In this document: positions 1-64,000 of the stretch, one piece after another
Layout of the letters: every line of letters starts with the position of its first letter
How positions within the stretch are numbered: position 1 is the stretch's first letter
Made by a program: the position numbers and the translations under genes
Assembly (NCBI RefSeq): GCF_964204865.1
Contig: NC_135259.1
Coordinates: forward strand, 15,076,974 to 15,140,973
DNA: 64,000 nt
Reading direction: 5' to 3'
Origin: Styela clava
Lineage: Eukaryota; Chordata; Ascidiacea; Stolidobranchia; Styelidae
Notes under the pieces: generated by a model
What the model was told of the DNA's origin: nothing
The model's input: only the letters and a program-made list of their open reading frames with translations
Database searches by the model: none

Positions 1-738
1 ATCTTCAGCCATGAAAATTTATTACAATTTCATTTATTCAGCAGTGATTTTGTTGCAACGAGACGCCTATGCCGTGTAATATTTATAACAGCAGGATGTT
101 GAAATTCAAGCAGTCAAGTATTTTTTCACACAACATTAAAAATATTGCGTCCAACGTTACTAAAAATGTCGAAACTAGAAAAAGTATATGCCCGGTCATG
201 AACTCTCCACGGTCATGAACTGACATCCGGTGGTTGCCGACCATACCGATTGATAAACTTCCTAAATCAGGGATATTGAGAAGTTGTTTCAGTTACATTT
301 GAAAGAAAATCAGCATTTACGAGTTTTTCAAGCATACGCATTAGTCAGCAAAAATAAATTATATGCAACATACTTATTTTTGAAAATATTCATGGCTGTT
401 AAAAAATGCGACGATGATAGATGTTCTGATGTCTTATGATAAGGCACAGCGCGTTTTGCACAAAGCGTTTTTGGTTATCCGATCAGGATTATTCACCAGT
501 TGTTGCGTACTAAAAGTAATGCTGCGTCGTACGTTCGGTATTTTCAACACTCTTATTCATTGGATAACGAGTCAGCGACATCGCGTTTTGTTTAGGAATT
601 TAATCACGCAAACAGATTAATAATCACCATCTCTTTTTGGCGTCATATCCGTAACAATCCATTCTATTGCGGTGTTACAGGTTTTTAGAGATAAGTTATT
701 TAATTATATCATATGTTTAGGATAAGCATATTTCTGGA
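1..738. other. 5' flank of the adhesion GPCR gene
   Basis: AT-rich sequence upstream of the first coding exon of the receptor gene. I see no convincing coding exon, RNA gene or repeat boundary. It presumably holds the promoter and 5' UTR, but I could not place a start site. Confidence 0.4.
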
Positions 739-3700
739 ATGAAGTCTACTTTCAAGATTTGGGATATATGTTCTTCTGGTTTTGTTACTGTCGTTGAATT
801 ATGCGCATTGTTACTGTTTTTTCAAGTCGAGTGTAAGTCAGGTAAGAACTAATTTTTATAACTAATAATTTGGTATTGAATCAAAACTACTGGAGAGAAT
901 ACGTTAGCTTCATATTTCTTTATTAATCAACGTTTAGAGAACTCAAAATGGTACGCTCGTAGTATATGTACCGCGTTTGGGTTAGGCCATAATTTATTCC
1001 GATTTTCCTTATTTTATTTCTATTACGAGTTCGGGGTCTGTTTGTGTTAGCCAAGTGAATATACCACCTGCACATATTCAAATTTCATTTAAATTAAACT
1101 TGAAGAAGCTTGAGTGAATACGGCATAGTGAATTGCTGCTAATAACTCCAAATTTCGAAGCTTAGTATAGCTCTAGACCGAGAGAGCACAATTCAAGGAC
1201 TAGGTAGGACAGAAAAAAGCTTTTTGCCTCTCATTCACCTACACACAAATCGTTATATCTGATTATTTTGTGACGTGTTCATAGGTGATCGGTTAATGAT
1301 GTCGGATCCATCCGGACGATCGAACAATTTGCCATTTGAATCAACGACTACAGAGGACCTACAAATCGGTAAGTGAAATTTAAAAAAAATTGTCACATAT
1401 TTTCATACCAAGAACACATGAAGTTTTACGACCTTCCTATTGCATACCAAGGCTGATTAGAAATAGAAGAAAAAGTTTGGATAACATTTATGCTTTTCCA
1501 AAAAAACAATGGTTATAACTTGGCTTTGCTTGTACGAACAGATGCATCAACTAATTTATTTGTTTCGGAAGTGGGAGACAAATATGATATATCTTGGAAC
1601 AAGACACATATTCATTCCAAATGTATTAAAAATTCTTCTTTGCAATCAATAATTTTAGCAACAAATTCGAGCTTAACAACAATAACTTCAACAACAGAAA
1701 CCACAACAGAATTGACTACAAAACAAGGTCTGTCTATAATGCAAAATAAGTCAATGCACATGAAAGTGAAATCAGTTCTAGGCTATTATTGGAAATTCAT
1801 TCAGGATTTTTCAAAATATTTTGTTTATCTCATATGCACTACTACAGTAACAAAGTGCAAACCTTCAGTAAGAAAACTTGGTCGATAAGTTTGGGCATAA
1901 AGGAAATTCGCAACGGTAAATGATAAAACGGATGAAGCAGGCGAGTGAGTGGACGCCCGACTGTTCTTCTCCAATGTTTTCGTCAATGACTCTAGATATA
2001 GATAAATTTATACATTTACTGAGTTATGTAGGAACCCAATTTTAATAGAAATATTTTACGATTCTAACTTTGTAACTAAAACGCTAAGTCACGGAGAAAG
2101 TTTTGCGACACTTTTATTGCATACCAAGGTTGATTACAAACTAAAGAGAAAGTTTTGATAACATTTATTCAACAGCAATTGCCGTGTATTTTTCTGTATT
2201 TCATATTTTCTATAAATGGCAGTGGTTAGTACTTTACTTTATTTGGACGAACAGGTAGATCGACTAAATCTATCACATATTGATGAGCCCACTTAAATTT
2301 CTATATGTCTCGAAAGTGAGCTTCGAACAAGACACATATTCATTCAAAATGTATTAAAATGCTTCTTTGCAATTAATAATTTTAGCAACAAATTCAAGCC
2401 TAACAACAATAACTTCAACAACAGAAACCACAACAGAATTGGCTACAAAACAAGGTATGTCTATACTATACTGCAATATAAGAGGTCGATGTACCTGAAA
2501 GTGAAAGCAGGTTATTATTAGAAATTCATTCGGGATTTTCCAAAATATTTTGTTTATCTCAAGCACTACTACAGTAACAAAGTGCAGACCTGTAGTAAGA
2601 AAACGTGTTCGATAAGTCTGAGCATAGATGAACTTCGCTCCGGTAAATGATAAAACGATGAAAGCAGGCGAGTGAGTGGACGTCAGACTGTTCTAATTCA
2701 TTGCCTGTACTCTAGAAAAACTAGATGAATTTATAAACTTACTGACTTATATAGGGACGTAATACACAATGGAAATAAATTTACGATTATAAATTTCCTA
2801 AATATAACTACGCCACTCCAAACATTCGAAACAATATTGATAGTCTGCCAAGATAGGCAAGGAATAAGGTTGTGAAATCAACAAGACGCTTCGATTTTTG
2901 ATTGAGAGTTAAACCTCGGCACGATACCAAAACCATCTACGGCATAAGAATAGTTAACCAGCTAATTAACCAGTAAATAAATATTTTATTATATAATGGT
3001 AAATAAATTATATAAAAGAATGATATTTTTGAGACAAGCAAGCAATGTAGTTTATCTACGCGACTTACACGTAAAATCATCATTCAAACGCTTCAAGTGA
3101 AAATTACTAACTAAATTCCGAATATATATTATATATACAACTATGATAAAATTTCGCAAAATGACCCTTGTATCAATAATGAATACACGTTATTTAACAG
3201 GCGGATTGTTCGAAGGATCAACTACGTACGAGTCATCTGAAGCCACTTCAGAATTCACCACGATTCGAGGTGTTTTATATCTTTCATACTGCGCTGCATA
3301 GGGTTGTATAATATGAACTTGAAGTTGCAAATCTTTGTCCAGATTGTTCGATATAACTCGCGTCAGAGTTGTTAACTTTAATTCTCTTGGGATGGATTTG
3401 CAATATAAACGTAATTAAATTCCGGTCTGATTGCGTTTCATTAATCATCACACTCACCAGAAATCTAATCCTTTATCTCGAGCTGATCATAAATCGTTAG
3501 GATAAAAATACTAACTTAAAAGGGTACACCCGTAGTATGTGAACCAAGAAGGCGGACACCGAAACGTAGTATGTATACCAGTTTAGGGTTAGGCCATAAG
3601 TTCAGGTACAAATACTACGAGAGTCACTTGTCTAGTGCGCGAACTCTTAATAGAACTAAACTGAGGAAAGTTGTAAAAAATTATGGCCTGACCATCACCT

Positions 3701-6700
3701 GGTACACATTCTATATTCAGGTGTCAGCCATCTTGGTTCGCATAATACGGGAGCGCCCTAAAAGTATACATTTGTGGTAGCTAACCTTTCAAATGTCGTA
3801 ATAAAATTTTCAACAATTTCTCAGAATTTTGCTCTCTTGAAGTTGAATAAATATCAGATTTATGCTTTTAGCACAATACTCAGCCATGTAGAAATCGTGG
3901 TGTTGAATGAGAAAAGATCTAAATGTCATTTCACATTTTGCTCAAAACTTGATATATATATATTGATAATTATGAAAAGAACGAAATCTTTCTGACGCGC
4001 CATATACCTGGACCAATTGATTCACTTTTGAAGTAGTCGCCAAAACAGTTTTAACACCTTTTTTCAATAAAAATCCCTCAATTGAAAGTCGGAAGGATTC
4101 ATTGACAAAGCACAAAAGAGCAAAACATGAAAATGATACCTCACAAAACGTCTAATCGTTGTACTGAACGTATACTGCTTGCTATAGTTGATAATGTTAG
4201 GGTTAGGCCATAATTTTATTCCAATTTTCCTTATTTTAGTTTTATTACGAGTTCGGGGACTGTAAGCTTCAGTCCCTTTTACACAACTTGATATAAGGTT
4301 GGCGAAAAAAATTAGTTACCTTCATATTGGTACATACACTTCTGGAGCGCCGTTGATGATATTATTACCAAATTGGTATACATTGTTATGGAATATTGGA
4401 ATGAACTATCAATTAGGTTCTACTAGAATTTGTTCGTATGATCAGCGGTGGGATTCAGGAGGCTCGCACAGGGAACCCGTTCTGTTCTTACAACGTAGTC
4501 AGCGTACCCGTTCTTGTTATTGGGGGGGGGGTACGCTCACCGCAGCTGACGACTAGCATTATAGTTGGCGTTGTAAAGTTTTGGATTATATTATATGTGT
4601 TTTGTTAATGTAGCTTACGTAGTGAGATTGAAATAATGGAATCTGTTGTTAGTTAATTCTTATGCATATATGCATATATAATATGAAGTATGCACAGCAT
4701 TGAAAGTATTGTTCTTTTCATATAGATCCCTGTCAAACCGGTTATCAAGAAGTGAATGGAACTTGTGAAGATATAGATGAATGCATTGTTGAGAGAAATC
4801 TATGTCCGATGATGCTGTGTAAGAATATACCCGGCGGATACATCTGCGTTTGTCCAAAAGGATATTTCCGCAGGACTGTTAATATATGGTCGGGTGAAAC
4901 AGACTTGGATGGTTCAGAAATACCTAGAAACAATATAGTTGCTTTTCCTTCGAGCACAACCACATGTTTCTGTAAGTCTACGGTTTCTATTATTGTGTTT
5001 TTTGATTCAATGTCACTATAGGCTGTAATACAAAAGCAGGAGAAGTGTATTATAAGTTTTCCATTGAGTTTTGGTGAAATAGTCCTGTTTCAAAAGTATG
5101 CAAGTGTGAAAATGGCAATAACTAAAAATGGGTGATAAAATTAAATTTGAAACCGACACTCAAAATTGTAACATAGAAAAAGATAACATTTGCAAATTAA
5201 ATTAAATCCCCATCACTTTTAAACATGCATGTAGTGTTATTTGATTAATTTTGAGTTTATTTTTGAGCGAGCATTGAGTGATTCTGCTTCATGTTTTTAT
5301 ATATATTATGGAATTAAATTCAGGCGCTACTATCATCAGTCAACGTTTCGGATTTCCATATTCTCAATCTCTGTCGAATACCTCGTCACTTGAGTATCAA
5401 AATATGACGAGTTTATTGACACAAAGACTTATGCACAGTTACCAAGTAACACCATATGGATTTTATGTTCATGGAATACATGCGGTCAAGTTGACTAAAG
5501 GTATACGTTTCTAATGTTTTGATCAAGGTTTCGCAACTTGGGATGAATTTCTCTCCGAAGAGGAATTTTCTCTTTCTTGGGAGGAATTTTAGCTTTGTAT
5601 GTGCTGTAAAAAACTACTAATATCCTTTATTTTCATTGCTATATAATGCTTATTTACGCACACACTAACTAAGGATACACGAAAGATTGAACACAAACGG
5701 TTGGGAACCAATGTTGATATATATACAAAGCAATAAAGTTATTTGCAACATTTTTTAACGCCGGCGACCAATTCAAATCTTCTATTTTAAGTCTATTACG
5801 AGTTCAGGGACTGTTAGTGTTGGCCAAGTGAATATACCCCCTGCCCAAACGCTTCCGTCCCTTTACGCTTTCGTCCCCAACTTGATGTAAAGTAGGCAAA
5901 AACAATTAGTTACTTCCATATTGGTACACACACTTCTGGAGCGCCGTGTAATGATATACAGTTCAGAACATCGCAAGAAACGATGAGATTGTTACGTAAT
6001 ATCATTCATTTAGGTTGAATCACAAACAAAATAACAGATTCGACCATAAGCAGAATTGAGTCTGACTCACTTTTTACGTACTTTGATGACTGTTATTATA
6101 ATAAAAAAATATTTGTTATGCAGGATCCGTAATACTAACCTATGAAGTTTTGACCAGCGAGCAACTTACATTACCAATTTTCAAAAAAATGTACAACATA
6201 ACTATTGACACAAATTTCTGGAATTCGCTGCAAGGTTTACCGGGTATTGTCGTGGATGCTCCCATGTCAGGTAAAGAATATTGCTGTTGACTTGTTCCAG
6301 AATTGAGCAATCGATATGAAGCATATTTTTTTCGACTCATAAAAATGACCTCGATCATTTGTGTTTGCGACAGATTATAACAAAAACGTTATCATCACGG
6401 TTTGTGCCTAACTTTGAGCCCAAAATAAGGGCAAAAGACCAAATAATCACTAATCAAGAATCGTTAACCAAGCAGTAAACTACTGCAAACCCTCAAAAGG
6501 TTAAAAACGAACTTGGGCCGTGCCCTGACTCCAACCCTAACCAACTGTGACTTTCGTCAAATGAAAGAACGAAATGCGTAAAATTGGTCTAAGCCTAGTA
6601 AATCGTTTGCGCAAAAAAGAGTGGCGAACGCGATCGATGCCCCATACTAATGATTGATGCAGGGTGTATACGAGTTCGCAAAAATGGTACATGCAAATTG

Positions 6701-9700
6701 GATACTTTTCACAGCTTTTTATGACATAGCGACAAAGGCAAAGTTTGTGCAGTCGTTTAAGGGGTTACTGCATTACTGTATGGTTATGCGTTATCTCTAA
6801 TCGCCGTTTCGCTTTTTTCAACAAGTACCCAAATTCAAATTATGCCAATGAAATCTTCAGAACGGCAATTCGACATAGTAGTTTGTAATCGTCCAAGGAT
6901 CTTCATTTAGTGTCTTATATATTTTGTAAATAATAAGTACATACTTCCTTTTATACATATTTCGACATCTAGTCTCTCCTCTATGCGTCGGAGATACATT
7001 TCAGTCGAGAAAAGTAGTTGGTAGAACATACAGTTTTCCAAATGCTGAAATTCATACGATACAACGATCTCAAGAAACGTGTTCAAGTCCAGGTAACTTT
7101 TTGAATTAATTCCGAATTCTCTGTTAAAGAGGCGCTGAATATGCCTTACTGATTTATACGCTACATTTCTTGGGTTAATCTCCTTGTGATTCTGTAGGTT
7201 GATGCAAAATACAAAAAGTAACTAAATTTTATTACTTAATAACCATACTGTGTTTTATGAAGAAATGAACGCTCTATGGTGAGTACCTAAAAACAAATCA
7301 AGATCAAAAGTGTATATTTACTTTTGACCATAAAGACTCTCGTAGTTGAATGTAAACTCACGGAATTCTTTAGACTGCGCCGTCGAAACCCTAGGGCTCT
7401 GCGTAAGCCGGTTGAAAACCACTTTCTTGGACTCATGCAAGGCTAGTTAATATTGACAAAGTAAAATATATGAAGTCAAATTTTACCCCACCGTGATTTG
7501 ATTTTTTACATGTATTTGGAATTGTTTCAGGCTATTATGCTTTAATCGAATGCGCCCTTTTGGACGTCGAAGAAGGAGAGCCGATAGGATATTATGATAC
7601 TGAAACATTGATAGAATATTTCTGTGACAAATCTGCTTCGGAAATTGTTAATGAGGTAATTATTTTTTATTTTTTTTTTTAAAAGCATATAGTCATAGAC
7701 TTCAATATGTATTTGTTCATTGCTTTGACATACATTACACAGATTATTGTACACTTATGATGAAATTGCTTCATTGCGTACGTTTGGTTTTGCCCCACTA
7801 TATAACTTGTGCAAAGATTAGGGGTGTATGCTTGAGGTAATACCGTCAATATTTTATCCCAATAACATGCTGTACTTTAGAGTTTTAACGTTAAACTCAA
7901 ATTGAATGGTAAACAATCAGTCATCATTCCAAAAATTGTGCAAGCCTCAATACTTTCCATGAGACCAAAATTAGCTTCTATGTAAGTTGATAGCTGATTC
8001 AAATTTAGCATTTCCAGATACTTTCTCATGCTTATCGGGACTATTTGTATTTGTTCAGGACACCAACTATACGAGTTATACTCTTGAATTGACCATAGGG
8101 GCATTGAGTTCCATTTCATCAAATATGGCGGACGATGGTGTAAAAAACATTGTAAACGCCCTGGACGTCTTACAGAAGGCTGCTGAAAAAGATGATATCG
8201 ATGTAATTATCTTGTAAAATTTTATATATAAGGATAAATCAATATTTTTAACCCGGGCAGGGGAAAGTCGCATGGCGTATCACGGTCACTCGTCCGGTCA
8301 CCAGTCCATGTCAAGTATGGGGTTGATAAGTGAGCAAGTTGTTTTGTTGCATGTACCTGACGGTGGTTGAAGCCGTATCCCAACAGCGGTCAATTGAAAC
8401 ACAATACGGCAGTGAGGAACCAGCAATCCTCTCGAGCATAATTATCTCCACGGGATACAAACCTGCAAACGAACGCAGGGAATCAGGGCTGGGATAGCAA
8501 GCGTATTCCCAACGATCAGCACGATGAGCCGTTCGCCGTGCCATCGATTACAAATTTTGTTTTCTTGCCATTAGATAACGAAAAACACAATGATGTACCT
8601 ACTGTCGATAGTTGATGACATATATGACGCGGTGCAGATGGATTATACAAATGGTGTGGCAACTTTATCAAACGAAGATAAAATGTCTTTTGCAAAAACG
8701 TTGGAAATGTTCGCATCTAATCTTGTTATGAATGACGATGAACTTACTGTAACTTCGAATTCGAACGTTTTCACGGTATACTATCATATTAGGCTATCTT
8801 CTTTACATCTTGTTTTTTCAGTAAATGCCTCTGAACGAATGATGCAGGGTGCATACTCTGCTTCATCTTGACTGGTAACCGGACTAGCATGAAATTCTCC
8901 GTATTTTTAACTTGTATTAATTACCGGAAACTATAAAAAAAATATATATTAAATGCTATTCTTCTTTTAACTTTCCATCCATTTTCTTTTCCGTTCGTTT
9001 CCACCTTTATCTGTTTCCTGTGTTACAATCCGCAATCTCAACAGCGAACTTTATCCTATTCTAGGCACAAAAGATCAAATGTTCAACAAATGCATCATCA
9101 GCTATCACATTCAACCAGACGATCTCTGACCGAACGAGAACATTTCAACCCAACGTGCATTCTGTAATTCCAGATTCTGCTTTTCCGAACTCATGTAATG
9201 AAACTGCATTTGCAGTATTTTATTTGCATAAAGATGGGACCTTATTTCCGAGCTTAACCAGAACAAAAACTACACTAAATCAGGTAATGAACTCTCATCA
9301 ATATGAAGTATGAAAGTAAATAAGACAATCGAAAAACGATATTTAACCATGTACACGCATATAGGGTGTAATTACAAAAACTTGGGTATACAAGCTTAAA
9401 ATGTTTGAGTAATATGTAATACGTAAGTGAAGATCAAAGTAACTAGTACTTTATCTTGTACCATTTTGTTGGAAATTCATGTTTCAACAAAAGAAAAATA
9501 GACTATGATCTCAAATATGACGATATCTATGGGATACCGATATACAATATTTATAATACAATATTATTAAGATATTAATTACAATATAATACAATATTTA
9601 AGACAAAAGTCATCGGTTAGGAAAATATGTTATTGGCATGTTTATTTCGTCAGGTTTTCAGTTCACAAATTACCAGAACTAAGTTGAGTCAACTATCAGA

Positions 9701-12700
9701 ACCAATATCACACAAGTTTGGACAACCCAAACGAGAAACTGGACAAAAAAGGGTAAATAATAATTTTTGGCATTGCTAAAAATTCATGTACACGCCTACT
9801 TTGAAGTTTGCAGTCCCAGCATAGTCAAGGGGGTTATATGAGGGCCCATGACATATATTATTACGTCTTTTCAACACCATTTTGCTTTATTCTTCAACGA
9901 TTTATTGAAATCCCGAGGTTTTCTTGCATACTATCAATAGTCTTTTCTCCAAATGAACAACCGAGATAGATGAACATGCGCGGTTATATAGCCTGGATAC
10001 CTTCGACAGCGAAGTAAGTTTGTGGAGAGATTCTTTAATAAGATATTGTTAGATAACAATGGCTGATTTATCTAGCGTTGTTCGTTTGCAAATAACACGA
10101 GTAAGCGTCGTATTACGTTAATATACAAAAAATAATTTGCCCCCCCCCCTCCCAATTTTGAGCTGGTTACGATCTTGTCCCGATGACCGACAATGCCCCT
10201 GGAAGACCAAAATCATCTTTTATATGTTTGAATTTTAATTTATCCAGATATGCATGATGAAATCGCGTATTATGGGTGATGACAGAATTTTAACTGTGAT
10301 TTGTGACCACAGCTTTCGGAATAATTATTAGTGTATATTATTAGACCTTCCTTATTTAGCTTTTCTTGAAAATATAGGATTTTATAACTCATCGCTGTGC
10401 TTATTTGGACTTATCCGATGGAGGCTGGAAACATGATGGATGCCAAACGTCAGTGACTGACTCAATAACAACTACCTGTGACTGCGATCACACAACTAAT
10501 TTTGCAGTTCTTGTAGTAAGATATTTATATTTAAAGTTTCTTAAGTTAATTAGGAAAATTGAAACAACGAGAACTCACACAAATATGTAAAAGTTTTCAA
10601 TGACAAATGAACCAGATATAATGGGAAGATATATTTCCGACTAGGACAAATTTTAGTTTTATTTTGGAAAATTGAAAATGTATCTATTGTCGCGTAAGTT
10701 ATTGTTACCATCGCAATACCTCAGAACGAAATGTTACTCGACTAAATATACACGTCGGAGAAATTCCATAACCCTCGAAACCGAATTATGTACCGAGTAT
10801 TTCGAAAATGTCACGCTCCCCCAGTTGTTCTATACTTGTCCCAATTGTATTAATCTCACTCCTTATGAACAATCGAGGTGCAAGGTGAGAAAGTATGATT
10901 AAAGGCGAACAAGAGTGAAACAAGTGTGGGACACGTGGGATACAATTTTTTCTAGTCACTGGTGCTATGCATACCCATAACAGCATGATAAAAAATATTG
11001 TCGAAAAAAAAATTATATCTTTTTTTAGCAAACGCATGCAGTTGCAGGCAGCTACGCAATCAATATCGCAAGTTATGTTGGTTGTTCTTGCTCAATTGCT
11101 GGATTGACATTCGTGCTGATCATCTATTTGTCCATTAAGTAAGTAAATATTCATCAATAGCTTGCTCTGATTAGCAGTAAGGACCATATTTATTCAACTT
11201 TGAACAATAATTCATTTTGAGACACAGTTAAATTAGGTTACTTTTTCAAGGTACAATATTCGTACGCAAAAGGGTCAAAGGTTGTGACTAAAAAGGCGTT
11301 GTTAGCGTTTAATAACAATTTTGGTGATATTCAACTTGAATTAAATAATGTAATATAAATTCCTATATTTGCCAGAAAACTTCGTGTTAGTCAAATCAAT
11401 CAGATTCACATTCATTTGAGTATATGTTTACTTGTTGCCTATTTGACATTTATTATCGGAGTCGAAAGACCTCGTTCGTATATACCTTGCATGATTGTCG
11501 GAGGAATTCTTCAATTCTCATTTTTGTCTGCTTGGGGTTGGATGTTTGCTGAAAGTATAACAATGTACAGGTAGACGTATGTTCATTATTTTTGACATAT
11601 AGGTCATTTCGATGAAGTGCTGTTGTTGTTTTTACTGATAGCTTACAGGAAACCTTTTTGTAATTTTACATCAATCGCTACCAAATTTGTAGTAGGTAAA
11701 AACGAAAATGTTTTCAAGAGAGATATTACTTAATTTTAGTTTTCTGTGGGTTTACTGGGTCCTTTGATTTCGAAAATTGTACTTTCACCTTCAGTAATTG
11801 GCATTACTGTTAAGTTCAATCAGTGGTACCAACCCATACAATGAACGGTTACGTTATGACAAAAGTTATGTAACTTTGTATAAGAAAAGCCTAACCTAAA
11901 TAAATTTGTTATGTTCAGGAAATTTGTATATATCTTCAGTCATATGTCATCTAATTATGTAATGAAAGCGTCCTTTATTGTTTACATTCTCTCACTGTTG
12001 GCAACCGGTCTAACAATCATCGTGGCTTACGTCACTGGAGATATGATGCAATATGAAGGATGGTCTACTGCCGCGGATAACGGTAAAATAATTTGATTCT
12101 GAAAATTAACTTTCAGCATGAAATCGTGGGAAAATGCCAAATGTTTTTCGAATTGTTTCATTTATTCTAGGCCAAGAATTCGGACAAATAGCGTACGCTT
12201 GATGATATATTTTGAAAGAATACTGATATTTATCTTCTCGTCCTTTGTTATATTAATTAATTCTTAGAAAATACACTTTCAGATCCCCAGTTTCATCCGT
12301 CCTTTTATGTAAGCGATCGTTTATGTTGGCTTCATGGATATTCTTTGTATTTTGGATTCTTGACACCTGTTGGGATAATGTTCATCGGAAATATTTTTGG
12401 GTTTATCAATATCATTCGAGTGTTGACGAAATCCAACTCAGAGGTTAGAATTATAAAATTACCAAAACAAAGTGTTGGGACTAAATAATATTGTTTACTG
12501 ACAACATCTTTCGTCATTTTTCTTCTCATTGTTATGAAAAAAATCGCTATTCTCATTAACTGCTGGACCAATTGCTTTGAAATTTTCAGTGGTCAATGAT
12601 TGTCTTTTTTGCTAGAAGTTTAATACTTTTATTTATTTCAAAATTTCCTGTTGGCTCCATGGGATTCGTTGTTTTGTGCGATGACGCCATCAAAATTTGC

Positions 12701-14557
12701 GCACTTTGTGGCGGTTCCGCGTTTTTGTTAGTCATAAAAACTGCTGTACCGGTCGTCTACTGTGACCGATTTCATACTCGTATTACTACGTTTTGGTCTT
12801 CGTGTCCATATATTTAAGAATCGCTCTCTTGTTTTTGCTATTAATTTCCGAATCTTATTGTAGGCTAAATGTTACGTAATTATGACAGTTAAAAAACATA
12901 TAAATAACTAACAATAAAATTTAACTTCGTGTTGTTTATAGTTAAGATCAACGAAAATTCAAAAAAATGAAACAAAGGATCACGCGTATAGAATATTTAT
13001 GGTGTCTATTCTTCTTGGGATCACATGGATATTTGCTGTTCCACTAACAATTACTGATGACGCTATTGTAAACGAAGTGTTTGGATGGTTATTTTCACTA
13101 TCAAATGCTTTCCAGGTAACAAATTACCTCACAAATTTGATTTCCAGTCCACACATATAATCGTTCTCAAACAGTACGAATTCGCCAGCTAATAACCTAA
13201 ATTTACGACTGTCTTTTCTGTTCGAAACCGTGCAATACTAAAATTTGATTTGTTGAGATATTATTTTTTATGACTGTCAATAATTGATAAAAAACATACA
13301 AACTCCACATATAACAACATTTTTTAACTACCATTTCAGGTAGAGGTTTAATCAAAAACTCTGACCCGTCCAACATTATTCCTTTCTATCTTTTACTATA
13401 TGCGATGATCGTGTATACGTCTTTCTTAGGGCCTTTTTATATTTCTTCTCTTCTGTGTGAAACGTAAAGATGTTCGAACGCTGTGGACAAAATATCTGCC
13501 TCAAATAAACCTCAGAAAATCATCTGTATACGATGTTCATGATGCCACATCAACTGCGTCTACAGGTAGGCTACTATCTTCCGGGTGGACAACAACCTTA
13601 TTTGAGAATAACCTGTAGTTCCCTATAATATTTTGATTTAATATATTTTATATTGTGAATTGTTTAAATACTTAAAATCTCATGCATCTCTCTTTTTCTC
13701 TTATATATATATGAGCATATATGAGCCAAAAGGTACTCAAACTTGTCTTATGGAAAACTCAGTAGGAAACAATATGTTCAAAAAGGGACAATCGGTAGTT
13801 CTCGGTAGCGCATCGGCGGTGTGGCGCATCGCCATAAGCATCAGGAATACACTGGCCACATCACCTCTGATTACCCTGATTGGGTTCGCGGGTTCGACTC
13901 CCGTGGGGGATAATCATATATATGCGAGAGAGTTGCTTGACTCATCATCGCTGTGGAGTTCACGTAACGGTTGCAGATTCCTCCTTCATCAAGTTATTGC
14001 ATCTGAAAACAAATAACTGGCTAACTAATCCCATACTCGACATGGACTGGTAAACGGACAAGAGGCCATGGTTATCCATATTATTACTCGCCGATTTTCC
14101 TTTTACCGGGGTCATATCCTACCATTCGCGACAATGCATTTTAGCGAAAAGTCTTCTGAGTAAGTTTTTACGACTATATATACTAAGGTATTTGCAATTT
14201 AGAAAAAGTTTTTAGGTTTTATGTTGATAATATTTCTTTTGATAGGAGTTGGAACTCAGTCACAAACAGATGGACCAACCCTGAATCATTCTACTGCGCT
14301 CACTTATAAAAATATGCAAAATTTGGGTAAGTTAGAAATTGCGATGAAGCATCAAATTGTACTGTGTACTGTTGATCATAAACTATTATAATACAGATGA
14401 ATCACCATCAAACAAAACCAATAACACTCAAGATCCAAAAAGTACAAAATATTCGGCTGATGAATCAGCACAACAAGATGATCCTACAATAGATCCATCT
14501 TTAATGACCGAAATACATCTCAGCCCTATGAAAAGTAATCCCGATTATTCGACGTGA
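739..14557 (+). CDS. Adhesion GPCR (EGF-SEA-GAIN/GPS-7TM), 23 exons
   Basis: Plasma-membrane adhesion-class GPCR of about 1060 residues. Exons read from splice sites, all in phase: 739-832, 1285-1368, 1659-1727, 2386-2454, 3201-3269, 4726-4971, 5324-5500, 6124-6270, 6973-7092, 7531-7655, 8059-8202, 8575-8775, 9065-9283, 9654-9752, 10378-10515, 11029-11138, 11376-11570, 11919-12082, 12283-12443, 12942-13115, 13430-13565, 14246-14326, 14397-14557. Residues 1-32 are a signal peptide; 60-128 a Thr-rich stalk; 129-210 an EGF-like Ca-binding module (DIDEC, usual sixth Cys displaced); 211-318 a SEA domain with G270-S271-V at the autoproteolysis position; about 319-400 a Cys-containing linker; 401-621 GAIN; 622-667 the GPS with paired Cys/Trp and H659-T660-T661 (HL^T in most relatives); 668-950 seven helices; then a Ser/Thr/Asp-rich tail. 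The ectodomain exons are all phase 1-1. The EGF+SEA+GAIN combination prevents safe assignment to one vertebrate subfamily. The start ATG is chosen because it opens a signal peptide and splices in phase into exon 2. Confidence 0.9.
955..1085 (+). repeat. Dispersed repeat fragment in intron 1
   Basis: A stretch containing 'gggttaggccataa' and 'attacgagttcggggtctg' recurs with small changes at about 4190-4365 and 5775-5950 in later introns of the same gene. Part of it also occurs inside the MITE at 3522-3758. It is an interspersed repeat; I could not define its ends. Confidence 0.6.
1425..2722 (+). repeat. Tandem duplication of a stalk exon with its introns
   Basis: About 1425-1995 and 2100-2722 are diverged direct copies; both begin near 'attgcataccaagg' and end in the same flanking intron sequence. 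Each carries one 69-nt phase 1-1 exon (1659-1727 and 2386-2454) encoding the same Thr-rich 23-residue stalk segment, differing at one residue (Thr/Ala). The donor of the second copy (GTATGT) is stronger than that of the first (GTCTGT). Confidence 0.85.
3517..3763. mobile_element. 237-bp MITE with TIRs and TAAAA target duplication
   Basis: The element at 3522-3758 lies in an intron of the receptor gene. Its two ends are imperfect inverted repeats of about 39 bp (left starts gggtacacccgtag, right ends taatacgggagcgccc). It is flanked by the direct repeat taaaa at 3517-3521 and 3759-3763. It has no coding capacity, so it is non-autonomous. The superfamily is not assigned. Confidence 0.75.
4190..4365 (+). 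repeat. Dispersed repeat fragment
   Basis: Second copy of the repeat at 955-1085. It shares 'gggttaggccataattt', the 'attacgagttcgggg' block and the 'attggtacatacacttctggagcgccg' end with the copy at 5775-5950. The apparent open frame starting here is therefore repeat sequence, not an exon. Confidence 0.6.
5775..5950 (+). repeat. Dispersed repeat fragment
   Basis: Third copy, in the intron between the two SEA exons. It contains 'attacgagttcagggactg' and the 'acacttctggagcgccgtg' end block also seen at 4330-4355. Confidence 0.6.
8242..8560 (-). mobile_element. tRNA-derived SINE in receptor intron
   Basis: Diverged copy of the SINE seen most clearly at 18240-18592, in the same orientation (tRNA-like end at the right, so minus strand). 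Shared blocks are 'gggagaggaaag', 'cacggcctctcgtccggt' and 'gaggagtccagcaatcctctcg'. It sits in the intron between exons 8059-8202 and 8575-8775 and ends just before the acceptor of the second. Confidence 0.7.
12500..12840 (+). repeat. Dispersed ~320-bp repeat, copy 1 of 3
   Basis: Shares 'ggaccaattgctttgaaa' and the downstream block ending near 'cgtgtccatatatttaag' with copies at 15345-15585 and 62190-62535, all in the same orientation. This copy lies in the intron before the TM6 exon. The open frame it contains is broken in the other copies, so I read it as non-coding repeat. Confidence 0.7.
13800..14127 (+). mobile_element. tRNA-derived SINE in last introns of the receptor
   Basis: Plus-oriented copy of the SINE family. 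The tRNA-like head contains 'gggttcgactcccgtggggg' (pol III B-box-like), then 'tatgcgagag...tgctggactc'-like sequence, and a tail matching 'ggtaaacggacaagaggccatgg' and 'taccggggtcatatcctacc'. It lies between exons 13430-13565 and 14246-14326. Confidence 0.75.
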
Positions 14558-17500
14558 CGTTTATAAACGATTGAATGAAACTACTACTATTCAAGATATT
14601 GTTTAATATTATTTATATTATACCAATTTTGTCAAAAATTCATTTTAAAGACTCAAAAAAATATTGAAGGAAGACGTAGCCAAACCTTTTCCTTTTTTTA
14701 TGAGATTGGCGTCCGTCACGTATATAGAGTGGACGCATTTCCAACATATTAAATATATATATATTGCTTTAACTTCAATTTATAAGCATTTATACATTTT
14801 AAACCACGGATGCAACTGACGAGTATTATCATTGTGCCAGTATCGATAAAAAGGTAAAATTACAAATGGGACGAAAACTGAACGAACGTTCGTTCCATTC
14901 GCTTTTTTGGACCAATACGTTCATTTGTTTCTTTTCCGTTTATTTTTCACTACTCATTTCTATTATTGAGCATATCATGTTTAACCTTTGCACAAAATAA
15001 ATATTTTATTAATTCAATTTCATCAACGTTTTATGATGAAACGTTTTATTTATTTTGTTTAAATAATAGTATATAGAAATAAGAGGGAAACTGTTGTCTT
15101 CAGTATATAAATTTGATCAGTCTTCTATAAAGTGAGGAATCATTTTTATTGTTTTTTCTGATCCCTCGACAGCACCCATTTTTCATAAGTTGTGTGCTTA
15201 TAAATTTGGAAGCGACGTTCGTTCAAAGGAAACTCATTGCAGATATACCCCTTTTCACTTGGTTCTTTCTAACCATTCCTATGTATAAACAGTGAGAATG
15301 TTAATTGAACACGTCAGTGGACATAACGACCGTTTCAATATTATGTTGTTGTTGTTGTTCATCATTATTATAAAATCGCTTTTCTTTTCGAATACGGACC
15401 AATTGCTTTGAAATTTTCAGTGGTTAAAGATTGATTTTTTTTTGCCAGAAGGGTATTACTTTTACTTATTACCAAAATCTCTGTGGCCTTCAAGAGATTC
15501 GTTTTTTAGTGTCAGAATAAAAAATAGCGGCACCTTGTGACGTGTCCATATATTTGAGCATAGCTCTCTTGTTTTATTAATATTTGTAAAATAATATGTA
15601 ATTCAATTATTAATAATTAATTAGGTAATAATCAATGATTTTGAAGACTTAAAATACGTTGCATCGGGAGATTCTCAGTCTGATCAACTTTAATCATAGG
15701 TATTCCATTCACTTTTGGATAAATTCGGGGGAGAATAGCCGACAGAAAAAGAAGTCAGAACGTCAGTATATCGTATATCACCGTTTGTGGAAATTTTTTC
15801 TAGTTTGAAAAATAATATCATCTCATCAGTGGTATCATTATTCGCAATCAAAAAGCATTTTCTAAATATAGATTTTTAGCTTTTCTCCCTTTCTTGCTGT
15901 TTTCGTTGCTTTGCAGTGCATGGAAGAAGTGGCTATGTAAAATAGATAGGATTCGTATATTTATCCCGGGGAGAGGGAAGTCGTTAAGTAGGCTCAATCG
16001 TATGTGGAAGCCAATCACGGCTCTTCGCCCTGTTACCAATTCTTGTCGGGTGGGCTATAGGATAACTCAATCAGTCAGGTAATAGTTTCATACGAATGAA
16101 CTTGATGGTGGAGGAAGCCGTTACCGACCATCAGTTACTTGAACCACCCTACGGATAGTTTCACATATTTATTTTCTTCGTGCAAAATCTATATAGCTTA
16201 TGATATGAAATAAATAAAATATATATATGTAACGAACTACAAATACGGATATCGGCTTGTTGCAGTTAACGAGGGGTGGCGAAAGATTCAAAAAGTTATC
16301 TATTCAAAGACACCTTGCGGCTGAATTGAAGCTGCAAATATAGTAACGAAACAACTAAATGTTAAATAACAACCTAATTAAACACAATCATAAAAAAATC
16401 TGATAAAAAATTGAACTAATTTACGGGATGCCACAATAACTGTGGAATAGGCCTATTACTTACACATTTATCTAATTTGACACAATCATACAAAGAAAAA
16501 ACAACAAGAATTCAAAATGAACTATGGCAACAAGGCGTCCAGTGATCCATTAGAATAATAGAAAATATAAAATTCGTAACCATAAAAATGATATATTGAT
16601 TAATGAAACAAACAATGCGAAATGACCAGATTTTCTTTTGTTATCGGCTTCCTCCACCATCAAGTCCATGCTTCCGAAAACACTTAACTAGTTAACAAAT
16701 CTCATACCAGTACACCGGACGAGAGGTCTTGGTTCGCCATACGGATGAACCGTCTTTTCTCTCCCTTGGGATAGGATAGGATTTACATATTTATCCTGGG
16801 GGAGAGGGAAAAGATAACACGGATAAATGTGTAAATCCTATCCTATCTAAGTATTTAAATATTTGTAGAATCATCGACATAGTGCGTTTCGAGTGCATAT
16901 AATTGGGGCGCAAATCACGTGGACGACAGAAAACTAGCTTTTATTCTTATTCGTCAGGAGGCGCTTCACAAAATATTTTGGTATTATTATTAATCAGAAA
17001 CATATTTTTACATATTGTTACATCTATTCTCTAATGGCACTGAATTGACTATGGCTAGCTGTGAGGCAATTAGCGAAGTTGAATGATGTGCTTGGTAGTC
17101 TAAATTAGTATCTGGCTTTCTATCTTTTTGGTCGGGAATATATGCTAACAATATAGGCATCATAGAAAACTAAGAATCGAATGCGGATTCTATTAGCCAG
17201 AGCAGGCTATGTCTTATAACTATGTGTTTGCACAATAAAAAGTGTTTGTTTTGTATTGCACTGTTTACCTATTCTTGGCACTTTTGTGGCCCGCGAACAA
17301 CGCAAAAACAATTTTGTGGCCCGCGGAGCCGACAATGTTGGACCACCCTGATATTTTAATCTAGAGTCTAGACTTTGGGTCAAAATATTTTTTCAAATTG
17401 GTTAATTTTAAATTTTGGTTTGATACTAGTATGGTGGTATAGTCTAACTTAAAAATGATATATTCTGTTTTAACTCAGTCTATTTGGCAGTGGTCTCTCT

Positions 17501-17872
17501 GCAATTAACTTTGTCCAACCAAATTTTGATGGAACTGAGTTGTGATGCAAACGGCGTCGACCAGAAGGCGTCTCATATATGTCTTCGGGTCTGAAATGAT
17601 TGCCACAAACTCGCGTTCTTGGTGTAATCTGTTTTAATAAGTCAAAATAAACTAGCTGATACGAACTGAATAAATAACACCAACTAAAGTGAAGCTAGGC
17701 TTCAAGGAATCAATGTATGCCCACCTAATAATATTATAGGTTATTAAGTTTAGCTTGATTCCCATAATCAGTACATCAGGAAGATTTTGACAGAATAAAC
17801 ACTTATTATGTCTACGGAATCAGAAGAGCCATAACTAAGACTTGAAAAGAGCAGGAGTTAAATTAATTTAAT
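14558..17872. other. Repeat-rich intergenic region
   Basis: No gene recognised. It holds copy 2 of the ~320-bp dispersed repeat (15345-15585), a truncated SINE (about 15940-16157), two partial SINE pieces abutting head to head (about 16640-16845), and a relic of an hAT-type end (17280-17345, with repeated 'gtggcccgcg' and ending 'ttggaccaccctg'). The remainder is AT-rich and featureless. Confidence 0.6.
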
Positions 17873-17932
17873 TAAGTGATTCAAGAGTCTTGCTGCACAC
17901 TAAGACTCACAGCAAGACTCTTGAATCACTTA
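17873..17932. repeat. Perfect 23-bp inverted repeat, 14-nt loop
   Basis: The left arm 17873-17895 is the exact reverse complement of the right arm 17910-17932, with a 14-base loop between them. A transcript would fold into a fully paired 23-bp hairpin. No open frame or known family is attached. It could be a small foldback element or a hairpin RNA precursor; the lack of any mismatch suggests recent origin or selection. Confidence 0.8.
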
Positions 17933-18239
17933 GGATAGTTATCTTTACTTTTGCTACAGCATCCTTGCATTATACGCATACCGATCTGCCGGCACAAAAG
18001 CATAGAAGAAGGTTAAGTAGTTAGTCTCGTAGAAACCAAATCATTAGTTGAATTAATTGTGGCTAAAACTGTAAAAGAAAGTCGTGGGCTGTGCTCACCT
18101 CAATTACACTCACATGTAGCCTACAACCGCATAAATATAGCCTAATAACTAAAGTAGAAGCGAGAAGAGAAAATCAGGTAAAAACTAAAATTAAAACCAG
18201 AAGAAAAAAAAATTTGCCACAAAATACTGACTTACTTGA

Positions 18240-18592
18240 AAATAGGATAGGATAGGATTTACATATTTATCCCGGGGGAGAGGAAAGCCGATAATACGGC
18301 TTATCCATATGGTGAACCACGGCCTCTCGTCCGGTTACCATTCCAAGTCGGGTATGGGATTAGTTATACTGTATTGTTTATTTTCGGAAGCATGGACTTG
18401 TTGGTGGAGGAAGCCGTAACCGACCAGCGGTTACGTGAACCACCCAACGACGGCGAGGAGTCCAGCAATCCTCTCGCACATAACCATCCCTGCACGGGAT
18501 TCGAACCTGCGAACCGACGCAGAGTAATTAGAGGTGCGGTGGCGAGCGTATTCCTAACGCTTAGCCCGTTGAGCCACACCGCCGCGCCAATA
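18240..18592 (-). mobile_element. tRNA-derived SINE, fullest copy
   Basis: On the minus strand it starts with a tRNA-like head: A-box-like 'tggctcaacgggc' near 18575-18565 and B-box 'ggttcgaatcc' at 18508-18498. It continues through a conserved body (cctcctccaacaagtccatg region) and ends in 'aaatcctatcctatcc'. It is the reference copy for the family in this window (8242, 13800, 15940, 16640, 28795). Confidence 0.85.
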
Positions 18593-18593
18593 T

Positions 18594-19084
18594 TTACCAG
18601 AATCGCGACGAATACTGTGAATCCACGCTCTCTTCATTTTTGGGGAAAGAGTAGAACGATAAGTCTGGTGAGTAACGGCTATCGCCATTACACAACGGTA
18701 CGCAGCAATTTGGAACCACCAGACGCACGAGCCACCATCGCAATCGAAAAGCCCAAACCAGTCCAACGTCGCGGGGAAGCAGACAGTACTTTTCCGCGCA
18801 TGCCCACATAAAACAAAATGGCGACGCTCAGCGGCGATAATGAATACCCTCCATATTTGCCCGCCGGCCACAGTTCTCATGCTGCTGTTGTTGTACCAGT
18901 GCCTCGCACCAGAGGCCAGAGCACGGACTGCGGTAATCGCGTCTGGTAGTCTGGTTAAGTTCGGTACCGTTTTTCCCACCGTATCGTTAGTGGCAGTGCC
19001 ATCGCGGTCTGAATCTGATAGTGCTGTCTTTTCATCCAGTCGAGAAAAGAACAGGGTCATTCAGACATTGCAGCAGCAGATACA
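18594..19084 (+). promoter_or_regulatory. GC- and CpG-richer 5' flank of the SLC2A12-like gene
   Basis: Base composition changes sharply from the surrounding AT-rich DNA, with many CG dinucleotides, and the segment ends at the start codon at 19085. Open frames on both strands here look like a by-product of the GC content. I infer promoter plus 5' UTR; no core element was identified. Confidence 0.4.
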
Positions 19085-21149
19085 ATGGAGACTGAACATG
19101 AGTTGTTGATATACGAAGAAAAACATAGTCAGACATTGCAAAGGTATGGTGATATTTTCAAAGATAGTAGGCAATTTGTATGTGTGTGCTATTTTTAATT
19201 AATTTAATATGGTACCGTCCTTTTTGGTATGCCGAAATGCACCACTTCATTTGGCAGTTTCTGAGTTTGGCAACACCTTTCAATCGAAAAACTGGACTGT
19301 ACCAGGTACCGGTACAGGTTTAAACCTTATTTGAAGTTCTGTTCGCTCTCCTGATTCTGTAATTAGTTTTATTTATTTTGTTTTATTCAATTATTTCATC
19401 GTCTTTTATGCTGATTATGGAGTCGAAATAAACTTATATTTAAATTTGTTATAATTTAGATCATTGTTACAGACAGCGTTCAAACAAAATTCGAATTTTA
19501 ATAAAATTTAAGATTTTAATGAATTATAAGTTTTCTGCTCTCACGGACGGACAGTTAGATATAAGTCTCATTTATTTTGAACTCCACAATCTGACAATGG
19601 TGAAAATAATTATTATAATGTACAACAGTAAGTACAAAGGACCAAATAACTGTTGATGATTATTTCTATATTTTTCAGACCGCAAGTTTCAACGCGCAAG
19701 CGTAAATTGAATGGAGCTTTCAGAAATAAATATATCTTGCTCTCGAGTGTGCTTGCAACACTTGGTGGAATTTTATTTGGATATGATTTGGGAATAATAT
19801 CAGGGGCACTGGTTCAACTTCAAGAATACTTTCAACTTTCATGTTTTGAGCAAGAAATGACAATTGGATCCGTAATTATTGGAGCATTATTGGCGTCTCT
19901 TTGTGCAGGATTTGTTGTGGATTATTTTGGTCGGAAAGCCTGCATTATTGGGTCATCTGTATTATATGCGATTGGTGCGATAATTGTTGCGACTTCGCAA
20001 AGTTATAATATTCTTATTTGCGGACGTTTGATTCTTGGGACTGCCATAGCTTTATCAAGTGCTTCTGAATGTATTTATGTTTCTGAAATTTCTCCGCCAA
20101 AATTCAGAGGAACTCTTGTGTCGTTTAACGAACTCGGAATCACTGTGGGATTCCTTTTGGCATATTGTTCCAACGCTGCATTTGCATATAATACCTCAAG
20201 TGGATGGCGATGGATGTTTGGAATATCTCTAGTTTTAGCTTTGGCCATGACTGTTACTGTGTGTTTTCTACCGTATAGTCCCCGATATCTTCTAATGAAA
20301 GGTCGCATAGAGGAAGCTAAACAAATTCATTCCCAACTGCAGTGCAATGATCAATCGTCAGACGAAACCCTAAACGAGTGGAATGCAATGAAATCTTTTA
20401 TTTACACTTCAAATAATCCAAAATGTAATGTATGTGATATATTTCGTGACACTGCAACTCGATATAGTGTATTTATTGGTCTGAGCCTAATGGTGATTCA
20501 GCAGGCAACTGGACAACCTAACTTGCTGTTCTATGCCTCAACTGTTCTAGTGTCATTTGGTTTTAAAGCCAATGGTATGGCTTCGTTTTGCTCTGTGGGT
20601 CTTGGTGTAGCAAAATTAATATCAACAGCAATATGTATAAGCATAGTTGAAAAATATGAAAGAAAAGCATTTTTAATTGTTGGTAGTTTGGTTATGTTTG
20701 TGTCTTTATTAATTATTTCGTGTTGTGCAATAAGCTTCAATATCGGTGTTGTTGATTCTTGTATGACTAATCACACCAATCAAACATTCAATACTGAGAT
20801 TGTCCCAGGCTCGGAAATAGCACGATGGGTTGTGTTATTCTCTCTTATTGCTTTTGTATCAGCTTATGCATTTAGCTTTGGTCCCGTTTCGTGGATATTT
20901 TTGAGTGAAATATTTCCAACCAAAGTTCGTGGGATTGCTTTCTCAATTTCCACAAGTTTAAATTGGGTTATACAATTGTTACTTTCAATGACATTTTTAG
21001 ATTTCTCAAAAGTATGTGGCGGTGTTGGTTGGCCGTTCTTTATAAATTCATTGCTGACTTTAATGTCAGTTGTTTTTATATATAAAATAATTCCCAAAAC
21101 CAAAGGTAAAACACTTGAAGAAATACAAGAAGACTTAATTGCAAGATAA
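19085..21149 (+). CDS. SLC2A12-like: Facilitative sugar transporter, GLUT12/SLC2A12-like
   Basis: Twelve-helix major facilitator of the GLUT family (class III, closest in feel to GLUT12/GLUT10) that would carry hexose across a membrane. Two exons: 19085-19143 and 19679-21149, joined in phase 2, give 509 residues. The first exon supplies a short acidic N-terminus with a Leu-Leu/Tyr cluster of the sort that sorts GLUTs to endomembranes. An ATG at 19653 lies inside the polypyrimidine tract of the acceptor and is probably not used. Visible motifs: GYDLGIISGAL in TM1, GRK after TM2, PYSPR near residue 220, QQATGQPNLLFYAS near 293, GPVSWIFLSEIFP near 420, and PKTKG near 491. The extracellular loop near residue 375 carries NHT/NQT glycosylation sequons but is much shorter than the big GLUT12 loop. 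Confidence 0.92.
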
Positions 21150-22100
21150 ATCAGTTACTGAAATATTTCTGTTTCTTTTTACCAATTTTGCACTTATGAA
21201 TATATTTATTATTAATTAAGCGTAGTACATCTCAATTCATTAATGACAGACATTGTGACAATACTTTTGTGTTATCAACTTTATTACATCCTCTACATTT
21301 AAGTGCCTTATATGTGGTATTGCATCTGTACTATCATACACAAATATGTAAAAAATAATCCATAAATTTCTTGTTGTGCCAAATTATTTAATCTTTCATA
21401 TCCCTTTTTTCATATTTCAAATTCAAAGTAAGTTTTTATACTTTCATCCATTCTCAGTAAAGATACACTTAATTAATGATTTTTGATTATAATAGTATTC
21501 ATATAGCATTTTTATAGCATTAATAATATCTTGGTCCTGATAATCAGTTTCTGCAGATAAATAAAAAAGAATACTTCACAATACTTATCTCAAAAAATAT
21601 ACCTGAATGGTACTGGTATTATAATACATATAAAATGGCATTCCAGTCTATCATTCTGTTTGCAATTATTTGCTGACACCTAGGGGTGAATATTTTTGTT
21701 TGATAGAGGTAATTTAACTGAGTAATTGGTCCAATGCTGATTGATATATTTTTCCTCTTAAAAGAACTATTTTTTGCAGCAACACATTATCAAAACATTG
21801 GGGTTTGTTTAAAATATTTGTTCAGTAAATACTATACTAGTTTTTTTAATTAATTTATCACACTCAGTTGCCAATCAAATGTTTCTAGAATTCATGCATA
21901 TTATTGAAAGGAAAATTGTGAAATTCATATTTGTGATACCGTGTTCCCGTAAGTGCAAGTGCCAAGAATTGGTGTTGTTATTGCTACTTTTTTACTTTAA
22001 AAGACGAATAACACAATAATCATATTGCATTTCTATAATAATGTTTATAGAATTTGTTTTAGTTGACTTCGTGTTTTACTAAATTTGTTTTCATTCAGAA
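21150..22100. other. 3' flank of the transporter gene
   Basis: AT-rich, with no coding exon or repeat boundary recognised. A possible poly(A) signal (aataaa) occurs near 21560, so part of this is likely 3' UTR. Confidence 0.35.
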
Positions 22101-22856
22101 TTTGGGGATGGCGAACCTTTTTCCATGAATGGGTCAAAAATTATATTTTTTATCACGAAACAGGAAGAGAGTGGGTCACATATATTTAATCAATGTTTGT
22201 ATCTATAAGAAACTTTTGAAACAAATCTTATAAGCTTCTGTTGGTGTAGTTTTGGGCTTTACTTATGCGGCACTCCTATCAGGGACTTATTGGGGCACTC
22301 GATTTTATGAAATTAGAATACTAAAACACACATATGAATTGCCAAAAACGTTTTGGATGATGCGGCAAATTATTTTATGGTGCCCAAGAGTTTGGAGGGA
22401 ATTCCACTCTGATAGTGTTATATTTCTCGATCAGCTTTCAACCACATTAAGGCACTTTTACACTATTCTATTGTTATTTCGGATTTCTAGGGTTTATATT
22501 TCATATCTGAAAGATTTTGTTTTCTCAACGGTATTGTAGGCTAGAAACTATAAAATGCAAAGTAGCATCTAGTTCTCATATAACCCCTAAAAGGAGAAAA
22601 GACGTTGCGAGAAATTAACACATTAATTGCATTGTTATGTCCTAAACGATGTCAGAGCTAATAGCTGACCGCAGAAATGAACAACTGTCGGTACATTATA
22701 ATAGTTTAGTTATTGTTAAATTAATATAAGGCTGGTTTTATCAATTTTCATCACTGATATGTTAGCATTTTTTTATTTTATTCATGCCTTGGCGAATCAC
22801 GGATAAAACGCAGTGGGTCACTTTGTGACCCGCGGGTCAGTGGTTCACCGTCCTTG
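22101..22856. mobile_element. Non-autonomous hAT-like element (relic)
   Basis: The left end 'ggggatggcgaacc' and the reverse complement of the right end near 22840-22856 ('caaggacggtgaacc') match as imperfect inverted ends. Both are followed inward by 'gggtca' and 'gacccgcgggtca', the style of sequence seen at other hAT ends in this window. I found no clear 8-bp target duplication, so the borders are approximate. The internal ~95-codon frame is not a recognisable transposase. Confidence 0.5.
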
Positions 22857-23936
22857 ACCTAATTGACCATTACTGCTATCTATCACTCAAAAAAAATACT
22901 GCATTATTTTTGTTATTGGCAATATCACATTATACTAAAATGAATCCCTCCAACATCAAATATTATATAGAAGTAGAACCATTCTGTATGTATATATAGG
23001 GCCATCAAAAATTGCAATATAATGTTCTAAGTCATTTTTAAACATATCATCTAATGCATTGTGCAATGAATTTCCAATATATCACATACACAATTCTATC
23101 TACAATTCTATATTTTAATATGTGTTCTAAATTTGTTTGATATCTTTTTATTTTATAATTTTAGATTATGTTATTCCCGATTGTTTGTTTGTCATTTCAT
23201 TTTCCTTCAATCACATTTTTTTAAATATTATTTAGTAGATTTCAAAATTAAACAACATAATTTTCAACAATTATTACTTATGTCTAGAATGAATTTTATT
23301 TTTTTCTGTATCTTGTCCCATGGCGTATTTGTATAATACTCATATTCGAATATGCATTATGTTCAATCAGCCTGAGCTTCCTGAGGAAATTGCTTTAGGA
23401 ATCATTTATCATGTTTTACTTTGGTTTGATTTTGAATTTTTGATTAATAGTCCACCATGAGACAGATATTCAGTTGTTCACTTAATCGAATGATTTCCCA
23501 TTAATTTATTATCAACAGAGTAAGGTTTGATATTCAAGCTTTGGGAGCCCTTTTGAAACTAATGAATTGGAATTTCATTTTTTTTTTCGTTACGACAAAT
23601 TCGGGTTTTTGTATACAGCATAACTTGAAATAAATTTGTTTGTTTATTTCTACATTGACATTTGTCTTCAAAATAATTGTGAAATTGGAAACCTTCAAGC
23701 TTCAGTAAAACCTAGTTATTTCAAGTGTGATCCTTTCTGTACATTAACACAAAAATAATTCGCTAGCATGTAATGCTTTGACATGATAAACATGAGAGTT
23801 GTTATCTGTCATGGCAGGATTAGATCAGATCAAGCTTTGTGCCAATGTAGGTTAGTTATTGCAATTGACTGTCTTTTTCTGATAAAACATATTTTATCTA
23901 ATTTGTTTTAGAGATCAATTATCTGAATGCTCTATA
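22857..23936. other. Intergenic, nothing recognised
   Basis: Very AT-rich sequence between the hAT relic and the SSB-like gene. No exon, RNA gene or repeat structure that I can support. The last ~100 bases are the likely 5' UTR of the next gene. Confidence 0.35.
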
Positions 23937-24434
23937 ATGATAAGATCATTTGCACATAAGCTATTTTTTGGGCGAAACCATCATGGATTTCCGAAAGTTT
24001 TGCGTAATTTTACCACAACCGGACATCGAAAAAACATGGGAAATGATATGTTCGAAAACGACAATCTTACATCCCAAGAGGACGAAAATGAATTCGATCC
24101 TGCCATGTTCAGAAACGAAGCTCATTTAATTGGAAAAGTTGTTCTTAATCCTAAACCAATATATTTAAAGGATGAAACTCTTGTTGGATACACATTCCTA
24201 TTGAACGTTTCTCAACCTCAATATCGACCTATTTATTGTAACGTAACCAGCTTCGAACCTGCTGTTTATGAAAACATTGCAAACGATGTTACAAAAGATT
24301 CAATTGTTGATGTTAAAGGATTTTTTCGCAAGTCTGTAAAAGTAAGAATGGAAAATGATGAACAAGCTGTTCGGCGATATTTTTCAATTGGTCCTAAATT
24401 AGTTGAAGTGTTAAAAAAACCAGATGAAGTATAG
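23937..24434 (+). CDS. Mitochondrial single-stranded DNA-binding protein-like (OB fold)
   Basis: Intronless 165-residue protein. Residues 1-35 are rich in Arg, His, Phe and Ser with no acidic residues, like a mitochondrial import signal. An acidic linker follows (about 36-55). Residues 58-160 fit an SSB-type OB fold: N-E-A-H-L-I-G-K-V, then P-x-P, then Y-T-F-L-L-N-V, a C-N-V-T-S-F-E-P strand, and a V-D-V-K-G-F-F strand-turn. In the family this fold coats single-stranded mtDNA during replication. The aromatic/DNA-contact pattern is weak and a loop is shorter than in human SSBP1, so it could be another OB-fold mitochondrial protein. The ATG used is the first in frame and opens the targeting sequence. 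Confidence 0.6.
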   Translation: MIRSFAHKLFFGRNHHGFPKVLRNFTTTGHRKNMGNDMFENDNLTSQEDENEFDPAMFRNEAHLIGKVVLNPKPIYLKDETLVGYTFLLNVSQPQYRPIYCNVTSFEPAVYENIANDVTKDSIVDVKGFFRKSVKVRMENDEQAVRRYFSIGPKLVEVLKKPDEV

Positions 24435-25342
24435 GCTACTGATTGATACGAAAATTTTCGACAAATATCTTTTTACAGATAATATTTAAATTCTCTGCCA
24501 CAAAAAAAACACCTTGGGGTAATTCCTCTGGAAACAATTTGTAAGCCACCAAAAACGCCGAATTTTACGTTCATGTGTGATACTCATTGTCAAGTTCATT
24601 GATTTGAACCAGATGGATCGGAGTTGAGCTTGATGTCCACTGATGAATTGCGCTAAAATTTATTTGGTTATTAATTAATATTCAAGCAGCAATGGTTTGA
24701 TTCCCAAGATTTTCATCGAACTTTTTATTGTTTGAAACTTTTTTTGCTATACACCGTTATATGCTTGAGCATTGGATGCTTGTTTATGATGATCGATTTT
24801 TGAATGGTACAATATAAAGTACTAAAAAATTTCAATGCAATTTATCGTTATCAGTAGAGGTGGCGAGAAACTAACTCCCAATCCTTCCTCAATGCCTTTG
24901 CGCTAGAGTGGATCCGTAGGCGTATAATGCAAGAATGCTGTAGTTGTATCTGACCTCTCTACTATGTCTAACCAATTCTCTTTAATAACTTGGATAAAAT
25001 AGCTGTTGACATAATATGTATATTCTATATTGTGAGGTCAAAACTATGTGAGGTAGTTTATATGTATTTACCGAAACTAATCAGTAACGAATGAGTTTCG
25101 CTGTTATTTCTGCTCTTACATTTTTACTAGATTTGTAACTAATCCATGTATTTTCTGGGATTTTGATCCTGATTTTCTCATACTATGATGAATACTGTAC
25201 ATTACTCCTTTTTTTTGTTCTCAGATTTGTGTTCTTATTTATTGTAAGAGTTTCACTTCAAATTCAAAACCCAATTTCGAAGATTCAACTACTTTTTCCT
25301 ACTATAGAAACACCTTTCGTTAAATGTAACAGAAAAATAGTC
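24435..25342. other. Intergenic and UBR7 5' flank
   Basis: AT-rich spacer. The reading frame of the next gene stays open upstream to about 25163, but that extension is hydrophobic and unlike UBR7, so I treat it as 5' UTR. 'ttttttttgttctcag' at about 25208-25223 could be a splice acceptor for a 5' UTR exon. Confidence 0.4.
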
Positions 25343-26800
25343 ATGGCAGAAAAACGAAAACACGATGAAATCGAGCAAGATGAAACAGATCCGGTGGTTT
25401 CCTTGCAAGACATAATCGAAGAGGATACAGAGCTAGAATCAACTGCAAATGCCGTTCTTGGTGGCAGCGATGATCAGGAATGCACTTACAATGAAGGTTA
25501 TATGAAAAGACAAGCTCTTTATGCTTGCGCTACTTGCAAGACTACAGATAGTGCAGGTGTATGCCTAGCCTGTTCCTTAGATTGCCATGAAGGCCATGAA
25601 CTTTATGAGTTATACACGAAGAGGAACTTCCGCTGTGATTGTGGGAATGATAAATTCGAAGATTTTAAATGTAATTTTTATCCTGATAAAGATTCAACAA
25701 ATGAAGGAAATACTTACAACCATAATTTCAAAGGTGTATATTGTACGTGTGATCGTCCATACCCCGATCCAGAAGACTCGATAGACGATGAAATGATACA
25801 ATGTATTATATGTGAAGATTGGTTTCACAGTCGACATTTGCATGGAAAAGGTATCCCAGATGGTTCTGACTTTTCTGAAATGATATGCCATATGTGTATG
25901 GAGAATAAAACTCAGTTTTTGTGGTTTTATAACTGGGAATATACTCATTATGAAAGCGCTATTGTTGATGTCTTGAAATCTCCAAGTAAGGACAAAAAAG
26001 AAGACGAAAAAGGTGATAATACTGATTTGAAGGGTTCTACGAATTTGGTGAAAATTGAAGAAAAGTGCAGTGATGCTTCAACAAATTCTGAGACATTGAA
26101 TGAAATATCAAATAAAGAGTTGCAATCTGCCACCATTGATAGAAAGCCCACTGCAAATTCTATTGTAACCACCATGACTGAATCAAAAGTAGATGAAATC
26201 AATAAAGCAGAAGAGGTATCTGTGAGCGAAAGTGAGGATAAAATCGATGCTACAAACACATGTGATACAAATATAAATCAAGCGAATGAAAAGAAGACTA
26301 TTATCAAATCTGAGGAATTGAATACAAATGGTTCAGTTAAAAAAGAACCAATTTATAAAAAAGAATTCATTAAATCACAATGCAGATTGGAGTATTTAAA
26401 ACAAGTTTACAATGCATGCAAGTTTCCAGACAGTGCTGCATTCTGGCCCGATGTTTGGCGCAATAAACTATGCAAATGCGAAAAATGTAAAATTCTAATG
26501 AAAGATTTTTCCTATCTGACTCAAGAGGATGACACAGTAGCTGAATATGAGGAAAAAGGTGCCGCAAAGCAACCGGATTCAACGATGGATAAAGGGATGC
26601 GAGCTCTTGGCGGTATGAACCGGATTCAACAGGTTGAAGTCATACAAGGATACAATGAAATGAAAAGTAAATTGTCTGATTACCTACGAACCTTTGCACA
26701 GGATGGACGAGTAGTTACTGAGGAAGATATAAGAAACTTTTTTAAAAATATGAACGAAACTAAAAAACCAAGGCTTGGTATTCCTCACTCATGCAAGTAA
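25343..26800 (+). CDS. UBR7: E3 ubiquitin-protein ligase UBR7
   Basis: Intronless, 485 residues. Residues 17-40 carry the UBR7 signature PVVSLQDIIEEDTELE...AVLGGSD. Residues 47-115 form the UBR-box zinc fold (C-x2-C, C-x2-C, C-H, ending TKRNFRCDCGN). Residues 132-187 form an atypical PHD finger (GVYCTCDRPYPDPED, MIQCIICEDWFHSRHL, MICHMCM). A low-complexity Lys/Glu/Ser/Thr linker follows (about 210-340). The conserved C-terminal region from about 345 includes PDSAAFWPDVWRNKLCKC and a repeated Met/Arg/Gly segment, and is intact to the stop. In vertebrates UBR7 is a chromatin-associated ligase linked to H2B Lys120 monoubiquitination and does not bind N-degrons strongly. The start is chosen at the ATG that aligns with the family N-terminus. 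Confidence 0.96.
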   Translation: MAEKRKHDEIEQDETDPVVSLQDIIEEDTELESTANAVLGGSDDQECTYNEGYMKRQALYACATCKTTDSAGVCLACSLDCHEGHELYELYTKRNFRCDCGNDKFEDFKCNFYPDKDSTNEGNTYNHNFKGVYCTCDRPYPDPEDSIDDEMIQCIICEDWFHSRHLHGKGIPDGSDFSEMICHMCMENKTQFLWFYNWEYTHYESAIVDVLKSPSKDKKEDEKGDNTDLKGSTNLVKIEEKCSDASTNSETLNEISNKELQSATIDRKPTANSIVTTMTESKVDEINKAEEVSVSESEDKIDATNTCDTNINQANEKKTIIKSEELNTNGSVKKEPIYKKEFIKSQCRLEYLKQVYNACKFPDSAAFWPDVWRNKLCKCEKCKILMKDFSYLTQEDDTVAEYEEKGAAKQPDSTMDKGMRALGGMNRIQQVEVIQGYNEMKSKLSDYLRTFAQDGRVVTEEDIRNFFKNMNETKKPRLGIPHSCK

Positions 26801-28212
26801 TACATGAAAACTAAATGAAAAGAATCATGTTTCAATATTGCTCTAGTCTTCACATCTGAAATGAAATACTTTTTAAAAAAGTTTCTTTAATGCGTATTGT
26901 TTTGATATGATGTTTCATGAAAAATGTTTCCCAGAAGCGTTCATTTTCATTCTTTCTCTGTGTTTGAATGTTCATTCAGGACAGTATACTTCACAGAAAA
27001 TTGATGAATCGTTTTCTAGGTGGTTTTGATAAGTTTTTTTTACATATTCCAGTAAGTTTGGTGCTACGTTTTACAGAATACATTTTCTTCTATTAATATC
27101 AATTATTTTCATATTGTAACTTGACCAGAGGCTTTGATTAAGGCTAATATGAACAGAGTATCCTAGACAATAACAATCTTGATTTAGGTCGATTGAGATG
27201 ATTATCTGTACATGGAAAAATTTGCATGTTGTTGTTTAATGACAGGCTGTCGTGTGATCACAGAATTCTGAACGAAAACTAGTTTGGGAGCACATGTTAG
27301 TCATAACCGCTGATGTGAAGTTAAGGGCAGTCTGACGTCTGAATATACCGAAAGCAAGGATCATAATCCGAGGAGAAATAGGGCACTGACCTATTTACTG
27401 AATTCGCGTACTAATAAAACAAAGGGGTTAAATAACATCAAATTCCATAGTTAGGTTCGCCACAATTATACACATATCTGTTTTCGAATGTTTCAGGAGT
27501 CGATCCCCAAACTACCCGTTGTGTATCTGTCATAAAAATTAATTCCGCTGCATAGCGCCCTACCGAAAGGACCACTCCAATGTCGATTGAGATGAGGTGT
27601 CAATATTCAACCCCATTTCTAGTTGTACAAAGCCCTTTTTAACCTATGTGAAACATCATAAATTGAAGAGCCGCAAAGAAAGCATATGTACACAAAAAGT
27701 ACCGTAGTCCTGACTCGGCCTGGAATACATGCCTATGAGAGATTGATATACGTAGATCGCAACTAACATAGAACTCAAAGTCCCGTATCTCACAAAACTC
27801 AGTCAATTTATTCCATCTAACAAGACTCAAATTTTTATGAATAAATATTTCCACAATGAAAATTATTCATAACTTTTATCACGCCGTTAACAAATTACAA
27901 AAAAATAAAGAACGTTCATGATGTCACAGAACGTGGTAGCAGAAATCATCATTCAGTTATTAATTTGTCAGTTATCGTCAAAGAATAATTCGTCATCTGC
28001 ACAAGAAAAAAAATTATTCGTTAACATGTATGAAATATATATATATATAATTTGCGCTGCGTTAGACTACTTGTTTGATTAACGTGGTGGCGTACTGGGA
28101 AGAAAACGTGGTGGCGTACTGGGAAGAAAACGTTTTGCTGTATTTTGTCAACACACGATGGGGATAAACGTTATCACACCACAATGCATCAGTTTGCATA
28201 ATCACTAAAATA
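26801..28212. other. Intergenic between UBR7 and the peptide cluster
   Basis: Holds the UBR7 3' UTR, then AT-rich sequence without recognised exons. Near the right end are a short (at)n tract (28037-28051) and a 24-nt tandem duplication (28083-28131). The end nearest 28212 should contain the 3' UTR of the minus-strand peptide gene. Confidence 0.4.
28083..28131. repeat. Two perfect tandem copies of a 24-nt unit
   Basis: The unit 'cgtggtggcgtactgggaag' plus four A's occurs twice in direct succession. It lies just downstream of the last exon of the minus-strand peptide gene and shows no link to a coding frame. Confidence 0.75.
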
Positions 28213-31196
28213 CTACACACGATAATTCACATTATCTGTAGAAAAAGTGTTTGAATACACAAGTTATTATTTTTGTGTAGGATACATGGGAAATGGTACG
28301 GTATCTAAAAATGCTATACATGGTGTGGTATAAAGCAGTGGTTCCCAAACTTTTTTGACCATCGCCCCCCTAAAGTAGTTTATGCAACTTCATCGCCCCC
28401 CCTGCACTACAAAAAATATACAGTCAGAAACGAATATATTACAGACCAAATAAGTACACAAATAATAGTTTATGGTGTTTTTTAATGAAATAGATGAGCT
28501 TGGTGTTCTTCAGCGAGTTATTTATTATATCTAAAATTACCCCGTTTACTGATGGAAAGGTGATTTCGTTGTTTTAATAGCAATAGTAGCACGGCTGAAA
28601 ACCCCTTTTTCACCATATAATAGATCGAAAATGAAAGAATCCAGGGTTCTACCACCTCAAAAACCGCCGTGTACTCTTGCCTTATAACATTTCACTTTCT
28701 AAATTCACCCCATTTCACATTAAAATAATAAAAACAAAGGTACATCTCATTCATTCGTACAGCCTGATGACCTGCACCAAAATATTTCGGAAAAATTCAT
28801 CCCTGATTCCTCATCCTATCACGGCCTCCAGTCCGATCACCATTCCACAATTACCAGCCATTTGTTTTTGATTCATTGACTCGGATGTGGAAGAAGCCGT
28901 GACTGACTATCGGCTACGGCCCAGGGGTCGGCAAGTTTTATGTCGCTCGCAGGACAAAATTCAGGGTTGCTAGTCTTTTGCGGGTCGCATATATTTTTTG
29001 GAAGTTAAAAACGGAACAGCACGCAAAAACTGCGACAATTCGTGAACTCAACTCAGTCGTCTTATTAAAAAAATATTACAATGATATTTAATGTGACACT
29101 GTCTCGTTGCTGCATCACGCTGGATAGCTTTACGACGCCAAGATTGAAACATTTTCTAAATTGGCACCAACAAACCCACTTCTTTGCTTGTTCTTTGTAA
29201 TGTTCATTTTCGAAAATAATGATTTGCACAAATATGTACTTCCAAACATCGAAGTGAATATTTTCGCATGATTTGTGAAATTTTGATAAATATTTTCTCT
29301 CTAAGAAGATACATTCTTACAAAAACTAAGCAGTGATGAATCTCTCGATTAGAATATGAGTTTTATTTTCTTATTGCTTCGCAATATATTCGAATATTTA
29401 CTGCGCTATTGAACCCCTGCACTCAGCATCAACTTTTCTGCGTGTTTTCATTTGTCTAATTATAATTACATTGTAGGCTCGTTAAACGAGTGGCTGTTCA
29501 CTAGATTGTTAGGATATAGTATAATTTAGTCTAAACGTGTCTCACGATAAATTCTGTTACGTAAAAAAATGTAATTTACTCCTCGAGCGTAGATTATAAA
29601 TAAAAAAATTTCATCGTCAAAACCGCCGTTTGGATATTTCCCCGGGCATAGACTTCCTTGTTTACTTCGTGACATTGGCCAATCAGCAAGATGCAAAAAA
29701 AGGGAACAATGCCCCCTTTCGCATCCGCTCAGGCGCTCAGACACTCTCACTCAGACAGATTTTCAGGCGTGGTCGTGAACACTTCCTCATTTTCGCATTT
29801 TTGAATTATATTCGTTAGTTTTTAGTTGTTTTTCGGAAATTTAAATATAAATCAAATAAGTCAATGATTACTTTGCCTTTCCATGAGTTTCAGTTTAAAT
29901 ACAGCAATCAAAAATTAGTGTAGAAATAGCTGTGATAGACTAGGCTAAAATTCTTTATCGGTACTTTTGAAAAACAGATTGTTGAATGGTGTGTATTAGA
30001 ATGATAGTTTGAAACAAATACCCCATTTTAAAGGCAACAACTCGCGAAACCACTCTTAAAATAAGCCCCGAAACTTTTAAAATGGTAAAGTATGGGAAGA
30101 ATTTTCCGCAGTCAAAGGTCGGGGAAAGGTCCATTCAGTGAATCGTCCAGGGCCAGATTATTTTACTCCGGCCGTATTTTGCCGACCACTGGGATACGCA
30201 AACTACCTTACCTTACTGCGAAGACGAGACCAGAAATCCATTCGCGTGTGAATATCGCCCACATGATTCAAGCCTGCCAATGCACACAGAGTACAGAATT
30301 AAGTGCGCCGAACATAAAACAGGTTTCGCGAAATCGCCCCCCTATAGCCCCCTTAGACTTTTTCGCCCCCCCTCTGTATCGTTTTCGCCCACTGGGGGGC
30401 GATATCGCCCACTTTGGGAATCACTGGTATAAAGCATTTTTGCTCTAATGCTATTTAACTTTTACGTTGTCTCTTGCTTGTATATTCAACAAACTTCTGA
30501 GCAATTTCCACTAACAAACCTGTAATTACAATTCTATCAAATTTTCCAACGTCCCGTTTCTTCTTTCCTGGCCACGGTGGGGTGTTGCCTAGCCTAAAAA
30601 TGAGAAATTAAATAATATTTAGATGGAGAATCAATGAATTTTCGTTTGACTATACTTTCATTGATATGCTTATCATGAGGGCTATTTCACCCCAAACAAA
30701 CTTTCTATATAACAGAAATATATTACATTCAATTTGAAATGTTTAGATATATATATATATATATACATTGAATAAAAAATACATATATATATATATTTAT
30801 TTAATTCCTGATTGATGAAGATAATTTGGATGAAAAAAGTGTAATAGCATCAAAATACAATCGCATGACATCTGAATACTAAAATACTCGATGTTATATG
30901 TATTTATATTAGCTAATTAAATTGATCACATATAATATATCACTTTCCTTTTATCGTAATGCATTCAATTCAATCTGTGATGATCAAAATCAAATACGTG
31001 TTAAAATACAATTTTCAGAATTTTACAGTAGCGCTAACAAGTATATATGCGATGCAATTTCATTTGGACATACGGTTAAGGAATACTCATACCTTGATTG
31101 TGAAGGTCCTTCCGTGGGCAGTTGAGTATGAACAAGGTTGGATGACATCAGAAGCATAAAAGACAATAAGACAAAACACCGAATTTCATGCTTCAT
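28213..31196 (-). CDS. Secreted W-x-G-KKKR peptide precursor, member E
   Basis: Three minus-strand exons: 31196-31093, 30593-30520 and 28235-28213, joined in phases 2 and 1, give 66 residues. Residues 1-24 form a clear signal peptide (MKHEIRCFVLLSFMLLMSS...). A spacer rich in Pro, Thr and Ser follows, then PPWPGKKKRDV at about 40-50. The 18-residue tail after the basic site ends NYRV. The exon-phase pattern, the signal peptide in exon 1 and the Trp-basic core in exon 2 are shared with members A, B, D and F. The Gly before the Lys/Arg run is what C-terminal amidation needs, predicting a peptide ending W-P-amide; this is inference. Intron 2 is enlarged by a 2.1-kb hAT element with an exact 8-bp target duplication; without it the intron would be about 190 bp. 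The last exon has a strong pyrimidine tract but only seven codons, so it is the least certain part. Confidence 0.72.
28328..30434. mobile_element. 2.1-kb non-autonomous hAT element, 8-bp TSD
   Basis: The element spans 28336-30426. Left end cagtggttcccaaac; the right end reverse-complements to cagtgattcccaaa. Subterminal C-rich 'cgccccccc' tracts lie at both ends. It is flanked by the identical 8-bp direct repeat gtataaag at 28328-28335 and 30427-30434, diagnostic of hAT insertion. Inside are a partial SINE (about 28795-28920) and another hAT-like left end (28922, caggggtcggcaag). No transposase is recognisable. It lies in intron 2 of the minus-strand peptide gene E. Confidence 0.88.
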
Positions 31197-33758
31197 TTTC
31201 TTCGCGTTGGATAGTCGTAAACAAGAAGAGAGTCTCGGATTATGAGTGTCTTGTCTGCTTTGAGTAATTTATATCGTTTCACATATTCCCTGAGGGGAGA
31301 ACCACCTTCAGTAACTGCTTCCACGTTTACTACTTGAGGATCAAAAAGTAAATTACTGCATAACAATTATCCTGTTGAGAACAAGTAATTGAATTGATAC
31401 ATTTTACTGAAGTAGGATGCTAAGATGTTTTCGTTAATCAGATAACCATAAGGCGCTGCTCGCGAGATGTGACTGACGTTTGATACAGCAACTGTGAACC
31501 GAACGAGAATTATGATTTCATAAAATGTTTCCTTAGGTATAATAATGAGTAATATAAACAACTTTCTCCCATACTGATGGGGGATAAAAAATGTTCCGAC
31601 ACAACTTTATAAGTTGATTTTATTACAGTTTTAATAAGAAACATCGATATTTCGACTATTAAAAAATGGGTTAAAATTGCCGAAATGGGAAAAGTTATTT
31701 TAGTATACTGAAGTGATGAAGAGAATCGAAAATTAGCACCTATATACCAAAACCAATTTATGATTGTAAATTTCATGTATTGTTTGGTTGTTTACTGCTA
31801 CAATAGAGTATACGTCTTCATGTACTTTAATCGTAATAAATTAATATTGGAAATATCGACCATTTTCCCTTTTGCATTATAGACAGGTATAGTAAATCGG
31901 TTAGGATCCACGTCTATTTTTAGTTTCAATATGGGTTAGTCTTTTACAAAATGAATTCTCTCATAACCTGTGTCGATAAATCTCAAATCAAATTGTGCTT
32001 GATCATAATCTCATCATGAGAGCTAAGACATAATTGCTAGATTAGGATTTGATATTAATATCGAATTCATAAGGATTTGATTTTCTATATTGATATTGAA
32101 CTCTTGAAGTCTATGAATGTTTCTGAGTATAATGATTTTCCGTCAATATATCAGTTAACATTTAATTTCATTTTGGTAGGTTGGACAGAGAGTCTAGAAT
32201 CACGTAGGTAATGAAAAAAATTCTGATATAATCGTTGCTACAAACATTTTGAATAATCATTTTTGTTGGGTACTCGATGATAAATTGAATAATCTCATTC
32301 AGGATAATTTGCGACTAATTATACATAAATAATATATTTTCATCTTTAAAGGGTTTCCGCCACTTAAGATATTCAAAATGTTCATTTCAGTTTTTTTCGT
32401 TTTAGTAGGATGAATAAGATCATTACCACAATAAACGCTTACTTGATTCAATTTCCTCTTATTTGTTTAATTGCAAAATTCCACACTTACCTTGCCATTA
32501 GACAGATTTAATGCATGGATAGCAAATGCAAATAATTCAATGGGAATGAAATCTAGCAGATAAACGGCAGTAATACCGAATTGATACTGGTATTGAATCT
32601 TAGTTGAAGACTTATTTTCCCTTCTCTGTGCTCAACTCACTTTTACAAACTGGCCCATTCTAACTGTAATTATGGTCTCCCTAAACATACGAATCACATA
32701 GTGTGATTGATTGATTTTTCAAATTTTCCATATTTTTTGCGAAGCAAAGGAGTTTTTTCCTACCAGCACTTCTGCGTCTTAATTTAATTGAATAAAATGA
32801 AATATATGCATTAACTTGGTAAAGATAAAATACTGAATCGAATGGAATGAAAGCAATCGAATATGAACGTGAAAATGGTATACGTATAACTGAAAACGTA
32901 TAGGCTACCTGTATTTTTCTCAAAACGTATAACTTAAAATTCGAAATGGCGCAATCAGTTATTTAGTAGTATTGGTACTTGGTAAAGATGTACTCGGCGT
33001 TGATCATTACTTATCGATTTTAATCGGTAAGTATGTTGATAGGTATTTGTCTGTATGTCTTTATGTTTGTCTGTTTGTCTGTTAGATACACGTGATATCT
33101 CACGAAAGCGAGATTGAATCTGCTCCAGATTTTGCATGTGCATTCATCTTATCTCGGACCAGAATGACCATGTTTGACCCGAATCAAATTGTAGTGCATT
33201 GACACTTAGTATCAATAGCCAATTGCAGGATAATATTCGAATTTGGTCAAAACCATTTGCAAATATAAATTATCGAATTCCAATATTCTCCTTCGAAGCG
33301 ATACGGCATTAAAATTTTGATTCTCATTGGCAAGGTAGAGACGGATTGCTTCCATTGACTAATTTAAAGATCAGAACAAGTATTTGTGCTGATTGGCAAT
33401 TTAATACATTGGGAATTATTATTGATTACTTTTCCACGAGCAATCAAAGCCTTTATATCTCAAGAGACTGATTTATTTCAAATCAGAAAGTTCGATGAGA
33501 AATTTGATGCATTTTTTTTACTTTTGCTGTTCTAGTCTTGAGATTTCTGTAATTATCGTAACTGTATAAATAAATTGTCGACCATGCCATACATAAAGTG
33601 CAGATGACAATCAAGCTTCAGAGACGCATCCAACTCCAGCCAATACATTCCTGAAAAATTACGCTTTCAGCTACTTGCGAAGAGTCTTGACCCAAGCATT
33701 ACCACCGCATAAAAATTAATCAAGTCTAGTTTAACATTCTGACGCGTCGTAAACTAAG
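31197..33758. other. Spacer homologous to the later duplicated spacers
   Basis: Between E and B1. Patches resemble DNA around B2/B3 (for example 32400-32510 matches 47030-47120, and 31800-31860 matches 51015-51085), so this is an older copy of the same expanding segment. A 48-codon minus-strand frame (31345-31196) ends exactly at the start of gene E; see findings. Confidence 0.55.
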
Positions 33759-34328
33759 ATGAAGAATATCGCAATTTTTCTTTCTGTGGTTATGTTAGTT
33801 CTTAGCCAGGACATTCCGCCCGTAGAAGGTCGGATAATAATGATCAGTTCACCGATACGGTAAGTCTATTAGATTTCTGTTATTTTTACTTACTTGAAAA
33901 AGAAGTCCCAAACAATATCTTTTGTTTTTAAATAAAATTACCTTGAGCCAAGAGATGCTAAGTTTTATTGCATTAAAACCACTTACGGTGTCAAGTCGAA
34001 TCAACAAACTAGTTTCAATTTTGCCCGAATCTGCATCCAATTTCAGCTTCAATACGGTGTATGAAGACTCATATGATAACTACCTATTTTATTAAGGCAT
34101 TACAATATGGAACAATTGAAATTACAATTTATGGCTGGAAAGGGTATAAGCTTTGAACCAAGAAATTATTGAAGTTCTATAATTTAGGAATGTGTAAAAC
34201 CTGAAGATGAGTTATTAGTTCTCAAAAGTTGTGGGAATCTCGATTCCCGTTAATATTATCATGTACCATTAAACATTTCGACTTTTTTTGTTACAGAAAG
34301 AGAGTTCATTGGACACGGAAATGATTAA
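33759..34328 (+). pseudogene. Peptide precursor member B1, exon 2 missing
   Basis: Exon 1 (33759-33859) encodes an intact signal peptide, MKNIAIFLSVVMLVLSQ and onward, nearly identical to B3, with a GTAAGT donor in phase 2. The last exon is recognisable at 34297-34328 (frame ending IGHGND, compare IGQAKG in B2/B3). The sequence between 33880 and 34090 is unrelated to intron 1/exon 2 of B2 and B3, and no Trp-Lys-Lys-Arg segment exists. Direct splicing of exon 1 to the last exon would shift frame and give a short basic tail (RKRVHWTRK). I read this as a member that lost its core exon, unless a diverged exon escaped me. Confidence 0.65.
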
Positions 34329-34866
34329 GTAAGAATGATCAATCTGATTCACGATGTCATGGCGGAATTTTCAATAAATTATATATTGCAAAAATAAATC
34401 GTACTATTATTTGGTAGGTTGGGTAACATGGAGTTTCAGGATAAGATTCACATGCAGTTTCACGCATTTCAGTCCGAAAACGCCCAGTCATAGTTTTCAC
34501 TGAACTAAGATTTTTTGGAAGCAGCGGAATCGCTGCGGCAATTTGGGTTTGTTTTGATATAAAAATTAGTTTATAAAAGAGCTTTGCTTCATAAATTTAG
34601 GTTAGAGATATGAGCAAGGCTGTGAACGAATTCAGTTGAAAAGCTTCGAAAGAGTGGATGTGAGGATGGAAAAATCTGGATGATGGGGGCTTAGGTGACA
34701 ACTAAATTTGTCAAAAATGAGCCAAGCGAAACGGATAAATAGGTTTCGATATATCTCTCTATCTGTAATATTCTTCCGGATATTCCTTTCCCTAAGGGTG
34801 AGGGATTTGTCGTTTATGTTCAAAAAACTACATATGAAGAGGTATACACCAAAAAGAAGCCAGTAG
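34329..34866. other. 3' flank of B1
   Basis: 34450-34500 resembles the 3' flank of B2 at 49160-49220 ('tttcagtccgaaaa'). No gene recognised. Confidence 0.4.
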
Positions 34867-35058
34867 ATGCTTTACATTGTCGCTGGCTTCTATTTCAAAA
34901 AAAGACTTCCTAATCGTTTTATTAAATGGACGGGGAAAAGGTTGGAAATAATATTACACGAAATGCTTCACGCAGCTGGGTTTTTGATGCAGGAAGGTGG
35001 AAGCGATCAGGGGCCGAAATTTTTAAAAAACAGCTCACCGCTTGGTAAAACAAATTGA
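34867..35058 (+). pseudogene. Degenerate SprT-like metalloprotease fragment
   Basis: About 50 residues fit the core of a SprT/Spartan-type zinc protease domain. There is an 'AGFY-x-KK' strand, then R-L-E-I-I-L-H-E-M-L-H-A with the HExxH metal motif, then a GGSDQGPKF segment in the place of the family's G-H-G-P-x-F. The third zinc ligand His is replaced by Gln (DQGPKF), and nothing of the flanking domains is visible. It ends at a stop soon after. I infer a fragment left by retroposition or transposon capture. The match is by eye and short. Confidence 0.45.
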
Positions 35059-35785
35059 AGATCCCCAGAACAACCTCATTCCAGAGATGATAAATTTGAG
35101 CATAAACTTCAAAGATATTCGTAAAACAAAAAGAATTGAAATATGTTATGAATATAAGTGATTAGAGAAAAGTATTAATAAATGACATACCAAATCTATT
35201 TTCTTTTGTTTTTTGTTGTGTGATGTTGTACAATTTAAAGAAAAATATCAATTTCCACTGATGTTGTATTTATTTCGCATAACATCAAAGTTTAGAAAAA
35301 TGTCCCCGTGTGATATATTTGCACATATTCCCGAGTACAACCATAACAACAGAAATCTTTTTCTTGACAATAAATAATATATAAACAATCAAATTATCTA
35401 TGAAATGAATACACAAATAAAACACCACACTTAAAATGAACCAACACATTAAATATGGATAACAAAGCTATGAGATAAATGACATTTCAAATTGATTAGC
35501 ATAAATCAGAGGTAATATAATCAACCCAACGCAATTACCTTCCTTTTGCAATGATAAAAGATTTGTGTGTAATAAAACATAGGCAGAAAGAAGGCTTTAA
35601 AAATGATTTATCTTTGCATTAATATTTATCCAATACCATTTTTTTTGTCCATTGTATACTGGTATAATACTCTTCAATATTTTATCAACTGCGCAGTTCT
35701 TACTTATGTTGAATTCGGCCTAACTCGCATGAATGATGCTAATGTTCGTGTGGCGTTGCGTGTAGATTAGAATTGATTAATTTGA
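35059..35785. other. Intergenic, nothing recognised
   Basis: AT-rich spacer. On the minus strand it should contain the 3' UTR of the 7TM gene. No coding exon seen. Confidence 0.35.
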
Positions 35786-36691
35786 TCAAGGCATCACCGT
35801 TTGTTTCCAGTCAGTAAATGACAAGGTTACAACAACAAGGTCGATGAATTGTCCTGCGGAGTAGAGAATTGGTCTAACCCAATCTTGTTTTACAAATCCG
35901 CTAATAAAATTTATTAAAGCTCCGGAAATGACAAACGTAAGCGTTGAAGCAAACGCCCGCTGTAAGACATGGAGCACATCATTCGTGACTTTCGTATTAT
36001 TATCCATCCACTCTGATTCTTTTCGATGCTTATAATAGAGAGGGTGGGCGAAAAGAAATAGTAGTATGGATTGAAGGAGAATAATTGTGATAAAAAGTGC
36101 AATCCATACCATGCTCATAACTTCATCACTATCTACAAGCTCACACTCATAGTTTACAATCTCATAAATGAGATCAATCATAGAAAATACAATACCGATA
36201 CCAACATGCCATAAAAATTAACGATAGCGCAGCAGCACTTAGGGTTCGGGTGAAAACATTTGTCAAATCCCGCAGTACTGGGCTATTGTATAACATTCTG
36301 TGTCTGAGCCAGAATAGAATATATATAGCAAGGCTTCCAACATTTGCTAGTGACTCTTTGCTTATTTCTCCGATGTAGCAATATCCAGGGATACCTTTAT
36401 AAGTCAACACTTTAAAACATACGCTGGTAACACTTTCAAGAAACATGAATAACGTCATGAAAATTTTAACCACTCTCATTATCTTAGCCAACATTACAGC
36501 TTTGGGGTCTACATTTCGCGAAGTAAAGTTTATCTCCTTAAAACTGCGAACAGGTACAATGCACTTGTTGCAACACCAAGTGTCAAAAATAGAGAGACGG
36601 TCCAATACATCGCTTCATCTTGTGTTGGTGATAATGAAGTTTTAGTTACATTGTAATCCGAACTAGTTGCATTTTTATAGAATTGCTCCAT
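35786..36691 (-). pseudogene. Intronless seven-transmembrane receptor-like gene with two frameshifts
   Basis: Read from ATG at 36691 the frame encodes an N-terminus with two N-glycosylation sequons (NAT, NVT) and TM1, then stops at 36532-36530. A second frame, open from about 36605 to 36174, carries TM2, TM3 and most of TM4 (LRHRMLY after TM3). The first frame resumes from about 36217 and carries the end of TM4, TM5-TM7 and a stop at 35786. One base lost in a T run near 36540 and one gained near 36195 would explain everything and restore a protein of about 300 residues with seven evenly spaced hydrophobic helices. Either this is a young pseudogene or the assembly has two indels; homopolymer context favours checking reads first. 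I cannot name the receptor family. Confidence 0.6.
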
Positions 36692-36784
36692 CTTAAGAAA
36701 AACGGCAATTTGTAATACAATTTATAATTTGAAAGCTTTATTAGGTAGTCTTTTTAATAAAAAATGACACGTTAGAAACTCTTA

Positions 36785-36973
36785 CTAAATCTCGCCTTCA
36801 ATATAATTGCTTAACAGTTCTGAGTTTAGAAAACGTTTAGTAGCCCCCCATTTCTCTGTGTTATTTATTGTATGCGAATAATACTTTTCTCCTGCGAGAC
36901 ATGCTCTCATTAACTCATATATACGTGTAATACAACAAAGTACACACATTAAATAAAAAACGCATTGTAACAC
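36785..36973 (-). CDS. Possible small secreted protein (uncertain)
   Basis: A 62-codon minus-strand frame begins MLQCVFYLMCVLCCITRIY, a credible signal peptide, and later contains an N-x-T sequon followed by KWGATKRF, a Trp-Gly and dibasic arrangement loosely recalling the neighbouring peptide family. It has no exon-phase match to the family and could be chance in hydrophobic, AT-rich sequence. Confidence 0.25.
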   Translation of the reverse strand: MLQCVFYLMCVLCCITRIYELMRACLAGEKYYSHTINNTEKWGATKRFLNSELLSNYIEGEI

Positions 36974-37319
36974 TTATTGTGTATATTCGCGTTGGAAATA
37001 CCTACATTAAAATTGCAAATTTGCTGAAGCGATACAAATTTAACCATTTGAAGGACTTATCTTGAAATTTGGAAAAAACAAGCCATGAGCTATGAGTTTC
37101 AATTACTGTATACAAATTATGAATCAATTTAATTATGTATATTGTGTTAGGTATTTTGGTATTTTATTGATCTAGTGATATGCGTTATTTATTTCGCACA
37201 AGCCAGCTGTTAGTGCATTGTGACGTCATATGCATGAAATAATAAATTGGAATTAGGTATAAAATTTGCAACGCAGAGGTATTAGAATTGCTCGCACGAA
37301 CTAGATTGAACTGCACTAA

Positions 37320-37430
37320 AAACTCGTTTTGCGGACCGCACACCATTCAAAATTGGCACTTCTCCGGGGCTGCACAATTTTTCCCTTGTGGGCCGCATTT
37401 GGAACGCGGGCCGCAGGTTGCACACACCGG
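37320..37430. mobile_element. hAT-like right-end relic
   Basis: Contains 'gtgggccgcatttggaacgc', 'gggccgcaggttgcacacac', the reverse of a typical hAT end (gtgtgtgcaacctgcggccc). No matching left end or target duplication was found. Confidence 0.45.
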
Positions 37431-37699
37431 ATTTAACCAAAACCCAGCAATCACATCATTCACCAAATCAAACTTACAATGCAACGCTAATTTTGCCATA
37501 AATCCGTTTTCAAAGCTTCATCTTACTATTTACTTACTTAAGTTATATACAATTATCAAACCTAGAACCTATCATCGAATTCGATTTACGTAGGCCTACT
37601 ATCAAATCAACAAATTAGCAGCAAAATTGGTGAAAAAGAGAGTACATGCCCAACAGAGGTCTTTATCCACCATTCATGTCACACAGATAAGTCAGAATT

Positions 37700-37943
37700 C
37701 TATAGAGCAGGGGTGTGAAACCTGCGGGCTAAATGTGGCCCACATTATCTATGCCCGTGGCGTTACATTGTCCTAACAGCTAGCTTGAGCGAAGCGAAAA
37801 CCCATGTCATAAGATAAATACACAAATTTTTGTGCCTGTAACTGCCAAAAAGTCTACGTTAAATAAAGGTGCGGCCCGCGGCTTCACCTAGATATTTGTA
37901 TTTGGACCTCCTGTACCAAAGATCGCACATCCCTGATATAGAG
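37700..37943. mobile_element. 228-bp hAT MITE
   Basis: The element at 37708-37935 starts caggggtgtgaaacc; its right end reverse-complements to cagggatgtgcgatc. The 8-bp flanks ctatagag and atatagag differ at one base, consistent with an old target duplication. Inner sequence has 'gtggccca' and 'gcggcccgcgg'. No coding capacity. Confidence 0.7.
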
Positions 37944-39369
37944 TCCTCAATGTTCGAACTGGACCGCAACAATAGACGTGTGCCCAATTTTTACCGAAGC
38001 TACAAGAGCGCCAAAACAAATAAAGTTTATAAACAAGAATTAGACTAAAAAGACTAAAAATACATCTTTGTAAGATTTTTAGTGCACAAGTAAAATGTCA
38101 CACAAGTAGCTTTGCGGTCGTGACACTTCGAAATATTTCAGTGTGAAGTAAAGAATCAAAAGTTTGTTGCGCACATCTTTATATTTCTAACAGATATGGT
38201 GAATGATCCATTCCTGTTGTCTCAGCCTCAATAAAGAGTAATTCGATAAAACACTTTGATTTTCTCAAATATTTACTGAGAAGAAGTGTGAGAATCTGCA
38301 GTCTGAGAATCTTAAAAACTTTTTTGTATATAATAAATCCTGAACCTTTATGGTGGGTAGTAAAAGCATTTTTCACTCAACCACATTTATCAACTATCAC
38401 TATACCAGTCGGCAGTGTAAGAACAAAACTCAATGCACGAAATATATTCTGAAATAATTTATTGTCTGCGTTTTTTGAAGGGTTTGTGTTGAAAATTTGA
38501 TGATGCTGACGATTCTCTTCTATATTCTTAATTAGGGAAAAACATTGTAATCTAAAATTAATAAGTCATATCTATTGGTTATCTTCTGTCGGCTGAAACT
38601 TTTTAGGATCCTTGAATATGTAAAGCGAAAATCAGATTCACAAGGGGGGATATAAAGTATTTTAAGTAATTTAACTGAACGTGATCAATATTTACTGGTA
38701 ATTTTGAGAATATTAAATTTATTAAAATGCTTTCATTTGGGTGTTTACACATTTGTAATGTCATTTGAGATATCTATGCCACAAGAAATCTAATAATTAG
38801 AATTATATAATGACTGGCAGAGTGATGAAAAATTAGATGTCATAAAGCACATTTGCTCATTTCATATTAGCGTTTCTGAAATAATCACTGTCCTAAATTT
38901 AATTCAAAAATTCATTTTATACTATATTTGTTCCAGAAGCAGAACTTGTGCAATACCTCAAATGAACATATTTTCGTCTTTGTTTGTTTTACCTTTTATA
39001 TCAGATACAAGTAAATGAAAGATATAATTCTAGAGCAGTAGCTTCCAACCTCAGATCTACCACTATAGCCACCGAGGTTTGGTTTCAAGTTTTCGAATTC
39101 AAATCTTAAATTAACAATGTCTCTTCTATAATATTTTGTTCAAAAAAGTGGTCGGAAATTTATTTTTAGATGAGTGTATTCGCACAAAAATAATTAAATT
39201 ATGAAGATGACATTGTACAAAAGTTTCATAATCAAGAAGTTCTTTCCTCAAACGACGCAACGTCTCGTTCTGAAAAATATAAAATAGTAAACTACTGAAA
39301 TGATTTCGTCTGCTAAAATTAAAATACCCACGTGATAAAATAATATACGCTTGCAATGCACATAGGCTT
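37944..39369. other. Intergenic left of the tandem duplication
   Basis: Mostly AT-rich and featureless. A 100-codon minus-strand frame (39428-39126) with a hydrophobic N-terminus crosses the left breakpoint of the duplication. A possible acceptor splits it (minus-strand 'ttttatatttttcag'), but no relative was recognised. Confidence 0.4.
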
Positions 39370-39772
39370 ATAGTAATCAAAGCTGTAGGTTTGCATGGAA
39401 TTTGATAAAACCAGGATCTGCGAAACATATTCCAAAAAGGAAAAAAATATTATGTGATCAATTTTTCATATAGTGAGTATGAGTATTAAAAATGAGTAAT
39501 GATAAAAAAAACAATATTGTGTAATTAATTATATTTTGTCGATAAACAGGAGCGAGGAAAGATGATATAACTTTGACGTCTGGGACTTAACAGTGGGGTA
39601 TTTCATATTATGAGATCTGTCATATAGTGCCTTTCTTGAAAATGAGTAAAGTACTTTTTGCGCTTTTTATATAAACATTTACCTTACTTTATTATTTTGA
39701 GATAGAAAGTGAAATACGTTAAGCTAGAAAAATTACAATACCGAACTATATTTCAGAACAATAGTGCTAAAT

Positions 39773-39953
39773 TCAGACAAACATAAAATTATCATGAACG
39801 CACATATGTCCGTCAATGTCCGATATTTCTAAAAAAAGTTGTTTCTTCAATAAAATACCAAATATTTTCAACTATATTATTATGTTACCTTGTTGTTCTG
39901 ACTGATCAACAATTGGTCTTTTTTGCTTTCCTTTCTACCCCGGAGTAGCAATT
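39773..39953 (-). pseudogene. Peptide precursor member D1, core Trp codon is a stop
   Basis: Exon-2-like segment 39953-39889 and exon-3-like segment 39828-39773, with the family's phase 2/1 splice sites. The codon for the conserved Trp (TGG in D2) is TAG here, so translation would end inside the core, and the Ser after the basic site has become Pro. The last exon is intact and nearly identical to D2. No signal-peptide exon was found upstream. Confidence 0.7.
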
Positions 39954-40014
39954 CTGAACGCGAACGATCATAAATAATTTGAAAGTGGCTTTGATTTTCG
40001 GTATACCACGCTTA

Positions 40015-40245
40015 TTTATACCTCTTGCTCCGGACAAAACACCATGCAATCAACCACTCATGTCTCACTTTTATTTGGAAGAGCCAGAATGTTTGAGGTT
40101 CTGCATTGCCTGCCCAATTTTTACACCTTGGGTGGGATGGGGTCATAGGATTTGAAACCGAGATGTGTGATCTACGATGCCCACAGAGCAAAGTATAAAG
40201 CTGAAACCGCAAGACCATCGCGCTGCACAAGATTTAATAAGTAAT
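40015..40245 (-). mobile_element. Second type of tRNA-derived SINE (in copy 1)
   Basis: On the minus strand it starts 'gtgcagcgcgatggtcttgc' (A-box-like) and contains 'ggtttcaaatcc' (B-box-like) at about 40165-40154. The counterpart is at 51826-52045. It also gives a ~72-codon frame in both copies that could splice (donor near 51827) into member D exon 2. I favour SINE. Confidence 0.55.
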
Positions 40246-40849
40246 CTTGATTACTTGAAGAAGTACTCATTATGGAATCATTACCAATATGTCATTTCAA
40301 AATCAATTTGGAAAATTATGTTGGAAACCGCCATTATCCAAATCACTCATTCATAATTGCATCATGAAAGCATTAGGCCTTTAGAAGTTAATGGATACGA
40401 AATTTATAAATTGAAACTGCACTACTTCAAAAATCATTTGGAAGTTTGAGCCTATTTATGCTACGATCGCAGTATTTGTGATATGGGGTTTGTTCTGGTG
40501 TAGGATTGTTTCTTTCTTTTTAATGGGAGACGTGATGAATAATTCAGATTAGATTACCACTGTTAAATTAGTATATTTCGTAGGGTCGGTACCACTGTTA
40601 AAAAGACTGGGACCCCATTCCGTTTCCATCAAGATAAACTGTAATTTCATAGTTTTAAATCCTTTTCCGAATAGCAGATATATATTTTACTTAGCTGTCC
40701 TACGAGAATGCAATTGTTTATAACTTTATGAGCGAATAATGAGCGATCTTTTCTTAAAAAATAGCGTGTTTAAAATCATTTATAATACAATTTCAAATTC
40801 TATTTTTGCTAAACAGCGTTTTAGGAGTAAAGTTAGCATTGAAGCATAC

Positions 40850-41373
40850 ATGGCTGCGAGGATATGGATTTTCGTTTTGGCGATGTGCGTTGCAGTATTG
40901 TTAGGACCTCAAAAAGGCAAGGCAGAAGATTCATTTCCTGGACCAGAATCAAGGTAATTTACTAAAAAAATATTTTAAAATCTCCAAATGTTGATTCCTG
41001 TTTCTTAGTTTTCGAGATGCAATTTGAACGATTGTTTTTTTTTCTCAATCGGATTCATTATCCGTTGTTTCAATTGTTGATGATTTAATTAAGAATACCA
41101 GGCGGAGAAGTGCCATGGAGTGGAAAAAAGAAAAGATCTGTTAAAGATGATTTGAATGATATAGGTGAGACTTTTATTAATGTTTATGTTGTATTTTTGC
41201 TGATACTGAAAAGAGATGCAGGAGTAGCCCAACTTCATGTGAAGCAGATACTCGCGCATACTTTTGACAGACTTTGTATATCAATTTTACTTTGAAAAGG
41301 AAGGCACTTTTTTTCCAAACATGTGTTTTCTGTTTCAGAAATGGATATTATTCTGTTTGGTGATATTGATTAA
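40850..41373 (+). CDS. Secreted W-x-G-KKKR peptide precursor, member A1
   Basis: Exons 40850-40953, 41094-41164 and 41339-41373, phases 2 and 1, 69 residues. Signal peptide 1-25 (hydrophobic IFVLAMCVAVLLG, small residues before a likely cut after KGKA). A short acidic/Pro spacer follows, then GGEVPWSGKKKRSV at 38-51 and a 20-residue acidic tail ending LFGDID. The start is the ATG directly before the signal peptide; an upstream in-frame ATG exists here, but the copy-2 equivalent is cut off by a stop, so it is not needed. AATAAA lies at 41530-41535, 157 bases after the stop. An alternative acceptor at 41101 would destroy the KKKR motif. Function unknown; processing at KKKR and amidation through Gly45 are inferred. 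Confidence 0.75.
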
Positions 41374-43824
41374 CACGCCTAGAAGGAATCAGTAACTTCA
41401 CTCTAGTCGGGCGACTATACATAAACGAATTGCAAGATATCTACAACAAAACGAATCAACGACGTTATGGCTCTTTTTATTTTGATTTTAATTTTACGTA
41501 GTTGTGTAAGTTGTTTGTTTGGAACATAAAATAAATTTTTATCACGTTACGTTTGTGCTTGATAGCATCACAATATAGCAGTAAGAATGCGAAGGCAATA
41601 AGATAGAAATGAACAAAAACATTTCAACGAATAAGGGATATTGTTGACAAGGTCCTATCAACTATTAGTAAACTTAACGTACCAGATGAATAGTTTTACC
41701 GCCTTATCAGTATGTTGAATATCGTTATCATTACAACAATCGCAGACAATCCTGGAATATTGCGCACGATTCTTCGAGGGGTTACGAATGCAAATAGGGA
41801 CTTCACTACAACGTCGTTGAATGAAATGGAATTCCATATTGAAATTCTAATTTTTCAACCGTGTTATCAATTTTAATAGTCCATGTTAGTATAAGTCAAT
41901 ATTTATTTTTCATGGTTTGCCTTGATGTGTGAATAAAATTTGTCTCGTGATTGCCATCTGACTAACATAAGAAAGAACAGCCTGTTTATCAGATGATTAC
42001 GAGAGGACGCAGACGGTGCAAATTATCTGCGTGGTGCTGCTTTTACAGTGGAATGAATATATTACAAGAATTTCAACTTTCCTTTTGAGAGAGGAAAGTC
42101 GATAACACAACTGTATGGCTTAGCAAATTGCAGACTCGCTATGTCAAGGGCTTGCTACTTAATTATCCCATGGACATAGGAACGATATAGTACAAAAAGA
42201 ATAATATTAATTTTATCTCATAATCATTTCCACCGCATCTCCAACTTACAAGAGACAAAGAGGCTTTATTTACTAAGAATATCACGAGCTGATTGATTTG
42301 TAATATTAGCTATTCATGTGAGATACATAGCCTACCGATGCACCTAAGTCTGGTGGTTGGAATCAAGAATGGCAAATTGGAACCGATAGGCACATTTAGC
42401 TGAGAGAAAGTTATATGGATGCTCTCCACTCTTGGTCATGGGCGATTAAATAATAAACTGTTCTGCAGATTGCTGTAAAATTTTTATGAACTAACTGAAT
42501 CGTTTCAAAATCGTTGTCTCCAAGAAGATATTGCCTTTAGCCAGTGATAAGATTCAAAATTTGAAAAATAGGTTTTTGTTCATATCGAACTCAATAACGA
42601 CAAGTTTCCTCATTTTTCGTAGTGGGCTTGTTTAACAAACATGTCCATTATTGTTTGGATTTCGAGAAGGATTCTTGGACCCTCGTGTTGGTCTCTGTAG
42701 CATTCTTCAGGCTTTACTTTTGAGTGTTGTACCGTCGGCTGATTCAATTGGATGTTTTCTATTGACAGTTCCAGTCTTTTATCCTGTAGTCAATGCAATT
42801 ACAAACTTCACGTATATCTTGGCACACAACCACTTTTCATCTATTCTGGAGACCTTTTATCACGCTAAAAACCAATACATCACCCCCCCCCCCCCTCCCC
42901 GTAACCCAGATGCTATTGGGCTATTGGAACCGTATATCCATCGCTACTCATAACTGTCGTCAGTGGCGATAAACCCCGAACTCATTTCCGAGTGCCTTAT
43001 TTTAGGCTCTCAGCTGTTGCTTTAAACGATTCTGCTAGAAATCTGTTCAAATACATATATATGTCCACTTTTTGTTTCAAATATCTTGCGAATCAAATTG
43101 AACAACGGTATAATATATGCAATGAAAGTTCACTAAAATAGCAATATCCAAATTAAAATTAAAAATTTTTGAACAAATTTTTAGGTAATGTATATCAAAA
43201 TCCTTATACTAGCAAAAAATCTTATTTAAAAATTCAATAAACAGTATGCAATTTTAATTTTCGCATCGAAAGGAAAAACGAAATGTGTCTCAAACATCTT
43301 TTGAATACGTCCACTGATTTACTCGAGAACCTCCGCCTCTACAAAAAGAGCGATATCTGTAAGAAAAAAAGTGATACATTCAATTAATAGTGAAGTGGAA
43401 AGAATAAGATTTTAAAATTTGTCAACATGGCAGTGCAAAATATATTCGATAAACCTAAAATAATTAGCTTACCGGCTACAATTAATCAAATTTTGTTTAT
43501 AAAAAAGTAGATTTAATTTAAAATTTGTCTCTCTTTTTCTATTAATTCAATAGAATATCCAATACCATTTTAATAAATTGATATTGGAACTTTTTAGGAA
43601 GCCTGTGCACCACTGTAAATACTTAATTCCAAATTCTCAATAGTTTCCTCAATGTTTAGCATTATTGCGCAATAGAAGACTTGGGACACATACTATTTTT
43701 TTTAACAAAGTGGTTTATATAAAGCTTATGTGGAATTCTCCATTGCCAATAAAACAAAAATACAATTAGATCTTCATTTGTAAAATGACCCAGCAGGAAT
43801 GTATAAAAGTAATTTTGCACGCGC
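41374..43824. other. Spacer A1 to F1
   Basis: Contains A1's 3' UTR, a trace resembling the SINE body near 42080-42130, a ~100-codon plus-strand frame (about 42651-42953) interrupted by a poly-C tract, and AT-rich sequence. It matches 53196-55664 closely. Confidence 0.5.
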
Positions 43825-44262
43825 CTGAATTTTCATCATTGTCTACTGTGGATCTCCTTTTCTTTTTTCCAAGCCACGCCGGGGCTACTGGGTGTCTAAA
43901 ATGCAAAATTTATTTAAAATATAGGAACATATTGTTGCAATATATTAAATAGTTTGATTTCATTTCATCAAAAAAAATACCAGAAATTACAAAGTTTGTC
44001 ATTATGAATCATCTATTTGCTGACATCTATTGAAACCAAAAAAAGTTGCGACAAACTATGAAAACTTGAACTATAAAACTTATTTAAAATGTGGATAGAA
44101 TGCAATGTAAATTGGTTGATACTTCCCGAAAAAATCGAAAAATCACCACCTTGAATAAACTATGCCATGAACAGCCGACTCTCCATCCTTGTCATTGCAA
44201 TTGGTGATGTGGATGAACATAAAGCAATAAAGTACACAGATGAAAAAAAATTCTACTTTCAT
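43825..44262 (-). CDS. Secreted W-x-G-KKKR peptide precursor, member F1 (3' end unclear)
   Basis: Minus strand. Exon 1, 44262-44150, encodes 37 residues that open with MKVEFFFICVLYCFMFIHI, a signal peptide, and ends in phase 2 at AG|GTGGTG. Exon 2, 43895-43825, is 71 nt like A1's and encodes VAPAWLGKKKRRSTV and an acidic stretch. The expected donor position reads AG|GC rather than AG|GT in both duplicated copies. Either a GC-AG intron is used, or the exon runs on to a stop at 43766, adding 19 residues. I could not find a convincing last exon. A promoter-distal hAT insertion lies about 0.9 kb upstream. Confidence 0.65.
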
Positions 44263-45194
44263 ACTCTTGTTCTCACTTTCAAGTTTAATGTTAAAACAAA
44301 ATAATGATTAGTATTCAAAATACAAAATATAATTTTGACCACTGCACGAACTTTCTATTTTAAATTGGCCTTTAGAAACATCAAACGTTTACATTTATAC
44401 TTTGAAGGACTTTGACGGGACGTTCTGCTAGAAATTAAAAATGCTTACGAAAACGCAAATTCAATGAAATATAAACGAAAATTGAAAATAATTTTTTAGA
44501 ACAAGGTATGAAAATGGCGGACAAAACGAATCCTCCTTTCTCGCCAATATAACCATGGATGAACATAAATTGGCAGGATCAACTCATTGCAAGCTATAGC
44601 GACAGCAAATGCGTTTCAACTTGTATTACTCCGAGCGGGCATTTTAAATTCCACAAAACATAACATGGTAAGAAGAATACCGGTCGCAAACATCTGATTC
44701 CTGGCAATAATTTAGCATTCACATATAATATATTACGAATTACTGTAATTATAAACCGTTCATGTTGTTTTCACAAGTTTTATCAGATCCAAAATACCGT
44801 TGATAAATACGACATGTGAGATATAATTCAGCCACCGTGAATACTGGATGAATGCTTGAGCCAACTTTTTTCATCAAACGGCCTCTCAGGAGGGTCGTTC
44901 TGTTTTCATATCATTTCTTATCGCCAGAAATTATTTTAGTATGTTAGTAATTCATTGCAAAAAACTTGATCAAAAATGAGTAAAATCTCCGATCATTGAT
45001 TTGATATTGCTGATTTCATATGAGATTAGCGGTTTGTTCCTATCCATTAACTGTAGATGATCTCGCGTGACCAACTAGTTAACTGTTAAATATCAAATTA
45101 GATAATTTCAAGTTCTGTAGCAAAGACACTGTCACTGATTCTCTGTCGAATAAATAAATTTATACACGTCCTAGCGGTGACATAAAACTTTACT

Positions 45195-46619
45195 ATCTAT
45201 AGCAGGGCTGGGCAATTTTTGCAATCGGGCCACATTGAATATTCAAAATGCAGTGGCGGGCCGGACTAAGTAAAGTCAACCTACATTGTATTCTATTGCA
45301 CATTTAAATAAAACAAAGTAGGCCTACTATTGTACTTTGTTAAAATTGTTATTCTAAGCACAATTATTTAAGCTAGTTGAAAACATAAATCTCACAGTTT
45401 CGAGAGAATACATAGGATCAGAGAAACGGCACGCTTGCATAACAACACCGAATATGATCATTAATGCTGAAGAGTGAGTAACAATGCGGAATTAGGACCA
45501 TGCCTTCGGTGGCCAAACATCGTGATTCGTATATTCATAGCATTTTTAACGTGATCAGAAAAATTGTAATGCATCGGAAGGCGTTGCGAGCTTAAAAGTT
45601 TGGGGAGGACTACTCTAAAATACCATGGCTATCTGCTGATATATTTAAAATGTCTTAGTACGGGCACAATATCTTGCTTTATTGTTTTCAACTCAACCCA
45701 CGGTTGCTTTAGCGAAATATAAGCATTACTACACTGAAATACCACCGCATTCCGCGGACATAAAAATGTGAGATGAAGTGACAGATTAATTTTAGTCGTG
45801 TTTTGCGATTTCGCGAATTCGACAAATCTGATCTGTTTTTTCACCGCTGACTTCGCTCTGTTTTAAAGATTTTTCCGTTAGAAAAATTTTCACGTCTGCG
45901 ATAAAACCACACCGAGTAAAATTCATTCTAGTACCATAAAAATCAATTGAATTTACTTTACATTAATTATCTTATATATCAGGCCCCGGCGGTAGTTTTA
46001 AAATTCATCAAAAGTTACACGTGCACATTCGACTTTCAATTCGGTCATGGTATGGTTGCGAAAGCCATCCAATTGAAATGTGTGCCGTGGGCACATAGTT
46101 TTTCAGTTTCCAATTTTTACACAGCGTTTCAATCGCGAGCCTTCTAAATCAAAACCTGCTTCTGTTCGTTCATTTTTAGTATTTTTGTATTGTCGCTCTT
46201 TATTCTAGATTTAGGTTGGTTAAAGATCACTCCTTTGTTTATCTTTAGCACCTCGTCGCCGATAATTATATATTAACTCGTTTTTCTCAGTGGTTTCACA
46301 GTTCCGTATACAAGGCATATATATATGTCGAAAGCAGTTTGTGATTTGAAGAGAATATTCACCGACGTAAAGGTGTTCAAGGTCTAAATAACACATCACA
46401 CTGACGAAAACAATCGGCGATTTAAAACAAATAGTAGAACGTTATTACCGACTTTTTCATTATGCTAAGAATTTCTTTTGTTCACAGTTAAAGTATATTT
46501 TATATGCCCATGAACAAAAAAAGTGTCTAAATCTAGTAACGGGCTTGCGGGCCGGATGAAACGTTGCTGCGGGCCGGATGTGGCCCGCGGGCCACAACTT
46601 GCCCAGGCCTGATCTATAG
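45195..46619. mobile_element. 1.4-kb non-autonomous hAT element, exact TSD, absent from copy 2
   Basis: The element at 45203-46611 starts cagggctgggcaa and its right end reverse-complements to caggcctgggcaa. Subterminal 'gggccgga' and 'gtggcccgcgggcc' repeats are present. The target duplication atctatag is exact at 45195-45202 and 46612-46619. The corresponding site in the second duplicate (about 56880-56890, tatctatagtatcc) has a single atctatag and no element. No transposase frame. Confidence 0.93.
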
Positions 46620-48245
46620 TATCCCATATAAGAAATGGAATGAGTAAATTTCGCTCAGAATACTCCGAGAAAAATAAAAGTAATCGCATTTAAATTTTTG
46701 TAGAAGGTTATGATATAAGTATATCTTGTATCGATATGTGAGAGTAAGTAGGCTACAACATAGTCAATGACAAATATCAGCAAAGTGAACCAACGTAAGT
46801 TTGAATAAAATGAACTTGCTTAAGTAGGTAATAAGAATGCAATTTTTGATAATCATTGCTACAAACAATTAAATGCTGCCTATTATTTAATATATACTAG
46901 AGTTTAAATTGATGCTACTTAATCGCAATCATTTGCCACCCAATATAAGAAAAAGCAAAAATCATATTTAAAAAAATTCAATCAGTCTCTGACACTTAAA
47001 AATTTCCATTTCACTTTGTTTTAGTTTTAGTAGGATGATTAGGCTCATCGATTCAATCAATCCTTTTTTCTATATTGATTTAATTGCAAAATTCCACATT
47101 TACCTTGCCATGAGGCAGAATCATGTAATGATTGGAAAATAGGTACAAACAATTAATTTCGCTCAGACCTAACAGTTGAACTGCAATATTACCAAAATGA
47201 TACTGATATTGAATCTTAATTGAAGGTTAATTTCTCTTCTTCTGTTTAAATTATTATTAAGAACTGGCCTATTCTAACAAAAAAAATTGCTACCTAATTA
47301 GACAGAGAGTAACTGATTTTTGGACATTCTGAAGTAGACTTTGAAAAAAAAAATGCTTGCCAATTCTAGAACATTTTGTCTCTCATTAATTAAATTAATA
47401 GTATATAGGTAATGTTCTACTAAAGATAAAAGCTGAATAAAACACAATAAAGTAGTGAAGTAGGTAAATCGTACAAGAGTATTGTCGGGGCTGTGTATTG
47501 AAATTTGCAATGGCACAATCTGTTAAATAGTAATAATGGCATTTGGAGAGATGAAATTATTTACTTGAACAAAAAAAAGATTTGAGATGAGACTGCAAAA
47601 ATTATTTTTAGGAAGTGCTAATCGTACATGTTCTGCAAGAGTATTCGAAAAATATTCTAATTTATTCTTCGTCCAATGTATAGCAAAACTTGTTTGACTC
47701 GAATTGAAAACTGTGAGTAATGGCAATTTGGATCAATATCAATTTGAAGGATAATATTCGCATTTCGCATTAATATCATCAATTGAATTTAAATATTATA
47801 ATTTTGAATCATCGAGGTAGAAAATGTACTACTTTAAACACTAGAACAAGTGTTTGTGCTCATGGACAGATTTATACTTGAAAAATCATGGTTAATTACG
47901 ACTGCACGAGTCAACAAGGCATTTATATCTCAAGAGACTTACTTAAATGGTTTCATATCGGAAAGTTCGATCGAAAATTTGATATTTTTTGCTATGCTAG
48001 TCTTGAAATTTCTGCAATTACCCTGAATATTTAAATAAATGATCGTCAATGCCGTATATAAATCGCTTCAGAAACGCATCCAAATCCAGTCAACACATTC
48101 CTTCTCTTGTACGAAGACAAAAAACCTCATAAAAATAATTTGCCTGTCGACATAAATTGAACTTCTTATATATATTACAGTATAAATTTTTCTGAGCATC
48201 TTCAAGATTAGAAAAAAGAATATCGCAATTTTTCTTGCTGTAGTC

Positions 48246-48963
48246 ATGTTAGTTCTTAGCCAGGACATTTCTCCAGTTGAATGTCGGACATTGAAGATCA
48301 GTTCACCAATACGGTAAGTCAATTAGATTTCTGTTATTTTTAGCTGGTTGAATTGAAGACGTTCTCCATTTCTTTGGGTTCCAGCTACTTTTAAAGAGTT
48401 GATATAGTTTCACAAATTATTCATTTAAAAAAATAAATCCTGGGTGATAATTAATAAGATTCCAATAAAAATTTTCTTCATCGAGGAATCGAAAACACAT
48501 AAAGTTTGCCATAGTTCAAGCACCATTATACCAACCTCATCGTGTATTAAGTGATTCAGTTGAAAGTCGTTTATTTTACATTTTGCAGGTTAAGCACACA
48601 GCCACCATTCTACGCATGGGAACGGAAAAAGCGCAGTGTGGAAACTGATGTAAATTTGCAGATAAAAGGTGATGACATTTTGATTGATATTGTTAGTCTT
48701 GAAAGTCTAAATTTTATTTAAAAAAAATTATTTAAGGCACTACTATGTGAATTATTTGAAAGTACGAGTTATGGCTGAAAGAGTTCTCAGTTCTGCATCA
48801 AGAAAATATTATGATCGTATCTCCAACGTTCAAAATCTGAAGCTCAGTAGCCTACTATGTCGTGGAAATCTCCATTCTCGTTAATAGTATCTTGTAAGTT
48901 TAAACACATTCACCTTTTGTTACAGAAAGAGAGAACACGGTCATTGGACAAGCAAAAGGTTAA
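48246..48963 (+). CDS. Peptide precursor member B2, normal start codon deleted
   Basis: Exons end 48313, 48589-48668 and 48926-48963; sequence matches B3 closely. An 8-bp deletion before 'aagaatatcgcaattt' removes the ATG that B3 uses (58509). The first ATG left, at 48246, drops eleven signal-peptide residues and leaves MLVLSQDISP, too weak to be a sure signal. Exon 2 (PPFYAWERKKRSV) and the last exon (ending IGQAKG) are intact. Probably a recent loss of function or reduced secretion. Confidence 0.65.
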
Positions 48964-50374
48964 GAAGTATCACTGAACAATCGGATTCACAACGTTATGG
49001 CGGGTTTCTGAATTAAACATAAATTGCATAAACTAATCGAACTATTGTTTGGTCTATTGAGTGGAGGGATGAAAATCTAGTTTTGGTATTTGTAAATTCA
49101 TCTTGTGACTATGTGATATAACCGCTTATCACTGTCGCTTTTTAATTTTTGAATTTATTTTTCGTTAATGCTTCACACAGTTTGCCATTTTCAGTCCGAA
49201 AAACGGCGAGTCATAATTTTTACTGGCGCAACCAACTATTTTCAGGAACGAGCGGAATCTTACCGGTTAGGCATTGTCCACCTAATTTATCACATCATGC
49301 GTTCGAGATATTTGATTTGCGATGAAGCATAATTGCAGTCATAGTGCTCTAATCCAGATAGACCACTATCGCAATATTATATAAATATTTACCTAGAAGT
49401 GTAATTCGTATGCTTTATCTTTGTGTCGGTGATGCATTAGATAGAGTTTGGAACGAGATTTGAAACACTTTAAATAGACACTTTGAGGCAGGGGGGCACA
49501 ACTTCTATAAGCATACGTACAAAAGTTTCCAAAATAATCTTGTCGCGTGCAACGTCACGTTCGAATAATTGATGGTATTGTAAAGGAACTTCAGAAAAAC
49601 ACATGTTAATGAAAAAGTATCCACTCAAACAATTTGATGTTATTAAGACGTTTTTGAAGGCGACTTGAGTTTTTTTATTATATAAACGTAAGGTATTAGG
49701 ATTTATTATAAATAGAAGAATTATTTATTTCCAAACCGTTAGCGTGCCACGTCCGAACATATGATGTGCCACTTTGGGCCCGCGTGCCCCGCGTCGTGCA
49801 CCCTCGCTTTATGGGAACAGGGTAAGTGGAAAGAATTAAACACATCGGATTATATTGGTAAAAACTTTCCGTATAGAGATTTGACAATCCAGGACCTCTA
49901 ACGATAAAATCCTTTCTGGGAAAGACGAGATCGGAAAGTTCAGACAAATATAGCTTGCTATTATAGGTATTGCAGTACTTCGGACCATGATTCGTGGAAT
50001 GGTAGAGTTGTAAGCAAGCGTCCTTAAAATTTAATGAGTAAAATGTTAAAAATCCTTCTGTGAGATCACAAAAAAACGCTATTAAAATGCTGATTCAATC
50101 TTGCCCTCAACAAAAAGGAAAGTGGTGACAGCTGTAGGTGTTTTGCTTTTGCATTGTATAAGAAATTCATATGAGCTATGCGCTTACCGTTTGATATGTA
50201 AAGGGAAATATAATTGTCATTATCAATGCAAATTAAAATGGGTTGTCGATGATTTTATCTCATATTTCTTTGTTAATAAATTTAGCAATTATATGTTTGT
50301 GGATGTTAGAGTTTTATATAGGAAAATCAGGAGTAACTTAAACATCAGATGGTTCAATATCAACATGAATCATT

Positions 50375-50560
50375 TTCCCACCTCCATTACCAGTTTGTCT
50401 GTATCCTCACTCGTCATTGGTTCTAGCTAGACCGTGACGCTCAAGATTGTCCAGTTTGGAGCGCCTTTCATGCCCCTCAACTTTTTCAGTTGTGTAAAAG
50501 GGTTCCTCCTCAAGCTCGTAAACACGGTCTTCCAGCTTACGAATTATGAATCTTGCTAGG
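50375..50560 (-). mobile_element. LINE ORF1-like fragment
   Basis: On the minus strand the translation runs KLEDRVYELEEEPFYTTEK, then ERRSKLDNLERHGLARTNDE. This is a coiled coil followed by the R-R-x-N-L-x-x-H-G-L motif typical of ORF1 proteins of non-LTR retrotransposons. A frameshift ends it, with the frame resuming at EDTDKLVMEV. It lies in DNA present only in duplication copy 1. Confidence 0.6.
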
Positions 50561-51571
50561 AAGATATCTCATCAATCACACATATTTGATTGAAATGTTT
50601 GCGACTATTTAACCAAGGGGGTTCAACATCTCGCTTGTATATATAGAATGTTGAATTGGCAATAATTTTTGAGTGAGATTATTGTGGTATTCTAAGGTAG
50701 ATTTAGACATGTTGGCCATAATCAAACGGGGAATAATGAATAATGTGTCGCTCATGGGCTGTGACTGATGTTTCATTTAGAAGTTGGTCCGTCTCTGTTT
50801 CGTTCATACTGTAAGTCGGACGAGAACTAAGAACTATAATTTTCATAGGATTGTTTCTTGTACTTATACAAAAAGTAAATAATAACAAATAATACATATT
50901 ACTAACTTTTTAAAACACAATATTGTTAAATATTAAATGATAGACTTGTCGATTATTATGAAAATTATGTTTCAAATTTTTTGTTTCTGATTTTTTTTTT
51001 GTTATTTGCTGGTACAAAGACTGTCATCAGCGTATGCTTCTTCATGTACTTTTGCAATAAATGGATATTGGAAGTATCGCTATTTACATTCTTTCAGAAC
51101 GATTCCCGCCAGAGTTGAATTTCGGTTCTGTTCGTACAATGGTTTTACGGCTTAAAATCAGTAGTATAGTAATCCTATCTGTAGGTTTGCATTGAATTTG
51201 ATAAAACCAGAATCTGCGAAACATATTCCAAAAAGGAAAAAAATATTATGTGATCAATTTTTCATATAGTGAGTATAAGTATTAAAAATGAGTAATGATG
51301 AAAAAAAAAACAATATTGTGTAATTAATTTTATTTTGTCGATAAACAGGAGCGAGGAAAGATGATATAACTTTGACGTCTGGGACTTAACAGTGGGGTAT
51401 TTCATATTATGAGATCTGTCATATAGTGCCTTTCTTGAAAACGAGTAAAGTACTTTTTACGCTTTTTATATAAACATTTACCTTATTTTAATATTTTGAG
51501 ATAGAAAGTGAAAAACGTTAAGCTAGAAAAATTACAATACCGAACTATATTTCAAAAGAATGGTGCTAAAT

Positions 51572-51760
51572 TCAGACAAACATGAAATTATCATGAACGC
51601 ACATATATCCGTCAATGTCCGATATTTCTACAAAAAGTTGTTTCTTCAATAAAATGACAAAAAATTATTTTAATTCAACAATATTATTATGTTACCTCGT
51701 TGTTCTGGCTGATCTACAATTGATCTTTTTCGCTTTCCTTTCCACCCCGGAGTAGCCATT
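51572..51760 (-). CDS. Peptide precursor member D2 (exons 2 and 3; exon 1 not located)
   Basis: Exon 51760-51696 (65 nt, phases 2 in and 1 out) encodes MATPGWKGKRKRSIV and a short Gln/Glu-rich run. Exon 51627-51572 follows a good acceptor and ends MFV-stop. It has the full family core, with Gly before the basic run. No signal-peptide exon could be found with confidence between 51760 and A2. A minus-strand frame in the SINE at 52037-51827 could join in phase but looks repeat-derived. The gene may therefore be truncated. Confidence 0.55.
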
Positions 51761-51825
51761 CTGAGCGCGAACGATCATAAATAATTTGAAAGTGGCTTTG
51801 ATTTTCGGTATACCACACTTATTTA

Positions 51826-52045
51826 TACCTCTTGCTCCGAACAAAACACCATGCAATCAACCACTCATATCTCACTTTTATTTGGAAGAGCCAGAATTTT
51901 TGAGGTTCTACATTGCCTGCCCAATTTTTACACTTTGGATGGGATGGGGTCATGGAATTTGAATCCGAGATGTGTGATCTACGACGCCCACAGAGCAAAG
52001 TATAAAGCTTTAACCGCAAGGCCATCGCGCTGCACAAGATTTAAT
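51826..52045 (-). mobile_element. Second type of tRNA-derived SINE (in copy 2)
   Basis: Counterpart of 40015-40245, with the same tRNA-like head on the minus strand but a more degraded B-box (ggattcaaattcc). It predates the duplication because it is present in both copies. Confidence 0.55.
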
Positions 52046-52657
52046 ACGTAATCTTGATGACTTGAAGAAGTACTCATTATGGAATCATTACCAATAGGTC
52101 ATTTCAAATTCAATTTGGAAAATTATGTTAAATACCGCCATTATCCAAATCACTCATTCATAATTGCATCATGAAAGCATTAGGCCTTTAGAAGTTAATG
52201 GATACGAAATTTATAAATTGAAACTGCACTACTTCAAAAATCATTTGGAAGTTTGAGCCTCTTTATGCTACGATCGCAGTTTTTTGTGATATGGGGTTTG
52301 TTCTGTTGTAGGATTATTTCTTTCTTTTTAATGGGATACGTGATGAATAATTCAGATTAGATTACCACTGTTAAATTAGTATATTTCGTAGGGTCGGTAC
52401 CACTGTTAAAAAGAATGGGACCCCATTCCGTTTCCATCAAGATAAACTGTAATTTCATACTTTTGAATCCTTTTCCGAATAGCAGATATATAATTTACTT
52501 AGCTGTCCTACGAGAATGCGATTGTTTATAACTTTGTGAGCGAATAATGAGCGATCTTTTCTCAAAATAAGGCGTGTTTAAAATCATTTATAATACAATT
52601 TCAAATTCTATTTTTGCTAAACAGCGTTTTAGGAGTAAAGTTAGCATTGAAGCATAC

Positions 52658-53195
52658 ATGGCTGCGAGGATATGGATTTTCGTTTTGGCGATGTGCGTTG
52701 CAGTATTGTTAGGACCTCAAAAAGGCAAGGCAGAAGATTCATTTCCTGGACCAGAATCAAGGTAATTTACTAAAAAAATATTTTAAAATCTCCAAATGTT
52801 GATTCCTGTTTCTTAGTTTTCGAGAAAATCCGAATCTCAATGCAATTTGAACGATTGTTTTTTTTTTTCTCAATCGGATTCATCATCCGTTGTTTCAATT
52901 GTTGATGATTTAATTAAGAATACCAGGCGGAGAAGTGCCATGGAGTGGAAAAAAGAAAAGATCTGTTAAAGATGATTTGAATGATATAGGTGAGACTTTT
53001 ATTAATGTTTATGTTGTATTTTTGCTGATACTGAAAAGAGATGCAGGAGTAGCCCAACTGCATGTGAAGCAGATACTCGCGCATACTTTTGACAGACTTT
53101 GTATATGAATTTTGCTTTAAATAAGTCACTTTTTTTCCAAACATGTGTTTTCTGTTTCAGATATGGATATTATTCTGTTTGGTGATATTGATTAA
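52658..53195 (+). CDS. Secreted W-x-G-KKKR peptide precursor, member A2
   Basis: Exons 52658-52761, 52919-52989 and 53161-53195, phases 2 and 1, 69 residues. Identical to A1 in the signal peptide and core; it differs only at the first residue encoded across the last junction (Asp for Glu59). An upstream in-frame stop (TAA near 52567) shows that translation starts at 52658. AATAAA occurs at 53352-53357. Conservation of the protein between duplicates is expected from their youth and is not by itself evidence of selection. Confidence 0.75.
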
Positions 53196-55664
53196 CACGC
53201 CTAGAAGGAATCAGTAACTTCACTTTAGTCGGGCGACTATACATAAACGAATTGCAAGATATCTACAACAAAACGAATCAACGACGTTATGGCACTTTTT
53301 ATTTTGATTTTAATTTTACGTAGTTGTGTAAGTTGTTTGTTTGGAACATAAAATAAATTTTTATCACGTTACGTTTGTGCTTGATAGCATCACAATATAG
53401 CAGTAAGAATGCGAAGGCAATAAGATAGAAATGAACAAAAACATTTCAACAAATAAGGGATATTGTTGACAAGGTCCTATCAACTATTAGTAAAGTTAAC
53501 GTACCAGATGCATAGTTTTACCGCCTTATCAGTATGTTGAATATCGTTATCATTGCAACAATCGCAGACAATCCTGGAATATTGTGCACGATTCTTCGAG
53601 GGGTTACAAATGCAAATAGGGACTTCACTACAACGTCGTTGAATGAAATGGAATTCCATATTGAAATTCTAATTTTTCAACCGTGTTATTCCATGTTAGT
53701 ATAAGTCAATATTTATTTTTCATGGTTTGCCTTGATGTGTGAATAAAATTTGTCTCGTGATTGCCATCTGACTAACATAAGAAAGAACAGCCTGTTTATC
53801 AGATGATTACGAGAGGACGCAGACGGTGCAAATTATCTGCGTGGTGCTGCTTTTACAGTGGAATGAATATATTACAAAAATTTCAACTTTCCTTTTGAGA
53901 GAGGAAAGTCGATAACACAACTGTATGGCTTAGCAAATTGCAGACTCGCTATGTCAAGGGCTTGCTACTTAATTATCCCATGGACATAGGAACGATATAG
54001 TACAAAAAGAATAATACTAATCTTATCTCATAATCATTTCCACCGCATCTCCAACTTACAAGAGACAAAGAGGCTTTATTTACTAAGAATATCACGAGCT
54101 GATTGATTTGTAATATTAGCTATTCATGTGAGACACATAGCCTACCGATGCACCTAAGTCTGGTGGTTGGAATCAAGAATGGCAAATTGGAACCGATAGG
54201 CACATTTAGCTGAGAGAAAGTTATATGGATGCTCTCCACTCTTGGTCATGGGGCGATTAAATAATAAACTGTTCTGCAGATTGCTGTAAAATTTTTATGA
54301 ACTAACTCAATCGTTTCAAAATCGTTGTCTCCAAGAAGATATTGCCTTTAGCCAGTGATAAGATTCAAAATTGGTTTGAAAAATAGAATGAAAATGAAAA
54401 AAAATGAAAAATAGGTTTTTGTTCATATCGAACTCAATAACGACAAGTTTCCTCATTTTTCGTAGTGGGCTTGTTTAACAAACATGTCCATCATTGTTTG
54501 GATTTCGAGAAGGATTCGTGGACCCTCGTGTTGGTCTCTGTAGCATTTTTCAGGCTTTACTTTTGAGTGTTGTACCGTCGGCTGATTCAATTGGATGTTT
54601 TCTATTGACAGTTCCAGTCTTTTATCCTGTAGTCAATGCAATTACGAACTTCCCGTATATCTTGGCACACAACCACTTTTCATTTATTCTGGAGACCTTT
54701 TATCACGCTAAAAACCAATACATCACCCCCCCCCCCCCCCGTAACCCAGATGCTATTGGGCTATTGGAACCGTATATCCATCGCTACTCATAATTGTCGT
54801 CAGTGGCGATAAACCCCGAACTCATTTCCGAGTGCCTTATTTTAGGCTCTCAGCTGTTGCTTTAAACGATTCTGCTAGAAATCTGTTCAAATACATATAT
54901 ATGTCCACTTTTTGTTTCAAATATCTTGCGAATCAAATTGAACAACGGTATAATATATGCAATGAAAGTTCACTAAAATAGCAATATCCAAATTAAAATT
55001 AAAAATTTTTGAACAAATTTTTAGGTAATGTATATCAAAATCCTTATACTAGCAAAAAATCTTATTTAAAAATTCAATAAACAGTATGCAATTTTAATTT
55101 TCGCATCGAAAGGAAAAACGAAATGTGTCTCAAACATCTTTTGAATGCGTCCACTGATTTACTCGAGAACCTCCGCCTCTATAAAAAGAGCGATATCTGT
55201 AAGAAAAAAAGTGATACATTCAATTAATAGTGAAGTGGAAAGAATAAGATTTTAAAATTTGTCAACATGGCAGTGCAAAATATATTCGATAAACCTAAAA
55301 TAATTAGCTTACCGGCTACAATTAATCAAATTTTGTTTATAAAAAAGTAGATTTAATTTAAAATTTGTCTCTCTTTTTCTATTAATTCAATAGAATATCC
55401 AATACCATTTTAATAAATTGATATTGGAACTTTTTAGGAAGCCTGTGCACCACTGTAAATACTTAATTCCAAATTCTCAATAGTTTCCTCAATGTTTAGC
55501 ATTATTGCGCAATAGAAGACTTGGGACACATACTATTTTTTTTAACAAAGTGGTTTATATAAAGCTTATGTGGAATTCTCCATTGCCAACAAAGCAAAAA
55601 TACAATTAGATCTTCCTTTGTAAAATGACCCAGCAGGAATGTATAAAAGTAATTTTGCACGCGC
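53196..55664. other. Spacer A2 to F2
   Basis: Near-identical to 41374-43824. The ~100-codon frame (about 54494-54793) is kept despite a shorter poly-C tract. No other feature. Confidence 0.5.
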
Positions 55665-56100
55665 CTGAATTTTCATCATTGTCTACTGTGGATCTCCTTT
55701 TCTTTTTTCCAAGCCACGCCGGGGCTACTGGGTGTCTAAAATGCAATTTTTTATTATTATATGAACATATTGTTGCAATATATTACATAGTTTGATTTCA
55801 TTTCATCAAAAAAAATACCAGAAATTACAAAGTTTGTCATTATGAATCATCTATTTGCTGACATCTATTGAAACCAGAAAAAGTTGAGACAAACTATGAA
55901 AACTTGAACTATAAAACTTATTTAAAATGTGGATAGAATGCAATGTAAATTGGTTGATACTTCCCGAAAAAATCGAAAAATCACCACCTTGAATAAACTA
56001 TGCCATGAACAGCCGACTCTCCATCCTTGTCATTGCAATTGGTGATGTGGATGAACATAAAGCAATAAAGTACACAGATGAAAAAAAGTTCTACTTTCAT
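55665..56100 (-). CDS. Secreted W-x-G-KKKR peptide precursor, member F2 (3' end unclear)
   Basis: Copy of F1. Exon 1 56100-55988 (one residue changed in the signal peptide, Phe5 to Leu) and exon 2 55735-55665, with the same PAWLGKKKRRS core and the same AG|GC at the expected donor. The upstream flank lacks both the hAT element and the 160-bp segment found near F1. Confidence 0.65.
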
Positions 56101-58508
56101 ACTCTTGTTCTCACTTTCAAGTTTAATGTTAAAACAAAATAATGATTAGTACTCAAAATACAAAATATAATTTAGACCACTGCACGAACTTTCTATTTTA
56201 AATTGGCCTTTAGGAACATCAAACGTTTACATTATTACTTTGAAGGACTTTGACGGGACGTTCTGCTAGAAATTAAAAATGCTTACGAAAACGCAAATTC
56301 AATGAAATATAAACGAAAATTGAAAATAATTTTTTAGAACAAGGTATGAAAATGGCGGACAAAACGAATCCTCCTTTTCCGCCAATATAACCGTGGATGA
56401 GCGTAAATTGGCAGGATCAACTCATTGCAAGCTATAGCGACAGCAAATGCGTTTCAACTTGAATAACTCCGACCGGACATTTTAAATTCCACAAAACATA
56501 ACAAGGTAAGAAGAATATCGGTCGTAAACATTTGATTCCTGGCAATAATTTAGCATTCACATATAATATATTACGAATTACTGTAATTATAAACCGTTCA
56601 CGTTGTTTTCACAAGTTTTATCAGATTCATTCATTGCAAAAAACTTGATCAAAAATGAGTAAAATCTCCCATCACTGACTTGATATTGCTGATTTCATTG
56701 AGCTATTAGATTAGCGGTTTGTTCCTATCCATTAACTGTAGATGATCTAGCGTGACCAACTAGTTAACTGTTAAATATCGAATTAGATAATTTCAAGTTC
56801 TGTAGCAAAGACACTGTCACTGATTCTCTGTCGAATAATTAAATTTATACACGTCCTAGCGGTGACATAAAACTTTTCTATCTATAGTATCCCCTATAAG
56901 AAATGAAATGAGTAAATTTTGCTCAGAATACTCCGAGAAAAATGAAAGTAATCGCATTTAAATTTTTGTAGAAGTTTATAATATAAGTATATCTTGTATC
57001 GATATGTGAGAGTAAGTAGGCTACAACATAGTCAATGACAAATATCAACAAAGTGAATCAACGCAAATTTGAATAAGATGAACTTGCTTAAGTAGGTAAT
57101 AAGAATGAAATTTTTGATAATCATTGCTACAAACAATTAAATGCTGCTTATTATTTAATAGATACTAGAGTTTAAATTGATGCTACTTATTCAAAATCAT
57201 TTGCCAACCCAATATACGAAAAAGCAAAAATCATCTTTACAAAAATTCAATCAGTCTCTGACACTTGAAAATTTCCATTTCACTTTGTTTTAGTTTTAGT
57301 AGGATGATTAGGCTCATCGATTCAATTATTCCCTTTTTCTGTATTGATTTAATTGCAAAGTTCCACATTTACCTTGCCATGAGGCAGAATCATGTAATGA
57401 CTGGAAAATAGGTACAAACAATTAATTTCACTCAGACCTAACAGTTGAACTGCAATATTACCAAAATGATATTGAATCTTAATTGAAGGTTAATTTCTCT
57501 TCTTCTGTTTAAATTATTATTAAGAACTGGCCTATTCTAACAAAAAACTGCTACCTAATTAGACAGAGAGTAACTGATTTTTGGACATTCTGAAATATAC
57601 TTTAAAAAAAAATGCTTGCCAATTCTAGAACATTTTGTCTCTCATTAATTAAATTAATAGTATATAGGTAATGTTCTACTAAAGATAGAAGATAAATAAA
57701 ACACAATAAAAGTGGTAAAGTGGGTAAATCGTACAAGAGTATTGTCGGGTCTCAAAACGAAGTATGTGTATTGAAATTTGCGATGGCACAATCTGTTAAA
57801 TATGAATAATGCCTTTTAGAGCAATGAAATCATTTACTTGAACAAAAAAAGATTTGAGATGAGACTGCAAAAATTATTTTTAGGAAGTGCTAATCGTACA
57901 TGTTCTACAAGAGTGTGATTTGAAAAAATATTCAAATTTATTTTTTGTCCAATGTATAGCAAAACTTGTTTGACTCGAATTAAAAACTGTGAGTAATGGC
58001 AATTGGGATCAATATCAATTTGAAGGATAATATTCGCATTTCGCATTAATATCATCAATTGAATTTAAATATCATGATTTCGAATCATTCTTGTAGACGA
58101 GGTAGAAAATGTACTACTTTAAACACTAGAACAAGTGTTTGTGCTTATGGACAGATTTATGCTTGAAAAATTATGGTTAATTATGACTGCACGAGTCAAC
58201 AAGGCATTTATATCTCAAGAGACTTACTTAAATGGTTTCATATCGAAAACTTCGATCAAAAATTTGATATTTTTTGCTATGCTAATCTTGAGATTATTGC
58301 AATTACCATGAATATTTAAATAAATGATCGTCAATGCCATATATAAATCGCTTCAGAAACGCATCCAAATCCAGTCAACACATTCCTTGTCTTGTATGAA
58401 GACAAAAAACCTCATAAAAATAATTTGCCTGAAATCGACATAAATTGAACTTCTTGTGTATATTACAGTATAAATTTTTCTGAGCATCTCCAAGATTAGA
58501 AAACTAAG

Positions 58509-59252
58509 ATGAAGAATATCGCAATTTTTCTTGCTGTAGTCATGTTAGTTCTTAGCCAGGACATTTCTCCAGTTGAATGTCGGACATTGAAGATCAGTTC
58601 ACCAATACGGTAAGTCAATTAGATTTCTGTTATATTTAGCTGGTTGAGTTAATGACGTTCTCCATTTCTTTGGGTCTCGGCTACTTTGAACAGTTGATAT
58701 AGTTTCACAAATTATTCATTGCAAAAGGAATCCTGGGTGATAATTAATGAGATTCAAATATAAATTTTCTTCATCGAGAAATCGAAAACCCATAAAGTTT
58801 GCCATAGTTTAAGCACCATTATACCAACCTCATCGTGTATTAAGTGATTCAGTTGAAAGTCGTTTATTTTACATTTTGCAGGTTAAGCACACAGCCACCA
58901 TTCTACGCATGGGAACGGAAAAAGCGCAGTGTGGAAACTGATGTAAATTTGCAGATAAAAGGTGATGACATTTTAATTGATATTGTTAGACTTGGAAGTC
59001 TAAGTTTTATTTTAAAAAAATTCTTCAAGGCACTATTATGTAAATTTTTCGAAAGTACAAGTTATGGCTGAAAGAGTTCTCAGTTCTGATCAAGAAAATA
59101 TTATGATCGTATCTCCAACGTTCAAAATCTGAAGCTCAGCGTACTATGTCGTGGAAATCTCCATTCTCGATAATATTATCTTGTAAGTTTAAACACATTC
59201 ACCTTTTGTTACAGAAAGAGAGAACACGGTCATTGGACAAGCAAAAGGTTAA
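58509..59252 (+). CDS. Secreted W-x-R-KKR peptide precursor, member B3
   Basis: Exons 58509-58609, 58882-58961 and 59215-59252, phases 2 and 1, 72 residues. Signal peptide 1-24 or so (MKNIAIFLAVVMLVLSQDIS). Then a segment with one Cys, PPFYAWERKKRSV at 39-51, and a 23-residue tail ending IGQAKG. This subfamily keeps Pro, Trp and the basic site but has Arg instead of Gly before the Lys run, so amidation is not predicted. It is the intact reference for B1 and B2. Confidence 0.75.
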
Positions 59253-60166
59253 GAAGTATCACTGAACAATCGGATTCACAATGTTATGGCGGGTTTCGGA
59301 ATTAAACATAAATTGCATAAACAAATCGTACTATTGTTTGGTCTATTGAGTGGAGGGATGAAAATCTAGTTTTGGTATTTGTAAATTCATTTTGTGACTA
59401 TGTGATATAACCGCTTATCACTGTCGCTTTTTAATTTTTGATTTTATTTTTCGTTAAAGCTTCACACAGCTTGCCATTTTCATTTTCGCTTCATGGAAAC
59501 AGGGTAAGTGGAAAGAATTAAAGAACTCCGGAATATATTGGTGAAAACTTCCCGCATAGAGATTTGACAATCCAGGACCTCTAACAATAAAATCCTTTCT
59601 GGGAAAGACGAAAGCAGAAAGTTCAGACAAATATAGCTTGTTATTATAGATATTGCAGTACCTCGGACCATGATTCGTGGAATGGTAGAGGTTTAAGCAA
59701 GCGTCCTCAAAATTTAATGAGTAAAAATGTTAAAAATCTTACTGTGAGATCACGAAAAAAAAAGCTATTGGAATGCTGCTTCAATCTAATTAAAAAGTTA
59801 TTGCCGTCAACAAAAATGATAGTGGTGACAGCTGTGGGTGTTTTTTTTTTGCATTGGATAAGACATTTGATTCATATGAGCTATGCGCTTACTGTTTGAT
59901 ATTTAAAGGTAAATATCAGTGTCATTAACAATGCAAATTAAAATGAGATGTCGATGATTTTATTTCATATTTCCTTGTTAGTAAATTTGGCAAAAAATTT
60001 TTTGTTTGTTGGTACAAAGACTGTCATCAGCGTATGCTTCTTCATGTACTTTTGCAATAAATGGATAGTGGAAGTATCGCTATTTTCATTCATTCAAACG
60101 ATTCCCGCCAGGGTTGAATTTCGGTTCTGTTCGTATATACAATGGTTTTACGGCTTAAAATCAGAA

Positions 60167-60302
60167 AAGCACTCTTAGAACTCGAAGAACGACTACGTGG
60201 TATTAATAGGGTACATCTCAAATCTCCTGATGCCCCTTTTCTCGCATTTTGTATGAGCTTATATTAATTAATTGCTGGAATCGGATTTGATGAGACCTAG
60301 GG
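60167..60302. other. Right flank of the duplication
   Basis: Single-copy sequence between the end of the tandem duplication and an hAT element. It ends with the left target duplication acctaggg. Confidence 0.5.
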
Positions 60303-61211
60303 CATAGTTTCTCAAAGTGCTCCGCGAGAGAATCTCAGGGGTTCCGCGAGCTATTGGATTACTTTTCAAAATACTGACTAATATTGTAACTGTTAAAAGA
60401 AGCAATAACAGCTTTGATAAAATCTGACAACAATATAGCCTCGAAATATGGCAAAGAGGCGGAATTGAAAAATGACATTATTTATAAGCAGGAGCACAGC
60501 CAGGATTCTTAAGAGGGAGGTGGTTTCAAAATTGGAATCGGAAATTTCCGCGCAATATTCTTCGCGAAAAAAAAACGAATAACGAGATTTCTGTTGCGTA
60601 AAATATTTAATCCATGACCGATGCGAGCATTTAACGTGTCTCGTTGTCATGATGTAATTGTGCTCATCGTTACTCACGTTTGATTCGAGATTACTATTAG
60701 GATTACTAAAATGAAAGAATACTATTCTAAAATAGCATAAAATATGTGACAAACTGTCATCTATAAATAAATTGGAGTCGTATTTTTGCGATCTTGGGAT
60801 TTGTCAAACTTCTTGTTTTTTTTATTTCGCACTTGAGATTATTTTTAAACAAGATATCGCCTTCAAAAAATCACAATGTCTGGGAAAAATATGAACAAGG
60901 GAAAAGATTCGACCCCTAATTTATTAATATGTTTATCAAGTGTCAAGTTTACAGCTTTAGTATATATAATTTATGTTAAGGCTAAAGGCAGAATACACTA
61001 CAATTTATGTTTAAAATTTTGATTTATGTATGACTTCAATTAACCCTAATAAAAAAAAGGTTCAGCATTTAATTTAAGTAAAGTACTTTTAACTTGCTCA
61101 GGAATATTAATCTGAAAGTAACAAGTTTAACATTTATTTTGGGGCGCCGTGAATTAATAGTCAACCTTTTCAAGGGCTCCGCAACATCAAAAGCAACCCC
61201 CTGACCTAGGG
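60295..61211. mobile_element. 0.9-kb hAT-like element with 8-bp TSD
   Basis: The element at 60303-61203 lies between exact repeats acctaggg (60295-60302 and 61204-61211). The left end carries 'tttctcaaagtgctccgcga'; the right end reverse-complements to cagggggttgcttttgatg, then a 'ggagccctt' block. The ends are the sort seen in hAT elements but only loosely match each other. No transposase frame. Confidence 0.65.
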
Positions 61212-62021
61212 TATAGACATCGGCTTTATAGAACTCTTAAAGATTTGTGTAATTTTTTTTTATGACTACCTCAAGAACATTATCATTTAAGACCTGACTT
61301 GCGCATAACGTCGATATAGAATCAAATTACGGTAAGTAGATAATGAGAGATATTACTGAAAATCATGGCTACAATTCATTATGAAAATTCTTTTTATCAA
61401 ATAAAAGCTGTGAGAAGAACTTCAACCCCGGATCAATATCAAATTGGAAGATAATATTTATATATAATTAAATCCATTTGAAAATGTTAATTATTGATTT
61501 TCAATCGTCCTCTTCAAAAATAAACGTAATTTATCATTTGCTTTTTATTGACAAGGCACAACATAATTTTTTTCACTTACTACTTTAAACCATGAAACAA
61601 GTATTTGTGCTAATGAGCATATTCATAACATAGAAAATTGTTGCTTATTTACAAAGTAGCATTAAATGGCTCCATTTATATGTTTTTACCAGCAATTAAT
61701 ACATTTGTATCTCAAGAGATTGATTGATTTCATATTATAAAGTTCGATGAAAAATATGACATCTTCCTAATAGGATAGCTGTAATTGCATAAATAAAAGG
61801 TCGACATTGCTGTAAATTAGTTGCAGATGAAAGTTCAGCTGGTAAACGCAGCTTTCAGCTTAACTCATTTAAACAGGAACGATTTTCGATCGGTGTGACG
61901 ACAGTCTTGTTTGAAGCAAACTCCTCATAAAAATAAATCAACAAAAGTCAGCGTTATCTTCTCTTCATGTGTAAATTACAATTTATTTTTTTCTGAACGA
62001 TCCTACGCGCTTGATACAAAG
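61212..62021. other. 5' flank of B4
   Basis: 61540-61800 resembles the region just upstream of B1-B3 ('caagtatttgtgct', 'tatctcaagaga'), so promoter-proximal DNA was duplicated along with the genes. No other feature. Confidence 0.5.
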
Positions 62022-63423
62022 ATGAAGACCGTCGCAATTTTTCTTGTTGTAGTTGTGCTGGTTAGCCTGGAAATTTCCCCAACTGACTGTCAGATATTGA
62101 TGATCAGTTCACCGGTACAGGGGAGGTAAGTTTATTAGATTTCTGTTATTGAAGACGAATTGTACATATGGATTGTTTTGGTATTATGTTGTTGTTGTTC
62201 TAGTTAGTGTTTCTTTTCTTGTTGCTGTTAACTATTGGACCAATTGCTTTGAAATTTTCTACTGGTAAAAATTGTATCGTTCGCTAGAAGGCTCATTACT
62301 TTCATCTGTTTCATAAATTTCTGTAGGCTCTAAGTGATTCGTTTTTTTATGTTTGGTGAAATCATCAAAATTAAATATTGAGCACTTGTGGCAGTTCTTT
62401 GTTCGTGTTAGTAGTCAGGCGAAGTCATTAATACTGTGGGATAGGTGGTCTACTGCGAAAGATTGCATATTCATACTACTCTGGTTTCGCCCTCGTGTAC
62501 CTACATTTGAGCATTGCTCTCTTACTTTCTATAGAAGATCGGATTGAAGTTTTGAATGTTTGCACTCTATCCTCTCATGCTCTGTATTTAAACATTCGAT
62601 ATAATTTCACAAATTCTGAATTGTTTATTCAGGGTGATAAATGATGATTTTCAAAAGTTTTCTTCGCCGATCGTTCGACGATGGAAATTTATCATATTTT
62701 AATTTACCATTATATATACATTACACTTTATACGAATTGATAAACTCATTCACACAAGTAGATTAATTGATATAACTTTGTTAACAAAGTACACCAGTGG
62801 TTCCAACTAGGGTTCCGAGTAACCCAAGGGTTACGCTAGTTCCGTCCAGGGATTCCACAAGTTTAAATCCAAATCCTAGAGTCTGTATGGTGTACGTATA
62901 TTGTTTGTCTATAATCAATACGCGACTATGAGATAATCATATAATAAGTGTGTTTCACTATTGTTCGGTGAAAGATCGCCAGACGTTCCGCGTCAAATCG
63001 TCGTTTCACATTTTATGATTATAAATATAAGCATATTTAGATATAATCAATTTCACGGGAATTTCTCGAGTTTTTGAAATGTTTGTTGGTGTAAAAACAC
63101 TGCTCTACATCAACTTTACGTTTTCTATATTTCAGATATACCACACATGCACCATCTGTATGGAAACGGAAAAAGCGGAATGTCGAAAAGGATGAAAATT
63201 TGCAGACTGAAGGTGAAATATAGCAAAATTGTTAATTAATGTTACACTTGAAAGTGAATTTATCTTTAAAAACAAATTCAAATCGAGTCAAAGCCGTGGC
63301 TTCAACATTTCAAAACCTGAAGCTCAGTATTAATCTGTGGGAAGCTTCATTCCCGTCAATGTTATCATGTAAGTTTAAACATCTCCACCTTTTATTACAG
63401 AAAGAGAGAAGGATTTATTTTGA
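62022..63423 (+). CDS. Secreted W-x-R-KKR peptide precursor, member B4
   Basis: Exons 62022-62125, 63136-63212 and 63401-63423, phases 2 and 1, 67 residues. The signal peptide MKTVAIFLVVVVLVSLEIS is clearly related to B1-B3. The core is APSVWKRKKRNV at 40-51, and the 18-residue tail ends EKDLF. Intron 1 (1.0 kb) holds copy 3 of the ~320-bp dispersed repeat and an hAT-like end. It is the most diverged B member, yet the splice phases, Trp, KKR and the D-x-N-L-Q motif of the tail are kept, which argues for selection on the precursor. Confidence 0.72.
62190..62535 (+). repeat. Dispersed ~320-bp repeat, copy 3 of 3
   Basis: Matches 12500-12840 and 15345-15585 through 'ttggaccaattgctttgaaa' and the 'gagcattgctctcttac' end block. 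Lies in intron 1 of B4. Confidence 0.65.
62790..62880. mobile_element. hAT-like left-end relic
   Basis: 'cagtggttccaactagggtt' followed by 'gggttacgctagttccgt' resembles the left end of hAT elements seen elsewhere here. No right end or target duplication found. Confidence 0.35.
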
Positions 63424-64000
63424 CACGGGTATAATGAAGTATGAAAGATCAATCGGATTCACAATGCCATGGCGGGATTTTAAATAAATGAATATAGATG
63501 GAAAAATAAAGCGTAATATTGTTTGGTTTATACAATTGGGTATTCTGAAAAATATTGAGTTTTTGTACTAGTGAAGAAATTTATGACCATGTGATATAAT
63601 TGATATGATTAATTATCACCGTTGTCAGGTGATTTTGAACTTGATTTCCCACAAGTAGTAAGAAATGCTTCAGCAAGTTTGGAATTTTTTTTGCGGCCTT
63701 TGCTTACATTTCACTTCGAACATTGCTCAGCCACTGCATGAAATGTATCGCGCTAGTGTTTTCTGCAAGAACCGGAACCATTTTGGTTAGACATTTTCCA
63801 CCAAATTTATTACACCTGATGAGCTTAAATCCGAAAATTTTAATCTGCAATATCAATGGAGTAGAATTCACAGCGCTCTAAGCACTAGTTCACCACGCCT
63901 ATCGTTTCACCAATAATGTAAATAGTTACTAAGAGTGGAAATGATACTTTAGCTGTAATCTTGCGATGCAGATGCCAGTAGACATCATTTTGAACAAGAT
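63424..64000. other. 3' flank of B4
   Basis: Contains 'aaaaataaag' near 63503, a likely poly(A) signal for B4, then AT-rich sequence without recognised features to the window end. Confidence 0.4.

Follow-up and report, generated by a model that had tools for sequence, protein, structure and literature searches.

An array of loci for predicted small secreted peptide precursors in the ascidian Styela clava

Hormone precursors of the AKH/RPCH/corazonin/GnRH type carry a pGlu peptide directly behind the signal peptide, then a Gly with a basic site and a C-terminal piece, and in the mouse the exocrine-gland secreting peptides (ESP), which are used as pheromones, come from an array of genes for small secreted peptides that evolve fast. 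The Wamide superfamily (MIP/allatostatin B, GLWamide) is characterized, in the part of PMC7270403 that deals with it, by repetitive multi-peptide precursors with Trp-amide ends; the same part names AKH and APGWamide among the Trp-amide peptides and states that Wamides were not identified in deuterostomes. For the ascidian Ciona, lineage-specific peptides such as CiLF, CiYFV and CiNTLP (in the relevant text of PMC8936170) and the Pro-rich, amidated CiEMa (in that of PMC10888236) have been reported.

The peptide genes described here lie in the 377-Mb genome of the ascidian Styela clava, in an array of about 103 kb on contig C13 that comprises 29 loci, some of them broken. We analysed a stretch of 64,000 nucleotides (the window); 18 more loci follow to the right of it, up to the array's right end at about C13:15,208,412. 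The 35-kb cluster of an earlier note is present, as the left part of the array. All eleven positions given in that note bear some family sequence (Table 1), but they cannot be counted as eleven equal members: four are defective (B1, B2, D1, D2), and eight are not independent, because they belong to one duplicated D-A-F-B block whose aligned parts are 93-98% identical. Seven of the eleven (E1, A1, F1, A2, F2, B3, B4) are complete. Over the entire array three-exon models were obtained for 24 of the 29 loci, with a stop codon closing 23 of the 24 and giving products of 63-76 aa, and at least five loci are defective (the four above and F4). For E1, the final exon suggested before (DNVNYRV, at about 28235-28213) gave way to the more likely 27996-27968 (DDELFFDDN), selected by its resemblance to exon 3 of E2-E4, and the donor once proposed for exon 2 of the F loci turned out to read GC in place of GT.

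Table 1. Peptide loci, duplicated block copies and other features in the window (window positions).
Feature	Strand	Span	Exons	State	Exon-2 peptide and remarks
E1	-	27968..31196	exon 1 31196-31093, exon 2 30593-30520, exon 3 27996-27968	complete, 68 aa	LGNTPPWPG, then KKKR
hAT-like insertion (named by eye)		28336..30427			inside E1 intron 2; TATAAAG(C) at both sides; search returned no long terminal inverted repeats
B1	+	33759..34328	exon 1 33759-33859, exon-3-like piece from 34297 (EREFIGHGND)	defective	no exon 2 found between these two
7TM-like copy	-	35707..36691		degenerate	copy of the flanking family, within the array
D1	-	39232..39953	exon 2 39953-39889, exon 3 from 39269	defective	TAG at the codon where D2 has Trp; signal exon looked for, not found
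D-A-F-B block, first copy		39369..49193			matches second copy
A1	+	40850..41373	40850-40953, 41094-41164, 41339-41373	complete, 69 aa	IPGGEVPWSG, then KKKR
F1	-	43319..44262	44262-44150, 43895-43825, 43356-43319	complete if GC donor used, 73 aa	HPVAPAWLG, then KKKR
hAT-like insertion (named by eye)		45203..46611			block copy 1 only; target duplication ATCTATAG
B2	+	48216..48963	exon-1 frame without ATG, exon 2 48589-48668, exon 3 from 48926	defective	
D-A-F-B block, second copy		51165..59482			empty site for the 45203..46611 insertion at about 56878
D2	-	51696..51760	exon 2 only	defective	MATPGWKG, then KRKR; signal exon looked for, not found; no exon 3 found
A2	+	52658..53195	52658-52761, 52919-52989, 53161-53195	complete, 69 aa	
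F2	-	55159..56100	56100-55988, 55735-55665, 55196-55159	complete if GC donor used, 73 aa	
B3	+	58509..59252	58509-58609, 58882-58961, 59215-59252	complete, 72 aa	LSTQPPFYAWER, then KKR
B4	+	62022..63423	62022-62125, 63136-63212, 63401-63423	complete, 67 aa	YTTHAPSVWKR, then KKR

The predicted precursors share one order of parts: signal peptide and spacer, both encoded by exon 1, then a boundary Arg/Lys, a peptide of 6-12 residues, a basic cluster and, last, a C-peptide that is mostly acidic. As judged from hydropathy, every one of the 24 models has a hydrophobic leader at its N-terminus, indicative of a signal peptide. With the signal cut placed by eye, the spacer before the exon-2 peptide measures about 4-19 residues and ends in Arg or Lys. 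The residue at the exon 1/2 boundary is Arg in 23 of the 24 models and Lys in one (E2); such an Arg is expected in part from a phase-2 AG splice site, yet in the B and C loci it is encoded as CG/A or CG/G, split across the boundary, and is therefore not kept solely by that site. Within exon 2, every model has a basic cluster (KKKR, KRKR or KKR; SKKR in G2). The Trp near the end of the exon-2 peptide, earlier taken as invariant, is found in 18 of the 24 models, preceded within five residues by Pro save in D4, and is replaced by Tyr in six C-type loci, all right of the window. Half of the models (12/24) have a Gly before the basic cluster as an amidation signal, always with one residue between Trp and Gly; it is absent from B, C, H, G2 and D4. 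The start of the C-peptide is encoded by exon 2 and the remainder by exon 3, which in G1, G2 and H was chosen among several candidates, partly by likeness. C-peptide charge runs from -1 to -9 (23 of the 24 models examined, signal cut by eye), with only weak acidity in B3 and the C loci (-1, -2). Across the three-exon models the first exon closes in phase 2 and the second in phase 1, as had been noted, and these phases are retained between subfamilies with little common sequence. That the subfamilies differ almost everywhere else proved too strong a statement, since the boundary Arg/Lys, the acidic C-peptide and the exon-3 pattern are also common to them; in profile comparison two subfamily groups match (E 2e-5, 36 columns).

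The exons of the family evolve as coding DNA, under purifying selection. For eight non-overlapping paralogue pairs we determined a pN of 0.054 and a pS of 0.105 (pN/pS 0.52), with introns at 0.108; Fisher P was 8e-4 for N against S and 3e-10 for N against introns. Single pairs deviate from this: C1-C6 shows no constraint (pN 0.039, pS 0.041), and F1-F2 has two amino-acid changes and zero silent ones. In B/C, E and D it is the segment of the proposed peptide that has the top pN/pS (0.84, 0.91 and 1.13), which fits fast evolution and relaxed constraint as well.

The motif P.{0,4}W.[GR]K[KRQ]?KR occurs nine times when the window is read in six frames, whereas 300 first-order Markov sequences contained it 0.01 times on average and at most once. 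A search for signal-type exons that end in a phase-2 donor returned 26 start codons in the 106-kb array, at 22 distinct places (21 of them family loci), and one in 77 kb of flanks; its criteria were fixed after the window had been read, and it missed E2, E3, F1 and F2. We also saw TATAWA in the 300 bases ahead of the ATG in 20 of the 24 models vs. 0.48 of random stretches, which we set aside as evidence because the loci are kin and no statistical test was made; AATAAA places were set aside for want of a control.

Searches of Pfam, PDB and, with exact strings, the literature were all negative, in line with the original description of a secreted-peptide family that matches no named one. No Pfam family scored above cut-off for six precursors (E1 with the final exon of the earlier note); Sex_peptide (PF08138) was rejected, as it reached 11.9 bits against 25 for B4 only, over residues 1-16. 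A five-sequence profile, with the same E1 version, found no relative in PDB (sole match E 2.8), the single match of 11 members in the prokaryote-oriented NCBIfam library was judged chance, and none of 171 pattern stretches in viral contigs was confirmed with a B/C alignment query. Six exact peptide strings were absent from the 5.39 million papers searched, and in the window neither tRNA nor Rfam scans gave a match. Seven family queries matched convincingly only inside the array, which speaks against exon 2 being a fragment of a transposon, the objection foreseen in the earlier note; single-protein queries scarcely cross subfamilies (an A query finds A loci only), so that a distant cluster could escape them. 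Among the genome-wide patterns, the first hit eight places, two within the array, as did its reversed control with eight, while PxWxGKKK hit 12 places, seven within the array, against two for the control; the five outside are repeats or unrelated DNA, judged by eye from about 210 bases around each. The last pattern hit none and missed known members too.

Taken together, our results on balance favour the array as a birth-and-death family of lineage-specific, hormone- or pheromone-like prepropeptides, confined to one genomic place as far as searched. Splicing and secretion of the precursors are predicted from sequence. The precursor would enter the secretory pathway, a furin/PC-type protease would cleave after the basic cluster, a carboxypeptidase would then trim the product, and PAM would amidate the exposed Gly in the 12 models having one. 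Less firmly, a second cleavage at the boundary Arg may free 6-12-mers, e.g., IPGGEVPWS-amide, LGNTPPWP-amide and HPVAPAWL-amide. The freed peptides could serve as extracellular signals, be it as hormone, neuropeptide or pheromone. Peptide variety arises here via gene duplication, with one peptide per precursor in all 24 models.

We consider it unlikely that the array codes instead for antimicrobial or immune-modulating host-defence peptides with a clavanin-like acidic C-terminal pro-piece, their turnover driven by an arms race. Tandem birth-and-death is common among defence peptides and counts for this reading. Anionic propeptides are known from marine antimicrobial precursors, as given in the pertinent text of PMC10608444. 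The clavanin precursors of the same genome are likewise short and secreted, with an acidic tail behind the mature peptide, but clavanins are His/Phe-rich and helical and lack the basic cluster, and we saw no sequence similarity. Mature antimicrobial peptides of the cationic or Cys-rich kind carry a net positive charge or Cys residues that form disulfides, whereas the exon-2 peptides are about neutral (-1 to +2) and Cys is absent after the signal peptide (23 of the 24 models examined).

Quite unlikely, in our view, is an active product in the form of the acidic C-peptide or of the whole uncut secreted protein of about 45 residues, with the Pro/Trp segment merely a pro-region or spacer. The C-peptide has a recognisable pattern common across subfamilies, and in B/C, C, E, D and F1/F3 its pN/pS lies below that of the middle segment. 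In A, B and A/H, however, constraint is not stronger on the C-peptide, and the middle segment retains P..W (or P..Y) across subfamilies and the Gly-basic signal in half of the models. That most loci are repeats which are decaying or have never been expressed, were spread by duplication together with mobile elements and have no present function, is scarcely credible: the defective loci and the hAT-like insertions in and between genes would suit it, but seven family queries found no convincing copies outside the one array, amino-acid changes are suppressed compared with silent changes and with those in introns, and splice phases are kept between dissimilar subfamilies.

A large 7TM-like gene family without Pfam match flanks the peptide array, with a subcluster about 15-40 kb to its right. 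As this family is spread genome-wide, adjacency makes a weak case for ligand-receptor pairing. It is very doubtful that the roughly two dozen genes, diversified by duplication, form a chordate pheromone or hormone code in which each supplies a single short peptide, PxWx (often amidated) or PPFxY, to be read by members of the orphan 7TM-like family.

Annotation that relies on homology easily overlooks secreted peptides that are small and evolve fast. An array of 29 loci in which intact genes stand beside dead copies, in an animal of the sister group of the vertebrates, amounts to a natural experiment in the birth and loss of peptide signals, and the shortness of the predicted peptides permits their direct synthesis and testing. 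The likeness to mouse ESP is an analogy only, with no homology claimed. Like the Ciona peptides, those of the array are ascidian, predicted to be secreted and without relatives elsewhere; we recognised no sequence match between the two, and an array of 29 single-peptide loci is not described in the Ciona texts and other literature searched. With AKH/RPCH/corazonin/GnRH-type and APGWamide precursors the array shares one small peptide, a Gly with a basic site and a C-terminal piece, but unlike AKH/GnRH it has a spacer and a boundary Arg before the peptide, and sequence homology was not found. Compared with Wamides, as these are characterized in the part of PMC7270403 cited above, the array peptides are similarly short, with Trp at or near a C-terminus predicted to be amidated and with flanking basic cleavage sites, whereas each precursor holds one peptide and the predicted amide lies one residue after Trp. 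If the array does yield amidated PxWx messengers, it would provide a Trp-x-amide signal in a group for which the same part reports Wamides lost (PMC7270403).

On contig C13, where the window covers 15076974-15140973, the array is a real multigene family whose members probably encode secreted-peptide precursors, and no published report of it was found in the literature searched. The earlier note had described a 35-kb cluster; the multigene family stood, but the array proved larger, extending right to about C13:15,208,412, and several members are dead. A profile HMM of exon 2, built from 24 gene models, scored 28 loci across the 183 kb analysed, down to E 0.07 for D1, against E 1.8 for the strongest background match; with B1 the family totals 29 loci (letters A-H denote subfamilies). 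A signal exon followed by exons 2 and 3, with correct phases, was present at 24 loci (A1-3, B3-5, C1-6, D3-4, E1-4, F1-3, G1-2 and H; no stop occurs in the 120 bases inspected for E3 exon 3), and the defective loci are B1, B2, D1, D2 and F4. Protein queries of the whole genome (376.6 Mb, 379 contigs) with B4, A1, E1, G1, H and F3 gave 15, 6, 8, 2, 5 and 4 matches, respectively, all inside the array. D3 gave 17 matches, six inside the array; the other eleven lie outside it, have E values of at least 0.43 and were taken as chance.

The exon-2 motif occurs nine times in six frames of the window vs. a null mean of 0.01. By criteria fixed after the window had been read, the 106-kb array has 22 separate positions with a signal-type exon and phase-2 donor, of which 21 are family loci, vs. 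a single one in the 77 kb of flanking DNA. Of the eleven window loci proposed to share one blueprint, seven give full models and B1, B2, D1 and D2 are defective: exon 2 was not found in B1, B2 is without an ATG, and in D1 a stop replaces the Trp codon. Neither D1 nor D2 yielded a signal exon, which in the intact D genes to the right of the window lies ~450 bases upstream of exon 2. Eight of the eleven loci belong to a D-A-F-B block that is present twice, the copies being 93-98% identical. A hAT-like insertion, its 8-bp target duplication reading ATCTATAG, lies in copy 1, and copy 2 has a clean empty site, so the insertion postdates the duplication or a clean loss occurred.

Each predicted precursor consists of signal peptide, spacer, boundary residue, exon-2 peptide, basic cluster and a mostly acidic C-peptide. 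The boundary residue, whose codon intron 1 interrupts, is Arg except in E2, where it is Lys. Exon-2 peptides include IPGGEVPWSG and VPGGEAPWSG (A), LGNTPPWPG and QGNTPPWPG (E), HPVAPAWLG and QPSASDPGWAG (F), YSTPWGG and IGTPSPPWGGS (G), FPEGTPWSV (H), IATPRWEG and MATAAW (D; the latter is followed by KKKRKR), LSTQPPFYAWER and YTTHAPSVWKR (B), and YSTIPPFYAYKL, YSTIPPFYVYKL, YSTIPPFHVYKL and YSTIPPFYAYIL (C). Among the exon-3 additions are EMDIILFGDID, GMDVAFFNIPE, ERDVASFEETTS, DIALFVEAEVLE and DDELFFDDN. The A/D/E/F/G/H group matched the B/C group in profile comparison over 36 columns (E 2e-5), some of them in exon 3, itself picked partly by likeness. GC donors, sought in F loci only, take the place of GT at the end of the proposed exon 2 in each of F1-F4; alternatively, these loci would read on past the GC, unspliced.

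For eight non-overlapping paralogue pairs, and assuming no gene conversion, pN was 0.054 and pS 0.105, while introns diverged by 0.108 (Fisher P = 8e-4 for N vs. S and 3e-10 for N vs. introns). Against coding constraint, pN about equals pS in the pair C1-C6, and F1 and F2 differ by two amino-acid changes and zero silent ones. As descriptive ratios from small samples, pN/pS by region was highest in the middle segment in B/C (0.84), E (0.91) and D (1.13); it did not rank first there in C alone, A, B, F or A/H.

Judging from this anatomy, the precursor would be secreted and then cut at the basic cluster; amidation is expected for the 12 of 24 models in which that cluster follows a Gly, and a cut at the boundary Arg would release peptides of 6-12 residues. 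That Arg is partly expected regardless, because a phase-2 splice site ending AG favours it; the case for selection comes from the B and C loci, which retain Arg via CG|A or CG|G. Processing steps beyond the DNA anatomy are inferred. The exon-2 peptides are neutral and Cys-free, which, on sequence grounds, would fit messengers better than membrane-active antimicrobials. The proposed biochemistry is plausible, and testing it would cost little.

Transposase- and protease-like open frames lie in a ~20-kb part of the array without peptide genes. Single-exon 7TM-like proteins of ~330-340 aa are a candidate orphan receptor family: one member as query gave 122 scored matches genome-wide (E <= 0.01, from 269 candidates), including pieces belonging to one gene. 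No Pfam family scored above cut-off for four members or the window piece, and a profile of four members matched nothing in the PDB. Because BLASTP and Pfam profiles were used to assemble the 204 GPCRs published for S. clava (PMC9138782), that set could lack this family.

Coordinates of features in and around the array and of the clavanin exons
Feature	Position	Remarks
Sugar transporter	window 19650-21149	left of array; one long open frame without introns
UBR-box protein	window 25139-26800	left of array; one long open frame without introns
Degenerate copy of 7TM-like gene	window 35707-36691	minus strand
GC donor, F1	window 43824-43823	
hAT-like insertion	window 45203-46611	block copy 1
GC donor, F2	window 55664-55663	
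Empty hAT-like site	window 56878	block copy 2
GC donors, F3 and F4		right of window
hAT-type transposase-like pieces, Ulp1-type protease-like frame	C13:15172542-15174328, 15179145-15180141	by eye
7TM-like single-exon genes: five open, one broken	C13:15224021-15248044	329-340-aa proteins, 5 to 7 hydropathy peaks
Clavanin precursor exons (two)	C1:10538332-10538400, C1:10574722-10574790	~36 kb apart

A clavanin A query led to two places on contig C1, with clavanin-like mature parts LFKLLGRIIHHVGNFVHGFSHVF and VFHLLGKIIHHVGNFVYGFSHVF, each followed by an acidic tail; we take them to be Styela clava clavanins E and C. Both strings are absent from the accessible text of two clavanin reviews searched, and both reviews give S. 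clava as the clavanin source, which makes S. clava or a very close relative the probable organism. One observation fits this less well: matches of the 7TM-like family occur on contigs numbered as high as C19, at more than 13 Mb, whereas n = 16 is reported for S. plicata (PMC12627437). Ciona has many lineage-specific peptides, according to the portions available of PMC8936170, PMC10888236 and PMC10570924. Wamides, as the accessible text of PMC7270403 describes them, have repetitive precursors and a C-terminal Trp-amide and were not identified in deuterostomes; on that description the array family falls outside them, and half of its models would give Trp-x-amide instead of Trp-amide.
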